A stretch of DNA of 64,000 nucleotides from a virus. The stretch is taken from positions 1 to 64,000 of the IMG/VR virus record IMGVR_UViG_3300047316_000726. One strand, given 5' to 3'. The notes below the pieces were generated by a model, which worked only from the letters and a program-made list of their open reading frames with translations, was not told where the DNA came from and made no database searches. Shown piece by piece: positions 1 to 64,000 of this stretch (within the stretch, counting starts at the first letter, position 1; each line of letters begins with the position of its first letter). The position numbers were made by a program, and so were the translations under genes.

Positions 1-900
1 TTACGAGGCTGGCGCGTCAAGCACGACGGCTTTGGGGTGGCACTGCGGGCACCGGAACGGAAGGCCCTGCTCGTTCTCCCGCTGACGGGTCCGCTCGTCA
101 CACTCCCCGCACCAGTGCGGCTTCGACGGCGCGGCGGTGCCCTTCGGCAGCGGCAGGCCCTCGATGCGTCTGACCACCACACCAGCTGGGTTGTGTGCGC
201 TGTCGATCCCTCCCGTCAGCTGCCGCCGCAGCCGGTCCTCGGTCCACTCCCCGTCGGCGAGAAGCACGTCGAGCTTCGGGGCGAGCCGGGTGATAGCGCG
301 CAGGTCGGGTCGGCACGTGACCGGCAGGTGCGTCAGCAGTCGAGTACCTGGGCTTGGTTGGGTTGGAGGTTCATCCAACCAACCAGCGTCTCTCCGCTGG
401 GGGCTGTCAGCTTCGCGGATGACCGGTGGTTGGTTAGTGACCGGTTTACTACTGGTTAGTGGATCACTCTGATCCCTTGGTGAGATCACAGTGATCTGAC
501 TAGACGGATCAGAGTGATCTGACTGCGACCCCGCTGGCTGTCCAGACAGATCAGAGTGATCCGACTGATCCTGACCAGCAGATTCGTTGAACTCCAACTC
601 GCCGACGAAGTCACTCGCCTCCTTCCGGTCCACCTGCGCCACTTCCAACTTGGCCAGGTTCAGCCGGTACAGGTTCGACGTGGAGTACCGACGCTTCTTC
701 AACAGCCACCCTTCGTCCTCCAAGCGCTTGCGGGCACGCTTCACCGTCGGCTCCGAGTACCCGGTGTCGAATGCCAGCGTGTCGATGCCCGGATAGCAGT
801 AGCCCTGGGCGTCGGAGTAGTTCGCGATGGCCAGCAGGACAGGCTTCTCCGGAGCCTTCATGGCGAGCCCACGCGCAAGGGCCTGCATCTGGAAGCTCAC
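1..900 (-). CDS. HTH replication-initiator-like protein with internal iterons
   Basis: 299 aa, GTG start at 900, complete. The N-terminal 75 residues form a helix-turn-helix/winged-helix domain of the kind found in phage and plasmid replication initiators (recognition helix around TGYSEPTVKRARKRL). The middle (about residues 110-150) is low-complexity Ser/Asp with repeated QSDHSD-like units, encoded by repeated palindromes in the DNA. The C-terminus has a zinc ribbon, C264-x2-C267 and C284-x2-C287. The gene is divergent from the GntR regulator. The architecture, an N-terminal DNA-binding domain followed by origin-like repeats inside the gene, resembles lambda O, so a replication-initiation role is inferred. 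A phage-type transcription regulator is the alternative. No helicase or polymerase motif is visible. Confidence 0.6.
   Translation of the reverse strand: MSFQMQALARGLAMKAPEKPVLLAIANYSDAQGYCYPGIDTLAFDTGYSEPTVKRARKRLEDEGWLLKKRRYSTSNLYRLNLAKLEVAQVDRKEASDFVGELEFNESAGQDQSDHSDLSGQPAGSQSDHSDPSSQITVISPRDQSDPLTSSKPVTNQPPVIREADSPQRRDAGWLDEPPTQPSPGTRLLTHLPVTCRPDLRAITRLAPKLDVLLADGEWTEDRLRRQLTGGIDSAHNPAGVVVRRIEGLPLPKGTAAPSKPHWCGECDERTRQRENEQGLPFRCPQCHPKAVVLDAPAS
354..387. repeat. Imperfect inverted repeat of TTGG/CCAA units
   Basis: TTGGTTGGGTTGGA is followed after 6 bp by TCCAACCAACCA, forming a strong stem inside the HTH initiator-like gene, about 75 bp from the palindromic iterons. It may be part of an origin structure. 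The function is not established. Confidence 0.4.
462..561. repeat. Four GATCA-N3-TGATC iterons (candidate replication origin)
   Basis: Four copies of the 13-bp palindrome GATCA-N3-TGATC lie at 462-474 (centre CTC), 484-496 (CAG), 507-519 (GAG) and 549-561 (GAG). Start-to-start spacing is 22, 23 and 42 bp, close to multiples of two helical turns. They lie inside the coding sequence of the initiator-like gene, as the iterons of lambda ori do inside gene O. Candidate initiator binding sites. Confidence 0.55.
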
Positions 901-1028
901 GTATCACCGCCTTGACCTGGCCCGACACGCTGGTGATCACTCGGTATGCGCAGGCCACAGATGTACTGGCACACTGAGCGCCCGGCAGGGTTTAGCAGCA
1001 CAGTGGTACGGCGTGAACGGGGACGAGG

Positions 1029-1757
1029 ATGTCGGAGTCGATCGGGGCACGGCCGCCCTACCTGCTCCTCGTAGACGACCTGCGTGCTCGTATCGACTCC
1101 GGCAAGCTGCCTCCTGGTGCACAGTTGCCGTCGACTGCAACGTTGATGGCCGAGTTCGAGGTATCCACACAGACCGTTCAACATGCCATCCGAGTGCTGA
1201 AGACCGAAGGCCTCGTCGAAGGACTCCGCGGCAAAGGCGTTTTCGTCAGAGAGCGCCAGGAGTTGGTCAGTCGGACGCCACCCACTGATGAGGGTGACCC
1301 TCACCAGGATGGCGTGCCGACGGTGGTTGACGTGTGGAAGGCGAAGCCGCCGAAGGACGTTGCTGCCGTGCTGGGACTGTCGGCCAGCGAGAAGGTGGCC
1401 ATTCGCCAGACGCTGTTGGCGGCGGAGGGAAGTCGACAGCCTGCCGAGATCGTCACCTCCTACTACCCACTCGACGTGGCCGGCGGGACAGGGAGGGCTC
1501 GTGTTACTCCGCCAGACGATGGCTCGACTGCCGAGCTTCGTCGGCTGGGCTTCGCGCCGCATCACGTGACCGAGGTGGTGCAGGCGCGGATGCCGACACC
1601 GGCGGAAGCCCGGACGTTGTGGTTGTCGGCTGGCGTGGCGGTGTTCCGGGTCTTGCGTTCGGTCCATGCCGAGGACGGCCGCGTGCTGGAGGTCACGGAC
1701 ATCGTCTTGAGTGGCGACCGCTACCAGTTGCGCTACGAGCTGCCGATTCACGACTGA
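1029..1757 (+). CDS. GntR-family transcriptional regulator with UTRA domain (KorSA-like)
   Basis: 242 aa, ATG start with GGGGA upstream. Residues about 10-75 are a GntR winged helix (RPPYLLLVDDLRARI at the start, VSTQTVQHAIRVLKTEGL as recognition region). Residues about 95-240 are a UTRA/HutC-type effector domain ending in DRYQLRYELP. GntR/UTRA repressors of this type (KorSA, TraR family) control transfer and excision genes in actinomycete plasmids and AICEs. The position, divergent from a replication-like gene and upstream of a transfer operon, supports that role. Effector unknown. Confidence 0.85.
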   Translation: MSESIGARPPYLLLVDDLRARIDSGKLPPGAQLPSTATLMAEFEVSTQTVQHAIRVLKTEGLVEGLRGKGVFVRERQELVSRTPPTDEGDPHQDGVPTVVDVWKAKPPKDVAAVLGLSASEKVAIRQTLLAAEGSRQPAEIVTSYYPLDVAGGTGRARVTPPDDGSTAELRRLGFAPHHVTEVVQARMPTPAEARTLWLSAGVAVFRVLRSVHAEDGRVLEVTDIVLSGDRYQLRYELPIHD

Positions 1758-1779
1758 GTTCCGCCTGGTTCTGTTGCCG

Positions 1780-1801
1780 CCCCTGGACATCTGTCCGGGG
1801 G
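1780..1801 (+). terminator. Rho-independent-like terminator after the GntR gene
   Basis: CCCCTGGACA and TGTCCGGGGG form a stem of about 9 bp with a very small loop, followed by CTTCTTGCT. It lies 23 bp after the GntR stop codon. Confidence 0.5.
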
Positions 1802-1826
1802 CTTCTTGCTGTCCCCGTTCGGCACA

Positions 1827-1855
1827 TTGGCACCTTAGCAGCAAACTGCTATGGT
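1827..1855 (+). promoter_or_regulatory. Leaderless promoter with palindromic operator
   Basis: A -35-like TTGGCA (1827-1832), a 17-bp spacer and a -10-like TATGGT (1850-1855) precede the ATG at 1862 by only 6 bp, so the transcript is probably leaderless; no Shine-Dalgarno sequence is present. The palindrome TAGCAGcaaaCTGCTA (1836-1851) fills the spacer and overlaps the -10, a typical repressor position. The nearby GntR protein is the obvious candidate to bind it (inference). Confidence 0.55.
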
Positions 1856-1861
1856 TGGATC

Positions 1862-2167
1862 ATGACACCCACGCCGGACACGACGGACACTCGACCCGGC
1901 GAGCCTCAGGTGCAGAAACGGAACAATCAGGTCCCCTCGGAGCCCGTCTACACCGTCGCCCAGATCGCCGCCGTCCTGGTCGTGAGCTCGAAGACGGTGC
2001 TTCGGATGATCGAGCGGGGCGAAATCGAGGCGTTCCGACTGTCCGACACCAGCCGCTCGTACCGGGTAACCAAGACGGCCTGGGATAAGTACGCCGTAGG
2101 CCGCGACATCAGGACCGCCGAGCCCGCTGTGGCAGCCGCCCAGGACCACGCGGCGGTGACGGCATGA
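1862..2167 (+). CDS. Excisionase/MerR-like HTH protein
   Basis: 101 aa. Residues about 30-80 match the helix-turn-helix of the excisionase family (YTVAQIAAVLVVSSKTVLRM, then IERGEIEAFRLSDTSRSYRV). The start at 1862 is set by the leaderless promoter. It overlaps the next gene by ATGA. In AICEs and actinophages such proteins act as Xis or as small regulators. No integrase is adjacent; the only integrase in the window is near 52 kb, so a regulatory role or action with that integrase are both possible. Confidence 0.7.
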   Translation: MTPTPDTTDTRPGEPQVQKRNNQVPSEPVYTVAQIAAVLVVSSKTVLRMIERGEIEAFRLSDTSRSYRVTKTAWDKYAVGRDIRTAEPAVAAAQDHAAVTA

Positions 2168-2415
2168 TCCGCAGGCGGTGGAAGTCCCCGATTACCTGGC
2201 GCAGGGTATGCGCGCTCTGCCTCACGGCGACCCCACCCATCTCGTTCAGGGCCGACGGCGCCCAATACGTCACCTGCGCGACCTGCGGATCACCGTTCGA
2301 CCCTCCGTGCCCCCTCGGCGACGCGGCGATGGGGCACGCGATCGATGCCGCCATGGCCGCCCTGCCGCAGCTGCTGGGCCAGCGCCCCATGAACCCGACC
2401 GGAGATGTCCGGTGA
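2164..2415 (+). CDS. Small protein with CxxC pairs, unknown
   Basis: 83 aa, translationally coupled to the preceding HTH gene (ATGA overlap) and to the next gene (GTGA overlap). Two Cys pairs (CALC and CATC, about residues 17-41) suggest a small metal-binding fold. Family not recognised. The tight coupling supports a real gene in the regulatory end of the transfer module. Confidence 0.6.
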   Translation: MIRRRWKSPITWRRVCALCLTATPPISFRADGAQYVTCATCGSPFDPPCPLGDAAMGHAIDAAMAALPQLLGQRPMNPTGDVR

Positions 2416-2696
2416 CCGCAGCCATCGCCCCACCCGCAACCAGCGAAGCGTGGGACGAGGCATGGCTGGACTGGGTCGCCGTCGAACGAGCCATCAACAG
2501 CAAACCGGTCGGGCGTCCCCTTTCGGACGCCGAAATGACCGAGGCGACACGGCGGATGTACCAGGCCGGTATCTCGCAGTACCTGGTCGCAGCCCAACGC
2601 CGCCAGTGGCGAACCGAACGCACCAACGCAGGACTGCCCAGCCCGGCACACCGACCAGGCAACCGCACCCGGCAGGCCAAGAAACGCACCGCGTAA
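2412..2696 (+). CDS. Small helical protein, unknown
   Basis: 94 aa from the GTG that overlaps the previous stop. Rich in Trp, Arg and Ala in the N-terminal half (SEAWDEAWLDWVAVERA); the C-terminus is basic (HRPGNRTRQAKKRTA). No recognised domain. Third gene of a tightly coupled set 1862-2696. Confidence 0.6.
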   Translation: MTAAIAPPATSEAWDEAWLDWVAVERAINSKPVGRPLSDAEMTEATRRMYQAGISQYLVAAQRRQWRTERTNAGLPSPAHRPGNRTRQAKKRTA

Positions 2697-2741
2697 CCTC
2701 CGCCGCCGTCACTTGCAACCAGCCATATGAGGGAGATCGGG

Positions 2742-4226
2742 ATGGACGAGCACACCAGGCACACGCCGGTGATGCCCTCCGAGATGCCAGAGCCGAACGG
2801 AGGCTGGCGCAACCGATGGGCGCGCCGGCGCGCTGAACGCGCCTTCGCCCGGAACTTGGACACTGACTCCCGCCAGCGCGCTGCCAGGCAGCACGCCGAC
2901 GACCGCGCGGCTGGCCACGGCGAAGACCCGATGCCCTGGCCCTTGCGGATCCTCGCGGCGTTCGTTGCGATCGTCGTGCTCGCCGTGGCGACGGTGATCG
3001 CGGCGGTAGTCGTCGGTGCCGGAGTCGGCTTCTACGACACCCACCTCGCCGTCAAGGACATCTCCTTCGCGGCCCTAGGAATCGCAACACCCCTCAACCT
3101 GCCCACGTTCACACCCCTGGCCACTGAGGGCCTGGTGTGGTCAACCACTCTGCTCGCGATCGTCATGGTTCTGCTGAACCGGACCGCGACCTTGTGGACG
3201 CGCAGCATGTGGGCCTTCGCGTCCATCGCGGCGTTCGTGAATACCTGGTACGCGATCCTCGACGAGCACGACCTGTTCGGCGGTGTGCTTCGAGGCAGCC
3301 TGTCGCTGGCAGGCCCGTACCTGGTGCACCTGTTCGTGTTGTGGTGCCGGCACCTGCGCACGGGACGGACGTTGGCGCAGGCCCGGATCGACATGGAGAT
3401 CCGCTGGCACACCATCGGGAAGATCGCGGTGGCCGTGCTGGTCATGGCGGCCCGGCACGGGCGTCATCCGGCGATCGCACTGCGAGCGTTCGGCTACTGG
3501 CTGGGCATCGACGGCTGGACCTATCGGGCCGCGTGGCGGGCCGCGTCTATCGGCTACCGGCGCCGCGTTCAGGAACGCCTCAATGGTGACGCCACGAAGA
3601 CGGCCGAGCGCCACCCGGCCGCGGCCAAAGACACCACTCCGGCCGCCAGTAGCGACGCGGCCGAACAGGGCGGCCAGGCCCCCGTTGATGAGGACCACAG
3701 CCAGCATGTAACTGGCGGCGTACTCACGGCCGAACGACCGGCATTCGACCCGGCCGAACTCGCCGAGTTTCAGGCGGCCCTGGATGACCCGGGTTTCACA
3801 TGGGAAAGGTTCGCTGACCAGCCAGGACAGGCGGCCGAACAGGGCGGCCGAGCGGCGGCCGACGACGGACGAACGACGCGGCCGAAGACGGCCGAGGATG
3901 CGGCCGGTCCCCGGCCGCAGGGTGGCCGGAACGCGGCCGGGCCGCCTACCGGCGACGGCCGTAAGACGACTGGACTACGTCTTCGGCCGCGTACACCCCG
4001 GCGGCCGAAGCAGCGACTGGCCGGCTCGTCGAAGGCGGCCGAGGTCGATGTCACCGATCTCCTCCCGGCCGCCCGCGAGGTAGCGGACGAACTGGGCGCC
4101 CGGCTGCGGCGCGACAGCCTGCTGAAGGGGCTTCGGGAGCGCGGAATGACGGTCGGCGGCCAGCGCAAGAAGGCGATCTACGACGCCGTGCGAGCCGAAC
4201 GAGACAGCGAATCTACCGGCAAGTAA
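2742..4226 (+). CDS. DUF2637-type membrane protein of the transfer operon
   Basis: 494 aa from ATG 2742, chosen because GGGAG lies 7 bp upstream; an earlier ATG at 2727 has no ribosome binding site. Hydrophobic segments at about residues 65-90, 100-150 and 160-195 match the DUF2637 membrane region, including the PLATEGLVW element. The C-terminal half is hydrophilic, Ala/Gly/Arg-rich and encoded by DNA saturated with CGGCCG. The last 60 residues look folded (DLLPAAREVADELGARLRR...), possibly a small winged helix. DUF2637 (Spd-like) proteins are a hallmark of actinomycete conjugative elements, where they are thought to assist spread of DNA between hyphal compartments. Confidence 0.75.
   Translation: MDEHTRHTPVMPSEMPEPNGGWRNRWARRRAERAFARNLDTDSRQRAARQHADDRAAGHGEDPMPWPLRILAAFVAIVVLAVATVIAAVVVGAGVGFYDTHLAVKDISFAALGIATPLNLPTFTPLATEGLVWSTTLLAIVMVLLNRTATLWTRSMWAFASIAAFVNTWYAILDEHDLFGGVLRGSLSLAGPYLVHLFVLWCRHLRTGRTLAQARIDMEIRWHTIGKIAVAVLVMAARHGRHPAIALRAFGYWLGIDGWTYRAAWRAASIGYRRRVQERLNGDATKTAERHPAAAKDTTPAASSDAAEQGGQAPVDEDHSQHVTGGVLTAERPAFDPAELAEFQAALDDPGFTWERFADQPGQAAEQGGRAAADDGRTTRPKTAEDAAGPRPQGGRNAAGPPTGDGRKTTGLRLRPRTPRRPKQRLAGSSKAAEVDVTDLLPAAREVADELGARLRRDSLLKGLRERGMTVGGQRKKAIYDAVRAERDSESTGK
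3601..4071. repeat. Dense array of CGGCCG hexamers
   Basis: About 19 copies of the palindrome CGGCCG occur in 470 bp, inside the 3' half of the DUF2637-type gene. Many fall in the codon context GCGGCCGAA (Ala-Ala-Glu). It may only reflect a low-complexity protein with biased codons, or serve as a protein-binding array such as a transfer locus. Confidence 0.5.
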
Positions 4227-4273
4227 CTGGGACGCGCACTCCACACATCGACCAGGCGGGAGACGTCCACATC

Positions 4274-4552
4274 ATGGCCGGAACCCGGCGCGGACCAGAA
4301 GGCAGCGGACGCCAGACCCGCGCCGAGCTGCGCCCGCAGGAACGACTCGACCGCCTCACCGAGCGACTGGCCAACGCCCGCAACCAACGGGAACGAGTCG
4401 CCTGGGCCGCAGCGCACCTGCGCGCGGTGATGGCAGACCCGGCCGTGACCGACGAGCTGGACCGCCAAACCGGGGACCAGGCAGTCGGCTTCCTGCTGAA
4501 GCTCGCCGACCAACTCCACGACGCCGCCACCAGCTCACGGAGACAGACGTGA
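4274..4552 (+). CDS. Small helical protein, unknown
   Basis: 92 aa, ATG preceded by GGGAGA. Charged and Ala-rich (RPQERLDRLTERLANARNQ), predicted mostly helical. No recognised family. Coupled by GTGA overlap to the next membrane-protein gene, so it belongs to the transfer operon. Confidence 0.6.
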   Translation: MAGTRRGPEGSGRQTRAELRPQERLDRLTERLANARNQRERVAWAAAHLRAVMADPAVTDELDRQTGDQAVGFLLKLADQLHDAATSSRRQT

Positions 4553-4986
4553 CCCGACCCGAGGTAACAGACCGTGAACCCACACCCACACCCCACACTG
4601 CGGGTTCGGATCCGGAAGGGACCCCCGGGTGGGGGTCAGCGCGCACACGTGCACGAGTGCGCGCGAGGGTAGCGCAGATCCCCCCGGTCCCGGAACTGCT
4701 GCGGGTGTGGTTTGTCGGTGACGCTCCGTTGCCGTTCGGGGAGACCTGGCCCCGGCTCCGCAAGCGCGTCGACTACGCCCTGACCGGCACCTGGACCGCG
4801 CCGCCGCCGCTCAAGAAGAACGGCAAGCCCACGATCCCGCCACTTCGGCTGGCATACCTGCTGCTGTACACGCTCCCGATCGCCTGCCCCATCGCGATCG
4901 CCCTCGACCTCGCCGACTGGGCCACCCACCCCGCCGGGCGCCTCGCCGTCACCGCCGTCGTGCTGTGGCTGCTCCACATCATCTGA
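4549..4986 (+). CDS. Membrane protein of the transfer operon, unknown
   Basis: 145 aa, GTG start overlapping the previous stop. The N-terminal 90 residues are hydrophilic. Two C-terminal hydrophobic segments (LAYLLLYTLPIACPIAIAL and RLAVTAVVLWLLHII, about residues 103-145) predict membrane anchoring with the N-terminus inside. Small membrane proteins of this type (Spd/Tra accessory) surround traB in actinomycete elements. Confidence 0.6.
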   Translation: MTRPEVTDREPTPTPHTAGSDPEGTPGWGSARTRARVRARVAQIPPVPELLRVWFVGDAPLPFGETWPRLRKRVDYALTGTWTAPPPLKKNGKPTIPPLRLAYLLLYTLPIACPIAIALDLADWATHPAGRLAVTAVVLWLLHII

Positions 4987-5002
4987 ACGGAGAGAAGGGA
5001 CG

Positions 5003-5572
5003 ATGAGCCAGCTTTGGGACCAGCTTTGGACGACCGTCGGCGGGGGATGCGCCTTCATCGCAGTCGCCCTGTTCCTCAAGTGGAAGAAGCCCACCTGGAT
5101 CTGGCTACGGGCCGCGGTGATGCTCTGCGGCGGCTGGGTCGCCGTCGGCCTCGTCGCGATGGTCCTCAAAACGGCTGTCGCGAACAAGGACAACGACGGC
5201 TGGGTGCAACAGGGACTTCGGTGGCTGGGCGACCAGGCCTTCGGGATCCCCAAGGTCGGCAACATCGCCAAGGCCCTGCTCGACGGGCTCGCCACCGGCC
5301 TGCCGTGGATCGTGGCGCTGCTCCTGGTCGTCTGGCTGATCCACGACATGTTTCCGCGCCTGTGGGCACTGCGCGGTGGACGCGGGGGAGGCGCGTGGGG
5401 GGCGCGCGGCGAGACGGCGGCCGGTGGCGGCTACGGCAGGCCCGCCACCACCGTCGCGAGCAGGTCAACGGTCCATGAGGCCGAGCCGCACACCATGTGG
5501 GTCGCCCTGATCGTGCCCGCCGCCGTTGTCCTCGTGCCGCCGCTGGCGGCCGCCTTGAAGATCGGAGCCTGA
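5003..5572 (+). CDS. Polytopic membrane protein of the transfer operon, unknown
   Basis: 189 aa, ATG with GGAGAGAAGGG upstream. Hydrophobic segments at about residues 12-27, 35-55, 98-115 and 165-188; between the last two lies a Gly-rich loop (RGGRGGGAWGARG). No recognised family. It ends one base before the next start, so it is co-translated with the following gene. Confidence 0.6.
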   Translation: MSQLWDQLWTTVGGGCAFIAVALFLKWKKPTWIWLRAAVMLCGGWVAVGLVAMVLKTAVANKDNDGWVQQGLRWLGDQAFGIPKVGNIAKALLDGLATGLPWIVALLLVVWLIHDMFPRLWALRGGRGGGAWGARGETAAGGGYGRPATTVASRSTVHEAEPHTMWVALIVPAAVVLVPPLAAALKIGA

Positions 5573-5573
5573 C

Positions 5574-6584
5574 ATGGAGTTGGCCCTGCTCGTCGCGTGG
5601 CTGGTGATCCACGCCGCATATCGGGGAGGTGTGGGCACCTACTGCGCGGTCAAAAAGATCGAGCCGCCGTGGGTGAAGAACAAGACCGAACGCCTGGTCA
5701 ATCGCGAGATCCGCCAGGGCCGCCGCTACGAGGCACTGCGGTCGAAGCGGACCCTGCGCGGCTTCTTCGGCCGCCTGTGGGGCGACCTGTGGGAAGACGC
5801 GAACCGTGCCCAGGACGAGCGCCGTGCCTGGCGCCTCAACGGCGCACCCCGCCGGTCGTGGCGTGACCGCGCCAACCAGTGGCGGGATGCGACTCAGCCT
5901 GGGATGCGGACACGGCTGGCCGGCGTGTGGTTGCAGGAGTGGTGGCAGCGTGCCCGCCAGTGGGGCGAGCGGTTGATGTCCGCCTCCCTCCCTCACCGCA
6001 AGGACACCGACGGCGAGGAGCTGCCGGAGGCGCCCGATCTGGAACCGGTCGCCGCGCCTGAGGTACCTGAGCCGCAGCAGGAGCCGACACCGCAGGACAA
6101 CCCGCCACCACCACCGCCACCACCAGCCGCCGAACCCGAACCTGCGCCGCAGCCTCCGCCGGCCGTTGTCGAGCCTTCCCCGACCGGGCGCCCGCAACTC
6201 CGCGCCGTCCCGAACCCCCCAACCCAGCCGGTGACCCCACCAGCTGGAACCGACACGCAAGGAGAACAACCAGACATGACCGCCCCCGCAGAGATCACCA
6301 ACGTCCAGCGCGTACGCCAGTTCGCCGAGCAGGTCGAGAAGCACGGCAACGAGGACTGGCCCGCGAAGCTGGACACCGCCGAGCAGCAGATCACCGCGAT
6401 CGGCCTGAACAACGACCCGGCTGTCACGGCCGCGCTCGGCGAGATTCGGGAGGCAGTGGCGAGGGTCGCCGCCGGCGGAGTCGCACTCGCGGCTGCCCTG
6501 CCGAGGCACGAGGACGCCGCAGAGCGCATCACCGGCCTCGGTGACGCCGCCGCCACCAACATCACCGCCTACCAGAACCAGTAA
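5574..6584 (+). CDS. Membrane-anchored proline-rich transfer protein, unknown
   Basis: 336 aa. One N-terminal hydrophobic segment (ELALLVAWLVIHAAY), then a basic Trp/Arg-rich region (residues 30-140), a Pro-rich spacer (about 160-240, runs of Pro) and a C-terminal predicted helical region. The layout, anchor plus basic cytoplasmic domain plus Pro spacer, fits an accessory protein working beside the DNA translocase encoded next. No recognised domain. Confidence 0.6.
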   Translation: MELALLVAWLVIHAAYRGGVGTYCAVKKIEPPWVKNKTERLVNREIRQGRRYEALRSKRTLRGFFGRLWGDLWEDANRAQDERRAWRLNGAPRRSWRDRANQWRDATQPGMRTRLAGVWLQEWWQRARQWGERLMSASLPHRKDTDGEELPEAPDLEPVAAPEVPEPQQEPTPQDNPPPPPPPPAAEPEPAPQPPPAVVEPSPTGRPQLRAVPNPPTQPVTPPAGTDTQGEQPDMTAPAEITNVQRVRQFAEQVEKHGNEDWPAKLDTAEQQITAIGLNNDPAVTAALGEIREAVARVAAGGVALAAALPRHEDAAERITGLGDAAATNITAYQNQ

Positions 6585-6605
6585 CCCGTTTCGACCGATC
6601 CCGTG

Positions 6606-6632
6606 CGCGCCAGACCGACCATGTCTGGCGCG
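6606..6632. repeat. Hairpin in front of the translocase gene
   Basis: CGCGCCAGAC (6606-6615) and GTCTGGCGCG (6623-6632) form a perfect 10-bp stem with a 7-base loop, in the 88-bp gap before the TraB-like gene. There is no U-tract, so an attenuator, mRNA-processing site or transfer-associated DNA site are all possible. Confidence 0.4.
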
Positions 6633-6672
6633 TGCGGAACCAGCCGGAACCCACAGACGAGAGGGCGGTGCG

Positions 6673-8763
6673 ATGGACATCGGTGAACCACAACCAGGAA
6701 CAGCACTGCTGGGCGGCCCGGAGCCGTTCACCGTCGACAGTGACACCACACCCACCAGGCCGTGGCGGACCACGTTGCGCCGCCAGTTCATGCCGCTCCC
6801 GGTGGCTGGTTTGCTGTGGTGCGCGGCCACCGTCGCGCACGCGGCACCGGAAACCTGGCCGGTCGCCGCACCGTCGGCGGTCGCCGTCTACTTCGTCGCC
6901 GCCGTGGCCTTCTGGACCAGCTGGGCTGCTGAGCATCCGGAGACCCGCGCCCAGCGGCGCCGCTGGGCCACCACCGTCATCATCGCTGGCGGGGCATGGC
7001 TGCTGTGGGCCGCGACATTCGGCCCCACCGAGGTCGCGACGCTGCTGCTCGCCGGTGGGGGTGCGGCGCTGATGCTGCCGTACTGGACTCGCAACAGCCC
7101 CTGGCAACCCCACCTCGATCACGACGACGAGGAAGCCCTCGAGGAGTTGCCTGAGGCGCCGACGCTGGAGCCAGTCGAGGTCCTCGACTCCCGAACCTCG
7201 ACCCAGATGTTCTGGGACACCGTCGTTGCCGTGACCGTGTCCGCACTCCGCGGCACCTACCTGTGCGACCCGCAGGTCACCGACGAGTTCGAGCAGTACA
7301 CCATCCAACTCGCGGGCGGAACCCAAACCACCGCCGGCGCGATGGGCGCGGCGACGAACGTCGCCTCAGCGTTCGGTCGCGGCCTGGACACCGTGTCGGT
7401 CCTCCCTCACCCCAGCGGCGCCCAGGACAAGGCGTTGCTGCGGCTACCCATCGCGAACCCGCTACAGACCACGTTCTGGTACCCGGGCCCCGAGCAGGCC
7501 ATCGACCTGCGCGACGGCAACATCCGGGTCCTCATCGGCTACCGCGGTGACGGCACCCCCGTGTGGTGGACGTTCTACCTCGCCGACTTCGGCGGTCTCG
7601 GTGGCGCTGTGTTCGGCGACACCGGATCCGGTAAGAGCGAACTGCTCCGCAGCCTCATCACGTCCGCCGCCTACAGCAACCTGATCACCCCGATCGTCGC
7701 GTGCCCGCAGGGCGGCGCCAGCTATCCGATGTGGATGAACAACGGGCACTGGCCCGCGGCGAACATCGACGAGATCCTCCGGCAGGGCCGCGCCCTGTTG
7801 AAGGCGCACGCCTCCCGCTCCGTGCTCAACAAGCTGATGAACCGCGACATCCACATCCCCACCCCGCAAGCACCCGGCCTGATCTGGGTTGTCGACGAGT
7901 TCCACAAGATGAAGGGCAACACCGAGTTCTACGACATCGCCGACACCCTCGAACGCGAAGGCCGCAAGACGTTCATCCGCCTGCTGGCCGCAGACCAGGA
8001 CCCCAGCGTCCCCGCCACCTTCGGGAACCGGTCGACACTGCGGTACTCGCTGCTGGCCGCCCAGGCGGTCACGCTGCGCCTGGGCGGCAACGTCGACTCC
8101 ATGCTGCCGGGCATGCAGCTCGATCCCAGCAAGCTCGCCAAAACGTTCCCCGACGGCACACCCACCGCAGGCCTGGGCGTCCTGGTGGGAGAGTCCGAGG
8201 CGTTCCGGGTCGCTCGCCTGCGCGACGCCGCCGGGCTGGCCGCCAACGCGCCGACCGGCGCCATCGAGCCCGCAGTCGCGAACCGCATGGGCGAGGACTA
8301 CACCCAGCGCCACGCCCGCAACCTCACCGACATCGCCGAAGCCGCCGCCGAGATGGAGCAGTGGGACCCCGAACTGGTCGCCGCCCTCGTCGCGGACAAC
8401 CCGGAGCTGGCCGCCGCACTACCGCGGGTACGAGCGGAGCAGGCACGCCGTGCAGCCCAAGCCGCCACCCAGCCCGCCGGAACACCTGCCGCAACTGTGG
8501 TGCTGGATGTGCCGTCCATTCCCACGCTGCAGCTCATCCTCCCGTCGCCCACGGCACCGCCGCGTACGTGGACGTGCGTCGAGCGCGTCGACGACCTGCT
8601 CCGCCAAGGCATCACCCAGTTCGGCGAACTCATGGCCAGGGCCCGCAAGCCTGATGGCACGACCTACTCCGAGACCGCGATCCGCGGAGCACTGCGCGAC
8701 CTGATCAACCAGGGACGTGCGCGCGACGGTGGCCACGGCCTCTTCGAGACCACAGCAGCCTGA
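6673..8763 (+). CDS. FtsK/SpoIIIE-type conjugal DNA translocase (TraB-like)
   Basis: 696 aa from ATG 6673, preceded by GAGAGGG. Two N-terminal membrane segments at about residues 40-80 and 95-135. The ATPase core has a Walker A GDTGSGKSE near residue 315 and a Walker B LIWVVDEF near 403-410. The C-terminal 70 residues form a winged-helix-like DNA-reading domain (VDDLLRQGITQFGELM, TAIRGALRDLINQGRA), as in TraB and the FtsK gamma domain. In Streptomyces-type conjugation one hexameric TraB translocates double-stranded DNA between mycelial cells, so this single gene could provide transfer. It is the core of the module. Confidence 0.85.
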   Translation: MDIGEPQPGTALLGGPEPFTVDSDTTPTRPWRTTLRRQFMPLPVAGLLWCAATVAHAAPETWPVAAPSAVAVYFVAAVAFWTSWAAEHPETRAQRRRWATTVIIAGGAWLLWAATFGPTEVATLLLAGGGAALMLPYWTRNSPWQPHLDHDDEEALEELPEAPTLEPVEVLDSRTSTQMFWDTVVAVTVSALRGTYLCDPQVTDEFEQYTIQLAGGTQTTAGAMGAATNVASAFGRGLDTVSVLPHPSGAQDKALLRLPIANPLQTTFWYPGPEQAIDLRDGNIRVLIGYRGDGTPVWWTFYLADFGGLGGAVFGDTGSGKSELLRSLITSAAYSNLITPIVACPQGGASYPMWMNNGHWPAANIDEILRQGRALLKAHASRSVLNKLMNRDIHIPTPQAPGLIWVVDEFHKMKGNTEFYDIADTLEREGRKTFIRLLAADQDPSVPATFGNRSTLRYSLLAAQAVTLRLGGNVDSMLPGMQLDPSKLAKTFPDGTPTAGLGVLVGESEAFRVARLRDAAGLAANAPTGAIEPAVANRMGEDYTQRHARNLTDIAEAAAEMEQWDPELVAALVADNPELAAALPRVRAEQARRAAQAATQPAGTPAATVVLDVPSIPTLQLILPSPTAPPRTWTCVERVDDLLRQGITQFGELMARARKPDGTTYSETAIRGALRDLINQGRARDGGHGLFETTAA

Positions 8764-8774
8764 GAGGGCACGAC

Positions 8775-9362
8775 ATGAGCACACTCATCCCGTCCGTGCC
8801 CGGCACCGGGCCCACAGCCAGGCGGCACGGCAGCCGTGCACGCGGCGCGGGCCGCACCTCGACACCAGCGGTTGTGGTCACGGCACTGGCTGTCGTCGGT
8901 GTGATCGGCTTCGTCGGCATCCACGCCGCCACCACAAACACTGTGGTCGCCGAACCCGCCGGCAGTGCGGTGGCAGACATTCCCGCTGACCATCTCGCCC
9001 TGTACCGGGCTGCGGGTTCGATCTGTCCCGGCGTGGACTGGGCTGTGCTTGCTGGGATCGGGAAGATCGAAACCAACCACGGCCGCTCCACCTTGCCCGG
9101 GGTCCACAGTGGGGCGAACTCCGCTGGCGCCGAGGGGGAAATGCAGTTCCTGCGCGGCACGTGGGACGCGGTCCGTGCACGGCACCCCGACATCGGACCC
9201 AACCCGTACGCGGCGAGCGACGCGATCCCCGCGGCCGCCCACTACCTGTGCGACTCCGGCGCCACCGCAAACCTGTACAGGGCGATCTTTCAGTACAACC
9301 ACGCCGACTGGTACGTCCGCGAAGTCCTCGACCAGGCCGCCGCATACCGCGCCGCCGGATGA
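8775..9362 (+). CDS. Membrane-anchored lytic transglycosylase
   Basis: 195 aa. Basic N-terminus, one membrane segment (about residues 35-60: VVVTALAVVGVIGFVGI), then an extracytoplasmic transglycosylase-like domain with a catalytic Glu in GKIETNHGRS and the conserved GAEGEMQFLRGTWD and FQYNHADWYVREVL segments. It would open peptidoglycan locally for DNA transfer. It starts 11 bp after the translocase stop with its own GAGAGGG site, consistent with one operon. A role as cell-wall hydrolase in phage release is less likely because it lies in the transfer operon. Confidence 0.8.
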   Translation: MSTLIPSVPGTGPTARRHGSRARGAGRTSTPAVVVTALAVVGVIGFVGIHAATTNTVVAEPAGSAVADIPADHLALYRAAGSICPGVDWAVLAGIGKIETNHGRSTLPGVHSGANSAGAEGEMQFLRGTWDAVRARHPDIGPNPYAASDAIPAAAHYLCDSGATANLYRAIFQYNHADWYVREVLDQAAAYRAAG

Positions 9363-9380
9363 CTTTTGAGGAGAATCCAC

Positions 9381-10034
9381 ATGATCAAGCAGGTCCTCGT
9401 GTCTACCGTCCTCGTCCTCGCGGTCGGCGGCACCGCAGGCGCATGCACAGCCGAATCGCTTTCTCCAACCGCGTCCACCCCAACGACGCGGCTGGCGACA
9501 CTAACGATCCGGCCAGCCGCCCTCACATCGGTACCCGCTGATATCACCACCGCGTTCGCCATCGATGGTGACCCCGACCGGGATCGGCCGCTGGGCTCCC
9601 GATGCTCACTCCGGTCGCTAGTGATATCCGGACAAGGCACGCATGGCCATGGCGATACCGGTGGCCTTTGCGGCACAGCAACTTCCGGTGATTGGACCCC
9701 ACTGCTGGGCGGCCCGGTCGCGCACGACCCGACCACGCTCGACATCGGCTACGTGATTCCCCTGGCCGAGGCGTGGCGCTCTGGTGCAAACCAGCCTGAC
9801 TTCGATCGTGCCGCGTTCGCTACGGACCCCACGTGGGAACGGACTGTGATCACGCCCGGCTCGGACCAGGCGCGCGGCGACCATGCCCCGGATGCCTGGC
9901 AGCCTGCGGCATCAGCACAGTGCCACTACGTCGGGGCGTGGATCAACGCCAAGTGGGCCTGGCATCTGAGCATGACCCAGGCCGAACACGACGCGTTCGC
10001 TGCTGCCCTTGCCACCTGCCTGCCCACGCCCTGA
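9381..10034 (+). CDS. Putative lipoprotein of the transfer operon
   Basis: 217 aa from ATG 9381 (GAGGAG 8 bp upstream). Signal peptide MIKQVLVSTVLVLAVGGTAG followed by Cys in a lipobox-like AGAC, so probably membrane-anchored outside. The mature part is Thr/Pro-rich, then a globular domain with Trp and His residues and four or more Cys. Function unknown; similar extracytoplasmic proteins follow traB in actinomycete elements. Confidence 0.65.
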   Translation: MIKQVLVSTVLVLAVGGTAGACTAESLSPTASTPTTRLATLTIRPAALTSVPADITTAFAIDGDPDRDRPLGSRCSLRSLVISGQGTHGHGDTGGLCGTATSGDWTPLLGGPVAHDPTTLDIGYVIPLAEAWRSGANQPDFDRAAFATDPTWERTVITPGSDQARGDHAPDAWQPAASAQCHYVGAWINAKWAWHLSMTQAEHDAFAAALATCLPTP

Positions 10035-10051
10035 CCTCCAGGAGTCCGATC

Positions 10052-10411
10052 ATGCGTAAGTTCGCGCTCGCCGTCATGGCCGTCATCGTGGTGCTCTACA
10101 TCGTCGGCCACCTCCCGACGTCGGTGGCTGACCAGAAGTCGATCCAGCAGCAGGTGGCTACCTCGGGCACCACGCCGATCCCGGCCGCCGCGCTCGCCCC
10201 AATGGTGGTCAACGGGCCCTCATACCTTCGTGCCGGAGGCGTGCAGCGGTGGTCCGTGATCTGCATTCCTGCCGACACCGTGCCATTCGAGTTCGACGCC
10301 GCCGTGCACTGGCGGGAGGTCGAAGTGTCCGAGCAAGGCCCAGACGGACCGGACGGCTATTGGAAGTCGGGCCGCCCGTGCCCGACCGGCAACCTCCTCG
10401 CGGGCGGCTGA
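10052..10411 (+). CDS. Secreted or membrane-anchored small protein, unknown
   Basis: 119 aa, ATG with AGGAG upstream. N-terminal hydrophobic segment (FALAVMAVIVVLYIVGHL) as uncleaved anchor or signal. The rest has two Cys (CIPAD, RPCPTG) that could form a disulfide outside the cell. No recognised family. Last-but-one gene of the transfer operon. Confidence 0.6.
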   Translation: MRKFALAVMAVIVVLYIVGHLPTSVADQKSIQQQVATSGTTPIPAAALAPMVVNGPSYLRAGGVQRWSVICIPADTVPFEFDAAVHWREVEVSEQGPDGPDGYWKSGRPCPTGNLLAGG

Positions 10412-10412
10412 C

Positions 10413-11210
10413 GTGTGCACCGGACGTACTCACGCGATGCAGGGCGCGATCGTCGGCCTGGTCGTGCCCGCGCTGTGCCCGACCTTGTTCGGCTACACGC
10501 CGAACCTGCCTGCCGTCCTGCTCGGCGCCGTGTTGGCCACGGGCGGCGCGTTGATCCCGGACTTGGACACTCTCAGCTCGACCGCCACCAGCTCGTTCGG
10601 CCCGGTCACCGACCTCGTGTCCAGGATGTTGAGGTGGCTGTCGCGCCTGGCGTTCCGGCTCACCGCGACCCGCACCGACCGTGCCCGCACCAAGGGCACC
10701 CACCGCGGCCTCACCCACACCCTCGTGTTCGCCATCGCGCTGGGCGCCGCGACCGCATGGCTGGCCGGCTACGGGCTGCCTGCGGTCCTGGCCATCGTGT
10801 TCATCGTCAGCTTCCTCGCCCTGCGTGGCCTGCCGCCGGTTGAGAAGAACCTGACTGACGTGGTCACGGCGGCCGCGATCACCGGCCTGACGTGGCTCAC
10901 CGTCGACGTATCGGCACTGCCGGGCTGGTGGGTGGGCGCCGCGATCGGCGCAGGCGCCCTAACCCACACCCTCGGGGACGCGATCACCGACCAGGGCGTG
11001 CCACTGCTCGCACCGATCCCGCTGGGCAACCGAACCTGGCGTCCACTCGGGACACCCCGGTTCTTGCGGATCTCCACCGGTCACTGGGTCGAGCTGAAGC
11101 TGCTGCTGTGGCTCAACAGCGCGGCGTTGGCCGTGCTGCTGATCAACCTCACACCGGGCGGCCACGAGGACCTGGTCGCGATCCTCGGCCACCACCAGGC
11201 CGCGGCCTGA
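10413..11210 (+). CDS. YdjM-like membrane-bound putative metal-dependent hydrolase (DUF457)
   Basis: 265 aa, GTG start one base after the previous gene's stop. The N-terminal RTHAMQGAIVGL, then PDLDTLSS near residue 50, KGTHRGLTHTL near 90 and GALTHTLGDAITDQGVPLLAP near 185, carry the conserved Asp and His residues of this membrane hydrolase family. Several membrane helices lie between them. The reaction is not known. Such genes recur beside transfer genes and in phages. The operon ends here at a strong terminator. Confidence 0.75.
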   Translation: MCTGRTHAMQGAIVGLVVPALCPTLFGYTPNLPAVLLGAVLATGGALIPDLDTLSSTATSSFGPVTDLVSRMLRWLSRLAFRLTATRTDRARTKGTHRGLTHTLVFAIALGAATAWLAGYGLPAVLAIVFIVSFLALRGLPPVEKNLTDVVTAAAITGLTWLTVDVSALPGWWVGAAIGAGALTHTLGDAITDQGVPLLAPIPLGNRTWRPLGTPRFLRISTGHWVELKLLLWLNSAALAVLLINLTPGGHEDLVAILGHHQAAA

Positions 11211-11259
11211 GCAACGTCCGCGCGTACTTCCCCGGCGCGCGGCAGGCGGAAACGCCAAA

Positions 11260-11298
11260 AGGCCCTCGTGCTCACCAGAACGGTGAGCACGAGGGCCT
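11260..11298. terminator. Strong bidirectional terminator between the two modules
   Basis: A perfect 17-bp inverted repeat, AGGCCCTCGTGCTCACC / GGTGAGCACGAGGGCCT, with a 5-base loop. It separates the plus-strand transfer operon from the end of the minus-strand phage late operon and marks the junction of the two modules. Confidence 0.85.
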
Positions 11299-11318
11299 CA
11301 TTGCTGTGTGGGTACTGC

Positions 11319-11657
11319 TCAGTCGCTTGGTGGCATGCCGTCGTCGTCAGCGCGCTGACTGTCCGTAGTGTCGGCGGTGAGCGCTTCGAGGTCGCGGGCG
11401 CATTCCTCCGTGATCTCATCGAGGCGCCGCCCGAACCTGCCGAGCGAGCGCAGCGTCCCGATCAACCGCTCGCGGTCTTCGTTGTCTGGTCCTATCGAGA
11501 ACCGCATCGGCTGTCTCCTTGACTGCTCGGCGTCAACTCGTTGCGCCTCCAATGCGCATGACGGGCAGAGATGGGGTCCACCGCACGGAAACAGTGGCGG
11601 GGAAGGGACTGTGGGCTCGCCGTGACCTACCCAGTGGCCATGCGTCGTCCAGCTCAT
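11319..11657 (-). CDS. Small protein at the end of the late operon, unknown
   Basis: 112 aa from 11657. An N-terminal Cys cluster (FPCGGPHLCPSC) may bind metal. A second in-frame ATG at 11507 has a good GGAG site and would give a 62-aa helical acidic protein (from MRFSIGPDNEDRERLIG). Which start is used cannot be decided here. Last gene of the phage late operon. Confidence 0.5.
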   Translation of the reverse strand: MSWTTHGHWVGHGEPTVPSPPLFPCGGPHLCPSCALEAQRVDAEQSRRQPMRFSIGPDNEDRERLIGTLRSLGRFGRRLDEITEECARDLEALTADTTDSQRADDDGMPPSD

Positions 11658-11672
11658 CGGGCAGCAGGTTCC

Positions 11673-12536
11673 TCAGCGGGTCGGTTTCAGAAGCGGCGGG
11701 GCGGTCGAGGTGGACGGCGTCACCGCGGGGCACGAGTAGGTCGGGGAACTGTCCGGCGATTTGGGGTCCCGCGTGCACTGATAGGTGCGCCCCAGCGTGT
11801 CCGTCCATGTCCATCCGGCGGGCGGCTGCCCAGCGGTACCCGGCAGTCCTTGCGGCCCAGTCGGTCCTGGTGGTCCTGCGGGGAGCGGACCGGCGTCCTC
11901 GGTGATGCTGTCGGTGTAGGTGACGATCAGGTGCCCGTTGTTGTTCGTGACGGACTGGACCCCGCGCCCGGCAGCGCCGGTCGCGCCGACGGCACCGTCT
12001 TTCCCGACGACCTGCCCGGCGTCCGCGGTCGACCCGTCCGAGTAGGACAGCACCAGGTGCCCGCTGGTCGCGTTCGCACCGGTGATCCCACGACCAGCTG
12101 GTCCGGTCACACCGGCCGCGCCTTGAACCTGCCCCTTGTCCTCCGTCGCACCGTCCGAGTACGTGACGAACAGATGGCCCGCACTGATCGACGTCCCGGT
12201 GATCCCGCGCCCCGCCGGACCAGTCGGCCCCGGTGAGCCTGTGGGCCCCGGCGGCGGCTCGACCTTCGGCGTGCCGCCCAACTGCTTCACCTGATCGGCA
12301 AGAGTCTGCGCGGCATCATGATTCACCTCGGCCGCCGCACGGTTCTTCTGATCACTCGCGGCAAGCGTGTCGACCTCCGCCTGCAACCCGTTCGCACGGA
12401 GCAGGAACAAGGCCGCCAGAGCAAGAAACGCCGCGACGGCGACCGCACCGAACACCGCCATCTTCACGTGCCCACGACGATCCCGAGCGCCCTTGGCGGC
12501 CGGTGTGGACGCTGCCTCCCGGATGTCATCGGTCAC
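11673..12536 (-). CDS. Membrane-anchored collagen-like phage protein
   Basis: 287 aa. One membrane segment (about residues 27-48), a short coiled coil (50-85), then collagen-type Gly-X-Y stretches (GPTGSPGPTGPAG, PPGPTGPQGLPG) alternating with three copies of a beta-type unit of about 35-40 residues (GRGITG...GHLFVTYSDG). The C-terminal region has a Cys pair. Collagen-like proteins beside lysis genes are common in actinophages. A trimeric fibre or membrane-linked lysis accessory protein are both possible; the anchor favours the second. Confidence 0.7.
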   Translation of the reverse strand: MTDDIREAASTPAAKGARDRRGHVKMAVFGAVAVAAFLALAALFLLRANGLQAEVDTLAASDQKNRAAAEVNHDAAQTLADQVKQLGGTPKVEPPPGPTGSPGPTGPAGRGITGTSISAGHLFVTYSDGATEDKGQVQGAAGVTGPAGRGITGANATSGHLVLSYSDGSTADAGQVVGKDGAVGATGAAGRGVQSVTNNNGHLIVTYTDSITEDAGPLPAGPPGPTGPQGLPGTAGQPPAGWTWTDTLGRTYQCTRDPKSPDSSPTYSCPAVTPSTSTAPPLLKPTR

Positions 12537-12790
12537 TCGCCCTCGACCTCCTTCCGGTGCCGCTTGGCATGCAGTTCACGCAGCTTCGCCAGCTCGTCGA
12601 CAGTGATCTGCCCGTCCGCGACCGCGGTGAGCATCTCTTCCACCGCACGGTCAGCCGCATCAGTCGCGGCGTCCTTCCGTTCCCGCCTGGACGACCGCAG
12701 CCACGTGACGACCAAGGCGACCGAGGACGTGACTCCGGTGAACATGGTGCCGATCGCGCCGAGCAGAGTGGCCAGATCACCCACGTTCAC
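12533..12790 (-). CDS. Small membrane protein of the lysis cassette (holin-like)
   Basis: 85 aa. One membrane segment near the N-terminus (about residues 8-30), then a charged helical tail rich in Arg, Lys and Glu, the layout of a class III-type holin or holin accessory. It overlaps the next gene by ATGA. The start may be the second GTG, two codons in, because GGGGAGG abuts the first. Confidence 0.65.
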   Translation of the reverse strand: MNVGDLATLLGAIGTMFTGVTSSVALVVTWLRSSRRERKDAATDAADRAVEEMLTAVADGQITVDELAKLRELHAKRHRKEVEGE

Positions 12791-12826
12791 CTCCCCGCTG
12801 CGTCACGGATGCCACGGCGAGCAGGC

Positions 12827-13159
12827 TTACTGCTTGAACGAGGATGGAGGCGTGGACCGGGATCCGATGCGCTGCATCGCCACCGTGGCACCGACTGGCT
12901 TCCAGAAACCCAGATGGCTGCCCACCCCGAAAAGGAACGTCCCGACGAACGTCAGGAGCGTCGCGCCAAGATCGAACGGGGTGTGGTTGGCCAACGAATC
13001 ACCGAAGGTCATGACCGCGGTCGTCAAGGCTGACAGGGCGATCAGCACGACAGCTTTCACGCCCGCGCTGGTGTTGACCTGCGTGACCAGCCCGGTCAGG
13101 AGCGGGAGAACTACGCCGACCAGTAGCGAAATCACCTGAGCAGGATCGAAGTGCACCAT
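12827..13159 (-). CDS. Putative holin
   Basis: 110 aa, ATG with AGGA upstream. Three hydrophobic segments (about residues 8-27, 33-55 and 65-88) and a short basic tail. Size, topology and position directly after the lysin genes fit a phage holin that releases the lysins through the membrane. Confidence 0.75.
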   Translation of the reverse strand: MVHFDPAQVISLLVGVVLPLLTGLVTQVNTSAGVKAVVLIALSALTTAVMTFGDSLANHTPFDLGATLLTFVGTFLFGVGSHLGFWKPVGATVAMQRIGSRSTPPSSFKQ

Positions 13160-13172
13160 GATGTTTGTCCTT

Positions 13173-14141
13173 TCAGGACAGGCCCTTCACGGCCAGCCAG
13201 GTTCTGACGGCAGTGGCCGCCTTCTTGTTGTCACCGGTGTGCCGCTCGCTCAGCCACGTCCGAACAGCTGTTGCCAGAGCCCGGTCGGCCGAGTCCACAG
13301 CTGGCGCAGGAGGCTCCGGTGTCGGGGAGGGGCTGGGAGTGCCGCCGGGAAACGGACGCCCGGTGAGGGCGGTGTAGTCCGCTGCGAGAGAGGACAGGTT
13401 CACCCCCTGCTGGAATCCGGTGGCGCCGAGGTGCTCGGGCCAGACCACGACGTAGGCCTCCTGGACCTGGTGCTGCCAGAAGGAATCCGTGAGCGCCACG
13501 ACTTCGGCCCACGTCACGACGGACAGGTCACCGCCCGTCGCCGACGACGTGTACGCGCCAGTCAGCACGGCGTGGCCGCCCCACTGCGACGAGGACTGGT
13601 AGTCCCACAAGCCGTTGTTGGTCTGCGTCTGCTGTGCCACCTCGAGGTCGACACCGAGCAGCAGCGATCCGAAGATGGAGACCGCGGCCCGCACCTCGTC
13701 CAGGTTGGACACATCGACCGATGCGAACGCCAGAGCCTTCACGCCGCCGATTCCGCCGGAGACGACGGCTTGCAGCATGGTCTTCATGTCCACGCCGTTG
13801 TCGTCGACACCAGTGGCCGGGTCGAAGGTCGGGTTGCCGCTGCGCCGGTACAGGTCGAACACGTCGGCCTGCGACGGCGAATGCTCGGCGCCGCCCAGGT
13901 AGCGGGTGATCAGCTTCCGGCAGTTCGCGACCGACGTCGGCCCGCAGTCACCGAACTGGTCGTTCTCGTACAAGCCCCAGTCCACGACTTCCGAGAAGTG
14001 GTTAGCCGCAGCGGGATGTGCGGGCACGACGCCGGTGAGGTAGCGACCGAGCTGGAGAGTGCGACGGTTCGGGTCGTGCGGGCGCCGCCCGAGTCGACGG
14101 CCGGGCACGAGCTGCGTCTCGACGTGGGCGTCAGCAGGCAT
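13173..14141 (-). CDS. Papain-like/C39-type cysteine peptidase, lysin component
   Basis: 322 aa from ATG 14141 (GAGAGG 9 bp upstream). The motif GDCGPTSVANC (about residue 65) carries the presumed catalytic Cys, and WGGHAVLTGAY the catalytic His. The C-terminal 40 residues contain two copies of an AVRTWL unit after a Pro-rich linker, perhaps a wall-binding or oligomerisation motif. Actinophage endolysins often use such a peptidase domain to cut peptide cross-links. Its position between the holin and the glycosidase-like gene supports a lysin. Confidence 0.75.
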   Translation of the reverse strand: MPADAHVETQLVPGRRLGRRPHDPNRRTLQLGRYLTGVVPAHPAAANHFSEVVDWGLYENDQFGDCGPTSVANCRKLITRYLGGAEHSPSQADVFDLYRRSGNPTFDPATGVDDNGVDMKTMLQAVVSGGIGGVKALAFASVDVSNLDEVRAAVSIFGSLLLGVDLEVAQQTQTNNGLWDYQSSSQWGGHAVLTGAYTSSATGGDLSVVTWAEVVALTDSFWQHQVQEAYVVVWPEHLGATGFQQGVNLSSLAADYTALTGRPFPGGTPSPSPTPEPPAPAVDSADRALATAVRTWLSERHTGDNKKAATAVRTWLAVKGLS

Positions 14142-14188
14142 GCTGTGGGTCCTCTCGGTTCTCATGGTTCTCGGCGTACGTATCCCCG

Positions 14189-14980
14189 TCAGTCGTTGGG
14201 GTTCGGGTCGGTGCCGAGGCGCTCGGCGAGTTCGGCCGCGACAGCGTTCTTCAGCTGGGCGGCCAACTTGACGGCGACCTTGGTGGCCAGCGCGTCGAGG
14301 TCCACGTTCGGCGCCACCACCTGAGAGATCAGGCTCGAGATCTTGGTGTCCACCTCGGTGCGCACAGTCGCGACGTCGGCGTGCATGGCGGTGATCTGCG
14401 CGTCCGACCAGGCGGCCATGGCGAGCAGTGACGTGGTTCCGGTCTGGCCGGCTCCTTGCCGCTGGATCGGATAGTTGAGCAGTTGCAGGATCTCGTCGGG
14501 GGTCACTGGTCCTCCTTGGGGGGCGTCCACGCCTGGCCAGTAGTCAGCCACGACCGAGAGGTCGTAGCCGCCTGCGTCGGTGTGCTGGTGGGCCACGCTG
14601 CCGGGGTAGAGCACAGGGCCAGGCCCCGGATAGGCGGCGACCCAGTAGTGCGGCTCAGGGACACCCTGGGACTTGAACGCGTTGATGACGTAGGGCCACC
14701 ACGCCTCGGAGCAGTACACGGTGGGGTCGACACCAGCGCGGCGCCGCATGAGCACCCAGGGGGGGCACTGATCTGGTGTGGCGTCGCCGGTCTCGCAGTC
14801 GAGCACATGCCCGTCGCTGGTGGACGGGAACACGGCGATGCGCACCTTCACGGTCCCGGTTCCCCAGCGAGCCCAATCTGCGGCTGACCACGCATACCGG
14901 CCGTCGACATACCCAGCGACCATCGCCGCAGTCGTCGGGATCGCACTCGGCGTCACCGAGTCGTACATGAGGCGCGTCAT
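14189..14980 (-). CDS. DUF1906 glycoside-hydrolase-like lysin
   Basis: 263 aa from ATG 14980, which overlaps the previous stop (ATGA). The N-terminal domain (about residues 1-170) starts YDSVTPSAIPTTAAMVAGYVDG and contains acidic motifs (VLDCETGDATP, YWVAAYPGPG) typical of the Rv2525c-like glycoside-hydrolase fold. The last 90 residues are helical and probably coiled coil (ADVATVRTEVDTKISSLI). Expected to cleave glycan strands of peptidoglycan together with the neighbouring peptidase; a virion-associated lysin is the alternative. Confidence 0.75.
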   Translation of the reverse strand: MTRLMYDSVTPSAIPTTAAMVAGYVDGRYAWSAADWARWGTGTVKVRIAVFPSTSDGHVLDCETGDATPDQCPPWVLMRRRAGVDPTVYCSEAWWPYVINAFKSQGVPEPHYWVAAYPGPGPVLYPGSVAHQHTDAGGYDLSVVADYWPGVDAPQGGPVTPDEILQLLNYPIQRQGAGQTGTTSLLAMAAWSDAQITAMHADVATVRTEVDTKISSLISQVVAPNVDLDALATKVAVKLAAQLKNAVAAELAERLGTDPNPND

Positions 14981-15432
14981 GAGATCAGCCCTCTGACGTA
15001 GATCTCGCCCTCGAAATCCGCCACCGACGCGACGTGCTTTCCGCCGTGCCCGCGGTGATGGAACACGCACAGCAGCTCAAGGTTCTCCGCCTGATCGAGC
15101 CACGCCCCGATGCCCTGCGCGGACACCCCGGGGTAATCGCGCTCCAGCAGCGCCAGGTCCACGCCATTCTGCAGCGCGAACTCGATGTGCTTGTGGTGGC
15201 ACTCCAACGGCTTCGTCAGATCACACTCAGACTCGTCGCCACCGCGGTGCTCGACAGCGAAGTCACAGTGGTAGGTGCCGTCGACCTTGCGGCGTCGTTT
15301 GTATTCGTCGAAGTCATGTTTGTGCGGGTCGTGCTCGCGGGGCTCATGGGCAGGGAAGCGCACCGAATAGGAGTGCGTCATCTTCTGATCGTGGGCGGCG
15401 ACTTCGTCAGTGGGACCTGCTGATTCGGCCAT
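14977..15432 (-). CDS. HNH-type endonuclease-like protein
   Basis: 151 aa from ATG 15432 (GGAG upstream). The C-terminal half has an HNH/beta-beta-alpha metal pattern: CHHKHIEFALQNG, then LDQAENLELLCVFHHRGHGG. Such proteins sit among structural genes in actinophages. The biological role (DNA packaging nick, homing, or other) is not known. The N-terminus is acidic and hydrophilic. Confidence 0.6.
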   Translation of the reverse strand: MAESAGPTDEVAAHDQKMTHSYSVRFPAHEPREHDPHKHDFDEYKRRRKVDGTYHCDFAVEHRGGDESECDLTKPLECHHKHIEFALQNGVDLALLERDYPGVSAQGIGAWLDQAENLELLCVFHHRGHGGKHVASVADFEGEIYVRGLIS

Positions 15433-15442
15433 CGGTCGCTCC

Positions 15443-15982
15443 TCAGCGGATCGGCCGGGGACCGTCAACCGGCGCGGCGTCGGGCTCGGGCTGCTCGGGA
15501 TCCAGCGACGGCACCATCGGCACCTGCGGGACCGGGGTCACGGTGGCGTGCTGCCAGTCCAACTCGCCCACACACATCCCGTATTCGTTGCGGTGCGGCC
15601 AATCGACCGTGAGGACCTGATAGTCATCGGCCCCGATCCTCACCTGCTGGCCTGGTTGCAGCGGGGCGTGATGGCAGCCCGCGAACAACTCGATGCCAGT
15701 TTCGTCCAGGACCCGCACCCGTGCCTCGGGTGTGCCTGTGACCGGCCGCAGGTGCCGGTCGAGGTAGAGCGGTGCTTTCGGTTCGGAATGGATAGTCAGC
15801 TCGGCGGAGTTGCGGTCGGCGGCGACGGTGACGGCGACGAGGACGTGCCAGAACGCTGGGTCCAGCCCAGGGCACTGCACGCGGGACTGCAACCACTCCC
15901 CGAACGACGTGGGGAGGAATCCGCCGCCGCCAGTGGGTTGGGCCGGGATCTCGGGATAGACGGTGAGGCGGCAAAGGAACAT
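15443..15982 (-). CDS. Phage tail-region protein, unknown
   Basis: 179 aa. Mixed beta-rich sequence with many Trp and His residues, ending in a Pro/Asp-rich tail (PVPQVPMVPSLDPEQPEPDA). No recognised domain. Located between minor tail and lysis genes, so probably virion-associated or lysis-linked. Confidence 0.6.
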   Translation of the reverse strand: MFLCRLTVYPEIPAQPTGGGGFLPTSFGEWLQSRVQCPGLDPAFWHVLVAVTVAADRNSAELTIHSEPKAPLYLDRHLRPVTGTPEARVRVLDETGIELFAGCHHAPLQPGQQVRIGADDYQVLTVDWPHRNEYGMCVGELDWQHATVTPVPQVPMVPSLDPEQPEPDAAPVDGPRPIR

Positions 15983-16013
15983 CGCGGGCGCCCTTTCATG
16001 AAACGTCGTGGGG

Positions 16014-16586
16014 CTAGTAAGGGGCGTCCCATCGGGCGCTGAGGTAGGTTCCCGGTACCGCGCTCAGCAGGTTCAATGCGCCACCAGAGCTTTGGTAGAT
16101 GTACCCGTAGACGGTGGCCCCTGCCGCGAGATGCTTGTATGCCTGGACCTGGAACCAGATCGACCCGGACGCCGCCGAGTTCTGGAAATCGTTCTTGGCT
16201 ACGGAGTTCACGCTCTCGGTGAGTCCGTTGACCATGATCCCGCAGTTGCGTTCGGACAGTGTGCCGCTGGCCCAACTGACCTGCATCAATATCGAGTACC
16301 AGCCCGACGTTTGGATTGTCAGCGACGCCGGGGACGACACAACCCACATGTTGTCGGTGTTGCTATTGGCAACGTTCCAGGAGATCACCTGGACCGAGTT
16401 GTTCGGCATGGACTGGTTCGCGTTGAGCGCGACCTCGATCAGCGGCTTCGTCGACACAGTACTGGCTGCTGTCTTGCCAGTCGTCAACTGACACAGGGTG
16501 TCAATGTTGGTCGAAAGGTTGTTCACGCCCCCCTGGTGCACCACCACGGAATCGGTGAACGTGGTGAGCGCGGACATTGACGGCAC
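16014..16586 (-). CDS. Minor tail/receptor-contact protein candidate, beta-rich
   Basis: 190 aa; GTG 16586 or ATG 16577 as start. Ser/Thr/Asn-rich, with a C-terminal region resembling C1q/TNF-like jelly-roll heads (SGWYSILMQVSWASGT..., then VYGYIYQSSGGALN...LSARW). Directly follows the large minor tail gene. A trimeric receptor-binding tip is a reasonable inference. Confidence 0.6.
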   Translation of the reverse strand: MPSMSALTTFTDSVVVHQGGVNNLSTNIDTLCQLTTGKTAASTVSTKPLIEVALNANQSMPNNSVQVISWNVANSNTDNMWVVSSPASLTIQTSGWYSILMQVSWASGTLSERNCGIMVNGLTESVNSVAKNDFQNSAASGSIWFQVQAYKHLAAGATVYGYIYQSSGGALNLLSAVPGTYLSARWDAPY

Positions 16587-16595
16587 AGGGACCCC

Positions 16596-19085
16596 CTAAT
16601 AGATCGGGACGGTTGTGACGCCCATGACGCTGTACGTCGAATCGCCCATTACCCACGCTGATGGCACGAACACGGGGGACAATTGCAGGTCTATTGTCCA
16701 GTACGGTGTCGACGAGTTGATGTTGATCGAGTGGTTGATCTGTTCCACGTAGTAGTTGCCGCTGATCGTGACTCCGTTGACGCGGCGAGTGACCGTCACC
16801 CGCTGCGAGATCTCCAGGGCCAGTACGACGGGCCACATCCCCGCGTTGCCCAACGGGTTCAAGGTGAGCTTCCGAATTCGGGCTTTCGGGGTGCCGTATC
16901 GTTGCAGGTAGAAGATTGCTGCCTGCCCAAGGTCGAAGTCGGTGTTGACCTGCAACTGCTGCGTCAGAATCCGCTGTCCGTACGCGGCCTGTGAGGTCGC
17001 GTTCATTTGCGGCGCGTACATCTGGTTTGCGGGTCGACCCAGGTTCGCCTGTGAGTACACGTAAGTTGGGTCGAGGTCGTACTCGAGGTTCTCGTACGGC
17101 AGTTCGCCGATCCCGTCGCCAAAGGTTGCGACGCTGGATTGTGTCGCGTACCTGCCGGATCGGTCTTCGAACACAATCACGCCAGTCCGGTCGGCATACA
17201 CCAGCCCGTTCTCGGTGTTGCAGATTTCCTGCAGCACGTCCAGCATGCTGCGTGTGGTGTACCCGAAATCGGCCGCCAGCTGGATGTAGCCAGCCGCAAC
17301 AGACTTGGGGCCACCCCAGTACTGGGTGAGCAGGCGCGCGACCCTAGTGCCCGACAGTTCCCCGATGTAACCGATACCTCGCTGGTAGTGCGCGGCCCGG
17401 GTGGTCGAGCCGATATCTCGGGTGTAGACCGCGACACGGGACGCCGACATCTGAGCCTGCGCTGAGCCGAGTCCCGTATAGCCGTTGAACTCGACGGTGT
17501 TGAACCCGATATTGTGGGCATTGGCGAAAGGTGACGAGATCGCGAGTTCGACGCCATCCAGGGTCAGGGTGACCCCCGGCGTCCCGCCGCCCAGGTCAGT
17601 GAGGGTGATTGCGTAGTAGTGCCAGGCGCCGTCGGCATAGCGATTGACCGCGGGGTTCACCTGGTCGAGGGTGTACAACTTGAGGGTAGCCGTATCCTGG
17701 TCGTACAAAGAGAAGGCGATCTGTTCGACGATGCCAATGTAGTTGGTGATCTCCAGGATGCTGCCCGCGGCCGGAGTCGTGGACGTCAGATCGAACGCCT
17801 GGGACAGTTGGAACAGACCCAGAGTTCCAGATATCGCTTTGAACCATCCCTCCACTGTGGTTCCGGTCGTAGACAGGCTCAGTGGGCTGCCGATCATCTC
17901 CAACACGGTCCGGTTATTGGGCACGCCTCCAGTTACCGGAACCGGGTTGCCGGGGTTCTTCTGCGTAAGTGATACCGCCGGCGTGCCGTCCTGGACACTG
18001 TCACCGGTCCACTGGATCGACCCGTTGGACGAGTTCGGCAGCTCATACGGCACGAACGACTCGGTTTTGATTCCCCCTAGCGCACCCTGCACCGATGAAG
18101 TTTTGTTGTTGAGCGGCAGGTAGAACCGCGGGCTGTCACCGGTGATCGTGAGGTCATAGCCCTGCGAGATCGCCGCCCTCGACAGCGGCGCCAGCGCGTC
18201 CACGCACTCCAGCGGCCGCACACCCCGAAATCCCTGGTCGGTCCACGTCTGCGGCCAGCGCTCGACGTAGCCGGTGTAGATCGGGTACAGCTTCGGCCCG
18301 CTGGTCGTGAACGCACTGGCCGCTACCCCGAACTCGAGCTGGGTCGCATCCACATAGAACGTCGGCGTCGCCGTCACGCTGCCGTAGACGGTGACGGCCT
18401 CAAGGGTGTCAACACAGTTCCACGTGATCGACAGCCGGGTCCATGTGTTCTGTGTGGACGCCGTGGCCGATGTGTGAATGACACCGCCGTCGTCGGCGAC
18501 CTGCGCGGTGACCGAGCATCCACCGGTGGGATAGACGTAGACGGAGAACGTGTAGGTGATCGGCGGGGTCGTGGGGAACGTGTTGACCACGCCACGGGTG
18601 ACGCCAGCGGAGGACTGGGTGACCAACAGGCTCTTGGTGCCCGAGAAATGCTGGGCGCTGGACACAACGCAGGTGGTGGTTCCACCTGCTGGCGCCCATA
18701 GGCCGGTGGTGGTCTCGAAACTCGGGTCGTAGCCGGTGTTGACACCGGAGTTGATGATGTTGCCGCTCCCGACCGCGGTCGGCCACATCACGGGAATCTG
18801 AACACACCGGTACGGCAGGATCGTCTGTGCGCCCGAGTTGAAGACGCTGCCGGTGTTGCTGGGGTTGAGCTGCTCCTGCGGGTCAAGAACCGTGACCTGC
18901 GCGGTCCCAGCCTCGCAGACCGCGAGTTCGTACTGGCGGCCACGTCCTGTGGCGACCTGTCCGATCCCCAACCCGCGGCGTTGCAAGCTCATCCGCGCCG
19001 CGCCGGGCAGGTTCGGCGGCCCCTGCGTGTTGTCGACCTGCACATCCACCAACGGCCACGACGAATTGGGCAAGATCGTGGCCAT
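16596..19085 (-). CDS. Large minor tail protein with carbohydrate-binding and LamG-like domains
   Basis: 829 aa. N-terminal 110 residues resemble the hub/Dit-like start of actinophage minor tail proteins. About residues 120-270 form a CBM4/9-like sandwich (GYDPSFETTTGLW ... FYVDATQLEFG). About 390-560 form a concanavalin/LamG-like domain (TTVEGWFKA ... DGAWHYYAITLTD). The last 250 residues are tail-hub-like and end near the next start. Likely forms part of the baseplate and binds cell-surface glycans. Overlaps the tape-measure stop. Confidence 0.8.
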   Translation of the reverse strand: MATILPNSSWPLVDVQVDNTQGPPNLPGAARMSLQRRGLGIGQVATGRGRQYELAVCEAGTAQVTVLDPQEQLNPSNTGSVFNSGAQTILPYRCVQIPVMWPTAVGSGNIINSGVNTGYDPSFETTTGLWAPAGGTTTCVVSSAQHFSGTKSLLVTQSSAGVTRGVVNTFPTTPPITYTFSVYVYPTGGCSVTAQVADDGGVIHTSATASTQNTWTRLSITWNCVDTLEAVTVYGSVTATPTFYVDATQLEFGVAASAFTTSGPKLYPIYTGYVERWPQTWTDQGFRGVRPLECVDALAPLSRAAISQGYDLTITGDSPRFYLPLNNKTSSVQGALGGIKTESFVPYELPNSSNGSIQWTGDSVQDGTPAVSLTQKNPGNPVPVTGGVPNNRTVLEMIGSPLSLSTTGTTVEGWFKAISGTLGLFQLSQAFDLTSTTPAAGSILEITNYIGIVEQIAFSLYDQDTATLKLYTLDQVNPAVNRYADGAWHYYAITLTDLGGGTPGVTLTLDGVELAISSPFANAHNIGFNTVEFNGYTGLGSAQAQMSASRVAVYTRDIGSTTRAAHYQRGIGYIGELSGTRVARLLTQYWGGPKSVAAGYIQLAADFGYTTRSMLDVLQEICNTENGLVYADRTGVIVFEDRSGRYATQSSVATFGDGIGELPYENLEYDLDPTYVYSQANLGRPANQMYAPQMNATSQAAYGQRILTQQLQVNTDFDLGQAAIFYLQRYGTPKARIRKLTLNPLGNAGMWPVVLALEISQRVTVTRRVNGVTISGNYYVEQINHSININSSTPYWTIDLQLSPVFVPSAWVMGDSTYSVMGVTTVPIY

Positions 19086-22000
19086 CAGAACTGCACCGCC
19101 GTCCCCTGCCCAAGACCGTTACCGACGTTCCGCCCTGCGTGCTGTAGAACGATGTCCTGGATGTAGCGGCGCAGATCCCCTTGGTGCACAAGGTTTCCCT
19201 GCACGGTGAGCTGGAACACGATCGGCTGCGCACCGCCGTTTCGACTGCCGGCCCCTCCGCCGCTGGCGAATGCCGGGTTGAGCGACATGCCTGTGCTCGA
19301 GGAGAGCGGGACAGCGCCGACCATGGACGACATGGCTGCGGCGACAGTGGCCTGCTGCGACATCAGCCCGGTCGCGACCATGCGGCCGACGGTCGCGCCG
19401 GCCAATTCCGGCGAACCCTTACCCGAGAGTGGGCCTTCCTTCGCAGGGCTGTGTGGCAGCCGGTTGCTCATCGCGCCGGCCAGGTTATTCGCGGCCAATT
19501 CGACGTTGAGGACCTGTGCGGAAATTCCGCGAGCGAAATTCGCGCCCACGCTGCTGCCTGAGGCAAAAGCGGAACCGACCACGCCCCACAGCGGACCCAC
19601 ACCGGTGTTGGCCAACTGGCCTGCGGTGGCGGATACCGTGGGGACGGAGTTCGCGATTCCTCCGGCGTAGTTGTTACCAACAGCGGCCCCGGCAGTGCCC
19701 GCCGCCGGGATCACGCCCCATAGGGGGCCTGTGCCCGAGTTTGCCAGTTTCCCGGCGCTGGACTGAACCTGCGGTAGCGTATTCGCGATGCCTGTCGCGT
19801 AACTATTTCCTGCCGCCGAGCCGGCCGTTCCGGCGGGAGGGGTCGCGCCATTCATTGTGGCGACCAATCGGCTCACAACCTCGTCTCCTGCCGCGTCCAC
19901 GGCTTGACGACCGGTCAGGATTCCAGAACCGAACTTGTCCGCGATTGCGCGCCCGGCTGGCGTGGGGTCAAATAGCCGGAAACTATCGCCGACGTCGCCT
20001 GTTACCTTGGTTGCGGCATCCAGTGCGTCCCCGACGGCGTTCTTCATCCCTTCGGAGAAGTCCCGCGTGGTCTTCATTCCTGCGGTTGTCCAGTGCTGCT
20101 CTGAAAATACTTGCTGGATTGATTGCGTTAGTGCGGTTGCCGCGGCGGTCGTGCCGGAAATCCCAGATCGGATAGCGTCGCTCAGATGTTTCGTGTACGT
20201 GTCGCCGATCGAGGCTGCGAATTCTTTGTTGAAGTCGGCTGCGCTGGTCATGGTGCCGTTGAGAGAGTTGACCGCGTCGGCCCCGGCCTTCGAGGCATCC
20301 GTCATATTACTGCCGAGATTTTTGAACGCGTCCCCGAGTTCCCGGAAGCCCTGCTGCGCTTGGTCCGTGTTACCGGAGGTAATGCCATGCATGATGTCTT
20401 GAAGGGCATTGAATCCCATGCCCACGGACGTGACCGCGTTGATGATCAACTGAAGGGCGTTCGACACACCCTTAGCGAAAGCGTCCATCGTGTCCTTGTT
20501 GCTGACGATGGTGTTGATGCTATCGAGGAAGTCCTTCAGCTTCGGCAGGACGGCTGTGCCGATCTTGATGGCGAGCGATTCGAGGGTGCCCTTGAACTCC
20601 GAGAACTTCTGGTTGAAAGTGGACTGCACATCAGACCACCCCTTGACGCTGCCATCTGCCTCTGTGGCGGCACCGGCGACGGCCCTGATCGCCGTGTTCG
20701 TTGTGTCTGCGTTCTCGCCGGTCAGCATCAGCGCCGTGTTCAACGTGGTGGAGTCGCCGGTAGCCCGCTTGAGGGCGTCCGCGAACGCGAGTGCGTCGGG
20801 GTTGCCCTGCTTGAGCATCGTCGAGAAACCGGTAGCCCGGTTCGCGGTCGTCTCGAACTGCTTGCCCAGGTTTGCCATCTCCGGCGGCAAACCCTTGATG
20901 GCCTTCGTCAGATCGCCTGCGGAAACGGAACCCTTCAGGTATTCCTGGGCCACGTTCTTGACCGACGCGGGCATCTTGTCCATCATCTGCTGGAGAGCCT
21001 GCGCCGCATCCTTGGAGTCGTTGAATGCATTGACAACAATTTTCCCGGCCGGGCCCATGTGGTCGGAGATGGTCTTCTCGATCAATTGCAGCGTGCCTGA
21101 CAAGCCGCGTTCGCCCAGCTTGGACGACAGGTCCTGGGCGGACAAACCCAGCTCGCCGAGCATGTCGCGCTGTCCCTGTGTAGTGGTTTGCAGGTGCTGA
21201 ATTGTGTGCGCCAGGTTTTGTGACGCCTGATCGGCCGACATTCCGTGGATTGTCATGCTGGCGAGGTCGCCAAGGATGTCGTTCAGAGAGATGTGGCTGG
21301 CGGAAGCGACCGGAAGCACAGAGTGCAATGCGCCGGTGAATTCTTCGAATGTAGACTTTCCGGCGCCGACCGCGGCGACGAGTTTGCTCGTGACCAGCGC
21401 GGAGTCTTCCGCCTTGAGGTGATAGTCCTGCAATACGCTCGTGACTGCGTCGGTGACTTTCACCAGATCCGCATTCTCGGCCTTGGCGCCCTGTGCCGCC
21501 GCTTGCAATACCTTGAGTCCGTCGGCGCCGTGCTGGCCGCCGGACTCGACCGTGTACATCGCTTTCGAGAGTTCCTCGGCCGAATACCCGACAGATCCAG
21601 CCATCGCAAGGATTCCGTCGCGGACCAGGCCGAGGTTGTCGTGCGTCTCCCCTGCGGAGGTGACCAGTCGGTTGGTGGATGATTCGAAGTCGGCGGCCAT
21701 CTTGACCGTGCCCGCGCCGACAGCGACTGCGGCAAGAGCGACACCGATGCCGACCTTGCCCAACCGTGCCACCGCGCCGTCGGTGGCCGCCGCGTTCGCG
21801 ACCGCGGATTCGTCAGTCTTGGCCGCGAGCGCCGTGATGGACTTCGCCGCGCGGGCGTCCGCGGCTTCCATCTCGGTGGCGACCTTCGCGGTCTCGGCCC
21901 GCATCGCCTCCATCGCGGCCGCGTAGTCGACCGCTGCTTTGTCTGCGGTCGCGGCAACGGACTCCACGGAGGTGTTGAGCCGCAGGACCTCGGCTTCTAC

Positions 22001-22378
22001 AGATGCGGTGAGTTCAGCGGTCGCCGCCGCGACGGCTTCGTTGGCGGCGATCTCCTTCGCCGCGGCTTCCTCCGCTGCGGTGGCCGCCGCTGCTTCGGCC
22101 GCGGCCATCTGTGCTGCCGCAGCTTCTTGTTCGGCTGCTGCAGCGGCCGCCCCGGTGCCTCCAACCGCGCCCGCTTCGGCCGCGCCGGCCATCGCCGCCG
22201 CGTCGGCGGCGCCTCCGCCACCGATGGACGCCATGCGGGCGTCAAGTTCGGCGATCTGCACGGTGGTGGCCTCGACGAACGCGGCCATGCGCGCTTCTGC
22301 CTCGGTGAGCATCGCGGCATACCCGGCCATGTCCCCAGCCAGCACTGCCACAACAGGGGCAAGGAATTCCTCAGACAC
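19085..22378 (-). CDS. Tape measure protein
   Basis: 1097 aa, GTG start with GGGAGGTGA. The first 200 residues are an Ala/Glu-rich coiled coil. About residues 225-560 match the TP901-type tape-measure core (FESSTNRLVTSAGE, then SYSAEELSKAMYTVESGG-like and MTIHGMSADQASQNLAHTI segments). The C-terminal third is Gly/Ala-rich with repeated AGNSYATGIANTLPQV-like units. The length would set tail length and fits a siphovirus. Follows the tail assembly chaperone pair at a short distance, as usual. Confidence 0.92.
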   Translation of the reverse strand: MSEEFLAPVVAVLAGDMAGYAAMLTEAEARMAAFVEATTVQIAELDARMASIGGGGAADAAAMAGAAEAGAVGGTGAAAAAAEQEAAAAQMAAAEAAAATAAEEAAAKEIAANEAVAAATAELTASVEAEVLRLNTSVESVAATADKAAVDYAAAMEAMRAETAKVATEMEAADARAAKSITALAAKTDESAVANAAATDGAVARLGKVGIGVALAAVAVGAGTVKMAADFESSTNRLVTSAGETHDNLGLVRDGILAMAGSVGYSAEELSKAMYTVESGGQHGADGLKVLQAAAQGAKAENADLVKVTDAVTSVLQDYHLKAEDSALVTSKLVAAVGAGKSTFEEFTGALHSVLPVASASHISLNDILGDLASMTIHGMSADQASQNLAHTIQHLQTTTQGQRDMLGELGLSAQDLSSKLGERGLSGTLQLIEKTISDHMGPAGKIVVNAFNDSKDAAQALQQMMDKMPASVKNVAQEYLKGSVSAGDLTKAIKGLPPEMANLGKQFETTANRATGFSTMLKQGNPDALAFADALKRATGDSTTLNTALMLTGENADTTNTAIRAVAGAATEADGSVKGWSDVQSTFNQKFSEFKGTLESLAIKIGTAVLPKLKDFLDSINTIVSNKDTMDAFAKGVSNALQLIINAVTSVGMGFNALQDIMHGITSGNTDQAQQGFRELGDAFKNLGSNMTDASKAGADAVNSLNGTMTSAADFNKEFAASIGDTYTKHLSDAIRSGISGTTAAATALTQSIQQVFSEQHWTTAGMKTTRDFSEGMKNAVGDALDAATKVTGDVGDSFRLFDPTPAGRAIADKFGSGILTGRQAVDAAGDEVVSRLVATMNGATPPAGTAGSAAGNSYATGIANTLPQVQSSAGKLANSGTGPLWGVIPAAGTAGAAVGNNYAGGIANSVPTVSATAGQLANTGVGPLWGVVGSAFASGSSVGANFARGISAQVLNVELAANNLAGAMSNRLPHSPAKEGPLSGKGSPELAGATVGRMVATGLMSQQATVAAAMSSMVGAVPLSSSTGMSLNPAFASGGGAGSRNGGAQPIVFQLTVQGNLVHQGDLRRYIQDIVLQHAGRNVGNGLGQGTAVQF

Positions 22379-22384
22379 GGTCGG

Positions 22385-22834
22385 TCACCTCCCGATGCCG
22401 GTGGCCGACCACATGGCCCGGAAGATCGCGCGGAGTTTCGGTCTCGCCTTGGCCAGACCTGGGGCCACGTAGGGCCGAGCGGGCAGGTGTGCGCCGTGTC
22501 CCGCGGTGCCGCCGAGTTCGTGGATCCGCGAGTACGGGGCGGTCGGCCCGACCTTCGCTTCGGCTCGGGTGAGACCGATTGGTGTGGCGGGAGTGGCTCG
22601 AACCGATGCCTTCAACCGGCCGGTGATCATCGCCGGGGGCTCACCTGGCGACGACGGTGTCTTCGTGCCCTTCGCGTGTTCCTTCAGCATCAACTGGTCG
22701 ACGATGTCTTCGCGGACCTGTTTGGCCGCGGCATCGACAGCGAGAACCGTGGCGGCACGCTTCTCGATCTGCATGGACCGCAGGCACTCTTGGAATCCGC
22801 TGACACCACGCCATTCCAGAGCCACCACACCCAC
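22385..22834 (-). CDS. HK97 gp10-like tail-completion protein
   Basis: 149 aa. The central part (SPGEPPAMITGRLKASV, then PYSRIHELGGTAGHGAHLPARPY, shown in parts) matches HK97 gp10/minor capsid-like tail-terminator proteins. It sits between the tail chaperone and the tape measure, a less common position, and could have been moved there. Virion assembly role inferred from family. Confidence 0.65.
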   Translation of the reverse strand: MGVVALEWRGVSGFQECLRSMQIEKRAATVLAVDAAAKQVREDIVDQLMLKEHAKGTKTPSSPGEPPAMITGRLKASVRATPATPIGLTRAEAKVGPTAPYSRIHELGGTAGHGAHLPARPYVAPGLAKARPKLRAIFRAMWSATGIGR

Positions 22835-22855
22835 CCCGTTCCGTGCTGGCAGGGG

Positions 22856-23439
22856 CTACGGGGGGCGGTTGGTGTCGTGTGCGGCCTCGGCACGGACGGC
22901 GGCGACCGTGGGGATTCGGGCCACCAGCCACGCCGGGAGGTCGGCCTTCTGCGCGGGGGTGAGGTGGTACTCGCGCAGCCACCACTCGGCGTCAGCGGCC
23001 CGCTCGAGCAGTTCGGGCTCGCCGGGGTGAGGTGGGTTGTTGTCGAAACTCCAGCCCGCGAACCGTGCTCTCAGTCGTTCGCGGGCGCGGTAGGGGACGC
23101 GGGATCGTCGTGGTCGTCGACGGAGGCAGGCTTGGGGAACAACATTTCCCGCGCCTTGAGGATGTATGGATCCAAGGCATCGGCGTCGCGGATCTTCAAT
23201 TCCCGCAGCAGCGCGGGATTGTCCGCGGGGAGTGCGTCGGGGTCGGGAAGGTAGGGGATGTGCCATGCCGCGATGAGCGCGAGCTTGAGGCCGGTGACCA
23301 GGTCCCAGCCGAAATGCAGTGGCTTCCCGGCGTCGAACTTTCCGAGTCGACGTTGGACGTCTTCGCGGTCGCCGTCGCGGAGGTCCTCGGGATCTCTGAG
23401 CTCGACCCAGCCCCCTGAGGGCAGTTCGACACGGTCCAT
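22856..23439 (-). CDS. Tail assembly chaperone, -1 frameshift product
   Basis: The short chaperone frame (23071-23439) continues in the -1 frame through 22856. The extension contains the conserved second-frame signature EWWLREYHLTPAQKADLP and ends IPTVAAVRAEAAHDTNRPP. Such gpG/gpGT-type pairs are produced by programmed frameshifting in long-tailed phages. Candidate slip sites on the minus strand are CCCCAAG (complement of 23131-23137), where the P-site CCC re-pairs perfectly, and GTCCCCT (complement of 23092-23098). The exact site cannot be fixed by eye. Confidence 0.75.
23071..23439 (-). CDS. Tail assembly chaperone, short form
   Basis: 122 aa, ATG with AAGGA upstream. Begins MDRVELPSGGWVELRDPEDL, a typical opening for actinophage tail assembly chaperones, and ends in a hydrophilic Asp/Pro tail before the frameshift region. 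Located between the tail tube and tape measure genes, where this chaperone coats the tape measure during tail assembly. Confidence 0.8.
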   Translation of the reverse strand: MDRVELPSGGWVELRDPEDLRDGDREDVQRRLGKFDAGKPLHFGWDLVTGLKLALIAAWHIPYLPDPDALPADNPALLRELKIRDADALDPYILKAREMLFPKPASVDDHDDPASPTAPAND

Positions 23440-23451
23440 GGCGGAGGGTCC

Positions 23452-24723
23452 TTACTGGTAGGTGTTGGGGGTGGTGGCGTTGGTGACGGTGGCTTTGACG
23501 GGGGATCCGCCGCCGGATCCGCCTGCGTTGGTGGTGTTGGTGATGCCGTCCCACATGATCTTGTAGCGGATGTTCTCCTTGGAGGCGTCCATCTTCGCGG
23601 CGTTGTAGGAGGCCTGGTTGGCGTCGATCTGGAGCTGGATGAGGTTCGCGCCGGCGAGTCCGTTCCCGACGAGTGCCTGGAACTGCGGCTGCGAATTGTT
23701 GATCATGTTGAGGTACTGGGACTCACTGTCCGCAATGATCTCCATCTCGCCGGCCACATCCACCGCACCGCGCTGGATGATGTACGGCGTCTGCACACCA
23801 GACAACGTCCAGTCAGGCTCAAGCTTCCGCTTGAACGTCAGCTTCAAACTGGGCAGCGCGTTCACCTTCGTGCCACCCGACGCCGGACCGCCAATACCCA
23901 CCGCGCCACGCCACGAGGCGATCGGCAGCACCGACGACGGCGCCGACACCGGCAGCGCAGGAGCGATCACCGACGGCCAGCTCTGCCACTTCGAGTCGAA
24001 CTGCACGAGCGACGACTCCGCGTTGAACATCAACGACAGCTCCGAGCAGCACGCCCCCGGGAACTGCCGGGCCCCGACCGTCGCGGTCACGCCCTGGTAG
24101 TGGGTGATCGTGTGCGTCGGAGGCTGACCCTGCCCGTACACCGCGGTAGCGCCAGAGTTGAGCACGCTGAACGCTGAGGTGTATGGGGCGGTCACCGCGG
24201 TCACCGCGACACCTGAGGTGTGCGGGTACAGCAACGACCTTTCCCCGGCGGCGAACGGGATCGTGTACGGACCTGCGCCGCTGGGCGTACCGGTCTTGCG
24301 GATCTCAGCCAGCGCACCGGTGTCGATCTGGATAATCGTCCCCAAAGGGATGGACGCCGCGGTCGTGATCGACGTGATCGGCGCACCCACCGTCGGCGTT
24401 GCTGTCGTGGCCGACAGAGTCGTGGTCGGAGTCGTCGTCGTCCCCGTCGGAACCAGATCCCCGAACAGGTTCGACAGTACGAACGGCAGCACGTCGCCGA
24501 AGAAGTTCCCCGACATCGAGAAGTCGTTGATGAGGGGACCGACCTGACGGCCAGCCAGGGGCGACATCCACTGCCGCCAGCCCTTGTCATCCAACCACTT
24601 GGGCTTGTCCTCCCAGTCGAACTTTTCGACGATCATGGTGTTGCTCATCGCGATGGGTGTTCCGGGCGTCGCCTCCAAGGCGATGCCCACGAACTGCCTG
24701 GCGGATGCGTAAGTCGCTGGCAC
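23452..24723 (-). CDS. Major tail tube protein
   Basis: 423 aa. N-terminus ATYASARQFVGIALEATPG is the typical opening of actinophage tail tube subunits; FSMSGNFFGDVLPFVL follows. A Thr-rich Ig-like insertion (about residues 90-130) and a Gly-rich C-terminus (NAGGSGGGSP) are present. Long for the family, suggesting a surface-decorating domain. Upstream of the chaperone pair, as expected. Confidence 0.85.
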   Translation of the reverse strand: MPATYASARQFVGIALEATPGTPIAMSNTMIVEKFDWEDKPKWLDDKGWRQWMSPLAGRQVGPLINDFSMSGNFFGDVLPFVLSNLFGDLVPTGTTTTPTTTLSATTATPTVGAPITSITTAASIPLGTIIQIDTGALAEIRKTGTPSGAGPYTIPFAAGERSLLYPHTSGVAVTAVTAPYTSAFSVLNSGATAVYGQGQPPTHTITHYQGVTATVGARQFPGACCSELSLMFNAESSLVQFDSKWQSWPSVIAPALPVSAPSSVLPIASWRGAVGIGGPASGGTKVNALPSLKLTFKRKLEPDWTLSGVQTPYIIQRGAVDVAGEMEIIADSESQYLNMINNSQPQFQALVGNGLAGANLIQLQIDANQASYNAAKMDASKENIRYKIMWDGITNTTNAGGSGGGSPVKATVTNATTPNTYQ

Positions 24724-24726
24724 AGC

Positions 24727-25059
24727 TCACTCCTCAGTGTTCTGGTCGCTCACAGCAGGAGCGGGCTCGGGCTCAGGGACTGGCTCCCAGTTCGTGTCCG
24801 GAGGACCATCCGGCCAGGCAACAACCTGACCCGGCTCGATCCACTGGGACACCCGATCTGGGGTCGTATAGGCACACGCGTACGCACCGGTGAACCGAGA
24901 CAGGCTGGCAGCGGGTACCGCGCCGGCGGTTGTAGCCGTCGATGGCGCGGTGCGCAGCACAGTCAAGCCGTCTGCCCCATGCATTCCGCCGGCATCAACC
25001 GCGTGCATGTCCTCGTCCTGCAACGACTCGGCGGCAGGCGGGCGTGATTTGCTGGGCAT
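24727..25059 (-). CDS. Small phage structural-region protein, unknown
   Basis: 110 aa, ends in an acidic Pro/Glu tail (EPVPEPEPAPAVSDQNTEE). Central region YACAYTTPDRVSQWIEPGQ. No domain recognised. Between connector and tail tube genes. Confidence 0.6.
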   Translation of the reverse strand: MPSKSRPPAAESLQDEDMHAVDAGGMHGADGLTVLRTAPSTATTAGAVPAASLSRFTGAYACAYTTPDRVSQWIEPGQVVAWPDGPPDTNWEPVPEPEPAPAVSDQNTEE

Positions 25060-25068
25060 CGAGGCTCC

Positions 25069-25614
25069 CTAGGCGATGATGTACTCGTGGGCTTCGAACG
25101 ACACCGGCAGCAACGCCTCTGTCCGTTCCGCTGTGGACTCGACTTCGCTGTCACTCCACCGGATCCAGGGCTCGCCGCCCTCACCGACCTGGAATCCACC
25201 GTTCTCGATCCCACCGGAACCACAGGTGCGGTCGGCGTGAATGCGGGCCCGGATCGCGTCCTGCAGCGCGTACAGCGCGTCTTGGACGTCCTCGGCGTAC
25301 GGGGCGGATGACCGGATCAGGCATAGCATCTCGACCGAATGGGAGACCCGCTTCAACCCTGCGGTGGCCCCACCGAAGCCCACACGGGACTCCACGCCGG
25401 GCTTCAAGAAGAAGAACATCTGACAGCCGATCCCCGTGCCCGGTGCGCCGAGGAAGTAGTCGGCTTGGTCGAAACGTTTTGGCTTGGCGCGGCGGACCGC
25501 GCCCATCGTCAGCCCCGGCACGCTCAACGCGGGTGTGCGGTAGGAGTGGGACTTCCAATCGTAGGCGCCACCGAAGTAGACGCACAGCTGGTTGACGACA
25601 CTGACCGCCGTCAT
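25069..25614 (-). CDS. Head-tail/tail-terminator region protein
   Basis: 181 aa from ATG 25614 with GAGGTG upstream; a longer frame reaches into the preceding gene. Position after the head-tail connector and before the tail tube, and size, fit the tail terminator or neck slot. Sequence alone (HADRTCGSGG, then PWIRWSDSEVES) is not diagnostic. Confidence 0.6.
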   Translation of the reverse strand: MTAVSVVNQLCVYFGGAYDWKSHSYRTPALSVPGLTMGAVRRAKPKRFDQADYFLGAPGTGIGCQMFFFLKPGVESRVGFGGATAGLKRVSHSVEMLCLIRSSAPYAEDVQDALYALQDAIRARIHADRTCGSGGIENGGFQVGEGGEPWIRWSDSEVESTAERTEALLPVSFEAHEYIIA

Positions 25615-25663
25615 CACCTCACCCCGATTCCCGTGGCGTGAGAAGGACAACTGACAGGCAGCG

Positions 25664-26557
25664 TCAGATGGTGCGCCGGTAGCGCTGAAGCAGTTGCTGC
25701 GCTTCGAAAACCAGCCCCGAGCCGTCTTTGCGAGAGTCGGCCAGTCGAGTGGACACACCGCCGCGCATGTCGGGGAACGCGTCCTCCGCGCTGGTGTCCG
25801 GTCGCATGAGCATCGCGATCGCGTAGTACGCGGTGGCTTGCGTAATGTCGTCGCCGGCCGCCGTCAACCGCACCGGGCCTGCCGTCGACGAGTGCGAGTT
25901 GAGCAGGCCTGCCGCCAGCGGCACTGTCGCGGCCCCAGTTGTCGGAGTCCAGGTGGTCGCCACGTACACGGTCTCGTCCGAGCCCGGGTCGTAGATCCGC
26001 AGCGGTTGCCCCGGTTGGATACCGATCGCATCCATCACCGGCAGCGCGACAGCGGACGCGGTCACATTGGTGGCGAGCAACGTGTTGGCGAACCCGGCGG
26101 TGTAGTTCCAGATGGTGTACAGCTCGGCGCCGGGCGCGGGAGGCCCGAACTGCAGCGAACCCGACCACTGCGATGTGCCCGCCTGGAGATCGACGACGAC
26201 GTTGCGCAGGTCCTCGACGAACACCGACGGGTTGAGATAGGTGCTGATCTGCCCCATCGTCCGGCCGTACCCGACCGACTGCACCGAGATGACCGGGATG
26301 TGGTCCGGGTGCCACAACAGACGCCCGTACCTGTCTGGGCGCATCCGCTTGTTCTCGACCCTGAGATGGGCGGTGAGCGTGCCGTCCGCGCCGAGTTCGC
26401 AGTGCCCGTCAACGAACTGGGAGGCCATCAACAGGATCTTGTTGAGCACCGACGTCTGGTGCGCCAACTCGGAATCGTTCGAGCGGAGATTCAACAGGTC
26501 CAAGAACGTGGGGTACTCAACGAACTCGCTGGTCGTGATGTACGGGACCGTGAGCAC
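25664..26557 (-). CDS. Head-to-tail connector protein
   Basis: 297 aa. N-terminal helical part (TTSEFVEYPTFLDLLNLRS, NKILLMASQFVDGHCE) resembles gp6/gp15-like connector proteins; the middle beta region is expanded compared with the usual 100-150 aa. C-terminal FEAQQLLQRYRRTI is typical of these connectors. Sits in the expected slot after capsid genes. Confidence 0.65.
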   Translation of the reverse strand: MLTVPYITTSEFVEYPTFLDLLNLRSNDSELAHQTSVLNKILLMASQFVDGHCELGADGTLTAHLRVENKRMRPDRYGRLLWHPDHIPVISVQSVGYGRTMGQISTYLNPSVFVEDLRNVVVDLQAGTSQWSGSLQFGPPAPGAELYTIWNYTAGFANTLLATNVTASAVALPVMDAIGIQPGQPLRIYDPGSDETVYVATTWTPTTGAATVPLAAGLLNSHSSTAGPVRLTAAGDDITQATAYYAIAMLMRPDTSAEDAFPDMRGGVSTRLADSRKDGSGLVFEAQQLLQRYRRTI

Positions 26558-26598
26558 CAGCCGTCACCTCCAGCACGTGGTAGCGGCCGCGCTCGGCA

Positions 26599-27117
26599 TC
26601 AGGGGCGTCCCACCACGGATGCCGAGAACGTCACCGACGTCGGGCTGCCGGTGAACGTCCACCCGAACTGGGCCTGGGTGGTGAGGACGCTGGGGACCCA
26701 GATCTGCGTTGCGGTCGCGGTTCCGGACTGGCCGGGGCCGACGTTGACCGACACCGTCCCCGCCGCGGACAGCCCCACCGCGGGCGCCCACATCGGATAC
26801 CACAGGCCGTCCGCGCCCAGCCGGTTGAGGAAGAACTTCACGGTCGGCGAGGTGCCGCCGGTGAACGCGGTGATGCTCAGGTCGACGGCCAGCGCGGTGA
26901 ACGGCGTGGTGAGTACCGTGTCGCCAGCGTTCGGGCTAGACCGTGCCAGCGCCGGGTACGTCAGGGAGTTCTGCGCACCAGACAAGGATGTTGGCCCGAC
27001 GAGGTTGCCTTCGCCGTCGGACAGCACGACAACCGTCGCGGGAGGGGTGGCGGGGTTGGTGGTGCCTTGGGTGACGGCCCGGACGTTGCTGAAGGACGTG
27101 ATGATCGTGGCGGCCAT
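26599..27117 (-). CDS. Phage structural protein, beta-rich, unknown
   Basis: 172 aa, Thr/Ser/Gly-rich beta sequence (GDTVLTTPFTALAVDLSIT, FGWTFTGSPTSVTFSASVV). Overlaps the previous gene by ATGA. Possible head-decoration or tail-knob protein by position. No domain recognised. Confidence 0.6.
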   Translation of the reverse strand: MAATIITSFSNVRAVTQGTTNPATPPATVVVLSDGEGNLVGPTSLSGAQNSLTYPALARSSPNAGDTVLTTPFTALAVDLSITAFTGGTSPTVKFFLNRLGADGLWYPMWAPAVGLSAAGTVSVNVGPGQSGTATATQIWVPSVLTTQAQFGWTFTGSPTSVTFSASVVGRP

Positions 27118-27407
27118 CAGTCACCAGCCGTCGTGGGACGTTCCCACTGGCCGTCCACGCACCCGGCGGAGGTGACGACCTCGGGCCAGCCGTCGGGGAA
27201 GTGCACGCGGCACAGCGGGTTCGGATCCGGATCGGCCGGATCTGCAGCCGGCGGAGTGGTGTCGACACCCTGCTCGTCGACGGGGGTTTCCGGCTCCGGC
27301 TCCGGCTCGACAGGGTCCGGCGCGCTGACCTCGTCCTGGGTAACGTCCACGGCGGGGTCGACGTCGGCTGCCGGAGCGGTCTTGCGGTTGGGTACGCCTC
27401 GTGGCAT
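27117..27407 (-). CDS. Small acidic phage protein, unknown
   Basis: 96 aa from ATG 27407 (AGAGGAG upstream). Starts MPRGVPNRKTAPA, then a long Asp/Pro/Glu/Val low-complexity segment, then a folded-looking C-terminus with two Cys (LCRVHFPDGWPEVVTSAGC). Unknown function between capsid and connector. Confidence 0.55.
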   Translation of the reverse strand: MPRGVPNRKTAPAADVDPAVDVTQDEVSAPDPVEPEPEPETPVDEQGVDTTPPAADPADPDPNPLCRVHFPDGWPEVVTSAGCVDGQWERPTTAGD

Positions 27408-27409
27408 GA

Positions 27410-27676
27410 CTACGACTCCTCTTTCTGACACTGGTTTCCGCATCGTCCGCAGTGGACGAAGAACGAGGCAAACCCGCACTCACTGCAGTGGTAGCCACCG
27501 ACTGCGGCCGCGGTGCCGCTGATGCTCGCCGGGAACGCGCCCTCAGCACGCAGCGCACGCTCGTGGCGCGGGTTGTTCACCTCGACGATCTGGCCCTGGT
27601 ACTTGGTGGAGCGCCCGGTCTGGGCGCCTTCCACCGTGATCCCGCGGCAGGACGAGTCGGGCATACACAGCCGCAT
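27410..27676 (-). CDS. Small zinc-ribbon protein downstream of capsid
   Basis: 88 aa from ATG 27676 (GGGAG upstream). Starts MRLCMPDSSCRGITVEGAQ; C-terminal ribbon CSECGFASFFVHCGRCGNQC with four or more Cys. Zinc binding inferred. Unknown role; small ribbons in this slot occur in actinophages. Confidence 0.6.
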   Translation of the reverse strand: MRLCMPDSSCRGITVEGAQTGRSTKYQGQIVEVNNPRHERALRAEGAFPASISGTAAAVGGYHCSECGFASFFVHCGRCGNQCQKEES

Positions 27677-27709
27677 GGTCGGCTCCCTTTCAGACGCTGA
27701 CACACATCA

Positions 27710-27744
27710 GCCCCGCACCTGTGGAGCTGCGTGAGGTGCGGGGC
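27710..27744 (-). terminator. Terminator hairpin after the capsid gene
   Basis: GCCCCGCACCT and AGGTGCGGGGC form a perfect 11-bp stem with a 13-base loop, directly downstream of the capsid stop on the minus strand. It would limit read-through so that capsid mRNA exceeds downstream messages. Confidence 0.65.
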
Positions 27745-27767
27745 CGATGCGTGGTTGGAGTGGACGG

Positions 27768-29507
27768 TCAGGCGAGCTGAATGCCCCGCACAGCGCCATT
27801 CCAGGCGGGCGCGTAGCAGACGAACGTGCCGAACCAGTACGACGAGGACTCGTAGCTGAACTGCTGGACCGGCCAGTCCATGCCCAGGTAGTCCTGCACG
27901 TTGAACGCTGCCCAGACGTTGCTGACCTGGGTGTCGGGGATCGGCAGGGTGTCGGAGATGATCGCGGAGTTGCCCTGCGGCATCCACGGGTGCACCTCGA
28001 CGTCGACGGTCTTGCCGGTGACCTCGTTGACGATGCTGGAGACGATGGATCCGAGGGTGACGCCGGTGACCTCGTCCTGGGTGACCTTGAACTGGTACGG
28101 GCCGCCCGAGGTGCTCTTGAGCGCGTCGGAGAGCTGCTTGCGGTCGCGGCCGTTCTGCATGATCCGGTCCGGGTCGGCCTTGACCGCGTCGAACATCGCG
28201 GCGAACGCCGTCTGGTACTCCGCACCCGGGTTCGAGGTGGAGAACGTGGTGTTGATGGCGTTGTTGTAGCCGGAGTTGGCGCCGGTGCAGTAGGCCCAGA
28301 TGCCGTCGTAGCCCGCGGCGAATCCGGTGCCGCCGTCGGCGGCCGCCAGGTTCACCGTCGCACCGGACGGGAGGGCGTAGGCGGCGACGCTGGACCCGGA
28401 GGTCGGCAGCGCGCCCTGGAGCGTGATCTTGTTGTAGCCCGAGCGGATCGAGGTGACGAACCAGCGCGCGGCGTCACCCGGGTCCGAGGAACCGGTGCTC
28501 ACGAACATCCTGGCGCCGGTGGCCCCGGCGGGGAGGGTGTAGGTGACGTCGACGACCTGAGTGGACGGTGCGGCCGACACCGCGGCGGAGGTCTGAGAGA
28601 CACCCCAGTCGCCGAGTTCGGCGACGATCTTGACGTACACGTTGGTGGAGACACCGGTGATCGCGGTCTCCCCGGCTGCCGCGGACCGGGCGGTCGCGGT
28701 GCCGATGGTCGGTGCGGCGAGCACACCGACGTACGGGGAGGTGGTGCCGCGCCCGTACAGCATCATGCGCTCTTCCATCAGCATCGAGCTGTAGAGGAGG
28801 TGGGTGCGGGAGACCTGGCGGATGTCCTGGTATCCCTGGCCGGCGTACTGCGCGGACCACGTCACCTCGTCGGAGAGGCTGAACTGCATGTAGGGCAGCG
28901 ACGTGTCGATACCGGCGTAGCTGATCTTCGGGCCACGGTTGTAGTACAGGGCGTTCGAGGAGCCGGACACCGCGAAGTTGTTCTGGGTGGTGTCGACGAT
29001 GCCGGGGTGGACCACACCGACGCCACCGGTGCCGCTACCGGTGAACCCGGTGATGGTCTTGAACCGGTGTGACGTGCCAATCCCGCGCTCGCGTGGGATC
29101 CGGTTGCGGATCGGCGTCGGGCGCGGCGCCAGCTCCTTCATCGGCGCCTCGAGGTCGAACGCGACCGCGCCGGTGGGGATCGGGCTGGTGAGATTGAAAT
29201 CCTTCATCAAGTCAGGCGACGTGGACTTCAGCTGCTCCAGCGAGGCCTGGATGGAGGCCAGGGAGTTCGCGTCCAGTCCCTTGGTCGCCTGCGCGTTGAG
29301 GGTCTTGGTCAGCGCCTCGAACGCGTTGGTCGGCGTAGCGGAGAAGTCGACGCCTTCGGTGCGGAACCGAATGACTTCCTCGCGGGTCAGGTTCTTCTCA
29401 GGGGTTTCGTTGAGCTTCCCGAGGAACCTGTCGAATGTCTTCGACAGCTCAGCGCTGTCCATGTCGCGGCCACCGAACAGAGTGCTCGGGGTCAGTGCCT
29501 GCACCAC
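27768..29507 (-). CDS. Major capsid protein, HK97 fold
   Basis: 579 aa, GTG start with GGAG upstream. N-terminal 110 residues are helical, like an HK97 delta/scaffold segment (SLASIQASLEQLKST). The central region (EAPMKELAPRPTPIRNRIPR, then SDEVTWSAQYAGQGYQD) matches actinophage HK97-type capsids. About residues 290-370 form an inserted Ig-like domain (TYTLPAGATGARMFVSTG). The C-terminus QFSYESSSYWFGTFVCYAPA is typical. Follows the protease gene. Confidence 0.9.
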   Translation of the reverse strand: MVQALTPSTLFGGRDMDSAELSKTFDRFLGKLNETPEKNLTREEVIRFRTEGVDFSATPTNAFEALTKTLNAQATKGLDANSLASIQASLEQLKSTSPDLMKDFNLTSPIPTGAVAFDLEAPMKELAPRPTPIRNRIPRERGIGTSHRFKTITGFTGSGTGGVGVVHPGIVDTTQNNFAVSGSSNALYYNRGPKISYAGIDTSLPYMQFSLSDEVTWSAQYAGQGYQDIRQVSRTHLLYSSMLMEERMMLYGRGTTSPYVGVLAAPTIGTATARSAAAGETAITGVSTNVYVKIVAELGDWGVSQTSAAVSAAPSTQVVDVTYTLPAGATGARMFVSTGSSDPGDAARWFVTSIRSGYNKITLQGALPTSGSSVAAYALPSGATVNLAAADGGTGFAAGYDGIWAYCTGANSGYNNAINTTFSTSNPGAEYQTAFAAMFDAVKADPDRIMQNGRDRKQLSDALKSTSGGPYQFKVTQDEVTGVTLGSIVSSIVNEVTGKTVDVEVHPWMPQGNSAIISDTLPIPDTQVSNVWAAFNVQDYLGMDWPVQQFSYESSSYWFGTFVCYAPAWNGAVRGIQLA

Positions 29508-29539
29508 GGCAGACTCCTTTCTGCGAAGTAGAGAGGGGG

Positions 29540-31414
29540 TTACTTGTCGGCCTTCGCGATCAGCTCGGCCGCGCGCACCCGGTAGCCGTCGGCCAGTCGC
29601 GCGTCGTGGTGCTGGACGTCGGCGGCCTTCGACAGGAGCGCTTCGGCTTCCTTACGAAGGGCGACGGCGTCACTGACCCGTGCGACGGCGGCCTGTGTGG
29701 CGGTTCGGGTGATGACCGGCCCTCCCGGCTCCGGCAGCGACAGCGCCTTCTGCAGGTCGGCCTCCAGCGCCTGGATGCGCTCTTCGGAGGTCTTCGTTGC
29801 GGCGGCGACTGCGCTCTTCACCAGTTCAGTGAGGCGGTTCTGTTCGTCCGTGCCCGGTGTGGGCGCGGTGGTCTTGGTGTCCACAGGGGACTCGGACTTG
29901 GTGGCGTCGGAGGTGGCGGCGAGGTACACCTCGACGACCTCGACACCGTCACTGTCGGGCTCGACGTAGGGCGAGGTGGTCTCGCCGCCGCGGGCTTCGC
30001 CCTGCCACCACCGCAGGAACATCGACAGGGAGCACAGCAACTGGTCGACGTCGCACAGTTCAGGCTGTCCGGCGCGCAGCTCGTCGAGCTCGGCCTTGAT
30101 GACGGCCACGAGGCTGTCGCGGATCGCGGCCAGCTCGGCGGGATCGTGGGTGAGTTCCGAACCCGCGCCGCCTCCAGACTCGGCGGTGTTCTCGCCGTCG
30201 GCCTTGACCAACTCGGCGAGGACTGCCTTCCAGTCGTCCGGTATCAGCGCGCTCTGCCCGAGGCGCTTGGCCTCGGACTTGATGTGCGCCTGGATCTTGT
30301 CCTTGTCGGAGTCCTTGCCGCGGCCGAAGGCCAAGATCGCGTCCTTGAGGTCCTGGACGCTGTCGATCGGGTAGCGGGGCTTCCCGCCGGGCTTCAGTGG
30401 CGGCATCGCACCCTTGGCCACCAGGAGAACCTGGACGTTCTCGGGAATCTCAGCGACCTCGGCCGGGGTCAGGCCGTAGAGCTTGACCAACTGCTCGCTC
30501 CGTGCGACGGCGGCCTTCTCCTCGTCGGTGCCCTGGAACGTGTTCAGCGTCGCGGTGAGGGCATCGAGGAACGTCTTGGAGTCGACGGAGGCCCCGTTGA
30601 AGGTGATCACGTCGCTTGCCGCGGCTCCCACAGGCTCCGTGACCACCGCGGTCACCGGCTCGACCGCTGGTGCGTCGACAACCGGCCCCGGCTCGACGTC
30701 GGAAACCACGGCCTCCGGCGCGGCAACAGCCGGCTCCTCGACCAGCACGGGCTCGACCACGGCCGCGGTCTGCTCGACGACCACGTCCTCGACGACCTCG
30801 GTCACGGTCTCGGCGTCAGGCTCGGCGACCGCCGTGGTGTTCTTCCGCGACACCAGCTTCGCCAGATCGGCAGGAGAGAACTTCGTGGCACCGACGGAAA
30901 TGGTGACCTCATCGGAGGCGGGCTCAACCTCGGCCGGCTCCCAGTGGGCTTCGTTCCCGCCGGCCATCTTGCAGATCGCCAGCTTCGCCGTCGGGTTGCA
31001 CGGCCGGTCGACGTAGCTGATTTCGCAGATGTTGCCGCCGACGATCCACTCCTGACCGTCCCGGACGGTGATGTGCGGGGAGTTGATGCCGATGCTGTAG
31101 CCCTTGAGGACTTTCTTCTCGATGCGGTTCGCCGTTCCCGGATCGACGACGAGGCTCTTGACGTACCAGTCGTCGCCCTGCTCCAGCAGTTCGACACCGA
31201 CACCTGCGGCGACAGGCTGGTGCATCTCCCGCACATTGGCCCACTCGAACCAATCGGGCATCGCCGACTTCAACCACGCGGGGTCGCAGCGCTGTCCGTC
31301 CAGGTCGAGGTCCGCGCCGGTCGCCTTGCCGTACACGAACAGATCACCTGTGACGGGGTCTCGCTCCGTCTTGGTGATGTCCGCCGCGTAGGCGTAGGCG
31401 AGGTTGGTGGTCAT
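29540..31414 (-). CDS. Prohead protease fused to scaffold-like domain
   Basis: 624 aa, ATG with GGAGG upstream. The first 170 residues form a phage prohead-protease domain, with EMHQPVAAGVG providing the catalytic His and KGYSIGINSP the Ser. About residues 170-300 are acidic and Val/Glu-rich low complexity. The remainder is helical and coiled-coil rich and may act as internal scaffold, cleaved after assembly. This fusion replaces separate protease and scaffold genes. Its ribosome binding site is intact beside the IS insertion. Confidence 0.8.
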   Translation of the reverse strand: MTTNLAYAYAADITKTERDPVTGDLFVYGKATGADLDLDGQRCDPAWLKSAMPDWFEWANVREMHQPVAAGVGVELLEQGDDWYVKSLVVDPGTANRIEKKVLKGYSIGINSPHITVRDGQEWIVGGNICEISYVDRPCNPTAKLAICKMAGGNEAHWEPAEVEPASDEVTISVGATKFSPADLAKLVSRKNTTAVAEPDAETVTEVVEDVVVEQTAAVVEPVLVEEPAVAAPEAVVSDVEPGPVVDAPAVEPVTAVVTEPVGAAASDVITFNGASVDSKTFLDALTATLNTFQGTDEEKAAVARSEQLVKLYGLTPAEVAEIPENVQVLLVAKGAMPPLKPGGKPRYPIDSVQDLKDAILAFGRGKDSDKDKIQAHIKSEAKRLGQSALIPDDWKAVLAELVKADGENTAESGGGAGSELTHDPAELAAIRDSLVAVIKAELDELRAGQPELCDVDQLLCSLSMFLRWWQGEARGGETTSPYVEPDSDGVEVVEVYLAATSDATKSESPVDTKTTAPTPGTDEQNRLTELVKSAVAAATKTSEERIQALEADLQKALSLPEPGGPVITRTATQAAVARVSDAVALRKEAEALLSKAADVQHHDARLADGYRVRAAELIAKADK

Positions 31415-31452
31415 GACGTCCTCCAGTGGTGGCCGACAGACCGGCCGAACTA

Positions 31453-32647
31453 GTGGTGCGGCTCAAATCGTCAACCCGGTAATTGATCTTCGCTGGCAGT
31501 GAGGTCAGGCTGGTCCCGTAGATCGAGTGCGGGAGGTGGTTGTGGCTCGTCGTCCAGAGGTGTTCGTCCGGTCGCTGTCGATGGAGGAAGGCCGGAAGCT
31601 GCAGCGGGTGACCAGGACCGCGAAGGACCCGGTCAAGATGCGTCGGGCGATCGTGGTGCTGATGTCCGGCCAAGGGCAGGCGGTCCGGGACATCACGTCA
31701 TTGCTGCAGGTCAGCGACGACTACGTGCGCGATGTGATCCATGCGTTCAACGAGCGGGGGTTCGATGCCCTGAACCCAAAATGGAGCGGCGGGCGACCGA
31801 AGACGATCGGTGAGCAGATCCGTCAGCGGATCTGTCTGATCGCCCGGACGTCTCCCGCCGACTGGGGCATCACCGCGTTCGCGACCTGGTCGCTGTCCAA
31901 GCTGGCCACACATCTGATCGACCGCGGCACCGTCGTGGCGATCAGCCGGGAGACCTTGCGGCGGATCCTGCGTGCCGGTGGTGTGTCGTGGCAGACCACC
32001 ACGACGTGGAAGGCTTCCACCGACCCGGACTTCATCGCCAAGATGCACCGCATCCTTGATCTCTACGATCATCCGCCCACCGATGGCCGGGTGGTGTGCG
32101 TGGACGAGTTCGGACCGCTGAACCTGATGCCACGTAAGGGAAAAGCCTGGCGATTACGCGGCAAGCCGCGGCGGCTGCGGGCGACCTACAACCGCAACGA
32201 CGGCGTGATGCACATGCTCGCCGCCCTCGACCTGGCCACCGGCAAGATCTTCTACCGGATCCGTTCCCGCAAACGCCACCGCGAGTTCCTCGACCTGCTC
32301 AAGACCCTGCGGGCACGCTGGCCCGGGGAGAAGCTCTACGTTATCGCCGACAACTTCTCCCCGCATCGCCACCCGAAGGTCCGCGCGTGGTGCGCCGACC
32401 ACCACGTCGAGTTGGTGTTCCTGCCGACCTACGGGTCGTGGTTGAACTGGATCGAGGCCGAGTTCGCCGCGCTGCGGTACTTCGCCCTCAACGGCACCGA
32501 CCACCGCACCCACACCGAACAGAATGCCGCGATCGAGGCCTACATCCGCTGGCGCAACGCCCGCACCCACCCCAAGACCGGATTCGCCACCGACTCACCC
32601 ATCCGAACCTGGACCCATTACCCGGTCAAGGCTGCGTGACACGCCAC
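31453..32647 (+). mobile_element. IS630-family insertion sequence (CTAG target, TA duplication)
   Basis: 1195 bp bounded by the dinucleotide TA at 31451-31452 and 32648-32649. Imperfect terminal inverted repeats share TAGTGG.G at the tips and an inner CCGG.GTAAT-type block (left 31475-31483; right complement of about 32617-32624). It carries one transposase gene, opposite in direction to the phage late operon. The empty site reads AACTAGGAG, the CTAG target favoured by this family. Confidence 0.85.
31542..32639 (+). CDS. IS630-family DDE transposase
   Basis: 365 aa from GTG 31542, chosen because GGGAGG lies 5 bp upstream. N-terminal HTH (IVVLMSGQGQAVRDITSLLQ, then VSDDYVRDVIHAFNERG). Catalytic triad DDE visible as VCVDEFGPL, VIADNFSPH and LNWIEAEFAALR. 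Length is normal for the family and the frame is intact, so the element may still be active. Confidence 0.93.
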   Translation: MARRPEVFVRSLSMEEGRKLQRVTRTAKDPVKMRRAIVVLMSGQGQAVRDITSLLQVSDDYVRDVIHAFNERGFDALNPKWSGGRPKTIGEQIRQRICLIARTSPADWGITAFATWSLSKLATHLIDRGTVVAISRETLRRILRAGGVSWQTTTTWKASTDPDFIAKMHRILDLYDHPPTDGRVVCVDEFGPLNLMPRKGKAWRLRGKPRRLRATYNRNDGVMHMLAALDLATGKIFYRIRSRKRHREFLDLLKTLRARWPGEKLYVIADNFSPHRHPKVRAWCADHHVELVFLPTYGSWLNWIEAEFAALRYFALNGTDHRTHTEQNAAIEAYIRWRNARTHPKTGFATDSPIRTWTHYPVKAA

Positions 32648-35310
32648 TAGGAGCGGTAGGGGAAGATCGCGCACCGGCACGACGGGTGCTCAGGTGGGCT
32701 GTAGGAGCCAGTGGGGAACGGTTGTCCAAACCGGACAGGGGAGCCTGCCGCGTTTTCCTGACAGCGGGGACAGGCGTCGGCGGCCGCCACCCACTCCAGC
32801 TCGGTGAGTCCGTTGAGGCGGGCCAGGTCGTACCGCGTCAACGCCGCGCCGGACACCGCACGGCTGACCTCGGTCACCGCGATCCGGCCGACCATCGCCT
32901 CATCGGTGAGGATGTCGGCCAACTCGGTGCTGAGGTCGTCGACAGTCGGCTGTCCACCGACCGCATCGGAGAGCGCCTTCGCCACCTCGCGTACCCGGGT
33001 GGAGTTGATGCCCTCCGAGATGCGGCCCGCATCGGCCAGGACGTCCTGCAGCCCCGGATCCATGCCGTTGGCGGCGATGAGCAGTCGAGTCTCGGCAGGA
33101 CTGCCCGGTGTCCACTCGCCCCAGTCGACTTGTTCGGCACCGGCCAGCACCGCCTGTGCAGCCTTGTCACCGACCAGGTAGGCGTCGACGTACAGGCCGA
33201 GCAGGACCTTGCGTACCAGCTTGGACACGCTCCAGCCGATGACGATCAGCCACTGCTCGGCGTCACGCCGCCGATCCTGATCCCCGGCCGCCTTGCGTAC
33301 CTGCAGCCAGCGTTCAGCGATCGCCCGGGTAGGTGCTCCAGTCAAAGCCGACCGCAGCACGCCCGCCCAGTACTCGGCGACCTGAAGGTCTTTCTCCCAG
33401 GCCGGCCAGTGCCGGCCCCCGACTTTTGGGTCGGCTTCGCCTGCCTTGAACGCCACCAGACCGAGATCGACCTCATGCAGCATCGCCGTATTCCGGTCGA
33501 TGTGGACGAACTCGAACGGGCGTCGCTTGGTACGCCCGTTGCGTACCCACTTCCAGTAGGCAGCCAACTCCGCCTTGACCAGGTCCGCGGCGAGCGTCTT
33601 CCCAGCGGCCCCGGCCGATGCACCGTTTCCTGGCTTGGCTGGCTGCCCTGCTGGCTTGGCCACAGACTCGTCGTCACCATCTGCCTCGTCGGCGGACCGG
33701 TCCGTGGTCACCATGTTCAGCGGCGGCGCCTGCGGCGGAACGATCTCCTCCCCGGCGGGCGCGAGCAGTGACGCGTCCTCAACGAAGATGATGCCGCGGG
33801 CGGTCTGGACCTGTGGCATGTCGGCTTCGTCGAAGTCGTACGGGGCACGGCCCATTTCCTCCCGGGCCTCGTTCAGAGTGATCCGCCCGGTCTTGAGCTG
33901 GGCCTCCACCACCGCGTCCGCGTTGGCCTGGTCCTCAGCATCGAGCCCAAGGAACTTGAACTCAAGCTCGCGCGGCATCCCGAGGTGGGTGCGGGAGATG
34001 TTGGTGAGCAGCGCCTGCAACCACTGGATCGTCGGGTTGGTGGCCTTGCGCTCCTGGACGTTCTCCTCGCCCTCGTGGAACCCGGCAGACCCCAGGCCCT
34101 TGGACTCGGTGAAACCGAGTTCGCTCATGGTGACGTCGAAGTGCATCGCCACGAGCTTGATCAGGTGCAGGTGGTAGTCCGGCTTGAACTTCTCCGGGAT
34201 GTCCGCAGTGGGGATCGGCTCCATGCCCGGGGGCAGGAGGTGGTAGCGCATTCGGCTGAGCGTCTGGCCGGCATACAGGTCGTTGAACGCGCGGCTGTAG
34301 TCCGCCAACTGCTGGGGCGTCCACTGCTCCATGCCGGTGTTCTTGATCCAGCCGCTGGGGGCGACCCCATCGGTGTACTGGGCCTTGTCCCACTCCAGGC
34401 GGCGCAGGTACAGGTCGCAGTCCTGCAGGGCCTGCTCCACCGCCGAGTACCCGTACGGGGTGATGGTGCGCACCGCACGGCGCCGGTAGATCAACCGGTC
34501 CGAGTCGAATCCGTTCAGGACGGTCCCGTCCTCGTCGGTGTCCGCGATGAACTCGCCACGAGGAAAGCCCCACAGCACCTGCTGATAGGCCGGGTTCGGC
34601 GCCAACGGGCGTCCACCGAGGTGATCGAGCAACGGCTTGACCGTGGACCCGTCGAGGATCCGCAAGCCCTGCTTGGCCTTGGCACGGTCCTGGAACGGCC
34701 AGATCGCGACGGCGTCGAGGACCAGGTGCTCCTCGAGGAGCTTCGAGATCCAGTCGACCCAGGTCTCCCCCTGGTGGAAGTCCGGCATCTCCCAGAAGTC
34801 GCAGATGCGGGACACCTCGGGATCGAGCTGCTCTCGCAGGCGCCGCTGGATTTCCACACTGGACGTGTCTGGGTCCACCTTGCGGTGGGCCTGCATTGCC
34901 CGCTTGGTGACGACGATGTCCCATTCCAGGCTGGATATCTCGTTGGTACGAATGCGGATGCAGTCCCGCACGACGGGGATCTCCGCAGCGTCGCGCAAAA
35001 CTTTCCACGGGATGACCCGGTCGGTCATGCCCGGCAGGTTCATCGAGACCGGGTACTCGTAGATCCGCGGCTCGGGGCGCCCACTCGCGGGGTTGAGCGG
35101 GTCGATGGCCCCGGTCTGCATCGGGATCCCGGGCCCGAACGGTACATGCGGCTCGGTGCGCGGCAGCGGGGTCGCGAGCTGTCCGGTGGACACGGTCTGC
35201 TGGTTCTGCAGCAGGGCCTGTACCTGGCCGGCGGTGAACGTCGCCGCCGGCTGGACGTGCTGACGGGGCGCCTTTTGGACCTGAGGAGAACGGCGTCGGC
35301 GCCTAGCCAC
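32647..35310 (-). CDS. Portal protein fused to MuF-type minor head domain
   Basis: 887 aa, GTG start with GGGGGTGAG. Residues about 75-530 are portal (VIPWKVLRDAAEIPVVRDC, SSLEWDIVV, EENVQERKATNPTIQWLQA). An Ala/Pro/Gly linker follows (about 560-590). The C-terminal 250 residues end in a Mu gpF-like domain with DACPRCQENAAGSPVRFG and PPEHPSCRCAIF. Portal-MuF fusions make one long polypeptide of two head-vertex components. The stop codon TAG is reconstituted by the IS end and the TA duplication. Confidence 0.88.
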   Translation of the reverse strand: MARRRRRSPQVQKAPRQHVQPAATFTAGQVQALLQNQQTVSTGQLATPLPRTEPHVPFGPGIPMQTGAIDPLNPASGRPEPRIYEYPVSMNLPGMTDRVIPWKVLRDAAEIPVVRDCIRIRTNEISSLEWDIVVTKRAMQAHRKVDPDTSSVEIQRRLREQLDPEVSRICDFWEMPDFHQGETWVDWISKLLEEHLVLDAVAIWPFQDRAKAKQGLRILDGSTVKPLLDHLGGRPLAPNPAYQQVLWGFPRGEFIADTDEDGTVLNGFDSDRLIYRRRAVRTITPYGYSAVEQALQDCDLYLRRLEWDKAQYTDGVAPSGWIKNTGMEQWTPQQLADYSRAFNDLYAGQTLSRMRYHLLPPGMEPIPTADIPEKFKPDYHLHLIKLVAMHFDVTMSELGFTESKGLGSAGFHEGEENVQERKATNPTIQWLQALLTNISRTHLGMPRELEFKFLGLDAEDQANADAVVEAQLKTGRITLNEAREEMGRAPYDFDEADMPQVQTARGIIFVEDASLLAPAGEEIVPPQAPPLNMVTTDRSADEADGDDESVAKPAGQPAKPGNGASAGAAGKTLAADLVKAELAAYWKWVRNGRTKRRPFEFVHIDRNTAMLHEVDLGLVAFKAGEADPKVGGRHWPAWEKDLQVAEYWAGVLRSALTGAPTRAIAERWLQVRKAAGDQDRRRDAEQWLIVIGWSVSKLVRKVLLGLYVDAYLVGDKAAQAVLAGAEQVDWGEWTPGSPAETRLLIAANGMDPGLQDVLADAGRISEGINSTRVREVAKALSDAVGGQPTVDDLSTELADILTDEAMVGRIAVTEVSRAVSGAALTRYDLARLNGLTELEWVAAADACPRCQENAAGSPVRFGQPFPTGSYSPPEHPSCRCAIFPYRS

Positions 35311-35338
35311 AGCTCACCCCCAAGGTGGTTGCTCGTGT

Positions 35339-36808
35339 TCAGCTGGCTTGGTGGTTGAGGAGCTGGTCGAGGAATCCGGTCGCTGAGCCGTCCAGCAGCA
35401 GCCGTGTGATGGCTTGGGTCATCGTGTCGACCTGGTCGTCGTGGGCGGCGGTGGGAAATCCGGCGCATTCCTCGACGAAGTCCAGAATCCACGGCGCCCG
35501 TGCCGCGGCGGGTAGATGGACGTTGCCCGCTTCGATGAACGGTGACACCGCGGCGACCCTGGCGGCCTTGGAGTCCTTGGGGTTGATCGGGACCATGCCG
35601 GGCACCTTCTGCCGCAACTGGGCGATCACCGCAGGCCCGTTGGCTTTGTCTTCCACCAGTTTCAGTGCCGCTTGCGGCCACTTCGCTGACAGGGCCTGGA
35701 CCGCGCGGCAGGTGGTCGGAAAGTCCATGCGATCCCGTACCTGGTCGAGGAGGAACACCTCTGCCCCACGACGCGCCCACACCTGCCCGACCACGTAGTC
35801 CGACGCATCGGTGTCCTTGAACGTCATGTCCCAGGACTGGATGACGGTGTCCATGGCGTGGGCGACCATCGTGCCGTCGGCCTTGGCGTAGGCGGCGGGT
35901 GCGTCGTCGTAGCGCCACCACGCCCGCTTGAGCAGGCCGCCCTCCGCAGGTGCGGGACGGCCCTGGCACAGGGCGGTGAACCCGCGGGCGCCGAAGTTCT
36001 TGCGGCGCTTCTCCCATCCGGCTGTCGAGCGGCCGCGCGCGGATTCCAGCCACTCGCCTGGTTCCCGACCGAGCGGGTCGAGTTCACCCTTGGCTGGGTC
36101 GTGGTCGGCCAGCGCGGGGATGTTGACCACATGCCAGTCTTCGGGGTACTCGGCGAGCAGCCAGCCGGCGAGGTCGTCCTCGTGCCAGCGGGTCATGACC
36201 ACGACGACTGGGGTGTGCTCGCCGAGGCGGGCGTTGACCGTTTCCCGCCACCATTCCTTGGCGTCCTCGCGGTAGGTCTCGGAGTCGGCCTCGGCGCGGC
36301 CCTTGACCGGATCGTCGATGATCATGAGATCAACAGGTCGGCCGGTCAGCGCCCCACCTACGCCAGCGCAGTAGACGCCGCCGGTATGGCCATCCAGCTC
36401 CCACTCGTGCGCGGCCGCAGTATCGGCCTTCACCTTCAGGCCCAAATCGGGGTGGGCCTTGATCTCGTTGCGGATCGCCCGACCCCACCGGCGTGCGGTG
36501 CCCAACTCGTAGGAGGCGATCGCGATCCGCAGGTCCGGGTTGCGCAGCAGCATCCACAGCGGAAACCAGCGGGACACCCGCTGCGACTTCCCTTCCTGCG
36601 GGGGCATGAACCACATGAGCCGGTCGACGCGCGCCTCGGCGACCTCGACCAACTGCTCGTCGAGCAGTTGCAGTGCCGGCGTCTGGATGGTGACGCGCGG
36701 ATACAGTGCCGCAGCGAGGGCGCCGGGCGTCGGGTAGGCGGGCCGCTCGTCGGACTCTAGGTCGGCTTCGATCTGGTCGGCGGCGCGAGAGAGAACACCC
36801 ACACCCAC
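35339..36808 (-). CDS. Terminase large subunit
   Basis: 489 aa. ATPase: Walker A-like PPQEGKSQR (residues 69-77) and Walker B LMIIDDP (161-167). Nuclease: acidic residues in SWDMTFKDTDASD, LVEDKANGP and AAHDDQVDTM. Packages DNA into proheads and cuts concatemers. Follows the small terminase by 5 bp. The start may be GTG 36808 or a slightly later in-frame GTG. Confidence 0.93.
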   Translation of the reverse strand: MGVGVLSRAADQIEADLESDERPAYPTPGALAAALYPRVTIQTPALQLLDEQLVEVAEARVDRLMWFMPPQEGKSQRVSRWFPLWMLLRNPDLRIAIASYELGTARRWGRAIRNEIKAHPDLGLKVKADTAAAHEWELDGHTGGVYCAGVGGALTGRPVDLMIIDDPVKGRAEADSETYREDAKEWWRETVNARLGEHTPVVVVMTRWHEDDLAGWLLAEYPEDWHVVNIPALADHDPAKGELDPLGREPGEWLESARGRSTAGWEKRRKNFGARGFTALCQGRPAPAEGGLLKRAWWRYDDAPAAYAKADGTMVAHAMDTVIQSWDMTFKDTDASDYVVGQVWARRGAEVFLLDQVRDRMDFPTTCRAVQALSAKWPQAALKLVEDKANGPAVIAQLRQKVPGMVPINPKDSKAARVAAVSPFIEAGNVHLPAAARAPWILDFVEECAGFPTAAHDDQVDTMTQAITRLLLDGSATGFLDQLLNHQAS

Positions 36809-36813
36809 CCCCT

Positions 36814-37347
36814 TCAGGCCACCCGCAGGACCCGCACCGCGGCGAGCTTCGCTGCCTTGCGCCGGTCCGCCGGGACCTCGGCTACATCAAAGGCGGCCTC
36901 AATGGCCTTGAGGACCAGTTCGGCTTCCTTCTCCTCGATCTTCACCAGGCGCTCGTCGATGTTGAGCTTCGCCATCGACGTGATGAACCGCTCGCATCGG
37001 TCGAGCGCCCGTTCCCACAGGGCGACTTCGGAGCGCAACTGCTCGGAGCCCTTGTCGTCGGTGAACCGCAGCCGCTCCAGGTCGTTGACCTTTCCAGCCA
37101 GCACGTCCTTGAATGCCAAGGCCTGCCCAGCCAGCACGCCGAGCGCGGAGAACGGATCCGCCACCGGCGCGACGTCGAGGCGGGCGAGGACCTTGTTGGC
37201 ATCGGCTTCGGTCTGCCGGGCCGCGGCCTTGCCCCGCACCTGTTTCGCACCGCCGCCGTGCATCCGGCACACCGTGCCGCCCCGGATGGCCCAGTTCCCG
37301 CATGGCTTCTTCGTAACACGGCCCTTGCCCCGGCACTTCGCGGCCAT
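36814..37347 (-). CDS. Terminase small subunit candidate with HGG motif
   Basis: 177 aa from ATG 37347 (GGAGGTGA upstream). N-terminal Cys/His segment CGNWAIRGGTVCRMHGGGA resembles the HGG-type motif seen at the N-terminus of many actinophage small terminases; the rest is helical (KVNDLERLRF, CERFITSMAKLNIDERLV). Directly upstream of the large subunit, so DNA recognition for packaging is the likely role. Confidence 0.75.
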   Translation of the reverse strand: MAAKCRGKGRVTKKPCGNWAIRGGTVCRMHGGGAKQVRGKAAARQTEADANKVLARLDVAPVADPFSALGVLAGQALAFKDVLAGKVNDLERLRFTDDKGSEQLRSEVALWERALDRCERFITSMAKLNIDERLVKIEEKEAELVLKAIEAAFDVAEVPADRRKAAKLAAVRVLRVA

Positions 37348-37382
37348 CCCGGTCACCTCCAACCCGTTGCGGTGACGTGGTT

Positions 37383-37703
37383 TTAGGTGATGGACAGGAC
37401 CCCGACGTCGATCACCGGGATCTCAGGGTTGTCGGTGACCCGGACCCACATCATGTATTTCGCGACCGTCAGCGCGATGGTGCCCCCAGGGCCGACCAGG
37501 CACTGCGCGACGTAGCTCCCGTCAGCCCGTGGCGTGGTGCCATCCCACGAGCCCACCTGCCAGTCCCCGCTGGCAGGCTTCGCGCCGACCGCGGTGAACG
37601 CGAACGCCACGACGTCGCCGGTCGGATTCACCGCTGTACCTTCGGCCGTTGTGGTAACCGACGCCTGGACGTACTGCAGGGACAGAGCGTCCTGGATCAG
37701 CAT
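37383..37703 (-). CDS. Phage structural-region protein, unknown
   Basis: 106 aa from ATG 37703 (GGAGG upstream), overlapping the stop of the repeat protein by ATGA. Beta-rich (YVQASVTTTAEGTAVNPTG, YMMWVRVTDNPEIPVI), resembling a small Ig-like or decoration domain. Possibly a partner of the coupled repeat protein. Confidence 0.6.
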   Translation of the reverse strand: MLIQDALSLQYVQASVTTTAEGTAVNPTGDVVAFAFTAVGAKPASGDWQVGSWDGTTPRADGSYVAQCLVGPGGTIALTVAKYMMWVRVTDNPEIPVIDVGVLSIT

Positions 37704-39595
37704 CAGTCCTCCTGCCTGGAACGCCAACGCTGCTTCGGGGGACCGGCTCTCCACCGGCCAACCCACCCGGTGACTGCCCACCGCTGGAACGGTCCGCCAA
37801 CGGCGACAACCAACGCGCGCAACCTGACGGTGAAGGCCGCGGTGGCAGTGGTGAACACGGTCGTGGTCAACGAGCGCGCCGCGGTTCGGGACACCGTCGC
37901 GATGGCAGTGACCGTCGCGACTAGGCGCTGCACAACAGCCCGAGCAGTCGCGACACTGCCGGTGGTGGTGACCGTGACGGACAGCGGCTTGGTCGTCGTG
38001 CGCGTCAGGCTGGTCGAGACACCGACCTGTGTCGACAGCCCGCGTGTCGAGGCTTTCGTGATGGTGCCCGTGGCGGCCGCGCTACCGGTCAGCGGCTTCG
38101 CAATCATCCTGGCGACGGTGGCGACAGAGCTCACCGCGGTGCTCAGGGTCTTCAGGAACACCTTTGCGACGATCAGTGCGGCGCTGGTCGTTACCGACAC
38201 CGGCAGCGACTTGGCCACCTGCCGTCCCACGGTGCCCGACGTGGTGACTGTTGTCGTCGACGTCTTGGACACCGACGAGGACAGGGTGCCCGTGGTGGAC
38301 GCTGTGGCGGGTAGGGGCTTTCCTGTGGCGCGGCCCAGGGACACGGCAGTCGACACGGTGGTGGCGAACGTCCGTAGCGCCACCTTCAGTGCCGAAAACG
38401 TCCCGGTGGTACTGATCTGGCCGGGCAGAACGCGGCCAGTTTGCCGTTGAAGTGCGGCATTAGTGGCGACTGTGCTCGCTTGCGTGAGAGCAGCCTTGCG
38501 GGTCACGGTGCCCGTGGCACCGACAAGTCCAGACAGGACCCGGGATACCGAGCGAATAACAGCCCCGCTGGTGGCCAGGGTCGCGGTGTAGGTCTGGGCT
38601 GCTGCCCGCACCAGCACGCCGGGGACGGCGACTGTCGCAGTCAGGTTTCGGCTGGTTCGGCGCCCGACCATCCCTGTGGTCGAGACGGTGCCCGCGCACT
38701 GCTTACCTACCTGCCGTGTCACCGTCGCCGCGGTTGATACTGCGGTAGTGAAGACCCGCAGCACGACGTTGGCGACCTGCAGCGTCCCTGTCGTCGATAC
38801 CACTGTGGTGAACGCCGCCCGAGATACCGACCGCACAACCTGGGCGGTCGTGGTGGCCGTGACCGGCAGCGACTGGCCGATCCGACGAGACAAGGTGCCG
38901 CTCGTGGCTTGCGTACCGGGCAACGACTTGCCGGGCTGCCGGATCGCGGACACAGACGTGCTGACAGGGCCAGCCAGAAGCCGGGCAAGCTGCCGCTGGA
39001 CCGCCCCCACCGACGTGACCGTGCCCGCGAGGATCCGCGCCGCCAGCCTGCTCAACGCCGGGACCGTTGAGACGACAGCGGCCAGGAACTTGCCGCCCTG
39101 CCGGGCCAGAGCCCCTGCCGTCGCGACGGACGCAGCCAAGGCCTTCCCCGGCTGCCTGGCAACACCGGCCGCCGTGCTCACGGTGGCGGACAGTGACTTA
39201 CCGGGCTGGCGCTGGACGCTGCCTGTCGTCGTCGCGGTTGCCGCGCAGACGCGCCCTGGCTGCCGGGCCACGGTGCTCGCCGTGGCCGCGGCACCGGCCA
39301 GCGGCTTCGACACCAGCCGGGACACCACCGACGACGACGCCACAGTCGACGCCAACCCGCGCGCCGCCGACCGAACCAACACGGGCGTCGTCGTCGCAGT
39401 GGACGCCAGCACACGACCAGGGGAGCGGGTCACGCTGCCAGCGGTGACCACAGTTGCCGCCACGAGCGTCGACGGCTGCCGCACCAACACTGGCGCCGTG
39501 CTCGCGGTGGCTGTCAGGGTGATGGTGTAGAGAGAGCCGCCGAAGCGGCCGTAGAGGACGTGCCGGCCGGGATAGGAACGTCCAAGGCGAGCCAC
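37703..39595 (-). CDS. 630-aa protein of 18-residue tandem repeats
   Basis: GTG start with GGGGGGTGA. After about 25 residues (GRSYPGRHVLYGRFGGSL), nearly the whole protein is about 30 tandem 18-residue repeats of the form RQPGK-xLxATVxTxGxV. Ala, Thr, Val and Ser dominate and one basic residue pair recurs per repeat; a few units are 21 residues. The regular polar/hydrophobic alternation suggests a beta-solenoid or fibre. It lies upstream of the terminase among other beta-rich genes and is translationally coupled to a small beta-rich protein. Virion fibre, head decoration or surface adhesin are possible. No known family recognised. Confidence 0.7.
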   Translation of the reverse strand: MARLGRSYPGRHVLYGRFGGSLYTITLTATASTAPVLVRQPSTLVAATVVTAGSVTRSPGRVLASTATTTPVLVRSAARGLASTVASSSVVSRLVSKPLAGAAATASTVARQPGRVCAATATTTGSVQRQPGKSLSATVSTAAGVARQPGKALAASVATAGALARQGGKFLAAVVSTVPALSRLAARILAGTVTSVGAVQRQLARLLAGPVSTSVSAIRQPGKSLPGTQATSGTLSRRIGQSLPVTATTTAQVVRSVSRAAFTTVVSTTGTLQVANVVLRVFTTAVSTAATVTRQVGKQCAGTVSTTGMVGRRTSRNLTATVAVPGVLVRAAAQTYTATLATSGAVIRSVSRVLSGLVGATGTVTRKAALTQASTVATNAALQRQTGRVLPGQISTTGTFSALKVALRTFATTVSTAVSLGRATGKPLPATASTTGTLSSSVSKTSTTTVTTSGTVGRQVAKSLPVSVTTSAALIVAKVFLKTLSTAVSSVATVARMIAKPLTGSAAATGTITKASTRGLSTQVGVSTSLTRTTTKPLSVTVTTTGSVATARAVVQRLVATVTAIATVSRTAARSLTTTVFTTATAAFTVRLRALVVAVGGPFQRWAVTGWVGRWRAGPPKQRWRSRQED

Positions 39596-39629
39596 GGCTC
39601 ACCCCCCGGCGGTGCGAAGGTGTCGCCGA

Positions 39630-40172
39630 TCAGAGTTCGACGATGACGTAGCAGTAGGCGTTTACCGAGGTGCCGAATGTCATCCGGATGCGCAGGAACT
39701 CCACCGTCTGCTTGCCGTTTAGCTCAGGCTCTCTAGAGAGCGGGAACTGTTTGACGTACTGGTTTGTGGGCGCGATCATCTGGCAGTCGAACATCCGGGC
39801 GTTCGCCACGGTCCCCTCGGTGACTGCGGCGGTGGCGAAGCCCGAGAGTCCGGTGCCCAGGTTGAACGGGACGCCACCGGTACCGGCCGTGTTGGCGGTG
39901 GTGTTCGGGTCACCGTAGGGCTGGATGTCACCCGCCACATAGGCGGTGGACAGCCCGGTCGCCGCCACCGTCGTCGCAAACAGCTCGACCTGACCCGGCG
40001 TCGCCGCCGCGCTCGCGTCGAACGAACAGCCCCACTCGATGATCCGAATCGGATATCCGGCAGCGGGGGCGAGCTGCATCATCGTGCGGATCGCCGTGCC
40101 CGTCGGTTGTTTGACCGGGGCCGCCGTCGTGACCGCTGCCGAGTTATGGATCAGATAGGTCTTGGCAGCCAT
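39630..40172 (-). CDS. Phage structural-region protein, unknown
   Basis: 180 aa from ATG 40172 (GGAG upstream). Beta-rich (GYPIRIIEWGCSFDASAA, TVEFLRIRMTFGTSVNAY), with the compact look of a virion surface subunit. No domain recognised. One of several beta-rich genes between 37 and 42 kb. Confidence 0.6.
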   Translation of the reverse strand: MAAKTYLIHNSAAVTTAAPVKQPTGTAIRTMMQLAPAAGYPIRIIEWGCSFDASAAATPGQVELFATTVAATGLSTAYVAGDIQPYGDPNTTANTAGTGGVPFNLGTGLSGFATAAVTEGTVANARMFDCQMIAPTNQYVKQFPLSREPELNGKQTVEFLRIRMTFGTSVNAYCYVIVEL

Positions 40173-40185
40173 CGCCCGGCGCTCC

Positions 40186-40899
40186 TCAGTAGATTGCCGC
40201 CCGGTTCCGGGCAATACGTGTGGTGAACAAGGAGTTCGATACAGGTCCCGTTGCTGTGGCAGGCAGGACTTCGAAGGCGGCCAGCATGTAGGTATCCGCA
40301 GCGCCAGCCGACCAGCCGTACGTTGTGGCGCCGGGAGTTGTGGTCGCCGCCAGGGCTTTGAACGCGGCAGCGGTTTCGCCGTCGCTGGCGTTGTTGAACC
40401 AGGTTCCCGCTGTGGCGCTTGCCGCGTTTGCCGTCAATGCTGCTTGGTTGGTTGCCAGATCCATCATGCAGCCGTAAACCCACGACCCGACGGTGGTAGT
40501 GGTGAGGGCGATGGTCGGCGTGGTGCCTGAGGTATGCAGAGCAGTCGCGCCATTTTGAGTTTGCGCCGCGCCGTTCAATACCCTCACGGTCATAAATTCA
40601 GTCGTACCGCCCGCCGTCGGCGTACCGGTCACAGTGATCGATCCCGGCGCCGACGTCAGATACGTGTACCAAATCTCGGCATCCCCAGCCCCCGAGGCAT
40701 TCGCTCTAGCTGGGCGCGTCCACGTATGAGATCCAGAATCAGTGACAGTGGCGGTGACGGTGCCCGATGCTGCCGCCCAGGACGTCAGCGCCACCAGCAG
40801 TGAACCTGATGGCGGAGAGAACGAAGCAGTGGCGAGGGCTGCGCTGGAGGTGCTGCGGGACACCGTTGCGGGCTGGGAGGCATCCTCGGTGATCGCCAC
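40186..40899 (-). CDS. Beta-sandwich-like virion protein, unknown
   Basis: 237 aa, GTG start with GGGGGTGAT. Ser/Thr/Ala-rich, with alternating hydrophobic strands (SLLVALTSWAAASGTVTATV, SGSHTWTRPARANA). Resembles the secreted beta-sandwich proteins often carried by actinophages. A virion surface role is inferred. Ends in a basic tail (RIARNRAAIY). Confidence 0.6.
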   Translation of the reverse strand: MAITEDASQPATVSRSTSSAALATASFSPPSGSLLVALTSWAAASGTVTATVTDSGSHTWTRPARANASGAGDAEIWYTYLTSAPGSITVTGTPTAGGTTEFMTVRVLNGAAQTQNGATALHTSGTTPTIALTTTTVGSWVYGCMMDLATNQAALTANAASATAGTWFNNASDGETAAAFKALAATTTPGATTYGWSAGAADTYMLAAFEVLPATATGPVSNSLFTTRIARNRAAIY

Positions 40900-41011
40900 C
40901 GATCACCCCCGGACTCGCCAACAAGTCTTGATGGTTTGGGATTGGCTTGCGGATCAATTGGCTTCCGTGTGGTGAGAATGAGTGGCGACTTACGTTCGCC
41001 CAAGGATAGAT

Positions 41012-41665
41012 CTACGAGTGCTTGATTTGCACCGTGCTTTGAAGACTATCGTTCGTATTGAGCGCCAATCCCGTGAAACTGGCGTGGAGATAGAGGGTCG
41101 AGTTTGCGGTCGACGTTCCCGGTGCGTTCCCCGTCGTCACGATGTCCACTGCCGCGATAGTCGCAATCGCCGACGAGCCATTCGCGCCGCGGGTGACCGT
41201 CAGGGCGGTTGATCCGGACCCGGCGGTGACCTGCATGACCTCGGTACGGACCTGCACGTAGGTGCCGTTGGCCGGGGTGTAGGTCGCGGCGACGTTGAGA
41301 GTCGTGGCGGAACTGGAGCCCACCACACCGCCGGCCGCGACGGTGGTGGAAAACGGCTTGGTTGTCGAGTCCGAGAGCAGCACCTCGGCGATCGTCTGAT
41401 TGCTCAGCGACGTGATCGTCCCCTGCACCTGGTACGTGTCGTTCGTGGTGGTCGTCGTGACGATGCTGGAGGTTCCGGCTACGCGGGTCTCGGCGCCTTC
41501 CTGGAACGCGGCGACATCCGTCACGGCCGCGGTGAAGGGGCCGCCAGCGGCGCCCCCGGTGCCCCAGCCGAGGTTCTTGGGCTCGAGCTGGGTGGGCGTG
41601 GTGCCGATCATGCGGCCCGCGATCACCTCACGACCCTTGGACGTGACGAGAACGGTGTTAGCCAA
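41012..41665 (-). CDS. Beta-rich phage structural protein, unknown
   Basis: 217 aa from a TTG codon with AAGGAG ten bases upstream; no ATG or GTG fits. Begins LANTVLVTSKGREVIAGRM; the middle and C-terminal parts are Thr/Ser/Val beta repeats. The opening resembles tail-fibre or collar subunits of other actinophages. Function inferred from position only. Confidence 0.6.
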   Translation of the reverse strand: MANTVLVTSKGREVIAGRMIGTTPTQLEPKNLGWGTGGAAGGPFTAAVTDVAAFQEGAETRVAGTSSIVTTTTTNDTYQVQGTITSLSNQTIAEVLLSDSTTKPFSTTVAAGGVVGSSSATTLNVAATYTPANGTYVQVRTEVMQVTAGSGSTALTVTRGANGSSAIATIAAVDIVTTGNAPGTSTANSTLYLHASFTGLALNTNDSLQSTVQIKHS

Positions 41666-41671
41666 CGGAAT

Positions 41672-41959
41672 TCACTCCTTCTTGGCGCGCAGATTGGTCG
41701 CGCGCCGGTTCGCGCGCCGAACACGACGATCAGCAAGCGGCTTCCCCACCAGTTGCCACCACGCCTGCCTCAAGGGATTGCGGTACTGCGCGGTCACAAC
41801 GCCGAGATCCTCGACAGTGGGTGCCAGCGGATTGCCGCACACAGCACACGGTTCGCCCAGATGCCGGCCAGCACCGCACGCCTGGCAGGCCCGAACGATG
41901 ACTTGCCGCACCTCGGCGGTGGAGATGGAGTCCGCTGTCGACGGGGCGGGTTCAGTCAC
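41672..41959 (-). CDS. Small zinc-ribbon protein, unknown
   Basis: 95 aa from GTG 41959, overlapping the previous stop (GTGA). Ribbon CQACGAGRHLGEPCAVCG in the first half, strongly basic C-terminus (RRVRRANRRATNLRAKKE). The basic tail suggests nucleic-acid binding. Confidence 0.6.
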   Translation of the reverse strand: MTEPAPSTADSISTAEVRQVIVRACQACGAGRHLGEPCAVCGNPLAPTVEDLGVVTAQYRNPLRQAWWQLVGKPLADRRVRRANRRATNLRAKKE

Positions 41960-42141
41960 GACACCCCCCAGCTGGGATCTACTTCGTTGAGCAGAGAACG
42001 AACGGCGCGGCGTTCCTTGGCCTTCGCGCGAGCCTGCGGTGTGCCACCACCGTGCATCCGGCAGACGTTGGCGCCCTTCATCGGCGAGTTGCCGCACGGC
42101 TTCTTGGTGACCTTCCCGCGACCGGTGCACTTTTCCGCCAT
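41956..42141 (-). CDS. Second HGG-motif protein, paralogue of the small terminase N-terminus
   Basis: 61 aa from ATG 42141. KPCGNSPMKGANVCRMHGGG matches KPCGNWAIRGGTVCRMHGGG at the N-terminus of the small terminase candidate, and the upstream ribosome binding sequence is nearly identical. A partial duplication of the small terminase head domain; may be a stand-alone nucleic-acid-binding module. Confidence 0.65.
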   Translation of the reverse strand: MAEKCTGRGKVTKKPCGNSPMKGANVCRMHGGGTPQARAKAKERRAVRSLLNEVDPSWGVS

Positions 42142-42162
42142 GCCGGTCACCTCCGGAGTCGG

Positions 42163-42438
42163 TCAGAACCGGTAGCGGTAGTAGGTCAGCGTCGCGGCTG
42201 TGCCGCACGGATCGTTCTCGCTATGACAGCGGTTGCACGTCTCCAGCAGGTGGCAGTGATCGTTGTCACTGCGGAGAAAGCCGCACGTCCGACACTGGCC
42301 GAGCCGGTCGTACAACGGGGGCACTGTCCGGACAGCGCACTTCTTGGGGTCGAGGCCAGGTACAGGGCGTACGTTGTCGCCCGGCAGTATCTGGTTCCGA
42401 CCCTGCACGGCTCGGCGACTCTTGCGTGGGACGGTCAC
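42163..42438 (-). CDS. Small Cys/His protein, unknown
   Basis: 91 aa, overlaps the next gene by ATGA. Basic N-terminus; CRTCGFLRSDNDHCHLLETC followed by NRCHSEN looks like a compact zinc-binding ribbon. Function unknown. Confidence 0.55.
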   Translation of the reverse strand: MTVPRKSRRAVQGRNQILPGDNVRPVPGLDPKKCAVRTVPPLYDRLGQCRTCGFLRSDNDHCHLLETCNRCHSENDPCGTAATLTYYRYRF

Positions 42439-42812
42439 TGCTTGCGCCAGAAGTCGGCGCCGCGTGTTTCCTCGCGTTGGAGGTAGTCGCGTATCTCATC
42501 GTCGGTCGGCGGCCGCGCAGGTACCGCTGAGGCCCGTTCCGGGGTGAGGGCCTGCACGGTGTGTGAGCCGTCGCGCAGGGTCCAGTCCACGGCGACCATG
42601 TGCACCGGGTCGGGGCGGCCGTCGTGCCCGTACCGCGGGGACATCTCGATCGCGTCCTTCGGGGCGTCGGGTGCGTCGATGGCGAGGAGCAGCATCGGCT
42701 CGCCGTCTGTGGTCTCGGTGCGGGCACCGACGATGCGCATCGTCGCGCCGAGGCGCATCAGCTGGGCCAGGATGTCGGCCGGAACCCGGAGGGCAATCGT
42801 GCGGCGGGTCAT
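42435..42812 (-). CDS. Small phage protein, unknown
   Basis: 125 aa. Begins MTRRTIALRVPADILAQLMR, resembling a beta-alpha dimer domain; the C-terminus is helical and charged. Coupled by ATGA to both neighbours, in a run of early/middle genes. Confidence 0.55.
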   Translation of the reverse strand: MTRRTIALRVPADILAQLMRLGATMRIVGARTETTDGEPMLLLAIDAPDAPKDAIEMSPRYGHDGRPDPVHMVAVDWTLRDGSHTVQALTPERASAVPARPPTDDEIRDYLQREETRGADFWRKQ

Positions 42813-43240
42813 GACTCGACAGCCGGGTCATCGTCGGCGCACGATGCCGACTGGCCGAGGTGGTTCCGGTGTGGGAGAAGGTGCCCGCGTTCGCAGGTCG
42901 GTCCCGGGTTGTTCACGAACGCTTGGAACTGGCGAGCCGCCAGGACCTGTTCAGCTTCCTCGTGGGTGAGGGCCAGGCGCACCGGACCGCCGGGCAGGGC
43001 GATGCGCTGCTCGACGTTCGGCTCCTCGGCGACGGCCTCGATGTCGACATCGACCATCTCCAGGACAGCCCGAGTCGTTTGGGCAGCGTCGAGGATCACG
43101 GTGGCGCGAACAACGTTGGTGAGCTGGATGTCATCGACGAAGACCTTCGCCTTCGAGCCGTGCGGGTATTCGGAGACGATCCGCACGCGGGACTTATGGA
43201 TCGCAGTCGCCTCAGGGGCGGGTTCCATGGGGGCGGTCAT
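42809..43240 (-). CDS. Small phage protein, unknown
   Basis: 143 aa, ATG with AAGGA. N-terminal region SRVRIVSEYPHGSKAKVFV and then beta/alpha mixed sequence; an LTHEEAEQVLAARQF helix and two C-terminal Cys. Not recognised. First gene after a hairpin that follows a micro-ORF. Confidence 0.55.
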   Translation of the reverse strand: MTAPMEPAPEATAIHKSRVRIVSEYPHGSKAKVFVDDIQLTNVVRATVILDAAQTTRAVLEMVDVDIEAVAEEPNVEQRIALPGGPVRLALTHEEAEQVLAARQFQAFVNNPGPTCERGHLLPHRNHLGQSASCADDDPAVES

Positions 43241-43274
43241 GGGGGAGTCCTTCGCTGGGGCGGATGGTGGTACT

Positions 43275-43319
43275 GGCCAGCCCCCGCGAGAAGTCGGTGC
43301 GGTCTCGCGGCGACTGGCC
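43275..43319 (-). terminator. Bulged terminator/attenuator-like hairpin
   Basis: GGCCAG (43275-43280) pairs with CTGGCC (43314-43319), and CGCGAGA (43285-43291) with TCTCGCG (43303-43309). It lies 16 bp after the stop of a 14-codon micro-ORF on the minus strand, before the next gene. Confidence 0.5.
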
Positions 43320-43334
43320 CCCAGAACGGTCAGA

Positions 43335-43379
43335 TCAGAGGTGCAGGAACAGAAACAGGTTGAGGAACAGGTACAGCAC
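43335..43379 (-). CDS. 14-residue hydrophobic micro-ORF, leader-peptide-like
   Basis: GTG at 43379 to TGA at 43335 encodes MLYLFLNLFLFLHL. It is preceded by an almost perfect Shine-Dalgarno, GGGAGGTGA, five bases from the start. Eleven of 14 residues are Leu, Phe or Tyr. It is followed by a bulged hairpin before the next gene, the layout of a leader peptide with attenuator. A membrane-active micropeptide is the alternative. Too short for normal gene finders. Confidence 0.5.
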   Translation of the reverse strand: MLYLFLNLFLFLHL

Positions 43380-43409
43380 GCAGGTCACCTCCCTTGCCGG
43401 ACAGATTGG

Positions 43410-43604
43410 TCAGGCTGTGGAGGCGAGGACCTCACGGTCGTCGAGTCGGGCGATCGTGTGCCCGTGGCGTTCGGCGAGGTGCCGGCAGAACCAGTCGCCT
43501 TCGTCGAAGTCGGCCCGGCACGGATCGCACCGGTCAACCCAGTGCGGGCCGGTACAGACCGGGAGCAGCATCGGACCTGGGCGCGCGGTACGGACGATCA
43601 CCAC
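43410..43604 (-). CDS. Small Cys/His protein, unknown
   Basis: 64 aa from GTG 43604 (GAGGAGG upstream). Contains CTGPHWVDRCDPCRADF and DWFCRHLAERHGH, so at least four Cys and several His, probably zinc-binding. It overlaps the preceding gene's 3' end by about 70 bp. Confidence 0.55.
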   Translation of the reverse strand: MVIVRTARPGPMLLPVCTGPHWVDRCDPCRADFDEGDWFCRHLAERHGHTIARLDDREVLASTA

Positions 43605-44025
43605 GGACCTCCTCAGGGGCAACGCCAGCACTGGAGGCGGGTGTCGTGGATGCGAAGCGCAACCCGATCGGCACCCGAACCTGGGTGCCGTAGTGCTCGT
43701 TGGCGTGGGACAGGGGCTGGAACTGGAAATCGATCGGCAGCCCTGTGTACGAGTGGCCCAGCGTCGACAGTGCGACGGTGATCAGCGACAGGTACTGGTT
43801 GGTCCACCACGGTTTGATCGTCGACGGGAACAGGGCGTCGAACTCGTCGTCGGGCAGCATCAGGCGCACGTCGACATCGCGCCATTGCTTGCCGACCGCG
43901 GCTGAGCCGACGAGGAACGGCGTGTGTCCGTAGGCGTCGAAAATGAGGCGCCCGAAGTGGTCGAGCCGAATCAGGCCGGGTCCGCCGACGCCGATCTGTG
44001 GACGCGGTTGCGTGGGAACAGACAC
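43534..44025 (-). CDS. Putative nucleotidyltransferase-like phage protein
   Basis: 163 aa from GTG 44025. Central region with DVDVRLMLPDDEFDALFP and LPIDFQFQPLSHAN resembles nucleotidyltransferase-fold phage proteins (the DVDVR pair of Asp residues could hold metal), after GRLIFDAYGHTPFLVGSAAVG, which has the GS-type signature before the acidic pair. Substrate unknown. The C-terminus continues into the next gene. Confidence 0.5.
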   Translation of the reverse strand: MSVPTQPRPQIGVGGPGLIRLDHFGRLIFDAYGHTPFLVGSAAVGKQWRDVDVRLMLPDDEFDALFPSTIKPWWTNQYLSLITVALSTLGHSYTGLPIDFQFQPLSHANEHYGTQVRVPIGLRFASTTPASSAGVAPEEVRGDRPYRAPRSDAAPGLYRPALG

Positions 44026-44032
44026 GGCTGCC

Positions 44033-44194
44033 TCACCCGGCGTGGAGGGTGAACAGGTCGACGACCAGGACAACACCGGCGAGGACGGCGGCAACGATGA
44101 CCATCGATTGGGCAATGCGACCGCCGATGGCGAGACCGAGGAACCCGATGGTCGCCGCAGCGGCGAGCAGGATGGCCAGCAGGGCAGGAGACAC
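44033..44194 (-). CDS. 53-aa membrane protein
   Basis: GTG 44194 preceded by GGAGG. The peptide starts MSPALLAILLAAAATIGFLG and has two hydrophobic segments with a short basic loop (GGRIAQS). Holin-like or regulatory small membrane protein; unknown. Ends 8 bp before the next gene. Confidence 0.6.
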   Translation of the reverse strand: MSPALLAILLAAAATIGFLGLAIGGRIAQSMVIVAAVLAGVVLVVDLFTLHAG

Positions 44195-44222
44195 GTGGAC
44201 CTCCACTGTCGATCAGAGCGAG

Positions 44223-44296
44223 TGACGAGAGCGGGATTCGAACCCGCAACGATGCGGGTTTGAGCCGCACGCCTCTGCCAGTTGGGCTACCCCGCC
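44223..44296 (-). tRNA. tRNA-like gene with CAA anticodon, short variable loop
   Basis: On the minus strand: acceptor GGCGGGG pairs with TCTCGTC (three G-U pairs), a D-arm GCC/GGC with loop containing CTGGCAGA, anticodon stem TGCGG/CCGCA with loop CTCAAAC (anticodon CAA, Leu codon UUG), variable region of only 5 nt, T-arm GCGGG-TTCGAAT-CCCGC, discriminator A, no encoded CCA. Leu tRNAs normally carry a long variable arm, which is missing. Probably a phage-carried tRNA or tRNA-like element. Confidence 0.75.
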
Positions 44297-44709
44297 GTGC
44301 GCCAGCGAGCCGGGGGAGGGCCCGCTGGCTCGTCCATGCCGCCGAGGGGCTGACAGCACAGACCGTTCCGCCGCATGAGCGACGGCGGCCTCGGGGCGCG
44401 GTGCTGGCCGACAGGACCACGCCCCGAAGAAGGGGTGCCGGTTCTTCAGGGCCCCAGAACCCCGCGGTGACCGGCCAACCGCTGTGCGGGTGCCGCGGAC
44501 GTGCCGCCCCGCACGTCGACGACACCCGCAGATCGTGAGGTCGGACGTCAACATCGGACGATGTAGTGCCAGCCACGGAGTCGTCGCCCGGGGGCTCGTC
44601 CTGCTGGCTCTCGCATCGTCCGCAACCCCGTGCGGTACCGGCCCGGGGCGATCGCGATGCGAGGGGTTTGAGGTGATCGCCGTGTACGGCCAGTTACAGG
44701 CTGCCGTCC
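44297..44709. other. 413-bp non-coding region with several inverted repeats
   Basis: No credible gene. Inverted repeats: GCCAGCG 44301-44307 / CGCTGGC 44323-44329; CGGGGCG 44392-44398 / CGCCCCG 44420-44426; GGTTCT 44440-44445 / AGAACC 44456-44461; CTCGCATCG 44610-44618 / CGATGCGAG 44655-44663 with a nested CCGCA/TGCGG hairpin. Lies upstream of the tRNA-like gene on its strand. May hold a promoter plus structured RNA. Confidence 0.45.
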
Positions 44710-45066
44710 TCAGTGGCCGGTCAGCCTCAGGTACAGGTCGAACACGACCGCGAGACCCGCCAGGCCGGACAGCACGGCGACGATTCGAGTGAGCGGCGAC
44801 CAGGACTGCTCGGTCTTGTCCCGGCGGGCCTCTTCAGCATCTTTCAACGCGGCGGCAGTCGTCACGACCGTGGCATCCCTGGCCACCGCCTGATCCCCGA
44901 GTCGCTGCACCGCCATCCGGATTCCTGCCAGTTCGTCGGCGACCCGGCCAAGTTGGCCGTTGATGGCCTCGAAGTGCCGGTCGTGTCCAGCAAGCCGGGC
45001 ATCGATCTGGCCCGCTTCGTGGCCGGCGTCGTGGCCGCGGTCGTAGTCGCCGCCCTGCACTGTCAC
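44710..45066 (-). CDS. Coiled-coil protein with C-terminal membrane anchor
   Basis: 118 aa. Helical His/Asp/Arg-rich N-terminal 80 residues (ARLAGHDRHFEAINGQLGRV) and a C-terminal hydrophobic segment (LTRIVAVLSGLAGLAVVF). The layout resembles phage hemolysin XhlA-type or holin-accessory proteins. Overlaps the next gene by about 4 bp. Confidence 0.6.
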   Translation of the reverse strand: MTVQGGDYDRGHDAGHEAGQIDARLAGHDRHFEAINGQLGRVADELAGIRMAVQRLGDQAVARDATVVTTAAALKDAEEARRDKTEQSWSPLTRIVAVLSGLAGLAVVFDLYLRLTGH

Positions 45067-45482
45067 AGCCGTGGCCGCGGGCGAGGGAGCCGGTTCTCGC
45101 CGGTTTCCGGGTCGATGCCGAGGTTGCTGGCCAGTGCCCGGACGAGACGGTTCGTGTCGTCACAGGTGACGGCGATGTGTCCTTGAGCGACGTGGTCGAC
45201 GTCGGCTTTCGCGTCCCGTTTCAGATCCGCCAAGTTCGTGCCCCGCTGCAGCACCGGTAGCGCCCATGCTTGGAACCAGCTGGAGAACACGATGCTGACG
45301 AGCAGCTTCACCGTGTCCGGGCCTGGCAGCACGACCAGGGGTACGAGGAATGTCACCCAGAACAGAGCCATTGATCCGAGGACGCTGGATGCGAGGCGTC
45401 CGACCATGTTGTTGAGCCAGGCGACACCGCTGCGTTCGACGGCGAGGAGGTCGCGTGGGTGCTGGACCTGGGGGTGCGTCAC
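45063..45482 (-). CDS. DUF1003-like membrane protein
   Basis: 139 aa from GTG 45482 (GGGGAGG upstream). Two central membrane segments (about residues 37-56 and 60-85) and a hydrophilic tail (ADLKRDAKADVDHVAQGH). Resembles small actinophage membrane proteins of the DUF1003 type. Function unknown; the pair with the coiled-coil protein may act on the host membrane. Confidence 0.55.
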   Translation of the reverse strand: MTHPQVQHPRDLLAVERSGVAWLNNMVGRLASSVLGSMALFWVTFLVPLVVLPGPDTVKLLVSIVFSSWFQAWALPVLQRGTNLADLKRDAKADVDHVAQGHIAVTCDDTNRLVRALASNLGIDPETGENRLPRPRPRL

Positions 45483-45524
45483 GCCGTACCTCCCCGAATG
45501 GTGTGGCGTCGGCACGTCACGCTT

Positions 45525-45842
45525 TCACGCCGGAACCCAGCGCCCGCCGCGCACAAACCCGTGATGGCCGCAGGTGCCACACGCCACCGACGGGCTGATG
45601 GTCAGCGGTTCGCGGCTCGCCACCGTCCAGAACGGGCCGCGTGGCCATGCACGCCTGGCGGCGTCGTTGTCGAAGTACACGGTGCCAGCGCAGAAGTCGT
45701 GCTTGCAGTCGTGCCACTCGTTCATGCCGATCTCGTTGCCGTCGTTGTCTTGGATGAACGAGATCCACGTGTTGTGGCCGATGGCCAACGCGTCGGTGAT
45801 GCCGAAGTCCGTCGGTGATGTGGCCCGCTCAAACTCGGACAT
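45525..45842 (-). CDS. Small phage protein with C-terminal zinc-ribbon-like end
   Basis: 105 aa from ATG 45842, overlapping the previous stop. Contains WHDCKHDFCAGTVYFDN and ends CGTCGHHGFVRGGRWVPA, the ending typical of DUF6527-like proteins. Function unknown. Confidence 0.55.
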   Translation of the reverse strand: MSEFERATSPTDFGITDALAIGHNTWISFIQDNDGNEIGMNEWHDCKHDFCAGTVYFDNDAARRAWPRGPFWTVASREPLTISPSVACGTCGHHGFVRGGRWVPA

Positions 45843-46156
45843 CACGTGCCGACCTTCTCCTCGGTGCCGTCCCACACGAACTCGCCGTGCTCGCCGACTG
45901 GGCGGTGCATCTGGCAGCGGACGCAGTACGTCGAGCCGTAGAAGCCGGGCTGGCGGGCGTAGGTCTCGGCGATGCCGCGCGACATGGTCGTGACCGCGCC
46001 ACACCCGGTATGCACGTAGGACAGCCGCACCGGGCGTACGAATCCCTGTGCTCGTTCCTCTTCGGACAGCACTAGGTACGCGGCGTTCTGCGGTGCGGGC
46101 TCGTCGTTGGCGCCGTGGCCGAGACGCGGGTCACTGGGATCGGTTACTTCGCTCAC
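45842..46156 (-). CDS. Small phage protein with Cys pairs, unknown
   Basis: 104 aa from GTG 46156 (GGAGG upstream). YVHTGCGAVTTMSRGIAET and YCVRCQMHRPVG could form a zinc knuckle. Divergent from the gene at 46197 with a 40-bp spacer that must hold both promoters. Confidence 0.55.
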   Translation of the reverse strand: MSEVTDPSDPRLGHGANDEPAPQNAAYLVLSEEERAQGFVRPVRLSYVHTGCGAVTTMSRGIAETYARQPGFYGSTYCVRCQMHRPVGEHGEFVWDGTEEKVGT

Positions 46157-46196
46157 GGCGATCACCTCCGTCACGGTGCGGTGCAGACTGTCCAGC

Positions 46197-46592
46197 GTGG
46201 ACGACGACATCGAGCCGTACCCGGCGCCAGCAGTGCTGTTCTTCGGTGAGCGGTGGGACGCCCCACAGCTCGACTACAACACTGTCCAGGTGGATGCCCC
46301 GGTCGGCCGGGCCTGCCTGCACTGCGGCGAGCCGGTCGAGGCCGGGGACCGTGGACTGATGCGGCTCACGATGCGCGGCACCCGAGAGAACCCCGTCGCC
46401 ACGCAGGAGCCCGCGCACATGGAGTGCGACCTACGCATGGGGCTCGGCAGCTTGGCGCACATGGAGGGCCGATGCCGGTGCTGCACGGGTATCGACAGCG
46501 AGCCGTCCTCGTGGACCGCGAGGGAGGAAGCGCTCGCGGTGCTGGCCCACGTCAACCAACTGCGCGCGGCCGGTGGTCGGGCACCGATGTAG
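46197..46592 (+). CDS. Small zinc-binding phage protein, plus strand
   Basis: 131 aa from GTG 46197; no Shine-Dalgarno is visible, so translation may be leaderless. CLHCGEPVEAGDRGL and GRCRCCTGIDSEP indicate metal binding, with His in EPAHMECD. One of the few plus-strand genes in the phage module and followed by a terminator. Unknown function. Confidence 0.6.
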   Translation: MDDDIEPYPAPAVLFFGERWDAPQLDYNTVQVDAPVGRACLHCGEPVEAGDRGLMRLTMRGTRENPVATQEPAHMECDLRMGLGSLAHMEGRCRCCTGIDSEPSSWTAREEALAVLAHVNQLRAAGGRAPM

Positions 46593-46610
46593 CCGGGCCC
46601 CTGGACGTGG

Positions 46611-46638
46611 CGAAGGCCCCGCCGAAGCGGGGCCTTCG
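46611..46638 (+). terminator. Terminator hairpin
   Basis: CGAAGGCCCCGC / GCGGGGCCTTCG, a perfect 12-bp stem with loop CGAA, between convergent genes ending at 46592 (+) and 46691 (-). Confidence 0.8.
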
Positions 46639-46690
46639 AACGCCGTGGCTGCGCACGAGGCACAGCTCTGCTAGCCGAATGAAGTGGATT

Positions 46691-47626
46691 TTAGACACAG
46701 ACCGGGGGCGAAGCGCCAGCACGGGCTTCTGCATCGGCGTGTCGCTTCGGCTGCCGGATCCGGACTGCGGTCGTGAGGGCCAGGTTCACGATGTCGCCAA
46801 GCCGGTACAAGGCGGTGTCGGTGTCCGGGTCGACGCCCTGTTTGACAAGGCGACGTTCGCCGGTCTCCTTGTCGTCGGTGTTGGCCCAGTTGCGGACCGT
46901 CTTCACCGACAGTGGGCGGCCCAGCAGATCCGGCAACGCACGTGAGGCCTCGGCAGCGGTGACCAGGTAGTGGGCCGATTCCTTGAGTAGCCAGTCCCGG
47001 CGTTCGGTGGCGTCGTACTGGGTGCCGCACTCGTTGCATTTGGCAAAGTCGTCGCCGGGGAAGCCGAAGACCTCGCCGCCGCATTCGGGCACGCACGGTC
47101 CGGCGTAGGCGCGGTCGGCGCCCCGGTCGACTGCCCATTCAGCTTTCCTGATCGCGTCGACAATCTGGGCGTGGGCTTGCCCGGCGATGTCCATGGTGCG
47201 CAGCAAGTGGTGGTGGCGGAGTAGCCAGTTCGCCGAGTCGACTGGCGAGTACATGACGTCTTCGGTTTTGCCGTGGTATCCGGCGATGGTGGAAACCCAG
47301 CCGCGTAGGACTGTGTGCAGTTCGCGGAGTGCTCCGGAGGCGTGTTCCTTCCAGGGCAGTGTTGTTGCGGAGCTGCGGACGGTGATGCCGAGGTTGCGTG
47401 CGGCGATCCGGTCGCAGCTGGCGATGGTGAGGTGCAGTTCGTCGACGAGTGTCCGGTCGGGATTGTTGTTGCCGTCGCGGGCGGGTTCGCAGACCTTGAG
47501 GAGTTCACGCCACAGTTCGTCGGCGCAGTCGGTGCAGAGGAACGCGTTGAAGGCGGGGCGTCCGCAGTCTGCGGTGCACAACCGTTCGGCTGTGGGCGCG
47601 GTGGGGTGGCGGGATTTCTGGGACAC
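46691..47626 (-). CDS. Zinc-ribbon and HTH phage protein, unknown
   Basis: 311 aa, GTG with GAGGAG. N-terminal Cys cluster (LCTADCGRPAFNAFLCTDC), a helical middle, a second ribbon CVPECGGEVFGF...KCNECGTQ, and a C-terminal HTH-like segment (SRALPDLLGRPLSVKTVRNW) followed by LYRLGDIVNLA. A DNA-binding regulator or recombination accessory is inferred. Its promoter region carries TCAGTC repeats. Confidence 0.6.
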   Translation of the reverse strand: MSQKSRHPTAPTAERLCTADCGRPAFNAFLCTDCADELWRELLKVCEPARDGNNNPDRTLVDELHLTIASCDRIAARNLGITVRSSATTLPWKEHASGALRELHTVLRGWVSTIAGYHGKTEDVMYSPVDSANWLLRHHHLLRTMDIAGQAHAQIVDAIRKAEWAVDRGADRAYAGPCVPECGGEVFGFPGDDFAKCNECGTQYDATERRDWLLKESAHYLVTAAEASRALPDLLGRPLSVKTVRNWANTDDKETGERRLVKQGVDPDTDTALYRLGDIVNLALTTAVRIRQPKRHADAEARAGASPPVCV

Positions 47627-47675
47627 GGCGCACTCCTCGCGGTCGGCTAGTCCGGAGGGTAACTCCGAGGTGACG

Positions 47676-47763
47676 GAATCAGTCGGATCCGGGCTCGGAC
47701 TGTGGTGAATCAGTCGGAGTCGAACTCATTCAGTCATGATATGGCTGGTCAGAGTGACTGAAA
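47676..47763. promoter_or_regulatory. Repeat operator between divergent genes
   Basis: GAATCAGTCGGA occurs at 47676-47687 and 47707-47718 (31 bp apart); shorter copies ATTCAGTCAT at 47728-47737 and, inverted, GTGACTGAAA at 47754-47763. They lie between the minus gene starting at 47626 and the plus gene starting at 47781. Probable regulator binding sites. Confidence 0.5.
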
Positions 47764-47780
47764 ACGTTCACACTGGTTTC

Positions 47781-48047
47781 ATGGAGACCGTGATAGGTGT
47801 CTCCCGCGCATGGGGCCGGCGGGACGGCACTGACGAACTGGCCAGCGAAGTCGACGGCGAAGACTGCCCGGACTGCGACGCGCACGCGGGCGAGCTGTGC
47901 GTGAATTCCTTCACCGGCAACCACACCCGTATCCCGCACCCGCGCCGACTTCGCGCGGCACACCGGCGCGGACCGATCACCAACTGTCCACAACGGGTCG
48001 AGGTCGTGGACGAGCGGCTAAGCCGCCGCTGGGCGGACTCGGCGTAG
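47781..48047 (+). CDS. Small Cys/His protein, plus strand
   Basis: 88 aa from ATG 47781. DCPDCDAHAGELCVNSFTG then NHTRIPHPRRLRAAHRRG is a compact zinc-binding pattern common in actinophages. No Shine-Dalgarno upstream. Regulated together with the divergent gene by the TCAGTC region (inference). Confidence 0.55.
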   Translation: METVIGVSRAWGRRDGTDELASEVDGEDCPDCDAHAGELCVNSFTGNHTRIPHPRRLRAAHRRGPITNCPQRVEVVDERLSRRWADSA

Positions 48048-48212
48048 CTGCTCCACCTTGGACAGCTCCACCGCGGTGATGTGGTGCGCGCAGGCAGGCG
48101 CGTGTCGACTCGGCCACGCAAGGCATTCCCGGCCGCTCCGTGTGGTTCGGCCGCAGCGCCGCGGTCCGGGCGGGACGTCGACTGGCGCGAGTTCGAAGAG
48201 GTAGGCGGTCAC
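48018..48212 (-). CDS. Small zinc-finger-like protein
   Basis: 64 aa from GTG 48212. RRCGRTTRSGRECLAWPSR and HAPACAHHITAVEL give a CxxxxxxxC...CxHH pattern seen in small phage zinc proteins. Its 3' end overlaps the plus-strand gene by 30 bp. Confidence 0.5.
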   Translation of the reverse strand: MTAYLFELAPVDVPPGPRRCGRTTRSGRECLAWPSRHAPACAHHITAVELSKVEQLRRVRPAAA

Positions 48213-48215
48213 ACC

Positions 48216-48335
48216 TCATTGACGCTTACCGCGCCGGGCGGTGTCCAACCCGATCTCGATACCCTGGCCGTGGTCGTCCTGTTCGGGGTCAGCCGCAGTG
48301 CGCCCGGTCCTCGGGGGGACCGGGCGCTTCCACAT
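48216..48335 (-). CDS. 39-aa micro-ORF, doubtful
   Basis: ATG at 48333-48335 follows the previous stop directly (TGAATG) and the frame ends at TGA just before the next GTG. It begins MWKRPVPPRTGR and ends GLDTARRGKRQ. A terminator-like hairpin lies inside it, which argues against translation. No Shine-Dalgarno. Confidence 0.3.
   Translation of the reverse strand: MWKRPVPPRTGRTAADPEQDDHGQGIEIGLDTARRGKRQ
48300..48327 (-). terminator. Terminator hairpin
   Basis: GCGCCCGGTCC / GGACCGGGCGC, an 11-bp perfect stem with a 6-base loop, 9 bp after the stop of the minus-strand gene ending at 48336. Confidence 0.65.
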
Positions 48336-48611
48336 TCACTGGGAGCGGCCTGACGAATACCGCTCGCGCAGGTTCTGCGGACCCCTCGACCATGACGTGC
48401 GGTCCGGCAGCACATGCTCCTCGCGAGACACAGGCCGCCGTGGACCCGGCGGGGAGCTGACGCGCGCGATGGCGATCTCGAAGCCGTTGAGGCCGCGGGC
48501 TTGCTCGGGATGCAGCTGAACCCACAGGTGGCCGTCAGCGAGGATGTGCGGGCGCTCGGATGCCGAGATGTGGTTGGTGTCGGCGGCTGCGGTCCAGGTG
48601 GCTTCGTCCAT
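48336..48611 (-). CDS. Small phage protein, unknown
   Basis: 91 aa from ATG 48611 (AGGA upstream). HILADGHLWVQLHPEQARG and FEIAIARVSSPPGP. No domain recognised. Followed by a terminator. Confidence 0.5.
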   Translation of the reverse strand: MDEATWTAAADTNHISASERPHILADGHLWVQLHPEQARGLNGFEIAIARVSSPPGPRRPVSREEHVLPDRTSWSRGPQNLRERYSSGRSQ

Positions 48612-48916
48612 GCTGGTCATCCTGCGACAGGCCCGGCCTTGATCGCCAGACATGCGCGAGCGCCAGGCCCCATCGTCCGGTGGGATCTCCTGGCGCTCAC
48701 TTCCAGACCTCACCGCGGTGGACCTGGCAACGGGTCGAGGATAGCCTCCGGGTGGGCGGGTTCGCTGCCTTCCCAGTCCAGGCGTCCGTGACGGCGATGC
48801 CCCCTCACCTGGACGCATTGGGCAGCAGGGTGTTCCCGCGCCGGGTCGTTGTCACGATCGGCACCGACGGCCAGCCCGTACAAGCCGGGCCGGGAACACC
48901 TTCACCCAGAACATGA

Positions 48917-48951
48917 CGGTGCCCCCGAGATCACGCTTCTCGGGGGCACCG
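48917..48951. terminator. Strong terminator hairpin
   Basis: CGGTGCCCCCGAGA / TCTCGGGGGCACCG, a perfect 14-bp stem with a 7-base loop. Confidence 0.7.
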
Positions 48952-49113
48952 CGCGGCCTGCCCAGGCCAGAGGCGTAGTCAGCGCCTCGATCATCTACTC
49001 CGCACCCACCTGCCATCTAGAGGAGCAGTCTCGACGGTATAGAGCAGCCGACGACATGGGCAAGCTCGCTGCGAAACCCGGGACGTTCCTGGACGTCCAC
49101 GGCAAGACAGGAC

Positions 49114-49144
49114 GATGCCCCCGGACCACGAATCCGGGGGCATC
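49114..49144. terminator. Strong terminator hairpin
   Basis: GATGCCCCCGGA / TCCGGGGGCATC, a perfect 12-bp stem with a 7-base loop. Resembles the hairpin at 48917-48951 in design (TGCCCCCG core). Confidence 0.7.
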
Positions 49145-49334
49145 ACTGTGGTCCTTGGCAGGGACCGGTGTCCTCACGCACACCCAGTGCAACTTGGAGG
49201 AGATGGCCACGACGCTACGGAGCGGGCGCCGGATCGAGCAAGCTGGTGGGCGAAGTCGGAGCGTTCATGAACGTTCGCGACGATCATGAAGGTGCTGCAC
49301 ATTCGCAGAGTGGACACGATTCAGAAGGTGCCGG

Positions 49335-49535
49335 TCACCTGTCCCGTGGCAGTACCGGGATGTCGACACCGGCGTAGTCCCGTGCCAGCATCTCCAGCTC
49401 GACCAGCACAGCCTCGATCTTCCCGCCCTTCAGCAGGACCGCGAGCGCACCGAACACCTCGCCGAACGTGGTGACATCCAGGGACCCGTCAGCGCCGGGT
49501 ATGGATGGGAACGCGTACAGCCGGGCGTCAGCCAC
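49335..49535 (-). CDS. Small phage protein, unknown
   Basis: 66 aa, GTG with GAGGAG. Starts ADARLYAFPSIPGADG, then a hydrophobic helix FGALAVLLKGGKIEAVLVEL. No domain recognised. Confidence 0.6.
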   Translation of the reverse strand: MADARLYAFPSIPGADGSLDVTTFGEVFGALAVLLKGGKIEAVLVELEMLARDYAGVDIPVLPRDR

Positions 49536-49617
49536 GACGGCTCCTCGGGCAGCGGGGACTCAACGGTAGCGCGGCACTCCGACAAGACCTTGGTCGCCAC
49601 GGCGCCTATCGAGCAGA

Positions 49618-49938
49618 TCACTCGGGTGGCCTCATTGTGGTGAGTAGCACGTTGAATGTGATCTTGGAGCCATGGGGGCATTCCAACACGTAGACGGACG
49701 TGTAGAGCGTCTTTGTGGGGTCTTCAGGATCTTCCCTGCTGGTGGTGCCGGTCGAGACCACTCGGGTGTCAATGCAGCTGGTGAGGTGCTCGTCCGGGAA
49801 CGAGTCGTGGAGGAGGCGGAACACCGCCACGTTGTCACCCATGCCGTCCATGGTGACACCGGGAACCGTCACCCGCTCGTCACCCATCATCCCGAACCAC
49901 TCTGTCGACAGCGCATCCTCGATTGGAGTGTCCGCCAT
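49618..49938 (-). CDS. Small phage protein, unknown
   Basis: 106 aa from ATG 49938. Acidic; contains VAVFRLLHDSFPDEHLTSC and ends YVLECPHGSKITFNVLLTT. No domain recognised. Its start lies at the edge of the GGAC repeat array. Confidence 0.55.
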   Translation of the reverse strand: MADTPIEDALSTEWFGMMGDERVTVPGVTMDGMGDNVAVFRLLHDSFPDEHLTSCIDTRVVSTGTTSREDPEDPTKTLYTSVYVLECPHGSKITFNVLLTTMRPPE

Positions 49939-49976
49939 GGATGGTAGGTGTCCGGGGTGGTGTCCGGCCAGGAGAG

Positions 49977-50085
49977 TGGACGGGTGTTGGACGTTCTTGG
50001 ACGGTGTGGACGATCCCGGACAGTCAAGCCGGACAGCCGGACAGTGGGTGCGGACACCCCGGACAACGGTGGACAACCCTGGACA
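49977..50085. repeat. Helically phased (C/T)GGAC repeat array
   Basis: Eleven copies of (C/T)GGAC begin at 49977, 49988, 49998, 50007, 50017, 50030, 50038, 50051, 50060, 50070 and 50080, on average 10.3 bp apart, so all lie on one face of the helix; the last seven are followed by A. Inverted copies (TGTCC) flank on the left at 49929, 49949 and 49961, and more scattered copies continue to about 50205. No gene is called over the core array. Confidence 0.65.
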
Positions 50086-50109
50086 GCGGGTGTGAACTCG
50101 CGTGGCATT

Positions 50110-50352
50110 TTATGCCCCGTGCAGGTCAGAGGGCCGCGACTGTCCTGGCTGGACACGGCCGGACAGTGCTACGGACACCCCGAGGACGACACCGACTCCC
50201 TGGACAGCGAGCGCGACGTGGTCATGACCGGCTGCTCTGGCGACGAACGCGGCTACGGCGGCCAGGACTTGCAACACCTTGAGGACACCCGCGGCTCGGG
50301 CTGTACGACTACTGGGGCGGTGGGGTTGTGGACTCATGCCGCCGAGCATCAA
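50110..50352 (-). CDS. Small membrane protein, tentative
   Basis: 80 aa from ATG 50352 (or a later ATG at MSPQPH). Two hydrophobic segments (VLKVLQVLAAVAAFVARAAG and VALAVQGVGVVLGVSVAL). No good ribosome binding site. Lies beside the GGAC array and could be a by-product of the repeats. Confidence 0.4.
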   Translation of the reverse strand: MMLGGMSPQPHRPSSRTARAAGVLKVLQVLAAVAAFVARAAGHDHVALAVQGVGVVLGVSVALSGRVQPGQSRPSDLHGA

Positions 50353-50394
50353 CGACCCCGGCCAGCCCGCGCACAGATAGGAGAGTGAGAGGGC

Positions 50395-50441
50395 GGCGGG
50401 GACAAGAGGAAGTGGTGTTCATCCATCTGTTGGTCCCCGCC
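50395..50441 (-). terminator. Terminator-like inverted repeat
   Basis: GGCGGGGAC (50395-50403) / GTCCCCGCC (50433-50441), 9-bp perfect stem with a 29-base loop, downstream of the minus-strand gene ending at 50474. Confidence 0.45.
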
Positions 50442-50473
50442 ACCACGAGCACCGTACCGGGACGACACCGGGC

Positions 50474-50791
50474 TCACGCTGCGGCGCGGCCAGCCAGTTC
50501 ACCCTCGGTCCATGCCTGCCGCCACAGCTCCTCCAGGCGCCCGACCGGGTCATGCCAGCCTGACTCGGTCATGTCCAGGCCGTCGTGGAGCCACTGTGCT
50601 GGCGGATCAGGGCAGGTGCCGTCGCCGACATGCACGAGTGCCCAGCCGCGGGCACGGAGGAACTCCTGGAACTGTCCCTGGGCGAGGCTCTCGCCGACGG
50701 CGTCGGAGATCGCCTCGCAGATCGCGTCGGCCGGGCGCTCCGGGCGCTGATCGACCTGACGGCGCCGTAGCAGCTCTACCTCGTCGCTCAT
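50474..50791 (-). CDS. Small phage protein, unknown
   Basis: 105 aa from ATG 50791. Helical start (DEVELLRRRQVDQRPERPAD) and TESGWHDPVGRLEELWRQA near the end; resembles WDGH/phage conserved small proteins only in composition. Directly follows the next upstream gene. Confidence 0.55.
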   Translation of the reverse strand: MSDEVELLRRRQVDQRPERPADAICEAISDAVGESLAQGQFQEFLRARGWALVHVGDGTCPDPPAQWLHDGLDMTESGWHDPVGRLEELWRQAWTEGELAGRAAA

Positions 50792-50793
50792 GG

Positions 50794-51432
50794 TCAAAGT
50801 CCCAGCTTCTCGAGCGGGTTGGTCAGATTGACGAACAGCGTGATCACGTCCGCGTCGTACGGCCACCGCGCCACACCGCCGTCGATGTCCAGGTGGCAGA
50901 GGGTGCGGCTGGGCATGGTGTAGCCGATCTCCAGCGGAACTCGGCCAGGACCGATGTGGTGCGGCATGATCAGACGCTCGGCGTAGTCACGCGGGCATGA
51001 CGGCAGCAGGCTCGCCGCCACGGTGCGCTCGACGAGGATCGGCTCGTCCCACTCCAAGTAGCCGTCCTGGTCGGCGCAGTTCTGATCGACATCGACGACA
51101 GCGCGAAACGGGCCAGGCAGATCAGCGACCGCCGCCGCGTTCTCGGCACGGCAGCGATCCGGCTGCGGCGAGGGCACGCGGCCGATGCGGATCTGTCCGT
51201 AATTGCCGACGTGCCTTCCTGCGAAGACGCAGACGAACGCGGCGACCTGGTTGAGCGGCCAGTTATTACGGGAACTCCGGAAGATCTGGCCGATCGTGTC
51301 CACGTAGCTGGCCTTGAATCTGCGCCCGGCTTTCAAGTCGGCGCGGACGCGGGCGAACTCGGCGGCTCCTTCCGGGTCGGACAGGATGCTGGAGAGCGCC
51401 ACGTCTGCGGCTTGCTCGTGAATGGTGGTCAT
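50794..51432 (-). CDS. Phage protein next to the integrase, unknown
   Basis: 212 aa. Starts MTTIHEQAADVALSSILSD; a mixed alpha/beta middle (FVCVFAGRHVGNYGQIRIG) and a C-terminal strand-rich part (RPYDADVITLFVN-like). Overlaps the integrase stop by about 4 bp, so it is co-translated. No domain recognised; perhaps a directionality or control protein by position. Confidence 0.55.
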   Translation of the reverse strand: MTTIHEQAADVALSSILSDPEGAAEFARVRADLKAGRRFKASYVDTIGQIFRSSRNNWPLNQVAAFVCVFAGRHVGNYGQIRIGRVPSPQPDRCRAENAAAVADLPGPFRAVVDVDQNCADQDGYLEWDEPILVERTVAASLLPSCPRDYAERLIMPHHIGPGRVPLEIGYTMPSRTLCHLDIDGGVARWPYDADVITLFVNLTNPLEKLGL

Positions 51433-52499
51433 GGGCGGGGAACTCCTCGACTCGCGTGGGCAGTAGGCGTGCCACCAGCGAGCGCGGCGGCGACCAAGGT
51501 GGACGGGTCACGTTCGAGTTCGTCGGCGACGTGGTCGTAGAGCTGGGTGACGGCGGCGGAGGAGTGGCCGAGCGCGTCGCGGCGGTCTTCCAGCGTCGCG
51601 CCGAGCTCGCGGGCGATCGTGTTCCAGGTATGCCGCAGCGAGTGCGGGGTGATCCGGTGGGGCATCGGTACGCCGGCGAGCGCGGCCATGCGCTGCACGA
51701 GTCGGAAGACCTGGTGGCGGCTGACTCGGCGACCGTCCCGGGTCAGCAGCAGCGCGCGGTCGGCGTCCAGATTGCCCGGCGCAGGCGCAGGCCGAGCCGC
51801 GAGGTAGGTGTCCAGCTTTGCGCCGAGTTCGGGTGGGATGACGCGGTCGCGCATCTTGCTGCCCTTCATACGGACGGCGATGATGCGCTTGCCCTTCTTC
51901 TGGCCGAGGTCGTCCAGGTTCGCCCCGCAGCCTTCGGACACGCGGATACCGAGGTCCACCAGCAGTCCGAAGATCAGCGTGACGCACTCGGCGGTCAGCG
52001 TCCGTGGTGTTCCGGTCTCGCTCTTCGCTTGGACCGCGGTGGCCTGCTGGCGGTCGAGACTGGATGTGGGGGAGTGGGTGCGGTCGTACTTCGGGCGCTT
52101 GAGGTCCTTGGCCGGGTTGGCCTTCAGCACGTCGGCCCGGACGAGGTAGGTGTACCAGCTGGACACTGCGGCGAGCATGTTCGCCCTGGTGTTGGGCTTG
52201 TAGGGGCGCTTGGTGGTCGGACTGGTCATCGAGGCGAGGTGGACTCCGTACATCGTGATCTCGGGCAGACCGACGGTCAGCGGGTCGAGGTCGCGGCTGA
52301 TGCACCAGTCGAGGTAGATGTTGAGCTGCCGCCGGTAGGACTCGCGGGTGTGCTCGCTGTCGGCCTGCTCGCCGAGCCACGCCATCACAAGCGCGCCGAG
52401 CGTGTGGCCCGTGCGGGTGCGCATGGAGAGCAGCGCGCCGCGCCGCGCGGCTGGTGAAGCTGGGTCGGCAACCGGGTTGATGATCACAAGGTCGGCCAC
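51429..52499 (-). CDS. Tyrosine recombinase (phage integrase)
   Basis: 356 aa from GTG 52499 with GAAGGGAAA upstream; a longer frame fused upstream is an artefact of a frameshifted gene. N-terminal SAM-like core-binding domain (about residues 30-140: GEQADSEHTRESYRRQLNIY). Catalytic residues: Arg in DLGIRVSEGCG, His-x-x-Arg in TPHSLRHTWNT, His in LGHSSAAVTQLYDH and the nucleophile Tyr in the same motif. Integrates or resolves the element. The attP is not identifiable by eye. Confidence 0.92.
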   Translation of the reverse strand: MADLVIINPVADPASPAARRGALLSMRTRTGHTLGALVMAWLGEQADSEHTRESYRRQLNIYLDWCISRDLDPLTVGLPEITMYGVHLASMTSPTTKRPYKPNTRANMLAAVSSWYTYLVRADVLKANPAKDLKRPKYDRTHSPTSSLDRQQATAVQAKSETGTPRTLTAECVTLIFGLLVDLGIRVSEGCGANLDDLGQKKGKRIIAVRMKGSKMRDRVIPPELGAKLDTYLAARPAPAPGNLDADRALLLTRDGRRVSRHQVFRLVQRMAALAGVPMPHRITPHSLRHTWNTIARELGATLEDRRDALGHSSAAVTQLYDHVADELERDPSTLVAAALAGGTPTAHASRGVPRP

Positions 52500-52629
52500 G
52501 GATTTCCCTTCGTTGCGCCCATAAGCGTGATTATGCTCGGTTTTCCTAGGTGCCCCAACCGGTCCGCCCCGATCGGGCCGGTGGTCAAGTCCGTCCGGTT
52601 CGGACGGTCCCCCAGCGTGCGGTGCTGAT
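52500..52629. other. Short intergenic region with hairpins upstream of the integrase
   Basis: CCGTCC (52591-52596) and GGACGG (52602-52607) form a hairpin, and GCCCCGATCGGGC is a near-palindrome to its left. Possible terminator for the upstream gene or integrase control region. No tRNA-like attP core seen. Confidence 0.35.
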
Positions 52630-52994
52630 CTACGCGGTGCCGACGTCGCTTTCCTCGGCGTCCATGACGATCGGGTCGTCCAGGGTGGCCGCCACGATGG
52701 TGACCACCTCGACATGCCCCCCCGAGCCTGTTCCTCGGTCGAGTACCGGTGGCAGTCCAGGTCCATGCTGCTGCCCTCGGCGAACACCATCGTCTCGAAG
52801 ATCATCGGGATGCCGTCGCAGTGGCTGTGGTCCAGGCCGAGCCAGACGGTCGAGATGTCGAAGCTCTTGGTCGGGTCAGCTGCGCTGATCACTTTGGATC
52901 GAGCGACCCGCTTGTAGGTCATGTCTCGCAGGAGCCGCTCGACCTCTTGCATGTCGTTGATGGGGATGCCTGAGCGGTCGAACCAGAGGTCCAT
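52630..52994 (-). pseudogene. Phage gene with a frameshift in a C7/G7 tract
   Basis: Starts ATG 52994 (MDLWFDRSGIPINDMQEV). The frame is coding through IFETMVFAEGSSMDLDCHRY and STEEQA, then breaks at seven C on the plus strand (52717-52723). After one added base it continues coding-like (GHVEVVTIVAATLDDPIVMD) to a stop at 52630. Either a sequencing or replication error in the homopolymer, a programmed frameshift, or phase variation. Confidence 0.6.
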
Positions 52995-53084
52995 CGGCGC
53001 TGCCCTCTCGTGTCGATCTTGGTGGGGTGGTCCCCCGGTGTATCGGGTCCTAGGGGCCCGAACACGGTGCAACGGGTCGGACGA

Positions 53085-53483
53085 TCAGTTCCCGTCGATC
53101 AGGTCGGCGAAGGCGCGCAGGGCAAGCGCCAGCCAGCGGCGCCCGTCCGGGAGCTGGTCCACGTTGCCGCCCTTCAGCAGCAGCAACCGGAACAGGGTGT
53201 CCGCTTGGGTTGAGTCGCCGTCAAGGTCGCGCTCTGCGGCGGCTGGCAGCAGCGCTTCGCGGAACTGGTCCACCGTGACGCCGAGGATGGTCGGGAGCAA
53301 CCACTCCCGGTCGATGGCGTTGAGGGCTGCGATCACGGCAGGGGTGACGGCCTCCTCATACATGCTCCTGGTGATCTCGGGTGCGCGGAAGCCGCCGTCG
53401 GTCCTGGCCTTCACCAGGAGGTCGACGTCGAGTTCGCGGATGGCCTCCGTGACGGCCTCGTAAGGAAGTGCGATTCGGGACAT
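53085..53483 (-). CDS. Small phage protein, unknown
   Basis: 132 aa. ITRSMYEEAVTPAVIAALN and DTLFRLLLLKGGNVDQLPDG, predicted helical. No domain recognised. First of the run of early genes to the right of the integrase. Confidence 0.6.
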   Translation of the reverse strand: MSRIALPYEAVTEAIRELDVDLLVKARTDGGFRAPEITRSMYEEAVTPAVIAALNAIDREWLLPTILGVTVDQFREALLPAAAERDLDGDSTQADTLFRLLLLKGGNVDQLPDGRRWLALALRAFADLIDGN

Positions 53484-53522
53484 GGGTTTTCCTCTCGTGT
53501 CGGTCGTGCCTGTGCAGGGCGG

Positions 53523-53765
53523 TCAGAACGGTGGTTCGTCGCTGGCACCAGAGCGTCGCCGGCGCAGGCCCTGCGTCCACTCTTGGACGCAGGACCGGAT
53601 GCGCCAGCGGAGGATGTCGAGCCGGGTCGGCTCGCAGCAGCGGCCGCCGAAGTCGTTGCAGACGTAGCAGTCCGGCTCCTCCTTCACCCACACCGGGTCG
53701 TCGTCGAACCAGTCGTCGCGCTCGGGTTCGTCGTCGAACTCGTCCTGGAGGTCCTCGACTGACAC
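53523..53765 (-). CDS. Small acidic protein with Cys motif
   Basis: 80 aa. Strongly acidic N-terminal 30 residues (VEDLQDEFDDEPERDD), then CYVCNDFGGRCCEPTRLDIL, then a basic C-terminus. Acidic proteins of this size from phages sometimes mimic DNA; that is speculation here. Confidence 0.5.
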   Translation of the reverse strand: MSVEDLQDEFDDEPERDDWFDDDPVWVKEEPDCYVCNDFGGRCCEPTRLDILRWRIRSCVQEWTQGLRRRRSGASDEPPF

Positions 53766-53779
53766 GCGTGCCTCCTTCG

Positions 53780-54061
53780 TCAGTGCCCGGCCTTGGGTCG
53801 GTAGTAGGTGCCGGGCGGGAACTCCAGCGACAGGCCGAACTTGGTCTTGTCCTCCTGGAGCCCTTCTCCCTTGCCCCAGTCGACCTGGCCGAATCCCGCG
53901 TCGAACACGACTTGGTCGCCGCAGATGTCCTTGCCGCCGGGCTCCTCAGCGACCCAGCAGACAACCGGCAGATCATCTGAGACACCATCCAGGGCGGCGC
54001 GGAGCTGGCCGACGGTCCAGGCGTCGACCTTGTGCTCGAACTTCTCTTCGTCTTGGTTCAT
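53780..54061 (-). CDS. Small phage protein, unknown
   Basis: 93 aa from ATG 54061 (AGGAGG upstream), overlapping the previous stop by ATGA. WTVGQLRAALDGVSDDLPV then VVCWVAEEPGG; resembles DUF6225-like actinophage proteins. Function unknown. Confidence 0.55.
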   Translation of the reverse strand: MNQDEEKFEHKVDAWTVGQLRAALDGVSDDLPVVCWVAEEPGGKDICGDQVVFDAGFGQVDWGKGEGLQEDKTKFGLSLEFPPGTYYRPKAGH

Positions 54062-54477
54062 CGGCTGGGCCTCCTGTTCGAGTCGACCAGTTCGGCCGGG
54101 AGCAGGTTGTGGTCGGCCAGCCAGCGCTTGGTGACAGCTGTCTGGCGGCGTGCCGCGTCGACAGTGCCGGGGTCGAGGAGTGCGAGGGCGGCCGGGGTGT
54201 TCACGCCCCTGAGGAGGTCGAAGGTTGCGCGGTGAGCGAAGGAATGCGCGTCGAGCGCTGTCGTCTCGTCGATGGTGCCGTTGTCGATCCACGCCGCGCG
54301 CCTGCCCGCGGCATCGGCGACCGCTTGTTCGAGGCGGTGGACCTCGGCGCGGGCCGCTTCGAGTTCGGCGCAGCGCCTGTCCATGGTCGCGGTGAACGCC
54401 TCGGTGATGGTCTGCGTGGCCAACTCGACGTCCTCCGCGCTCTGCGGCGGCTGGACAGTCGTCTTCGCTCGTGCCAT
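54058..54477 (-). CDS. Helical phage protein, unknown
   Basis: 139 aa from ATG 54477 (GGGGAG upstream). Long Ala/Glu/Arg helix (ELEAARAEVHRLEQAVADAA), coiled coil likely. Overlaps the next gene by 4 bp. Confidence 0.55.
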   Translation of the reverse strand: MARAKTTVQPPQSAEDVELATQTITEAFTATMDRRCAELEAARAEVHRLEQAVADAAGRRAAWIDNGTIDETTALDAHSFAHRATFDLLRGVNTPAALALLDPGTVDAARRQTAVTKRWLADHNLLPAELVDSNRRPSR

Positions 54478-54482
54478 GACGG

Positions 54483-54998
54483 TCACTCCCCTGTGGTGTT
54501 GTTGACGGCCTCAGCCATCAGGACTGGAGCGGCAGTGACACGGGCGAACTCCTGCTGGCATGCGGGCACCCGGCACCATGACGCAGATGGCACCCCGGAC
54601 GCGGCCCGCTGCATCGTCCACCGCATCGTCGTGTGACACGCCAACTTGCCGTCGCCGCGGAGTGCATGCCAGCGGGCGTTGCGGTCGTACAGCACACCCT
54701 CAGCGGCGGTGGGGAGTGGCCCAGCAGGCTCCTCGACAACCTCAGGTTGGGTAGCCTTGGCGCGGGTACGGGCGTTGCGGCGCTTCAACGCACGACGCTC
54801 GTCCTCGCTCGTATTGCCCCACACCCCGGCGTCCTGGCCGAACTCCAACGCGTACTCCAGGCAGGCCGACACCACCGGGCAACGGCGGCACACCGACTTA
54901 GCCTCAACGATCTGTAGCAACGCCGGACCACCGTTCCCCATGGGGTAGAACAGCTCGGGGTCCTCGTCCCGGCACGAAGCCCGGTGTCTCCAATCCAT
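54483..54998 (-). CDS. WhiB-family iron-sulfur regulator with C-terminal extension
   Basis: 171 aa from ATG 54998 (ATGA overlap). WhiB signature: Cys9, Cys37, Cys40, Cys46 (C-x27-C-x2-C-x5-C) that hold a 4Fe-4S cluster, then GVWGNTSEDERR, the turn normally GVWGG. The extension of 85 residues carries further Cys in LACHTTMRW and SWCRVPACQQEF. Phage WhiB proteins (for example WhiB-TM4) alter host cell division and redox or developmental gene expression; the same could apply here. Confidence 0.85.
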   Translation of the reverse strand: MDWRHRASCRDEDPELFYPMGNGGPALLQIVEAKSVCRRCPVVSACLEYALEFGQDAGVWGNTSEDERRALKRRNARTRAKATQPEVVEEPAGPLPTAAEGVLYDRNARWHALRGDGKLACHTTMRWTMQRAASGVPSASWCRVPACQQEFARVTAAPVLMAEAVNNTTGE

Positions 54999-55405
54999 CA
55001 CTTCACCTCGGTGATGGCGTCGACGGCCTCGTACACGTCCTCCGGCTTGTCCTGCGCGTAGTCCTTGAGCTTCTCCTCCTGCGCCTTCGCCTTGAATTCC
55101 TCGACCACAGGCAGCAGCACCTCGACCAGGCGCTCCGCGAACACGGGGTCGGTGTGCGGCACCGGGTACTTGACGAGCTGCCAGCCCTTGTCGAAGCCGA
55201 ACTTGCCGTTCCAGCACAGGTTGATGCCCTCACGCAGTGCGATCGCCTCGACGGAGTAGGCGGCTGGTTGCGCGGCCATCATGCCCATCAGGTCGGTAGG
55301 TATCGGCGCGGAGAGGGCACCGATCGCGGTCAGGGAAACGCCGGCGTTGGCGAGGATCGTCGCCGCGGCCTCGTAGCCAGCGAGGATCTCTGGGTAGATG
55401 GCCAT
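54998..55405 (-). CDS. Phage protein, unknown
   Basis: 135 aa from ATG 55405 (GGAG upstream). YEAAATILANAGVSLTAIG, LREGINLCWNGKFGFDKGW. No domain recognised. Translationally coupled to the WhiB gene. Confidence 0.55.
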   Translation of the reverse strand: MAIYPEILAGYEAAATILANAGVSLTAIGALSAPIPTDLMGMMAAQPAAYSVEAIALREGINLCWNGKFGFDKGWQLVKYPVPHTDPVFAERLVEVLLPVVEEFKAKAQEEKLKDYAQDKPEDVYEAVDAITEVK

Positions 55406-55410
55406 GGTGG

Positions 55411-56001
55411 TCACACTCCAGTCGTTGTGGTGGCGGATAGGTCAAGGCTGGTTTGGACGATGTAGTTGAGCCGGACAGCCAGCGAGGTCCGATGGCTTCG
55501 ATCAGCGCGGTGCATCAACGCCGACAGGTCGTGTGCGACACCGATGAGCGGGTCCGTGCGGGGACGGCGCAGGACGACCAGGCTCCGTTGCGCAGGGACA
55601 GTGGGGAACTTGAATGCGGGCCCGGTCAAGTGGCGTGGTGTGACACCCTCGGGGCCGACCAGGCGGTGAAGCCATACCTCCACAGCCGCGTTGTCGGTGA
55701 TGACCGTAATAGGGCGTGTGGAGGACAGAGCCCGGATCGCCAGCAGCGGAGCCAGCAACTCGGCCAACGTCGAACCCGCGTCGTGGGCGTCGGGCCGGGT
55801 GGGCAGCACCCGCCGCCACGCCTGCCAACGGCCGTCGCGGGTGACCGCGGCGCCAGTGATGACGCGCAGGCCCTTGGTGTCGGTGATCAGGCTGCCGTCG
55901 GTGGCGACGGTGATGGTGCGGGGCCCCTTGGTTTTGAGCAGGGTGGGGTCGCTGTGGATGGTGAACGACGAGTCCTTGTAGTCACGGCGACGCCTGCTCA
56001 C
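55411..56001 (-). CDS. RNase H-like nuclease
   Basis: 196 aa from GTG 56001, overlapping the previous stop. RNase H fold: ITVATDGSLITDTKGLRV (Asp35), AGSTLAELLAPLLAIRAL (Glu81), ITVITDNAAVEVW (Asp103) and PLIGVAHDLSAL (Asp158), the DEDD metal set. Degrades RNA in RNA-DNA hybrids. Could process replication primers or R-loops; a role in counter-defence is possible. Confidence 0.75.
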   Translation of the reverse strand: MSRRRRDYKDSSFTIHSDPTLLKTKGPRTITVATDGSLITDTKGLRVITGAAVTRDGRWQAWRRVLPTRPDAHDAGSTLAELLAPLLAIRALSSTRPITVITDNAAVEVWLHRLVGPEGVTPRHLTGPAFKFPTVPAQRSLVVLRRPRTDPLIGVAHDLSALMHRADRSHRTSLAVRLNYIVQTSLDLSATTTTGV

Positions 56002-56375
56002 CGGGACTCCTTGGCCTTGCTCTCCTCGCGGATGGCGTCGTGCCGCTGCCACAAGGCGACCAGTGCGGGATGGTCAGCGTTCCACTGGTCGACACCCTGC
56101 TGGTACCTCTTGGCGATCTCCTCCTCGGAGACGTTCCCGTTGCAGCGGTCGATAAACCGGTCCACGCTGCGCTGGACGTACAGGTGGCGGGCGTTGGAAA
56201 TGTCGAGTACCTCGGCGCACATCTGCTCCTGGCGCTCCGCCTCCCACAGGCGGCGCAGGATCGGCAGGGATCGCACGAGCATCTCGTGGGCATCGGCGAA
56301 CGGGATCTGCCCCGTATGGAAAGTCATGGCAGCCGCCACAGCATCGTTGGGGACCTTGACGATGACCTGGTCCAT
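55998..56375 (-). CDS. Phage protein, unknown
   Basis: 125 aa from ATG 56375 (GGAGGAG upstream). Helical (HEMLVRSLPILRRLWEAER), Glu-rich. No domain recognised. Coupled to the RNase H gene by GTGA. Confidence 0.55.
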   Translation of the reverse strand: MDQVIVKVPNDAVAAAMTFHTGQIPFADAHEMLVRSLPILRRLWEAERQEQMCAEVLDISNARHLYVQRSVDRFIDRCNGNVSEEEIAKRYQQGVDQWNADHPALVALWQRHDAIREESKAKESR

Positions 56376-56689
56376 CACAACTCCTCCGGTTTGTTGTTGA
56401 CCCTGCACAGTGCCCGGCAGCGCAGGCAGACCTCGCCGGTCTCGACTACGTCCGGTGGGCACGTACAGGGCTGGGAATGGACGAACTCCGCGACCCGCCG
56501 GAGCTGGTCGACGATCAGCGACCCGAACGCGGCGTCACCGTCCCGGCAGCCGAACCAGTGCATCACCGCGCCCGCGATATCGGACGCTTCCCCGACGAGG
56601 ACCTCGTGGTCCTGGCCCTCATAGTCATCCCGGACCATCTTGACGGAGCCACTGAGGGCACGGAGGTCGTCACGGTCGCCGACGCTCAT
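56375..56689 (-). CDS. Small phage protein with Cys cluster
   Basis: 104 aa. HSQPCTCPPDVVETGEVCLRC near the C-terminus binds metal by appearance. Helical N-terminal part. Overlaps both neighbours. Confidence 0.55.
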   Translation of the reverse strand: MSVGDRDDLRALSGSVKMVRDDYEGQDHEVLVGEASDIAGAVMHWFGCRDGDAAFGSLIVDQLRRVAEFVHSQPCTCPPDVVETGEVCLRCRALCRVNNKPEEL

Positions 56690-56985
56690 TAGGACACATC
56701 CGCGTCACAGGTGCAGTGCTCGGTACCAGCGAACGGGCATCCCTCAGCCGCGTCACCATTCAGTCCGGCCACCATGCACAGGTCCATCCCCGTCGGGTAG
56801 TTGCCGAAGTCGGCAAGGTACTGGCCGACCTGCTCCGCCTGATGAGGCGTCGTGATCGTGTGCAGCAGCCCCTCGACGGGTGGCTGGTGCGCGGACTTCT
56901 GTCCACGGATCGCTGCTGCCCCAGTAGCCCCGTACTTCTCTTCGGCCTCGGCGAGGCGCTGCGCGACGAGTTCCTGCTTGTTCAT
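56689..56985 (-). CDS. Small phage protein, unknown
   Basis: 98 aa. EEKYGATGAAAIRGQKSA, then TTPHQAEQVGQYLADFG; ends with Cys-rich CPFAGTEHCTCDADVS. Overlaps the next gene by ATGA. Confidence 0.55.
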   Translation of the reverse strand: MNKQELVAQRLAEAEEKYGATGAAAIRGQKSAHQPPVEGLLHTITTPHQAEQVGQYLADFGNYPTGMDLCMVAGLNGDAAEGCPFAGTEHCTCDADVS

Positions 56986-57143
56986 AGGGACTCACCCCGC
57001 AACTCGGATACGGCAGCCAGCTGAGTCGCGAGATCCGCATCCCCGAGCCCGAGAAGCCGGACGATCCGCACGTTGCGGTCCCACTCGCTCCAACCCAGGA
57101 GCGCCAGGGACGCATCGACTTCGAGGACGTTCGGGGCGCTCAC
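56982..57143 (-). CDS. 53-aa phage protein
   Basis: GTG 57143 to TGA 56982, coupled to both neighbours (GTGA and ATGA overlaps). Begins MSAPNVLEVDASLALLGWSE and continues RNVRIVRLLGLGDADLA, helical. Too short for ordinary gene finders but clearly coding by context. Confidence 0.6.
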   Translation of the reverse strand: MSAPNVLEVDASLALLGWSEWDRNVRIVRLLGLGDADLATQLAAVSELRGESL

Positions 57144-57664
57144 GACGCGTCACCCCGCAACGACCGAACCTCGGCCAGCATGCGCTCCCTGATTGCGGTC
57201 CCTGCAATGCCGTCCGTGACGATCCCCGCCTCCACACAGCGGGCGATCTCCCGGTCGGTGAACACCTCGGTCGGGTACTGGTCGGCGATGCTCTGAAGGT
57301 GATCGGCGACTAGCGTGGCGACGGCGCGCTGGTGGTCTGGGCTGGCGGTGAGGGTCTTGCGGGCGGCGCGCATGTACGCGGTGTGCCAGTACTGCGTCCG
57401 CCCTTTCCAGGTCATCTTGGAGTCGTCGCCGTGCTCAACCTCGAACAGTCGCTGCGCCTCGGCCTCAACGTCGGCGAGTGACGGCTCGGGCTGCTCGGTC
57501 GGCTCGGTAAGCGTCTGCCACCGAGCGAGCAGCTTGCTGACCTCGGACCGGATCTTGCCGTTGGACCAGTTGTTGTCGCGTGCCTCGATCGCGATGCCGG
57601 TCATGACCGGTAGGAGGTCATCGGCAACGGTGACCTCCTGGCTGAGTCTGGACGTGGATCCCAC
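57140..57664 (-). CDS. Phage protein, unknown
   Basis: 174 aa. EVSKLLARWQTLTEPTEQ, KMTWKGRTQYWHTAYMRAA, TEVFTDREIARCVEAGIV. Mixed helical, no domain recognised. Early gene run. Confidence 0.55.
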   Translation of the reverse strand: MGSTSRLSQEVTVADDLLPVMTGIAIEARDNNWSNGKIRSEVSKLLARWQTLTEPTEQPEPSLADVEAEAQRLFEVEHGDDSKMTWKGRTQYWHTAYMRAARKTLTASPDHQRAVATLVADHLQSIADQYPTEVFTDREIARCVEAGIVTDGIAGTAIRERMLAEVRSLRGDAS

Positions 57665-57697
57665 GGGACCCTCCCTGCTGGGGTTCGGAGGTGGTGG

Positions 57698-57922
57698 TCA
57701 GGACAGGCTGTGGGCAACGACGAGGGCCAGGGACAACACCGCCACGACGGTGACCGCGGCCAGGATCAACGGCCAGCGGCGGCCTGCGGGTGCGGCGGCT
57801 GCCAGGACACGGAGTGCCTGCTCGACATCGGAGTCCACGTCGGCGTCGGCCGGGCTGGACGCGAGGGCGGCCTTGACCCTCACAGGCAACGGATCCTCGG
57901 TCTGGTCGTTGCTGGCGGTCAT
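57698..57922 (-). CDS. Small C-terminally anchored membrane protein
   Basis: 74 aa from ATG 57922 (GGGAG upstream). Acidic soluble part and one C-terminal membrane segment (PLILAAVTVVAVLSLALVV). Unknown. Confidence 0.6.
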   Translation of the reverse strand: MTASNDQTEDPLPVRVKAALASSPADADVDSDVEQALRVLAAAAPAGRRWPLILAAVTVVAVLSLALVVAHSLS

Positions 57923-57958
57923 TGGGTCGCTCCCTGGCTGGCTGAAGTAAGCGGAGGG

Positions 57959-57994
57959 GGTGGCCGTTCCGGGCGGAGAGCCGAAACGGCCACC
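57959..57994 (-). terminator. Terminator/attenuator hairpin in the early operon
   Basis: GGTGGCCGTT (57959-57968) / AACGGCCACC (57985-57994), perfect 10-bp stem, 16-base loop, between two minus-strand genes. Confidence 0.55.
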
Positions 57995-58001
57995 AGGCGG
58001 G

Positions 58002-58562
58002 TCAGTAGCTGGCCTTGGCGACAGCGAGGTCGGCCAACTCGGCGGCGTAGTCCCGGCGCCCCTGGGCGCACGTGCCATCGCAGTACTCGGTGTCGCCGTT
58101 GAGACTCGGGTGCCCTGAGCAGAAGTCGGCCAAGTTGAGCTCCGCACGCGCCGCGCATTCGGCCTTATCCGCCTCGTCGTGAGCCAGCTCGACCGCCTTG
58201 GCCATGATCTCCGCCTCGGTAACGTCGATCCGGCCGGTACCCACGGTCAGCGCTCTCTCGGCCGCCACGTGGGCGATGAAGCGGGTACGCATGGCGTTGT
58301 TCGTCTCGCTCGCCTCGGCGTGCGCGAGATCCAGGCATGCCTGCCGGTCGTTCAAGTCGCGGCACCAGCGAGTCGCCTGCTCGGAATCGCGCGTGTCCAA
58401 GAAACCGCCGAGGCCGTCGACACCCCAGTTGCGCCACACGATGCGGCCCTGCGCGGTGGTGCGGGTGGTGTCGATGACGGCGTACTTGGTGCCGCCGCCG
58501 TCGCACGTCGGTGCGCTGTACGACTCGACTGCGTAGCGGTCGGCGGTGTCGGTGGTGGTCAT
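58002..58562 (-). CDS. Phage protein, unknown
   Basis: 186 aa. YAVIDTTRTTAQGRIVWRNW, EADKAECAARAELNLADFC; several Cys. No domain recognised. Resembles the small analysis-resistant proteins of actinophage early regions. Confidence 0.55.
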   Translation of the reverse strand: MTTTDTADRYAVESYSAPTCDGGGTKYAVIDTTRTTAQGRIVWRNWGVDGLGGFLDTRDSEQATRWCRDLNDRQACLDLAHAEASETNNAMRTRFIAHVAAERALTVGTGRIDVTEAEIMAKAVELAHDEADKAECAARAELNLADFCSGHPSLNGDTEYCDGTCAQGRRDYAAELADLAVAKASY

Positions 58563-58626
58563 CTCGACTCCCTCGGTTGGCTGGCGGGTCTGGGTTGGTG
58601 TCCTGGTCTCGTCATGAGCGAGACGG

Positions 58627-58641
58627 CCCCGGCGGCCGGGG
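58627..58641 (-). terminator. Short GC hairpin in a 103-bp gap
   Basis: CCCCGG / CCGGGG with a 3-base loop, between minus-strand genes. Confidence 0.3.
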
Positions 58642-58665
58642 ACAGGACTGGGGTTGTTGAGCGCC

Positions 58666-58980
58666 TCACGCGTAGTACCTGCGCTGTACCCACCGGGGCT
58701 GGGTGTCCACAGCGGCCCGGATGATCTCGGCAGGGGCGAGGCCCTGCTCGCGGAGTGCGCTCACCTTGAACGTGTCGAAGATCAGTTCGCGGCCAGCAGG
58801 GTCGATGAACGTCTTGCAGGGGTGTGCGTCGGCACTCCGGTTGCCCATGCCGATCAGGATCTCTTCCTGACGGTCGTGGGCGATCCACACGTTCGCGAGG
58901 ACGTCGTGTTCGACAGCGATTTGCAGGGCGAGGATGGCGGTGGAGAGGACCTCGGCGGCGGGGCGGAGGGTGGCGATCAT
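58666..58980 (-). CDS. Phage protein, unknown
   Basis: 104 aa from ATG 58980 (GGAG upstream). ALQIAVEHDVLANVWIAHDR, FDTFKVSALREQGLAPAEI. No domain recognised. Its start borders the palindromic operators, so it is probably under the same control as the divergent gene. Confidence 0.55.
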   Translation of the reverse strand: MIATLRPAAEVLSTAILALQIAVEHDVLANVWIAHDRQEEILIGMGNRSADAHPCKTFIDPAGRELIFDTFKVSALREQGLAPAEIIRAAVDTQPRWVQRRYYA

Positions 58981-59001
58981 GTCGGGCTCCTTGCTGGTCG
59001 A

Positions 59002-59054
59002 TAGTGGCTTGCCACTAAAGAATGGCACACCGGTCGACAAGTGGCAAGCCACTA
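59002..59054. promoter_or_regulatory. Two palindromic operators between divergent genes
   Basis: TAGTGGCTTGCCACTA at 59002-59017 and AGTGGCAAGCCACTA at 59040-59054, centres 37 bp apart, with the core AGTGGC-N2-GCCACT in both. They flank a degenerate half-site AATGGCA. Dimeric repressor sites between the divergent genes starting at 58980 and 59070. Confidence 0.65.
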
Positions 59055-59069
59055 CGCAATACTTTCTGC

Positions 59070-59546
59070 ATGAGCAACGAGCACGCCGACCCGCCCCTCA
59101 CCGTGAGGCCCCCGCTACCAGTCCTCGAGGCAGCCAAGGACGCGCTCGAAAGCCGCGGCCTCGACATGCGCGGATTCGTTGTTGCATCCCTTGACGAACT
59201 CGCCGACGAAACCGACCAAGTGCTCGCCCGCCTCGCGCACCGCTGGCCGCCACCCAAACCCCGCGGCCAGCCCCGCCCACCGGCCGGCGTCATTTACGCA
59301 TTCCGCACAGCCGACGACCCATCGACTTGGTACGGGCCGCTGGACGCCCTGCCAGCAGGCGAGTTCGAGACCGGAACCCTGGACTTCCAGCCGGTTGCAC
59401 CGAACCGCTTCACAGGACAGTTGGAGGTGCGCTACGGGCCGGTCGACGATGACGTACTGCCCAGCTTCTACGCGTTCACGACGGTGGACGGGAAGCGAGT
59501 CAGACCAACGACTGAGGTGCACGGGTTGCTGTTCGGCGCTGACTAG
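59070..59546 (+). CDS. Operator-controlled small protein, RHH-like N-terminus
   Basis: 158 aa from ATG 59070. No Shine-Dalgarno, so probably leaderless. The N-terminal 50 residues (PLPVLEAAKDALESRGLDM, GFVVASLDELADETDQVL) resemble a ribbon-helix-helix or dimer domain; the rest is a beta-rich domain. One of the few plus-strand genes in this region; may be the autoregulator of the operators. Confidence 0.6.
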   Translation: MSNEHADPPLTVRPPLPVLEAAKDALESRGLDMRGFVVASLDELADETDQVLARLAHRWPPPKPRGQPRPPAGVIYAFRTADDPSTWYGPLDALPAGEFETGTLDFQPVAPNRFTGQLEVRYGPVDDDVLPSFYAFTTVDGKRVRPTTEVHGLLFGAD

Positions 59547-59566
59547 CCTCGGACTGACTGCGCCGA

Positions 59567-59830
59567 TCACTGGACGTCGCTCTGGATCGGTGGCCCCTCA
59601 CGGTCATCGGCGCGCGGATGACCTCGGTCAGCCGGTGGCCAGCGGGCGTCGACCGCGAACAACAACGCCAAGTAGACGGTCATGTTGGTCCCGTGGATGT
59701 AGACGTCCGGACCGATGCCCTTGAGGAACGCCATCAGGAAGCCGACCGACTCGCCGGTGAGGGCAACGCAGATCAAGGCCAGCCCGAAGCTCGCGAGCAG
59801 AGGTCGGCCGGACCGGCTGAGTAGCGCCAT
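59567..59830 (-). CDS. Small membrane protein
   Basis: 87 aa. Two membrane segments (PLLASFGLALICVALTGES and NMTVYLALLFAVDARWP). Unknown function. Convergent with the preceding plus-strand gene without a strong terminator. Confidence 0.5.
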   Translation of the reverse strand: MALLSRSGRPLLASFGLALICVALTGESVGFLMAFLKGIGPDVYIHGTNMTVYLALLFAVDARWPPADRGHPRADDREGPPIQSDVQ

Positions 59831-59879
59831 CAGTCCTCACTCTCGGGGGTAGTGACGGGAGTGAGCCGCAGTGCGCCGC

Positions 59880-60377
59880 TCACCACAGCGTCGCCTGGGT
59901 CATAGCTGTGCGTGCCGACGGCTTGAACTCCAACACCGGCGGCTTCAACGGCATGTCCTTGGCCTTGGTGTGGAACCGCAGCGTCGTCCACGACGCGTCG
60001 ATCGCCTGGCTGGCCGGGCGCACGAAGTACGCGACCGTCACCCCGGTCAGTTCGGCCAGGGCGCACAACTGCTTCCACGTCGGGTACAGGTCACCGGACT
60101 CCCACCGGTCGACGTCCGGCTCGCGTGCCCCGCAGGCTTCGTCCACGGCTGGCCCGTACAGGCCCTTCGCGTCCAGCGCGGTGGTGATGTAGTGCGGTAC
60201 CACCAGTCCTGCCGCCCAGCGCCGCTGGGCCTCCTGCTCGCCGCGTACACGCCGGTACTGGGCGTTCTGCCGCTGCTGCGCCTCACGATGCTGCCGCCTG
60301 CGACCCTCCACCGTGGTAGCGGGCAGACGCTCGCCAGGGTGGCCCCACCGGCGTCGTTCGGTCTCATCGTCAGGCAT
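59880..60377 (-). CDS. XRE-like DNA-binding phage regulator
   Basis: 165 aa. Basic N-terminal 55 residues. About residues 60-120 look like an XRE-type HTH (VDEACGAREPDVDRWESGD, PTWKQLCALAELTGVTVAYF). C-terminal domain unknown. A candidate immunity or early regulator. Confidence 0.6.
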   Translation of the reverse strand: MPDDETERRRWGHPGERLPATTVEGRRRQHREAQQRQNAQYRRVRGEQEAQRRWAAGLVVPHYITTALDAKGLYGPAVDEACGAREPDVDRWESGDLYPTWKQLCALAELTGVTVAYFVRPASQAIDASWTTLRFHTKAKDMPLKPPVLEFKPSARTAMTQATLW

Positions 60378-60651
60378 CGCGGACTTTCCTCCTCAGCCGT
60401 CGCCAGCGGGCGAACCAGCCCTCCCTCCGCCAGCAACAGTCGCCCGGCATGTTGACGTACAACGCTCCCCGCGACACCCACGTCCGACCGCACGTGCCGC
60501 ACTCCCACACGGTTCCCACCGGAAACTCCGACGACCGGGGCGGGATGCCGTAGTGGGTGCCAGGGAACGCGCTGCCCTCCTCGACGGGCTTCCACTCCCA
60601 GCCCGGCGCGCACGAGTGGCCAGTCGGCGGCCGGTACACGACGCGGCTCAC
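60370..60651 (-). CDS. Small Cys protein, unknown
   Basis: 93 aa from GTG 60651 (AAGGA upstream), overlapping the previous stop. VWECGTCGRTWVSRGALYV, a short ribbon; Trp/Arg-rich basic C-terminus. Confidence 0.55.
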   Translation of the reverse strand: MSRVVYRPPTGHSCAPGWEWKPVEEGSAFPGTHYGIPPRSSEFPVGTVWECGTCGRTWVSRGALYVNMPGDCCWRREGWFARWRRLRRKVRDA

Positions 60652-61124
60652 GTGGCCCATCCTTCTTGCCAGCCGGGCACCTGGTGCTGGTACCGGGACG
60701 CCACGGCCTTCACGATCCGATCGCGCCGTGCATCCACACCGCAGTCACAGGGACCTCCAGCCCTGTCGTTCAGGCAGCCCGACCCTGGTTCGGCGTTGTC
60801 CTCATGCGGGTCGATGGCCTGCGCACACGAGTACCAGCCGTCGTCATCGAGGTAGAGGTGACGCCAGGACGAGACCTCGTCGAGGATGGCCAGGTCTGCG
60901 TCGCAGCCGTCGAGTACCGCCTGCGGTTCGTTCAGGCCGATGTGGACGCGGGCGTCGACCTCGTACACGTAGTCGACTATCCGGTCCATCGGGTGCTGGC
61001 CGATGATGTCGCCGCCGTCGACCGTCCACACCGCACTGCCCGTGGCCTTCTGTGCGGCCTCCGCAGCCGCGCGAACCGTCGCGATGGCCGCGGTCGTCCA
61101 CTCCACCAGGTCGGTGTCAGCCAT
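60648..61124 (-). CDS. DUF6221-like phage protein
   Basis: 158 aa from ATG 61124. AATGSAVWTVDGGDI-like start region and ASRYQHQVPGWQEGW end; the layout matches DUF6221-type actinomycete proteins common in prophages. Function unknown. Confidence 0.6.
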   Translation of the reverse strand: MADTDLVEWTTAAIATVRAAAEAAQKATGSAVWTVDGGDIIGQHPMDRIVDYVYEVDARVHIGLNEPQAVLDGCDADLAILDEVSSWRHLYLDDDGWYSCAQAIDPHEDNAEPGSGCLNDRAGGPCDCGVDARRDRIVKAVASRYQHQVPGWQEGWAT

Positions 61125-61698
61125 CGGCGTGCTCCTCTTCCGCGCGGGCCTTGTCGTAGTAGCGGACGGCATCCGCCAACGTCGGCGGAGACGGCGGGTC
61201 TTCGCCGAACAGTTCGGCGAGCTTCGTATCCACCGCATGCATGTAGCCACGCGTCAGTGCCACGCCCGCTAGACGCTGCATCTGTTCCCGGCTCACCTGG
61301 CTGTTCGGCGGCAAGCCCAGGATGGACCGCCACTCATCGTCCAAACCGAGTACCTGTGCGACGTCCTCGCCGGTCAGTGTCTCGTCGGAGCGCACTGTCC
61401 ATTCGGGGATGTCCACGACAGGCCATTCGCGGTTTGCGGCTTCAGCGGCTTCCTGGTCGCGCAGGTAGGCGCGGGCCTGGAACCAGTACTCGAACCCCTG
61501 CTCACGGCGTACCCGCTCCAGCCGGAGAAACCGGGCGGTGGCGCCAGCCGCCCACGCCAAGTCGACGAGCTCGGGCGGAAGCTTTCGGGAGTCGACCACC
61601 GTGAATCCCTGATAGCAGGGTGTCTTCGGCTCCCCGGCGTGGTAGGAGACGACGCTGTTGACAGGCGGGTCAGGCTGACGGGGCTGAAGCATCGGCAC
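61117..61698 (-). CDS. Phage protein, unknown
   Basis: 193 aa from GTG 61698 (GGAGG upstream) or ATG 61692. LPPELVDLAWAAGATARFL, LTGEDVAQVLGLDDEWRSI. Overlaps the XRE gene by 29 bp. Confidence 0.55.
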   Translation of the reverse strand: MPMLQPRQPDPPVNSVVSYHAGEPKTPCYQGFTVVDSRKLPPELVDLAWAAGATARFLRLERVRREQGFEYWFQARAYLRDQEAAEAANREWPVVDIPEWTVRSDETLTGEDVAQVLGLDDEWRSILGLPPNSQVSREQMQRLAGVALTRGYMHAVDTKLAELFGEDPPSPPTLADAVRYYDKARAEEEHADG

Positions 61699-61987
61699 CC
61701 GGCACCTCCTCGATGTCGGTGACGGTGAACTGGAGTTCGGCGCCGACCGCCAGGGCGTAGCGGGAGATGGAGGACAGCCACGGATCGCCGCCGGTCCGTT
61801 CGAAGTCGGACACCTGCGACCGCTTCCACCCGCACCGCTCGGCAACCTCCTTCCTCGACAAGCCCTTGCGGTGGCGTACCGCGACCAGGTCGTAGATCAG
61901 CTGGCCGTGCGCCTCGGCGAGCCGCTGGGCGTGCTGGTTGAGCGGATCGGTCATGTCGATGCCCAAGAGTTCGTTCAGGTCGGTCAC
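61670..61987 (-). CDS. XRE-family regulator
   Basis: 105 aa. HTH at about residues 35-75: LVAVRHRKGLSRKEVAERC, WKRSQVSDFERTG. Resembles a phage Cro/CI-size regulator without a peptidase domain. Overlaps the previous gene by ATGA. Candidate early control protein. Confidence 0.8.
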   Translation of the reverse strand: MTDLNELLGIDMTDPLNQHAQRLAEAHGQLIYDLVAVRHRKGLSRKEVAERCGWKRSQVSDFERTGGDPWLSSISRYALAVGAELQFTVTDIEEVPGADASAPSA

Positions 61988-62340
61988 TTCAGGGCCTCCC
62001 GGATTGTCAATGCCAGCTGCACCAGGTGCCCGTCGGCCTCCGAGATGCGGTCGAACCAGTGGGTGGCCGCATCCCTGAACGCGGCCTCAAGGTGCTCGGC
62101 GATGGCCGGGTTCATCGCTGCGATCCACGCCTTGTCCGGCTTGTTCGGCGCCCAGTCGTCCGTGTCCGTCTTGAGCACGTTCGCCGGGTGCGCAGGTGTC
62201 CCGCCGAACTCCTGCTGGTGCACGAGCTCCACACAGCCCCAGCCGTCCTGCCAAACCCACGGGCCAAGCGTGGCGGCTGTGGCGGCAGCGTGGAGCAGGT
62301 CGGCGGTTTCCCGCAGGACCAGCCACGGCTGATCAGTCAT
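61984..62340 (-). CDS. Phage protein, unknown
   Basis: 118 aa. WLVLRETADLLHAAATAAT and WQDGWGCVELVHQQEFGGT. No domain recognised. Confidence 0.55.
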   Translation of the reverse strand: MTDQPWLVLRETADLLHAAATAATLGPWVWQDGWGCVELVHQQEFGGTPAHPANVLKTDTDDWAPNKPDKAWIAAMNPAIAEHLEAAFRDAATHWFDRISEADGHLVQLALTIREALK

Positions 62341-62548
62341 GGTCGCCGCCGGTCAGTTCCAGGCCGAGCATGTCCAGCAACTGGCGGCAGTCGTCGGCGT
62401 CGAGTGAGTTGTCGGCGACCCGGAGAGCTGCTGTACGGGCCTCATCGGGCGAGTTCTTGATCATCGACTTCGGCTGGTTCACCGCCCACCTCGTCGCCGC
62501 GCACGGATAGAACGACGCCGACACGCTCTTGTCTCGTTGGTCAACCAC
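62333..62548 (-). CDS. Small phage protein, unknown
   Basis: 71 aa from GTG 62548 (GGAGG upstream). SASFYPCAATRWAVNQPKS, then a helical tail. Overlaps both neighbours. Confidence 0.5.
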   Translation of the reverse strand: MVDQRDKSVSASFYPCAATRWAVNQPKSMIKNSPDEARTAALRVADNSLDADDCRQLLDMLGLELTGGDHD

Positions 62549-62876
62549 TGGCCACCTCCTCCGGTGTGAGCGCAACCCGTGCGGCCTGCACGGCAGCCTT
62601 CAACCGGGCCTTGACCGCCGCGCCGTTGGTGATGGTGCAGCCGCGTCTGACTTCACCGTCAGGGATGCACCTGTTCGCGGCCAGGCACGCCATGATCAGC
62701 TCCTGGATGACTGCGAGGTTCGGGTTCTCGGCCTCCATGCGCTTGCGGACGGCGGACACCACTTCACCCATCGCCGCCAGGTCTTCCGGTGACGGCGGCA
62801 TCGAGCCCCGGACGATGATGATCTCTTCCTGCCCGTCGACAGTGACAGGGACGGGACGGCATTCGTCAGCCACCAC
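62541..62876 (-). CDS. Phage protein, unknown
   Basis: 111 aa. Helical (GEVVSAVRKRMEAENPNLAV); GCTITNGAAVKARLKAAVQA at the C-terminal end. No domain recognised. Confidence 0.55.
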   Translation of the reverse strand: MVADECRPVPVTVDGQEEIIIVRGSMPPSPEDLAAMGEVVSAVRKRMEAENPNLAVIQELIMACLAANRCIPDGEVRRGCTITNGAAVKARLKAAVQAARVALTPEEVASG

Positions 62877-63045
62877 CGGTCTCCTCTCTCGGTATCCAGA
62901 TCTCCCACATGCCGCAGCCGCCGCAACGGGTCTGGATGTGCGTCCTGCCCATCTCCTGAGCCCAGTCGTGCCAGATGCCGTAGTCGCTCGGTGCCGGGGT
63001 GTGCTGCTCGACCTGAGGACACACCGGCACAGGCTGGCCGGTCAC
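62866..63045 (-). CDS. 59-aa zinc-ribbon-like phage protein
   Basis: GTG 63045 to TGA 62866. TGQPVPVCPQVEQHTPAPSD then TRCGGCGMWEIWIPREE, a small Cys pair. GGAAGG upstream. Just below the size cut-off of ordinary gene finders; coupled to the next gene. Confidence 0.55.
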   Translation of the reverse strand: MTGQPVPVCPQVEQHTPAPSDYGIWHDWAQEMGRTHIQTRCGGCGMWEIWIPREETGGG

Positions 63046-63287
63046 TGGGGTCTGCCTTCCAGGACAGGGATGCCGGGCTCGTTCGCGATGCGCTCGATCT
63101 CCAGCGCGAGCCCTTCGAAGTGCGACCGGCGTGCGGGCGATAGCAACGAGGCGTGATCAGCCACCAGCACGCGGAGAACGGCGACCGCGGCATCCCGCGC
63201 GCCCTGCCTGGCGTAGTCATCGGCCGGGGTGGTGGGGATGAGCGCAAGGGTCGCGGCTTGAACGAGCCGCTCAGCAAGGTCAGCCAT
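63042..63287 (-). CDS. Small helical phage protein
   Basis: 81 aa. ADLAERLVQAATLALIPTT, then ADHASLLSPARRSHFEGLA, helical. Overlaps both neighbours. Unknown. Confidence 0.55.
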   Translation of the reverse strand: MADLAERLVQAATLALIPTTPADDYARQGARDAAVAVLRVLVADHASLLSPARRSHFEGLALEIERIANEPGIPVLEGRPQ

Positions 63288-63927
63288 CGCCAACTCCCGC
63301 CAGCTTGGCGAGCCGCCGATACTTCTCGACCGTGGAGTGCCCGTCCCACCGTGCACGAGGATCATCCGCGGCCACCTGCTCGACATGGCCGAACAGGTCC
63401 ACGTCCTCAGGGGACAGATGCCACGAGCACTGGCCCTGCGGGGTATTGACGTACACCACAGGCCACTCCGGCTCCGCAGGGTCGCTGTAGGCCCACACCG
63501 ACGGGAACAAGGACGCCAGGACGGCGACAAGCCGAGCACGTTCCCGGTACACCACGCGCTCCTGCTGCTGCGCGTCGTGCAACTCTTTCGCCAGTTGCCG
63601 CCAACGTGGCGACTCGAACGCGACCAAGGCTGCGATTGCAGCGATGGTCTGCCGTTCGCCGCCGGACAGGTGGATCTGTCGCTGCCCTCGCCCGATCATC
63701 TCGACTGTGTTCGGCCCGAGGCTGATCTTGAACTCGCGTAGTGCCTCAGCGGCAGCGTCCACCACATCGAGCGGGGCGTTCGGTGCGGGCGGCCGCCACC
63801 CGGCGACGATCAGTGCGTCCACGACCCTCGTCGCGTTCTGACGGGCATTCCCAACCTGCTCACCCCACAGAGCCGTAGTGCCGGTGCGTACGCCCGCGTC
63901 CCTGGAGGATTCCTGTTGCTCAGGCAT
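63280..63927 (-). CDS. Actinophage conserved protein with WDGH motif
   Basis: 215 aa. N-terminal helical half. The C-terminal part (YVNTPQGQCSWHLSPEDVD, FGHVEQVAADDPRARWDGH, TVEKYRRLAKLA) is a recurring actinophage signature, also found in early regions elsewhere. Function unknown. Confidence 0.6.
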   Translation of the reverse strand: MPEQQESSRDAGVRTGTTALWGEQVGNARQNATRVVDALIVAGWRPPAPNAPLDVVDAAAEALREFKISLGPNTVEMIGRGQRQIHLSGGERQTIAAIAALVAFESPRWRQLAKELHDAQQQERVVYRERARLVAVLASLFPSVWAYSDPAEPEWPVVYVNTPQGQCSWHLSPEDVDLFGHVEQVAADDPRARWDGHSTVEKYRRLAKLAGVGDG

Positions 63928-64000
63928 CTCGGTCCCCGTCCTGGCTGTCCAGGATCAACCGCACCTGCTCGACAGCGGTCGGGCTGTCCAAGATCCCCAA
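63920..64000 (-). CDS. Phage gene cut by the window end (3' part only)
   Basis: The last 26 codons of a minus-strand frame, ending VRLILDSQDGDRDA with stop at 63920-63922, overlap the next gene's start by 3-8 bp. The start lies beyond the window. Confidence 0.5.
   Translation of the reverse strand: MGILDSPTAVEQVRLILDSQDGDRDA

Follow-up and report, generated by a model that had tools for sequence, protein, structure and literature searches.

A virus record of soil actinobacteria that probably joins a temperate siphophage to a plasmid-type TraB transfer cassette

Overall organization

The stretch of DNA analysed here (the window; positions 1–64000 of the 77,174 bp IMG/VR record IMGVR_UViG_3300047316_000726) is probably most of the genome of one temperate actinobacterial siphophage that has a full transfer cassette of the plasmid/AICE type and would spread by hyphal contact and in virions. 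The host group of the virus is the soil actinobacteria. Two parts lie on the one contig: a plasmid/AICE-type cassette at 1–11.2 kb (O-like initiator with iterons, GntR regulator, a protein in the DUF2637 position, TraB, transglycosylase and YdjM) and a siphophage late operon at 11.3–37.3 kb, with more phage genes at 37–64 kb (Table 1). An FtsK/TraB-type transfer gene and accessory tra genes share this molecule with the packaging and structural genes of a tailed phage (terL, portal, protease, tape measure, tail and lysin genes), and the phage and transfer parts most likely form one element. The window departs from the definition of an AICE (integrase, att sites, Rep and FtsK-type Tra, with no virion genes) in that virion genes are present and no att site was found. 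The virus record is incomplete; it is a metagenomic contig, and end repeats or an end overlap are absent from its 77,174 bp. Its first base is the stop codon of the initiator gene and, as the record starts exactly there, its end may be trimmed.

Table 1. Features of the window, with positions, strand and the basis of each assignment.
Feature	Position	Strand	Basis
Replication initiator, lambda O type (HTH_36)	1–900	-	Pfam HTH_36 E 2.5e-12; PHROG 391 'replication initiation O-like' E 2.6e-19
Four exact iterons GATCASAGTGATC within the initiator gene, candidate origin	462–561		Lambda O arrangement
Putative divergent control region, initiator versus GntR/tra operon	901–1028		Gene map, sequence
GntR/UTRA regulator, KorSA-like by position	1029–1757	+	Pfam GntR and UTRA, E 4.5e-17 and 2.9e-16
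Membrane protein in DUF2637 position of tra module	2742–4226	+	Indirect homology
Small conserved module protein	4274–4552	+	42% to G308, 44% to G087 module proteins
Small multi-TM protein, Spd-like by position	5003–5572	+	Hydropathy and position
Module-conserved protein with hydrophobic N-terminus, just before TraB	5574–6584	+	28–30% to G153, G329 homologues
Inverted repeat just upstream of TraB, candidate clt or attenuator	6588–6650
TraB/FtsK-type DNA translocase (N-terminal membrane segment, FtsK ATPase, C-terminal winged helix)	6673–8763	+
Secreted transglycosylase-like module protein	8874–9362	+	Weak HMM; 30–37% to module proteins of G131, G153, G230
YdjM-type membrane protein	10437–11210	+	Pfam YdjM E 1.5e-16
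Perfect 17 bp inverted repeat, bidirectional terminator at tra/phage junction	11260–11298		Fold -41 to -43 kcal/mol, z -7.6 and -8.5
Siphophage late operon (fibre, lysis, tail, tape measure, capsid region, protease, portal, terminase)	11319–37347	-
Phage protein phrog_19005	13173–14141	-	58% to counterpart at the same convergent junction of G308
Endolysin-like (GH25)	14189–14980	-
Tape measure protein	19085–22378	-	PHROG 2723 E 1.3e-92
Probable major capsid protein	27768–29507	-	Position; 51–56% to homologues in same position
Head maturation protease-like	29540–31414	-
IS630-like insertion (transposase 31542–32639), directly after portal stop codon	31450–32650	+	DDE_3 E 8e-22; imperfect terminal repeats
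Portal fused to minor head protein	32647–35310	-	PHROG 2662 E 7.5e-87
Terminase large subunit	35339–36802	-	PHROG 38 E 9.8e-105
Probable terminase small subunit	36814–37347	-	Position only; PHROG 3678 of unknown function
tRNA-Leu (CAA)	44222–44296	-
Protein adjoining recombinase	50794–51432	-	40% to pSAM1 61006–61626
Tyrosine recombinase	51429–52994	-	Best NCBIfam XerC; 30% to pSAM1 recombinase
Phage early/accessory operon including WhiB (54483–54998)	53085–63927	-	Runs on to 77.1 kb, beyond the window

The transfer cassette

For each of the genes that start at 1029, 2742, 4274, 5574, 6673 and 8874 there is a matching protein in the tra modules of plasmids or AICEs. Chance is not an issue, since genomes independent of one another repeat this order of module genes. 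The modules of AICEs and plasmids (G131, G153, G329 and Kitasatospora NBC_01302) have the order GntR … DUF2637–small–TM–TM–TraB, made up of homologous proteins, but, unlike the window, no phage structural genes were found in them by homology. The GntR/UTRA regulator named in the initial annotation is borne out by both Pfam domains; it is 36% identical to its counterpart in the G131 module and 43% identical to the GntR protein of the viral record G009. The DUF2637 membrane protein proposed there survives in a weaker form: 2742–4226 gave no direct DUF2637 HMM match and a direct assignment was rejected, but the assignment is retained through indirect homology, as blastp aligns the protein to G230 5993–7237 (43% over 61 residues) and G153 25535–27208 (23% over 194 residues), both of which do match DUF2637. 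For the transglycosylase, likewise, the HMM matches are weak but homology to other module proteins holds. YdjM also adjoins TraB in G009 (E 1.3e-20). The replication-like gene with iterons was correctly recognized; it is divergent from the GntR/tra operon, and matches to GATCASAGTGATC with two or fewer mismatches number 22 in the window against 2.7 expected.

Taken alone, the product of 6673–8763 gives only a sub-threshold FtsK match. When its profile was compared by hhalign with that of ten TraB-like proteins, the value was 99.96% across 606 columns, with a match over the full length, and the alignment of the 11 proteins places a Walker A motif (GDTGSGKS), a Walker B motif, the C-terminal winged-helix region and the membrane anchor in the protein, in agreement with its earlier assignment as a TraB/FtsK-type translocase. 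Its identity to relatives is 21–37%, and it is unmatched by the NCBIfam model NF041214 (plasmid_TraB; equivalog cut-off 800 bits), which scores 47 bits for the TraB of G009 and 31 bits for that of the viral record G017. Judged by sequence, the window TraB is a divergent relative and not an NF041214 equivalog, a point against the main reading. An AlphaFold model of it was unusable (pLDDT 39). Scans of viral contigs with TraB from the window, G009 and G017 returned no record other than those of G009 and G017.

TraB proteins are described as hexamers with a winged helix and a clt site (PMC3583192), and KorSA control and single-FtsK conjugation are also on record (PMC3218068). In the mechanism that we propose, a KorSA-like GntR repressor would control the divergent promoter region, from which the O-like initiator with its iterons and, in the opposite direction, the tra operon would be driven. 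TraB would act as a membrane-anchored hexameric pump whose winged helix would recognize a predicted cis site (clt) on the element. Double-stranded DNA would cross the cell wall via TraB, with the transglycosylase loosening the wall, and in this way TraB presumably moves DNA between cells, giving the element a route through hyphal contact beside that by virions.

TraB/Spd systems also serve intramycelial spread. It is conceivable, if rather unlikely, that the window is one element whose cassette is not for conjugation between strains: it could spread phage DNA through the septa of the host mycelium or be a decaying remnant. The several small membrane proteins beside TraB are consistent with this, as is the search for clt-like motifs, which found the inverted repeat at 6588–6650 and no clear direct-repeat array; the TraB-like gene of the actinobacterial genome G203 encodes a short product (584 residues) and has transposase-like genes after it. 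Against this reading, the window TraB has its full length, its Walker motifs and winged-helix region are intact, and nothing is missing from the operon when it is set against those of AICEs and plasmids.

The phage genes

The siphophage that had been read at 11.3–64 kb is upheld by the terL, portal, protease, tape measure and tail genes. Absent from the initial annotation is the IS630-like element, which lies inside the late operon between portal and protease, in the opposite orientation, and may impair virion production. A conjugative element of phage descent that no longer makes particles is a somewhat more doubtful reading than intramycelial use or decay of the cassette. The insertion speaks for it, and it has a parallel in G308, which lacks head genes yet keeps tail genes and tra; conversion of phage-plasmids to mobilizable plasmids is documented, and P1-like plasmids gained transfer functions after the loss of phage genes (PMC10879196). 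Against it, none of the structural genes found in the window has an interrupted reading frame, and this holds for the portal and protease that flank the insertion; IMG/VR also lists the record as a virus. A point against the main reading is that no tra genes or FtsK were found in the closest terminase-sharing phage fragments, although these are partial. A genome scan with the window protease gave no match.

The junction and related elements

Both modules occur together in three relatives. G009 (IMGVR 3300005436_000501) has a syntenic late operon with GntR, DUF2637, TraB and YdjM; G017 (3300048996_000163) is circular (132.7 kb, with a 127 bp end repeat) and has a portal, a tape measure, a TraB module and a serine integrase; and G203:C29, a contig of the actinobacterial genome, has a tra-like module and a full late operon in convergent orientation. 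Much of the window's late operon is common to G009 and G203, whereas the tra module of G009 and G017 is placed elsewhere relative to the late genes than in the window. A bacterial genome contig, G308:C359, has tail genes only beside its module; its convergent junction is that of the window, and its first conserved late gene is 58% identical. The single element had been put forward in the initial annotation with two adjacent elements as the main alternative, and the contiguous record, the terminator at the junction and the relatives that keep both modules together all favour the former. Each module is found alone elsewhere (in plasmids and AICEs without phage genes, and in related phage fragments in which no FtsK was found), though not at this boundary.

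That a separate AICE or plasmid and a prophage lie side by side, or that the metagenomic assembly is chimeric, is very improbable: a contig with the ends described above and the separate occurrence of each module elsewhere would allow it, but around 11.2 kb there are only chance-level 13-mers and no host gene, tetranucleotide composition and GC3 show no break between the parts, the same convergent junction recurs in G308, and both modules stand together in the circular G017 and in G203:C29. Composition gave no signal of a recent acquisition of the module. Repeats near the recombinase were also at chance level. No near DNA match to 1–12 kb was found in plasmids, and phages gave only 48 bp terminase matches.

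Integration and maintenance

The integrase had been taken, from its interior position, as a sign that the map is not that of a prophage opened beside attP. The recombinase does lie within the phage genes, but the argument from its position is weak because the enzyme is XerC-like, is related to that of pSAM1 and need not mark attP. Serine integrases are found in G009, G017 and G308 (of the large type in two relatives), while G203:C29 has a tyrosine recombinase other than that of the window, with a partial tRNA-His adjoining. Of the conjugative phage-plasmid originally suggested, the single element is supported, whereas plasmid maintenance is not: in the lysogen the element may be kept as an episome or in integrated form. 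An O-like initiator with iterons is present, no ParA/ParB was found in the 77 kb, the record is incomplete with no end overlap, and the relatives, with serine integrases or a site beside a tRNA, look integrative.

Comparison with known plasmid-phages

It is usual to regard transfer by phages and transfer by conjugative elements as distinct routes. A lineage keeping both would have two host ranges, one limited by receptors and one by contact, and could still move after the loss of virion functions, so that it would naturally link phages with AICEs. Such combinations have been described before, and the initial view that such an element would be unusual was overstated: pZL12/PhiZL12, pSAM1 and PhiNon1 already join a phage to the actinobacterial DNA pump (FtsK/TraB-type genes).

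pZL12/PhiZL12 (Streptomyces; GQ919031, 90,435 bp) resembles the window in being a tailed phage that encodes GntR, a recombinase and a Tra protein of the FtsK/SpoIIIE type (pZL12.71c), and its transfer, tested by others, is an experimental precedent. Its Tra is about 21% identical in the alignment and adjoins the terminase, whereas the window TraB is at the lysis end, and it has ParA/ParB, unlike the window. pSAM1 (S. ambofaciens; NZ_CP012383, with relatives of about 90 kb) shares TerL (32%), the tyrosine recombinase (30%) and the recombinase neighbour (40%) with the window genes at 35339, 51429 and 50794, and also has GntR and a TraB-like gene; it differs in having ParAB and in its TraB, which is on a separate long branch, and tblastn detected no homology to the other structural proteins of the window. 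PhiNon1 (Nonomuraea gerenzanensis; NZ_LT559120, 59,257 bp), reported as circular and also integrated at a tRNA (PMC5431353), is also a tailed phage, and its tra genes run in the order DUF2637–small proteins–TraB-like. Its TraB-like protein is 27% identical to the window TraB yet falls in another part of the tree, and it is a different phage lineage in which no structural homologue of the window proteins was found.

A single origin of phage-linked TraB was rejected by the AU test (p = 2.4e-7 with seven rows and 2e-4 with four, to be read with the caveat of long branches), so the hybrids probably arose several times, and the combination may be a trait selected in hyphal bacteria. The window itself seems to be a lineage apart from the three described plasmid-phages, having gained its pump independently. 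We tentatively suggest, as a possibility somewhat short of even, that temperate actinobacterial phages have captured TraB cassettes repeatedly and independently, and that the window, G009, G017, G203 and G308 are polyphyletic 'integrative and conjugative prophages' whose exit from a cell could be either as packaged particles or by pumping of naked double-stranded DNA across hyphal contacts. Such prophages, if real, would reach wider than pZL12, pSAM1 and PhiNon1 and would be independent of plasmid maintenance.

The phage genes and the transfer cassette

The element is real, and the phage part and the transfer cassette, taken as a question on its own, very probably belong to a single element. 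The IMG/VR record is 77,174 bp long, with the window as its bases 1-64000; genes were called with a custom codon-usage script, not a standard gene finder. The phage part starts at 11.3 kb and its early genes extend to 77 kb. The late operon (minus strand) encodes a collagen-like fibre, a lysin, tail proteins, a tape measure, a probable capsid protein, a protease, a portal and a terminase; an IS630-like insertion may be polar on the protease, capsid and tail genes. The recombinase and the adjoining gene are related to genes of pSAM1, and no ParA, ParB or large serine integrase was found in the 77,174-bp record, which also has no terminal repeats. A minus-strand reading frame runs off the right end of the record and its start (window 1-3) is exactly the stop codon of the initiator gene, so the record is a fragment or was trimmed; this start suggests trimming at a gene boundary.

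Features of the phage part, cassette and junction
Feature	Position	Strand	Remarks
Initiator	1-11.2 kb cassette	minus	lambda O type; four iterons within its own gene
Junction stem	11260-11298		perfect, 17 bp
IS630-like element	31450-32650	opposite to late operon	sits immediately past the stop codon of the portal gene
tRNA-Leu (CAA)	44222-44296		complete; phage accessory region
Recombinase	51429-52994		XerC-like
WhiB-family regulator	54483-54998		early region; 75% identity over 65 aa to a protein of G009 (a related virus record), 70% to one on a Kitasatospora NBC_01302 plasmid

Divergent from the initiator, which bears out the replication-like gene with iterons proposed in the initial annotation, is a plus-strand operon. 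It opens with a GntR/UTRA regulator and small genes; next come a membrane protein at the DUF2637 position, a conserved small protein, a pair of membrane proteins and a further protein whose N-terminus is hydrophobic. TraB, a transglycosylase-like protein and YdjM complete it, in that order. Six cassette genes (starts 1029, 2742, 4274, 5574, 6673 and 8874) match actinobacterial tra-module proteins. Within the transfer kit proposed in the initial annotation, GntR/UTRA and TraB stand, while DUF2637 fails as a direct assignment; that label stands only indirectly, through homology to proteins that match DUF2637. TraB is divergent, yet aligns over its full length with TraB-like proteins of plasmids, AICEs and plasmid-phages. 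Its closest relatives are in modules of the actinobacterial genomes G131 and G153, in which no phage structural genes were found, and also in G308 (clade support 99/98). The plasmid/AICE modules of G131 (72946-74013, script coordinates), G329 (C238, 9803-10840) and G153 (C155, 18441-19208) have a half-length second TraB paralogue after TraB, whereas the window has none.

The tra and late operons converge on the junction stem, whose fold is much more stable than that of shuffled sequence; on the strand of the late operon, U residues come after it. The stem is a terminator. Composition does not change across the junction. Attachment-site repeats at about 11.2 kb would have pointed to separate elements, and no repeat tying the junction to other places rose above chance.

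Relatives with both modules

Among 30 records whose terminase is related, just two, G009 and G017, have an FtsK gene, and in both the tra genes keep their order next to virion genes. A repeat of 127 bp at its ends indicates that G017 is probably a complete circle. Its terminase (L092:14409-15521; intein-like C-terminal junction) and helicase (L091:10370-14830; extra unrelated domains) look intein-containing.

Related TraB proteins occur in 9/297 genomes of one actinobacterial class (E <= 1e-10), against 7/35 in the order of G308 (E <= 1e-25); the host may therefore come from this order. G308 and G203 are two of the nine. One G308 contig (C359, 7.4-60 kb) carries a serine integrase, a tra module and tail, tape-measure and lysis genes. 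GntR, DUF2637, the small conserved gene and TraB converge there on a late operon of holin-like genes, a protein 58% identical to that at window 13173-14141, then tail and tape measure. Terminase, portal and capsid are absent from this element, which is either a hybrid that lacks the head or a prophage in decay.

Contig C29 of genome G203 combines host genes and part of a tRNA-His with a tra-like module (shorter TraB-like gene, DUF2637-like gene), a pSAM1-type recombinase and, ∼20 kb beyond the module, a complete convergent late operon (capsid 51-54%, portal 39%). We read the partial tRNA-His as a putative att copy; a second att site was not found. Another G203 contig begins inside a TraB gene, and the contigs therefore give an incomplete picture.

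A single clade of phage-linked TraB proteins was rejected (AU p 2.4e-7). The combination therefore probably arose several times, with long branches blurring the exact number of origins.

Proposed function and known systems

GntR/KorSA-type repressors silence transfer (PMC3218068), and in the TraB family a winged helix binds clt and a hexamer pumps double-stranded DNA (PMC3583192). Given this family activity, TraB might offer the phage another way out of the cell or, alternatively, let it spread within a mycelium. The element is likely to be conjugative, and we consider a single temperate phage with a cassette working in DNA transfer a fairly probable reading.

No survey of phages for TraB cassettes turned up in our literature search. 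Some phage-plasmids are known to have acquired mobilization functions once phage genes had been lost (PMC10879196), and pZL12/PhiZL12 is cited in PMC3583192 as an experimentally studied conjugative plasmid-phage. PhiNon1 (PMC5431353) and pSAM1 are relatives in kind. Hybrids of phage and transfer genes are thus already known, and the present element adds another.

Follow-up and report, generated by a model that had tools for sequence, protein, structure and literature searches.

The 64-kb window of viral DNA analysed here (the whole stretch, 64,000 nucleotides) carries at positions 49929-50205 an array of helically spaced GGACA words. Most likely the virus's replication machinery docks there, because like arrays sit in or beside the DNA-replication genes of many unrelated viruses. 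More specifically, its sequence and the comparisons below give about an even chance that it is an initiator-binding iteron array of a GGACA class, acting as a second origin or a replication-control site detached from the replication genes.

Layout, phase and surroundings of the array

The array begins with an inverted block (49929-49965, minus strand) of three TGTCC words, equivalent to GGACA on the minus strand, at 49929, 49949 and 49961. It continues into the main direct block (49977-50084, plus strand), which consists of 11 copies of (C/T)GGAC(A/G). The GGAC cores of this block start at 49978, 49989, 49999, 50008, 50018, 50031, 50039, 50052, 50061, 50071 and 50081, with successive steps of 11, 10, 9, 10, 13, 8, 13, 9, 10 and 10 bp, and C or T precedes every one of them. 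A 66-bp gap follows (50085-50150), containing a short AT run and, read directly from the sequence, the inverted repeat GGCAT-TTT-ATGCC at 50104-50116. A lone inverted TGTCC (50141-50145, minus strand) stands just ahead of the second direct block (50151-50205, plus strand), whose five GGAC words start at 50151, 50161, 50173, 50184 and 50202, bringing the direct copies to 16 (11 + 5). The preliminary description had reported eleven (C/T)GGAC motifs about 10.3 bp apart across 49977-50085 with further copies on both sides; both statements are borne out, with a mean spacing of 10.3 bp, inverted copies at 49929-49965 and 50141, and direct copies at 50151-50205.

The regularity of the spacing is pronounced. 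Phase coherence of the 11 main-block sites reaches R = 0.85 at 10.3-10.4 bp, against 0.16 at 9.5 bp, and that of all 16 direct sites peaks at 0.81 at 10.2 bp. The earlier characterisation as a "one-face" array is accurate on average and not site by site, because single spacings range from 8 to 13 bp. When the 64 kb was simulated 60 times with a first-order Markov model and searched for chains of any 4-mer at 8-13-bp spacing, the longest simulated chain was 5 units, versus 11 observed, placing the array far beyond chance. No other GGAC cluster in the 64-kb window is as dense, and across the 77-kb source record the array also ranks first for GGACA/TGTCC, with 15 in 300 bp where the mean is 1.0. 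Scatter of GGACA in the same phase elsewhere in the element, named beforehand as the observation that would count against the array, was looked for and not seen.

Most of the array lies in a stretch of ~535 bp (49939-50473) that, judged by open reading frames, holds no convincing gene and separates two minus-strand genes. The array spacings are not multiples of 3, and candidate reading frames across it look non-coding by eye. The region has no match to a terminator or to the sigma-70 consensus, the one promoter model searched. The 106-aa gene at 49618-49938 (minus strand) starts at the array edge, where the TGTCC at 49929 overlaps its start, and no relative of it was found in phages, plasmids or IMG/VR. 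The upstream neighbour, a 105-aa gene at 50474-50791 (minus strand), has no relative found in plasmids. Single-sequence structure models of both proteins are of low confidence (mostly strands for the 106-aa protein, helical for the 105-aa one) and too poor to use. Neither flanking gene matches a known family and no replication gene stands beside the array, in agreement with the preliminary remark that no dedicated protein could be recognised there.

Further upstream, a 212-aa protein (50794-51432, minus strand) without a Pfam or PHROG match is conserved in Streptomyces and Thermobispora phage-plasmids, where it usually adjoins a tyrosine recombinase; it is possibly a recombination partner. Additional members of this family occur in Sinosporangium and Paractinoplanes. 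The next ORF (51429-53072, minus strand), 1.2 kb from the array, carries a tyrosine recombinase domain (Phage_integrase, 2.3e-18).

GGACA arrays and replication genes in other phages

IMG/VR was searched by pattern for GGAC arrays. At 102 loci among the matches listed, the longest ORF that overlapped or adjoined the array was scanned against PHROGs and Pfam. Many loci carry degenerate GGACA arrays with 10-11-bp spacing, in genomes of 34-73% G+C. Among the matches listed, about 40 of 102 loci have the array in or beside replication genes: the phrog_906 DNA polymerase/primase was found in 23/102, AAA_25 in 23/102, Prim-Pol in 9, and primosomal or initiation proteins in several more. Three control words of the same composition, scored as minima over the 25 commonest families listed, gave different profiles, with few or no primases or initiators in those lists. 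CAGG arrays fall in collagen-like tail fibre genes at no fewer than 60 of 102 loci, GAGC arrays in mixed genes with no primase among those 25 families, and GACG arrays mainly in head genes, with at least about two primases or initiators among the matches listed. Since GAGC arrays likewise favour 10-bp spacing, the link to replication genes, and not spacing alone, is the signature.

The position of these arrays relative to the gene is also consistent. In the primase-helicase cases, 24 of 24 array centres lie within 230 bp of the 3' end of the gene (7 groups at 40% identity), and in the O-like cases all 17 arrays lie inside the gene, mostly near its middle (12 groups). Nine loci (L062, L083, L094, L099, L101, L135, L146, L046 and L116) share one layout, in which an inverted block is followed by a direct block, a gap of ~50 bp and then one or two more copies. 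The window array, with three inverted words, eleven direct words, a 66-bp gap holding one inverted word, and five direct words, matches this order. It shares the GGACA word, the ~10-bp spacing and the block layout of phage replication-module arrays; its location is neither inside an O-like gene nor at a primase-helicase gene's 3' end. Aeromonas phage AeroV_348, reached through its primase in a search for a named phage bearing GGACA, has no array. No description of such arrays turned up in the open-access literature searched. At one locus of the GGAC-array survey (L053:8290-8333) the array lies close to where an actinobacterial membrane-protein gene begins; the protein, probably a DUF2637 member, has an HTH-like C-terminus.

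The lambda origin lies inside gene O. The likeness to a lambda-type origin consists of clustered repeats, the O-like initiator binding proposed here, and the mid-gene repeats of the element's two O-like genes. Unlike that origin, the window array lies outside an initiator gene, uses a 5-6-bp word at ~10.3 bp rather than long iterons, and lacks a clear AT-rich region. SaPI origins have iteron clusters that flank an AT-rich region. The phage clusters located 3'-terminally in primase-helicase genes of the Prim-Pol/AAA_25 or VapE type use the same word, ~10-bp spacing and layout, whereas no primase-helicase gene was found in the window's incomplete record.

The element, its initiator genes and the proposed function

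The source record, 77,174 bases from IMG/VR without end repeats, is probably a fragment. It carries terminase and tail genes, the terminase genes ~12.5 kb from the array, and it encodes a GntR regulator and an FtsK/TraB-like protein (6541-8763) with relatives on actinobacterial plasmids. Its features point to an actinobacterial phage-plasmid related to pCQ4, pSAM1 and pFP4; it is the recombinase-partner pair that leads to this Streptomyces phage-plasmid group (pCQ4, pSAM1, pFP4 and others). At the DNA level, no similarity to known phages and only three short local matches to plasmids were found, and the window recombinase yielded no relative in IMG/VR. A tRNA-Leu (CAA) gene lies between phage genes at window positions 44222-44296 (minus strand).

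Such an array was found in 0 of 31 recombinase-partner loci of relatives from plasmids, IMG/VR and GTDB; a de novo scan of the relatives' recombinase-region loci revealed no phased array, and in 11 genomes carrying relatives the array pattern occurs at control level only. With a looser three-unit pattern, the loci inspected among 395 actinobacterial genomes gave only chains of 3-6 units or perfect tandem repeats. The proteins common to the record and the GGACA phage loci are limited to terminase-type matches. Other repeat clusters were seen in the relatives. In pFP4, an origin-like AGTTACC cluster (L014:3278-3400) immediately follows a DUF927 gene that neighbours a primase/polymerase gene, and a centromere-like CTAGC cluster (L014:6266-6360) follows a ParA gene. 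In another phage-plasmid with the recombinase partner (record G009), several TGTCCGGACA palindromes lie inside one gene (L158:1460-2000) that by eye resembles an actinobacterial DUF2637-type membrane protein.

The element has two O-like initiator genes, both on the minus strand. The first (1-900; HTH_36, phrog_391) contains mid-gene GATCACTCTGATC-type repeats unlike the array. The second lies outside the window (record 69656-70951, L009:9656-10951; phrog_1032, 3e-13), and its mid-gene repeats are palindromes, TGTCCGGGA...TCCCGGACA, with TGTCC and GGACA half-sites 20 bp apart. These repeats form the second densest GGACA/TGTCC 300-bp window of the record (8, near 70133, with 6 as the third-ranking value). 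Because the repeats of its gene carry TGTCC...GGACA and rank next after the array, the second O-like initiator may itself read GGACA, as the sequence suggests. No relatives of this protein were found, and when the record's initiators were compared by profile with O-like proteins encoded at array loci, the similarity did not reach significance.

In the proposed mechanism, several copies of a replication protein would attach to the pentamers, approximately along one helical face, and the array DNA would be wrapped into a nucleoprotein complex. This complex might be an origin, opening in the AT-containing gap between the direct blocks, or it might titrate or pair the initiator and so set copy number, as an inc or handcuffing site. 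Of the proteins known in the element, the second O-like initiator would be the likeliest binder; alternatively, the array might be bound by a primase-helicase that the incomplete record has lost.

The evidence for an origin is mixed. A cluster of direct repeats beyond chance is present, and the long region around it holds no convincing gene. Against this, the array neither adjoins nor lies within an initiator or primase-helicase gene, the nearest known initiators being those at 1-900 and record 69656-70951; this differs from the supporting phage cases. Nor is a clear AT-rich unwinding region apparent: the most AT-rich 20-mer reaches only 11/20, and the gap offers only a short GGCATTTTATGCC run. 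It is these two points, no adjacent replication gene and no clear AT-rich region, that hold the origin or control reading at even. Further points against it are the absence of AAA_25 and Prim-Pol from the (incomplete) record, the 31 array-free loci of relatives, and flanking genes for which no relatives were found. In addition, the element may not need another origin, because each initiator gene already has its own repeats. A broader version, in which helical GGACA arrays are a common origin code of temperate phages and the array of the window is a member standing alone, away from replication genes, that may act as second origin or copy-control site, is doubtful; here the unrelated O-like and Prim-Pol/AAA_25 or VapE systems would use the same word, perhaps read by a shared or host factor.

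Alternative readings and implications

The preliminary description had offered a centromere, a stoperator cluster or a second origin. The origin gains from the many other phages and from the element's second initiator gene, and the stoperators lose. A partition site, with a ribbon-helix-helix or ParB/ParR-like adaptor on the phased repeats (type Ib, type II parC or RedRock-type), is unlikely. Low-copy phage-plasmids often need partition, and the array resembles the plan of R1 parC, in which a spacer separates two blocks of short, phased direct repeats; RedRock-type parS and plasmid parC are likewise short direct-repeat arrays, in RedRock's case in an extrachromosomal prophage, and pFP4, one of the relatives, encodes ParA and carries CTAGC repeats clustered near its recombinase. 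However, no partition gene adjoins the array, and neither ParA (AAA_31) nor ParB_N was matched in the fragmentary record, which tells against the centromere; the model for a ParM-type actin matched no control genome and carries no weight on this point. RedRock-type parS itself is ruled out by sequence: it consists of contiguous 8-bp GTCGAGTA-type tandem repeats without GGACA, beside parA/parB, and neither that motif nor those genes were found here. A conjugal transfer site (clt), on which the FtsK/TraB-like translocase (6541-8763; a C-terminal winged-helix segment is visible by eye) would load at the GGACA repeats, is quite unlikely. The element does encode this FtsK-like protein with plasmid relatives, and Streptomyces clt sites, such as those of pJV1 and pWTY27, are clusters of short GC-rich direct repeats of 7-9 bp with inverted repeats, that of pJV1 having nine CCGCACA(C/G)(C/G) copies (PMC3583192). 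Unlike the window array, which is ~41 kb from the FtsK-like gene in the record, the clt of pWTY27 and the other described examples lie at or near tra/kor genes (PMC3583192), and GGACA arrays in other phages track replication genes. The transfer module also holds the better candidate, the only other phased array in the window, with GGCCG words at 10-12 bp (3833-3945). That array lies within the ORF 2727-4226 (plus strand), whose product is a membrane protein with what looks like a DNA-binding segment at its C-terminus, and is a candidate clt or centromere.

Operator, packaging and attachment readings have less support. The array abuts the start of the minus-strand gene 49618-49938, for which it could be an operator or enhancer array, or it could be an immunity-repressor cluster; at least 16 sites are too many for an operator, the region has no promoter-like match (sigma-70 consensus only), and both versions are very unlikely. 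As regards stoperators, the sites are clustered, with the next densest 300-bp windows at 8 and 6, and genome-wide the observed count exceeds expectation only modestly (124 against 85). No stoperator pattern is seen, because the record has no other cluster of comparable size. Most improbable is a packaging (pac) or recombination (attP/resolution) site. The tyrosine recombinase ORF is near, the gap holds the short inverted repeat, and P1-type pac sites also use repeated short words. Against it, the terminase genes are distant, GGACA arrays elsewhere are rarely near terminase genes (among the matches listed), and the relatives' recombinase loci lack any array of this kind.

Iteron arrays as such are already known, and the detached, helically phased pentamer array of the window, read as a replicator, is a variant of them. 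What is new is that helically spaced GGACA arrays recur across IMG/VR phages and are tied to replication genes; the open-access literature searched yielded no account of one word marking replication modules in several unrelated phage systems. To our knowledge, the origins of most uncultured phages are not known. If phased GGACA arrays do mark origins across unrelated systems, such origins would be findable from sequence alone, and the recurrence of one word among several initiator families raises the question of what reads GGACA. If this holds for the phage-plasmid of the window, the element would use different replicons as a plasmid and in lytic growth, or would control its copy number at a site remote from its initiator gene.
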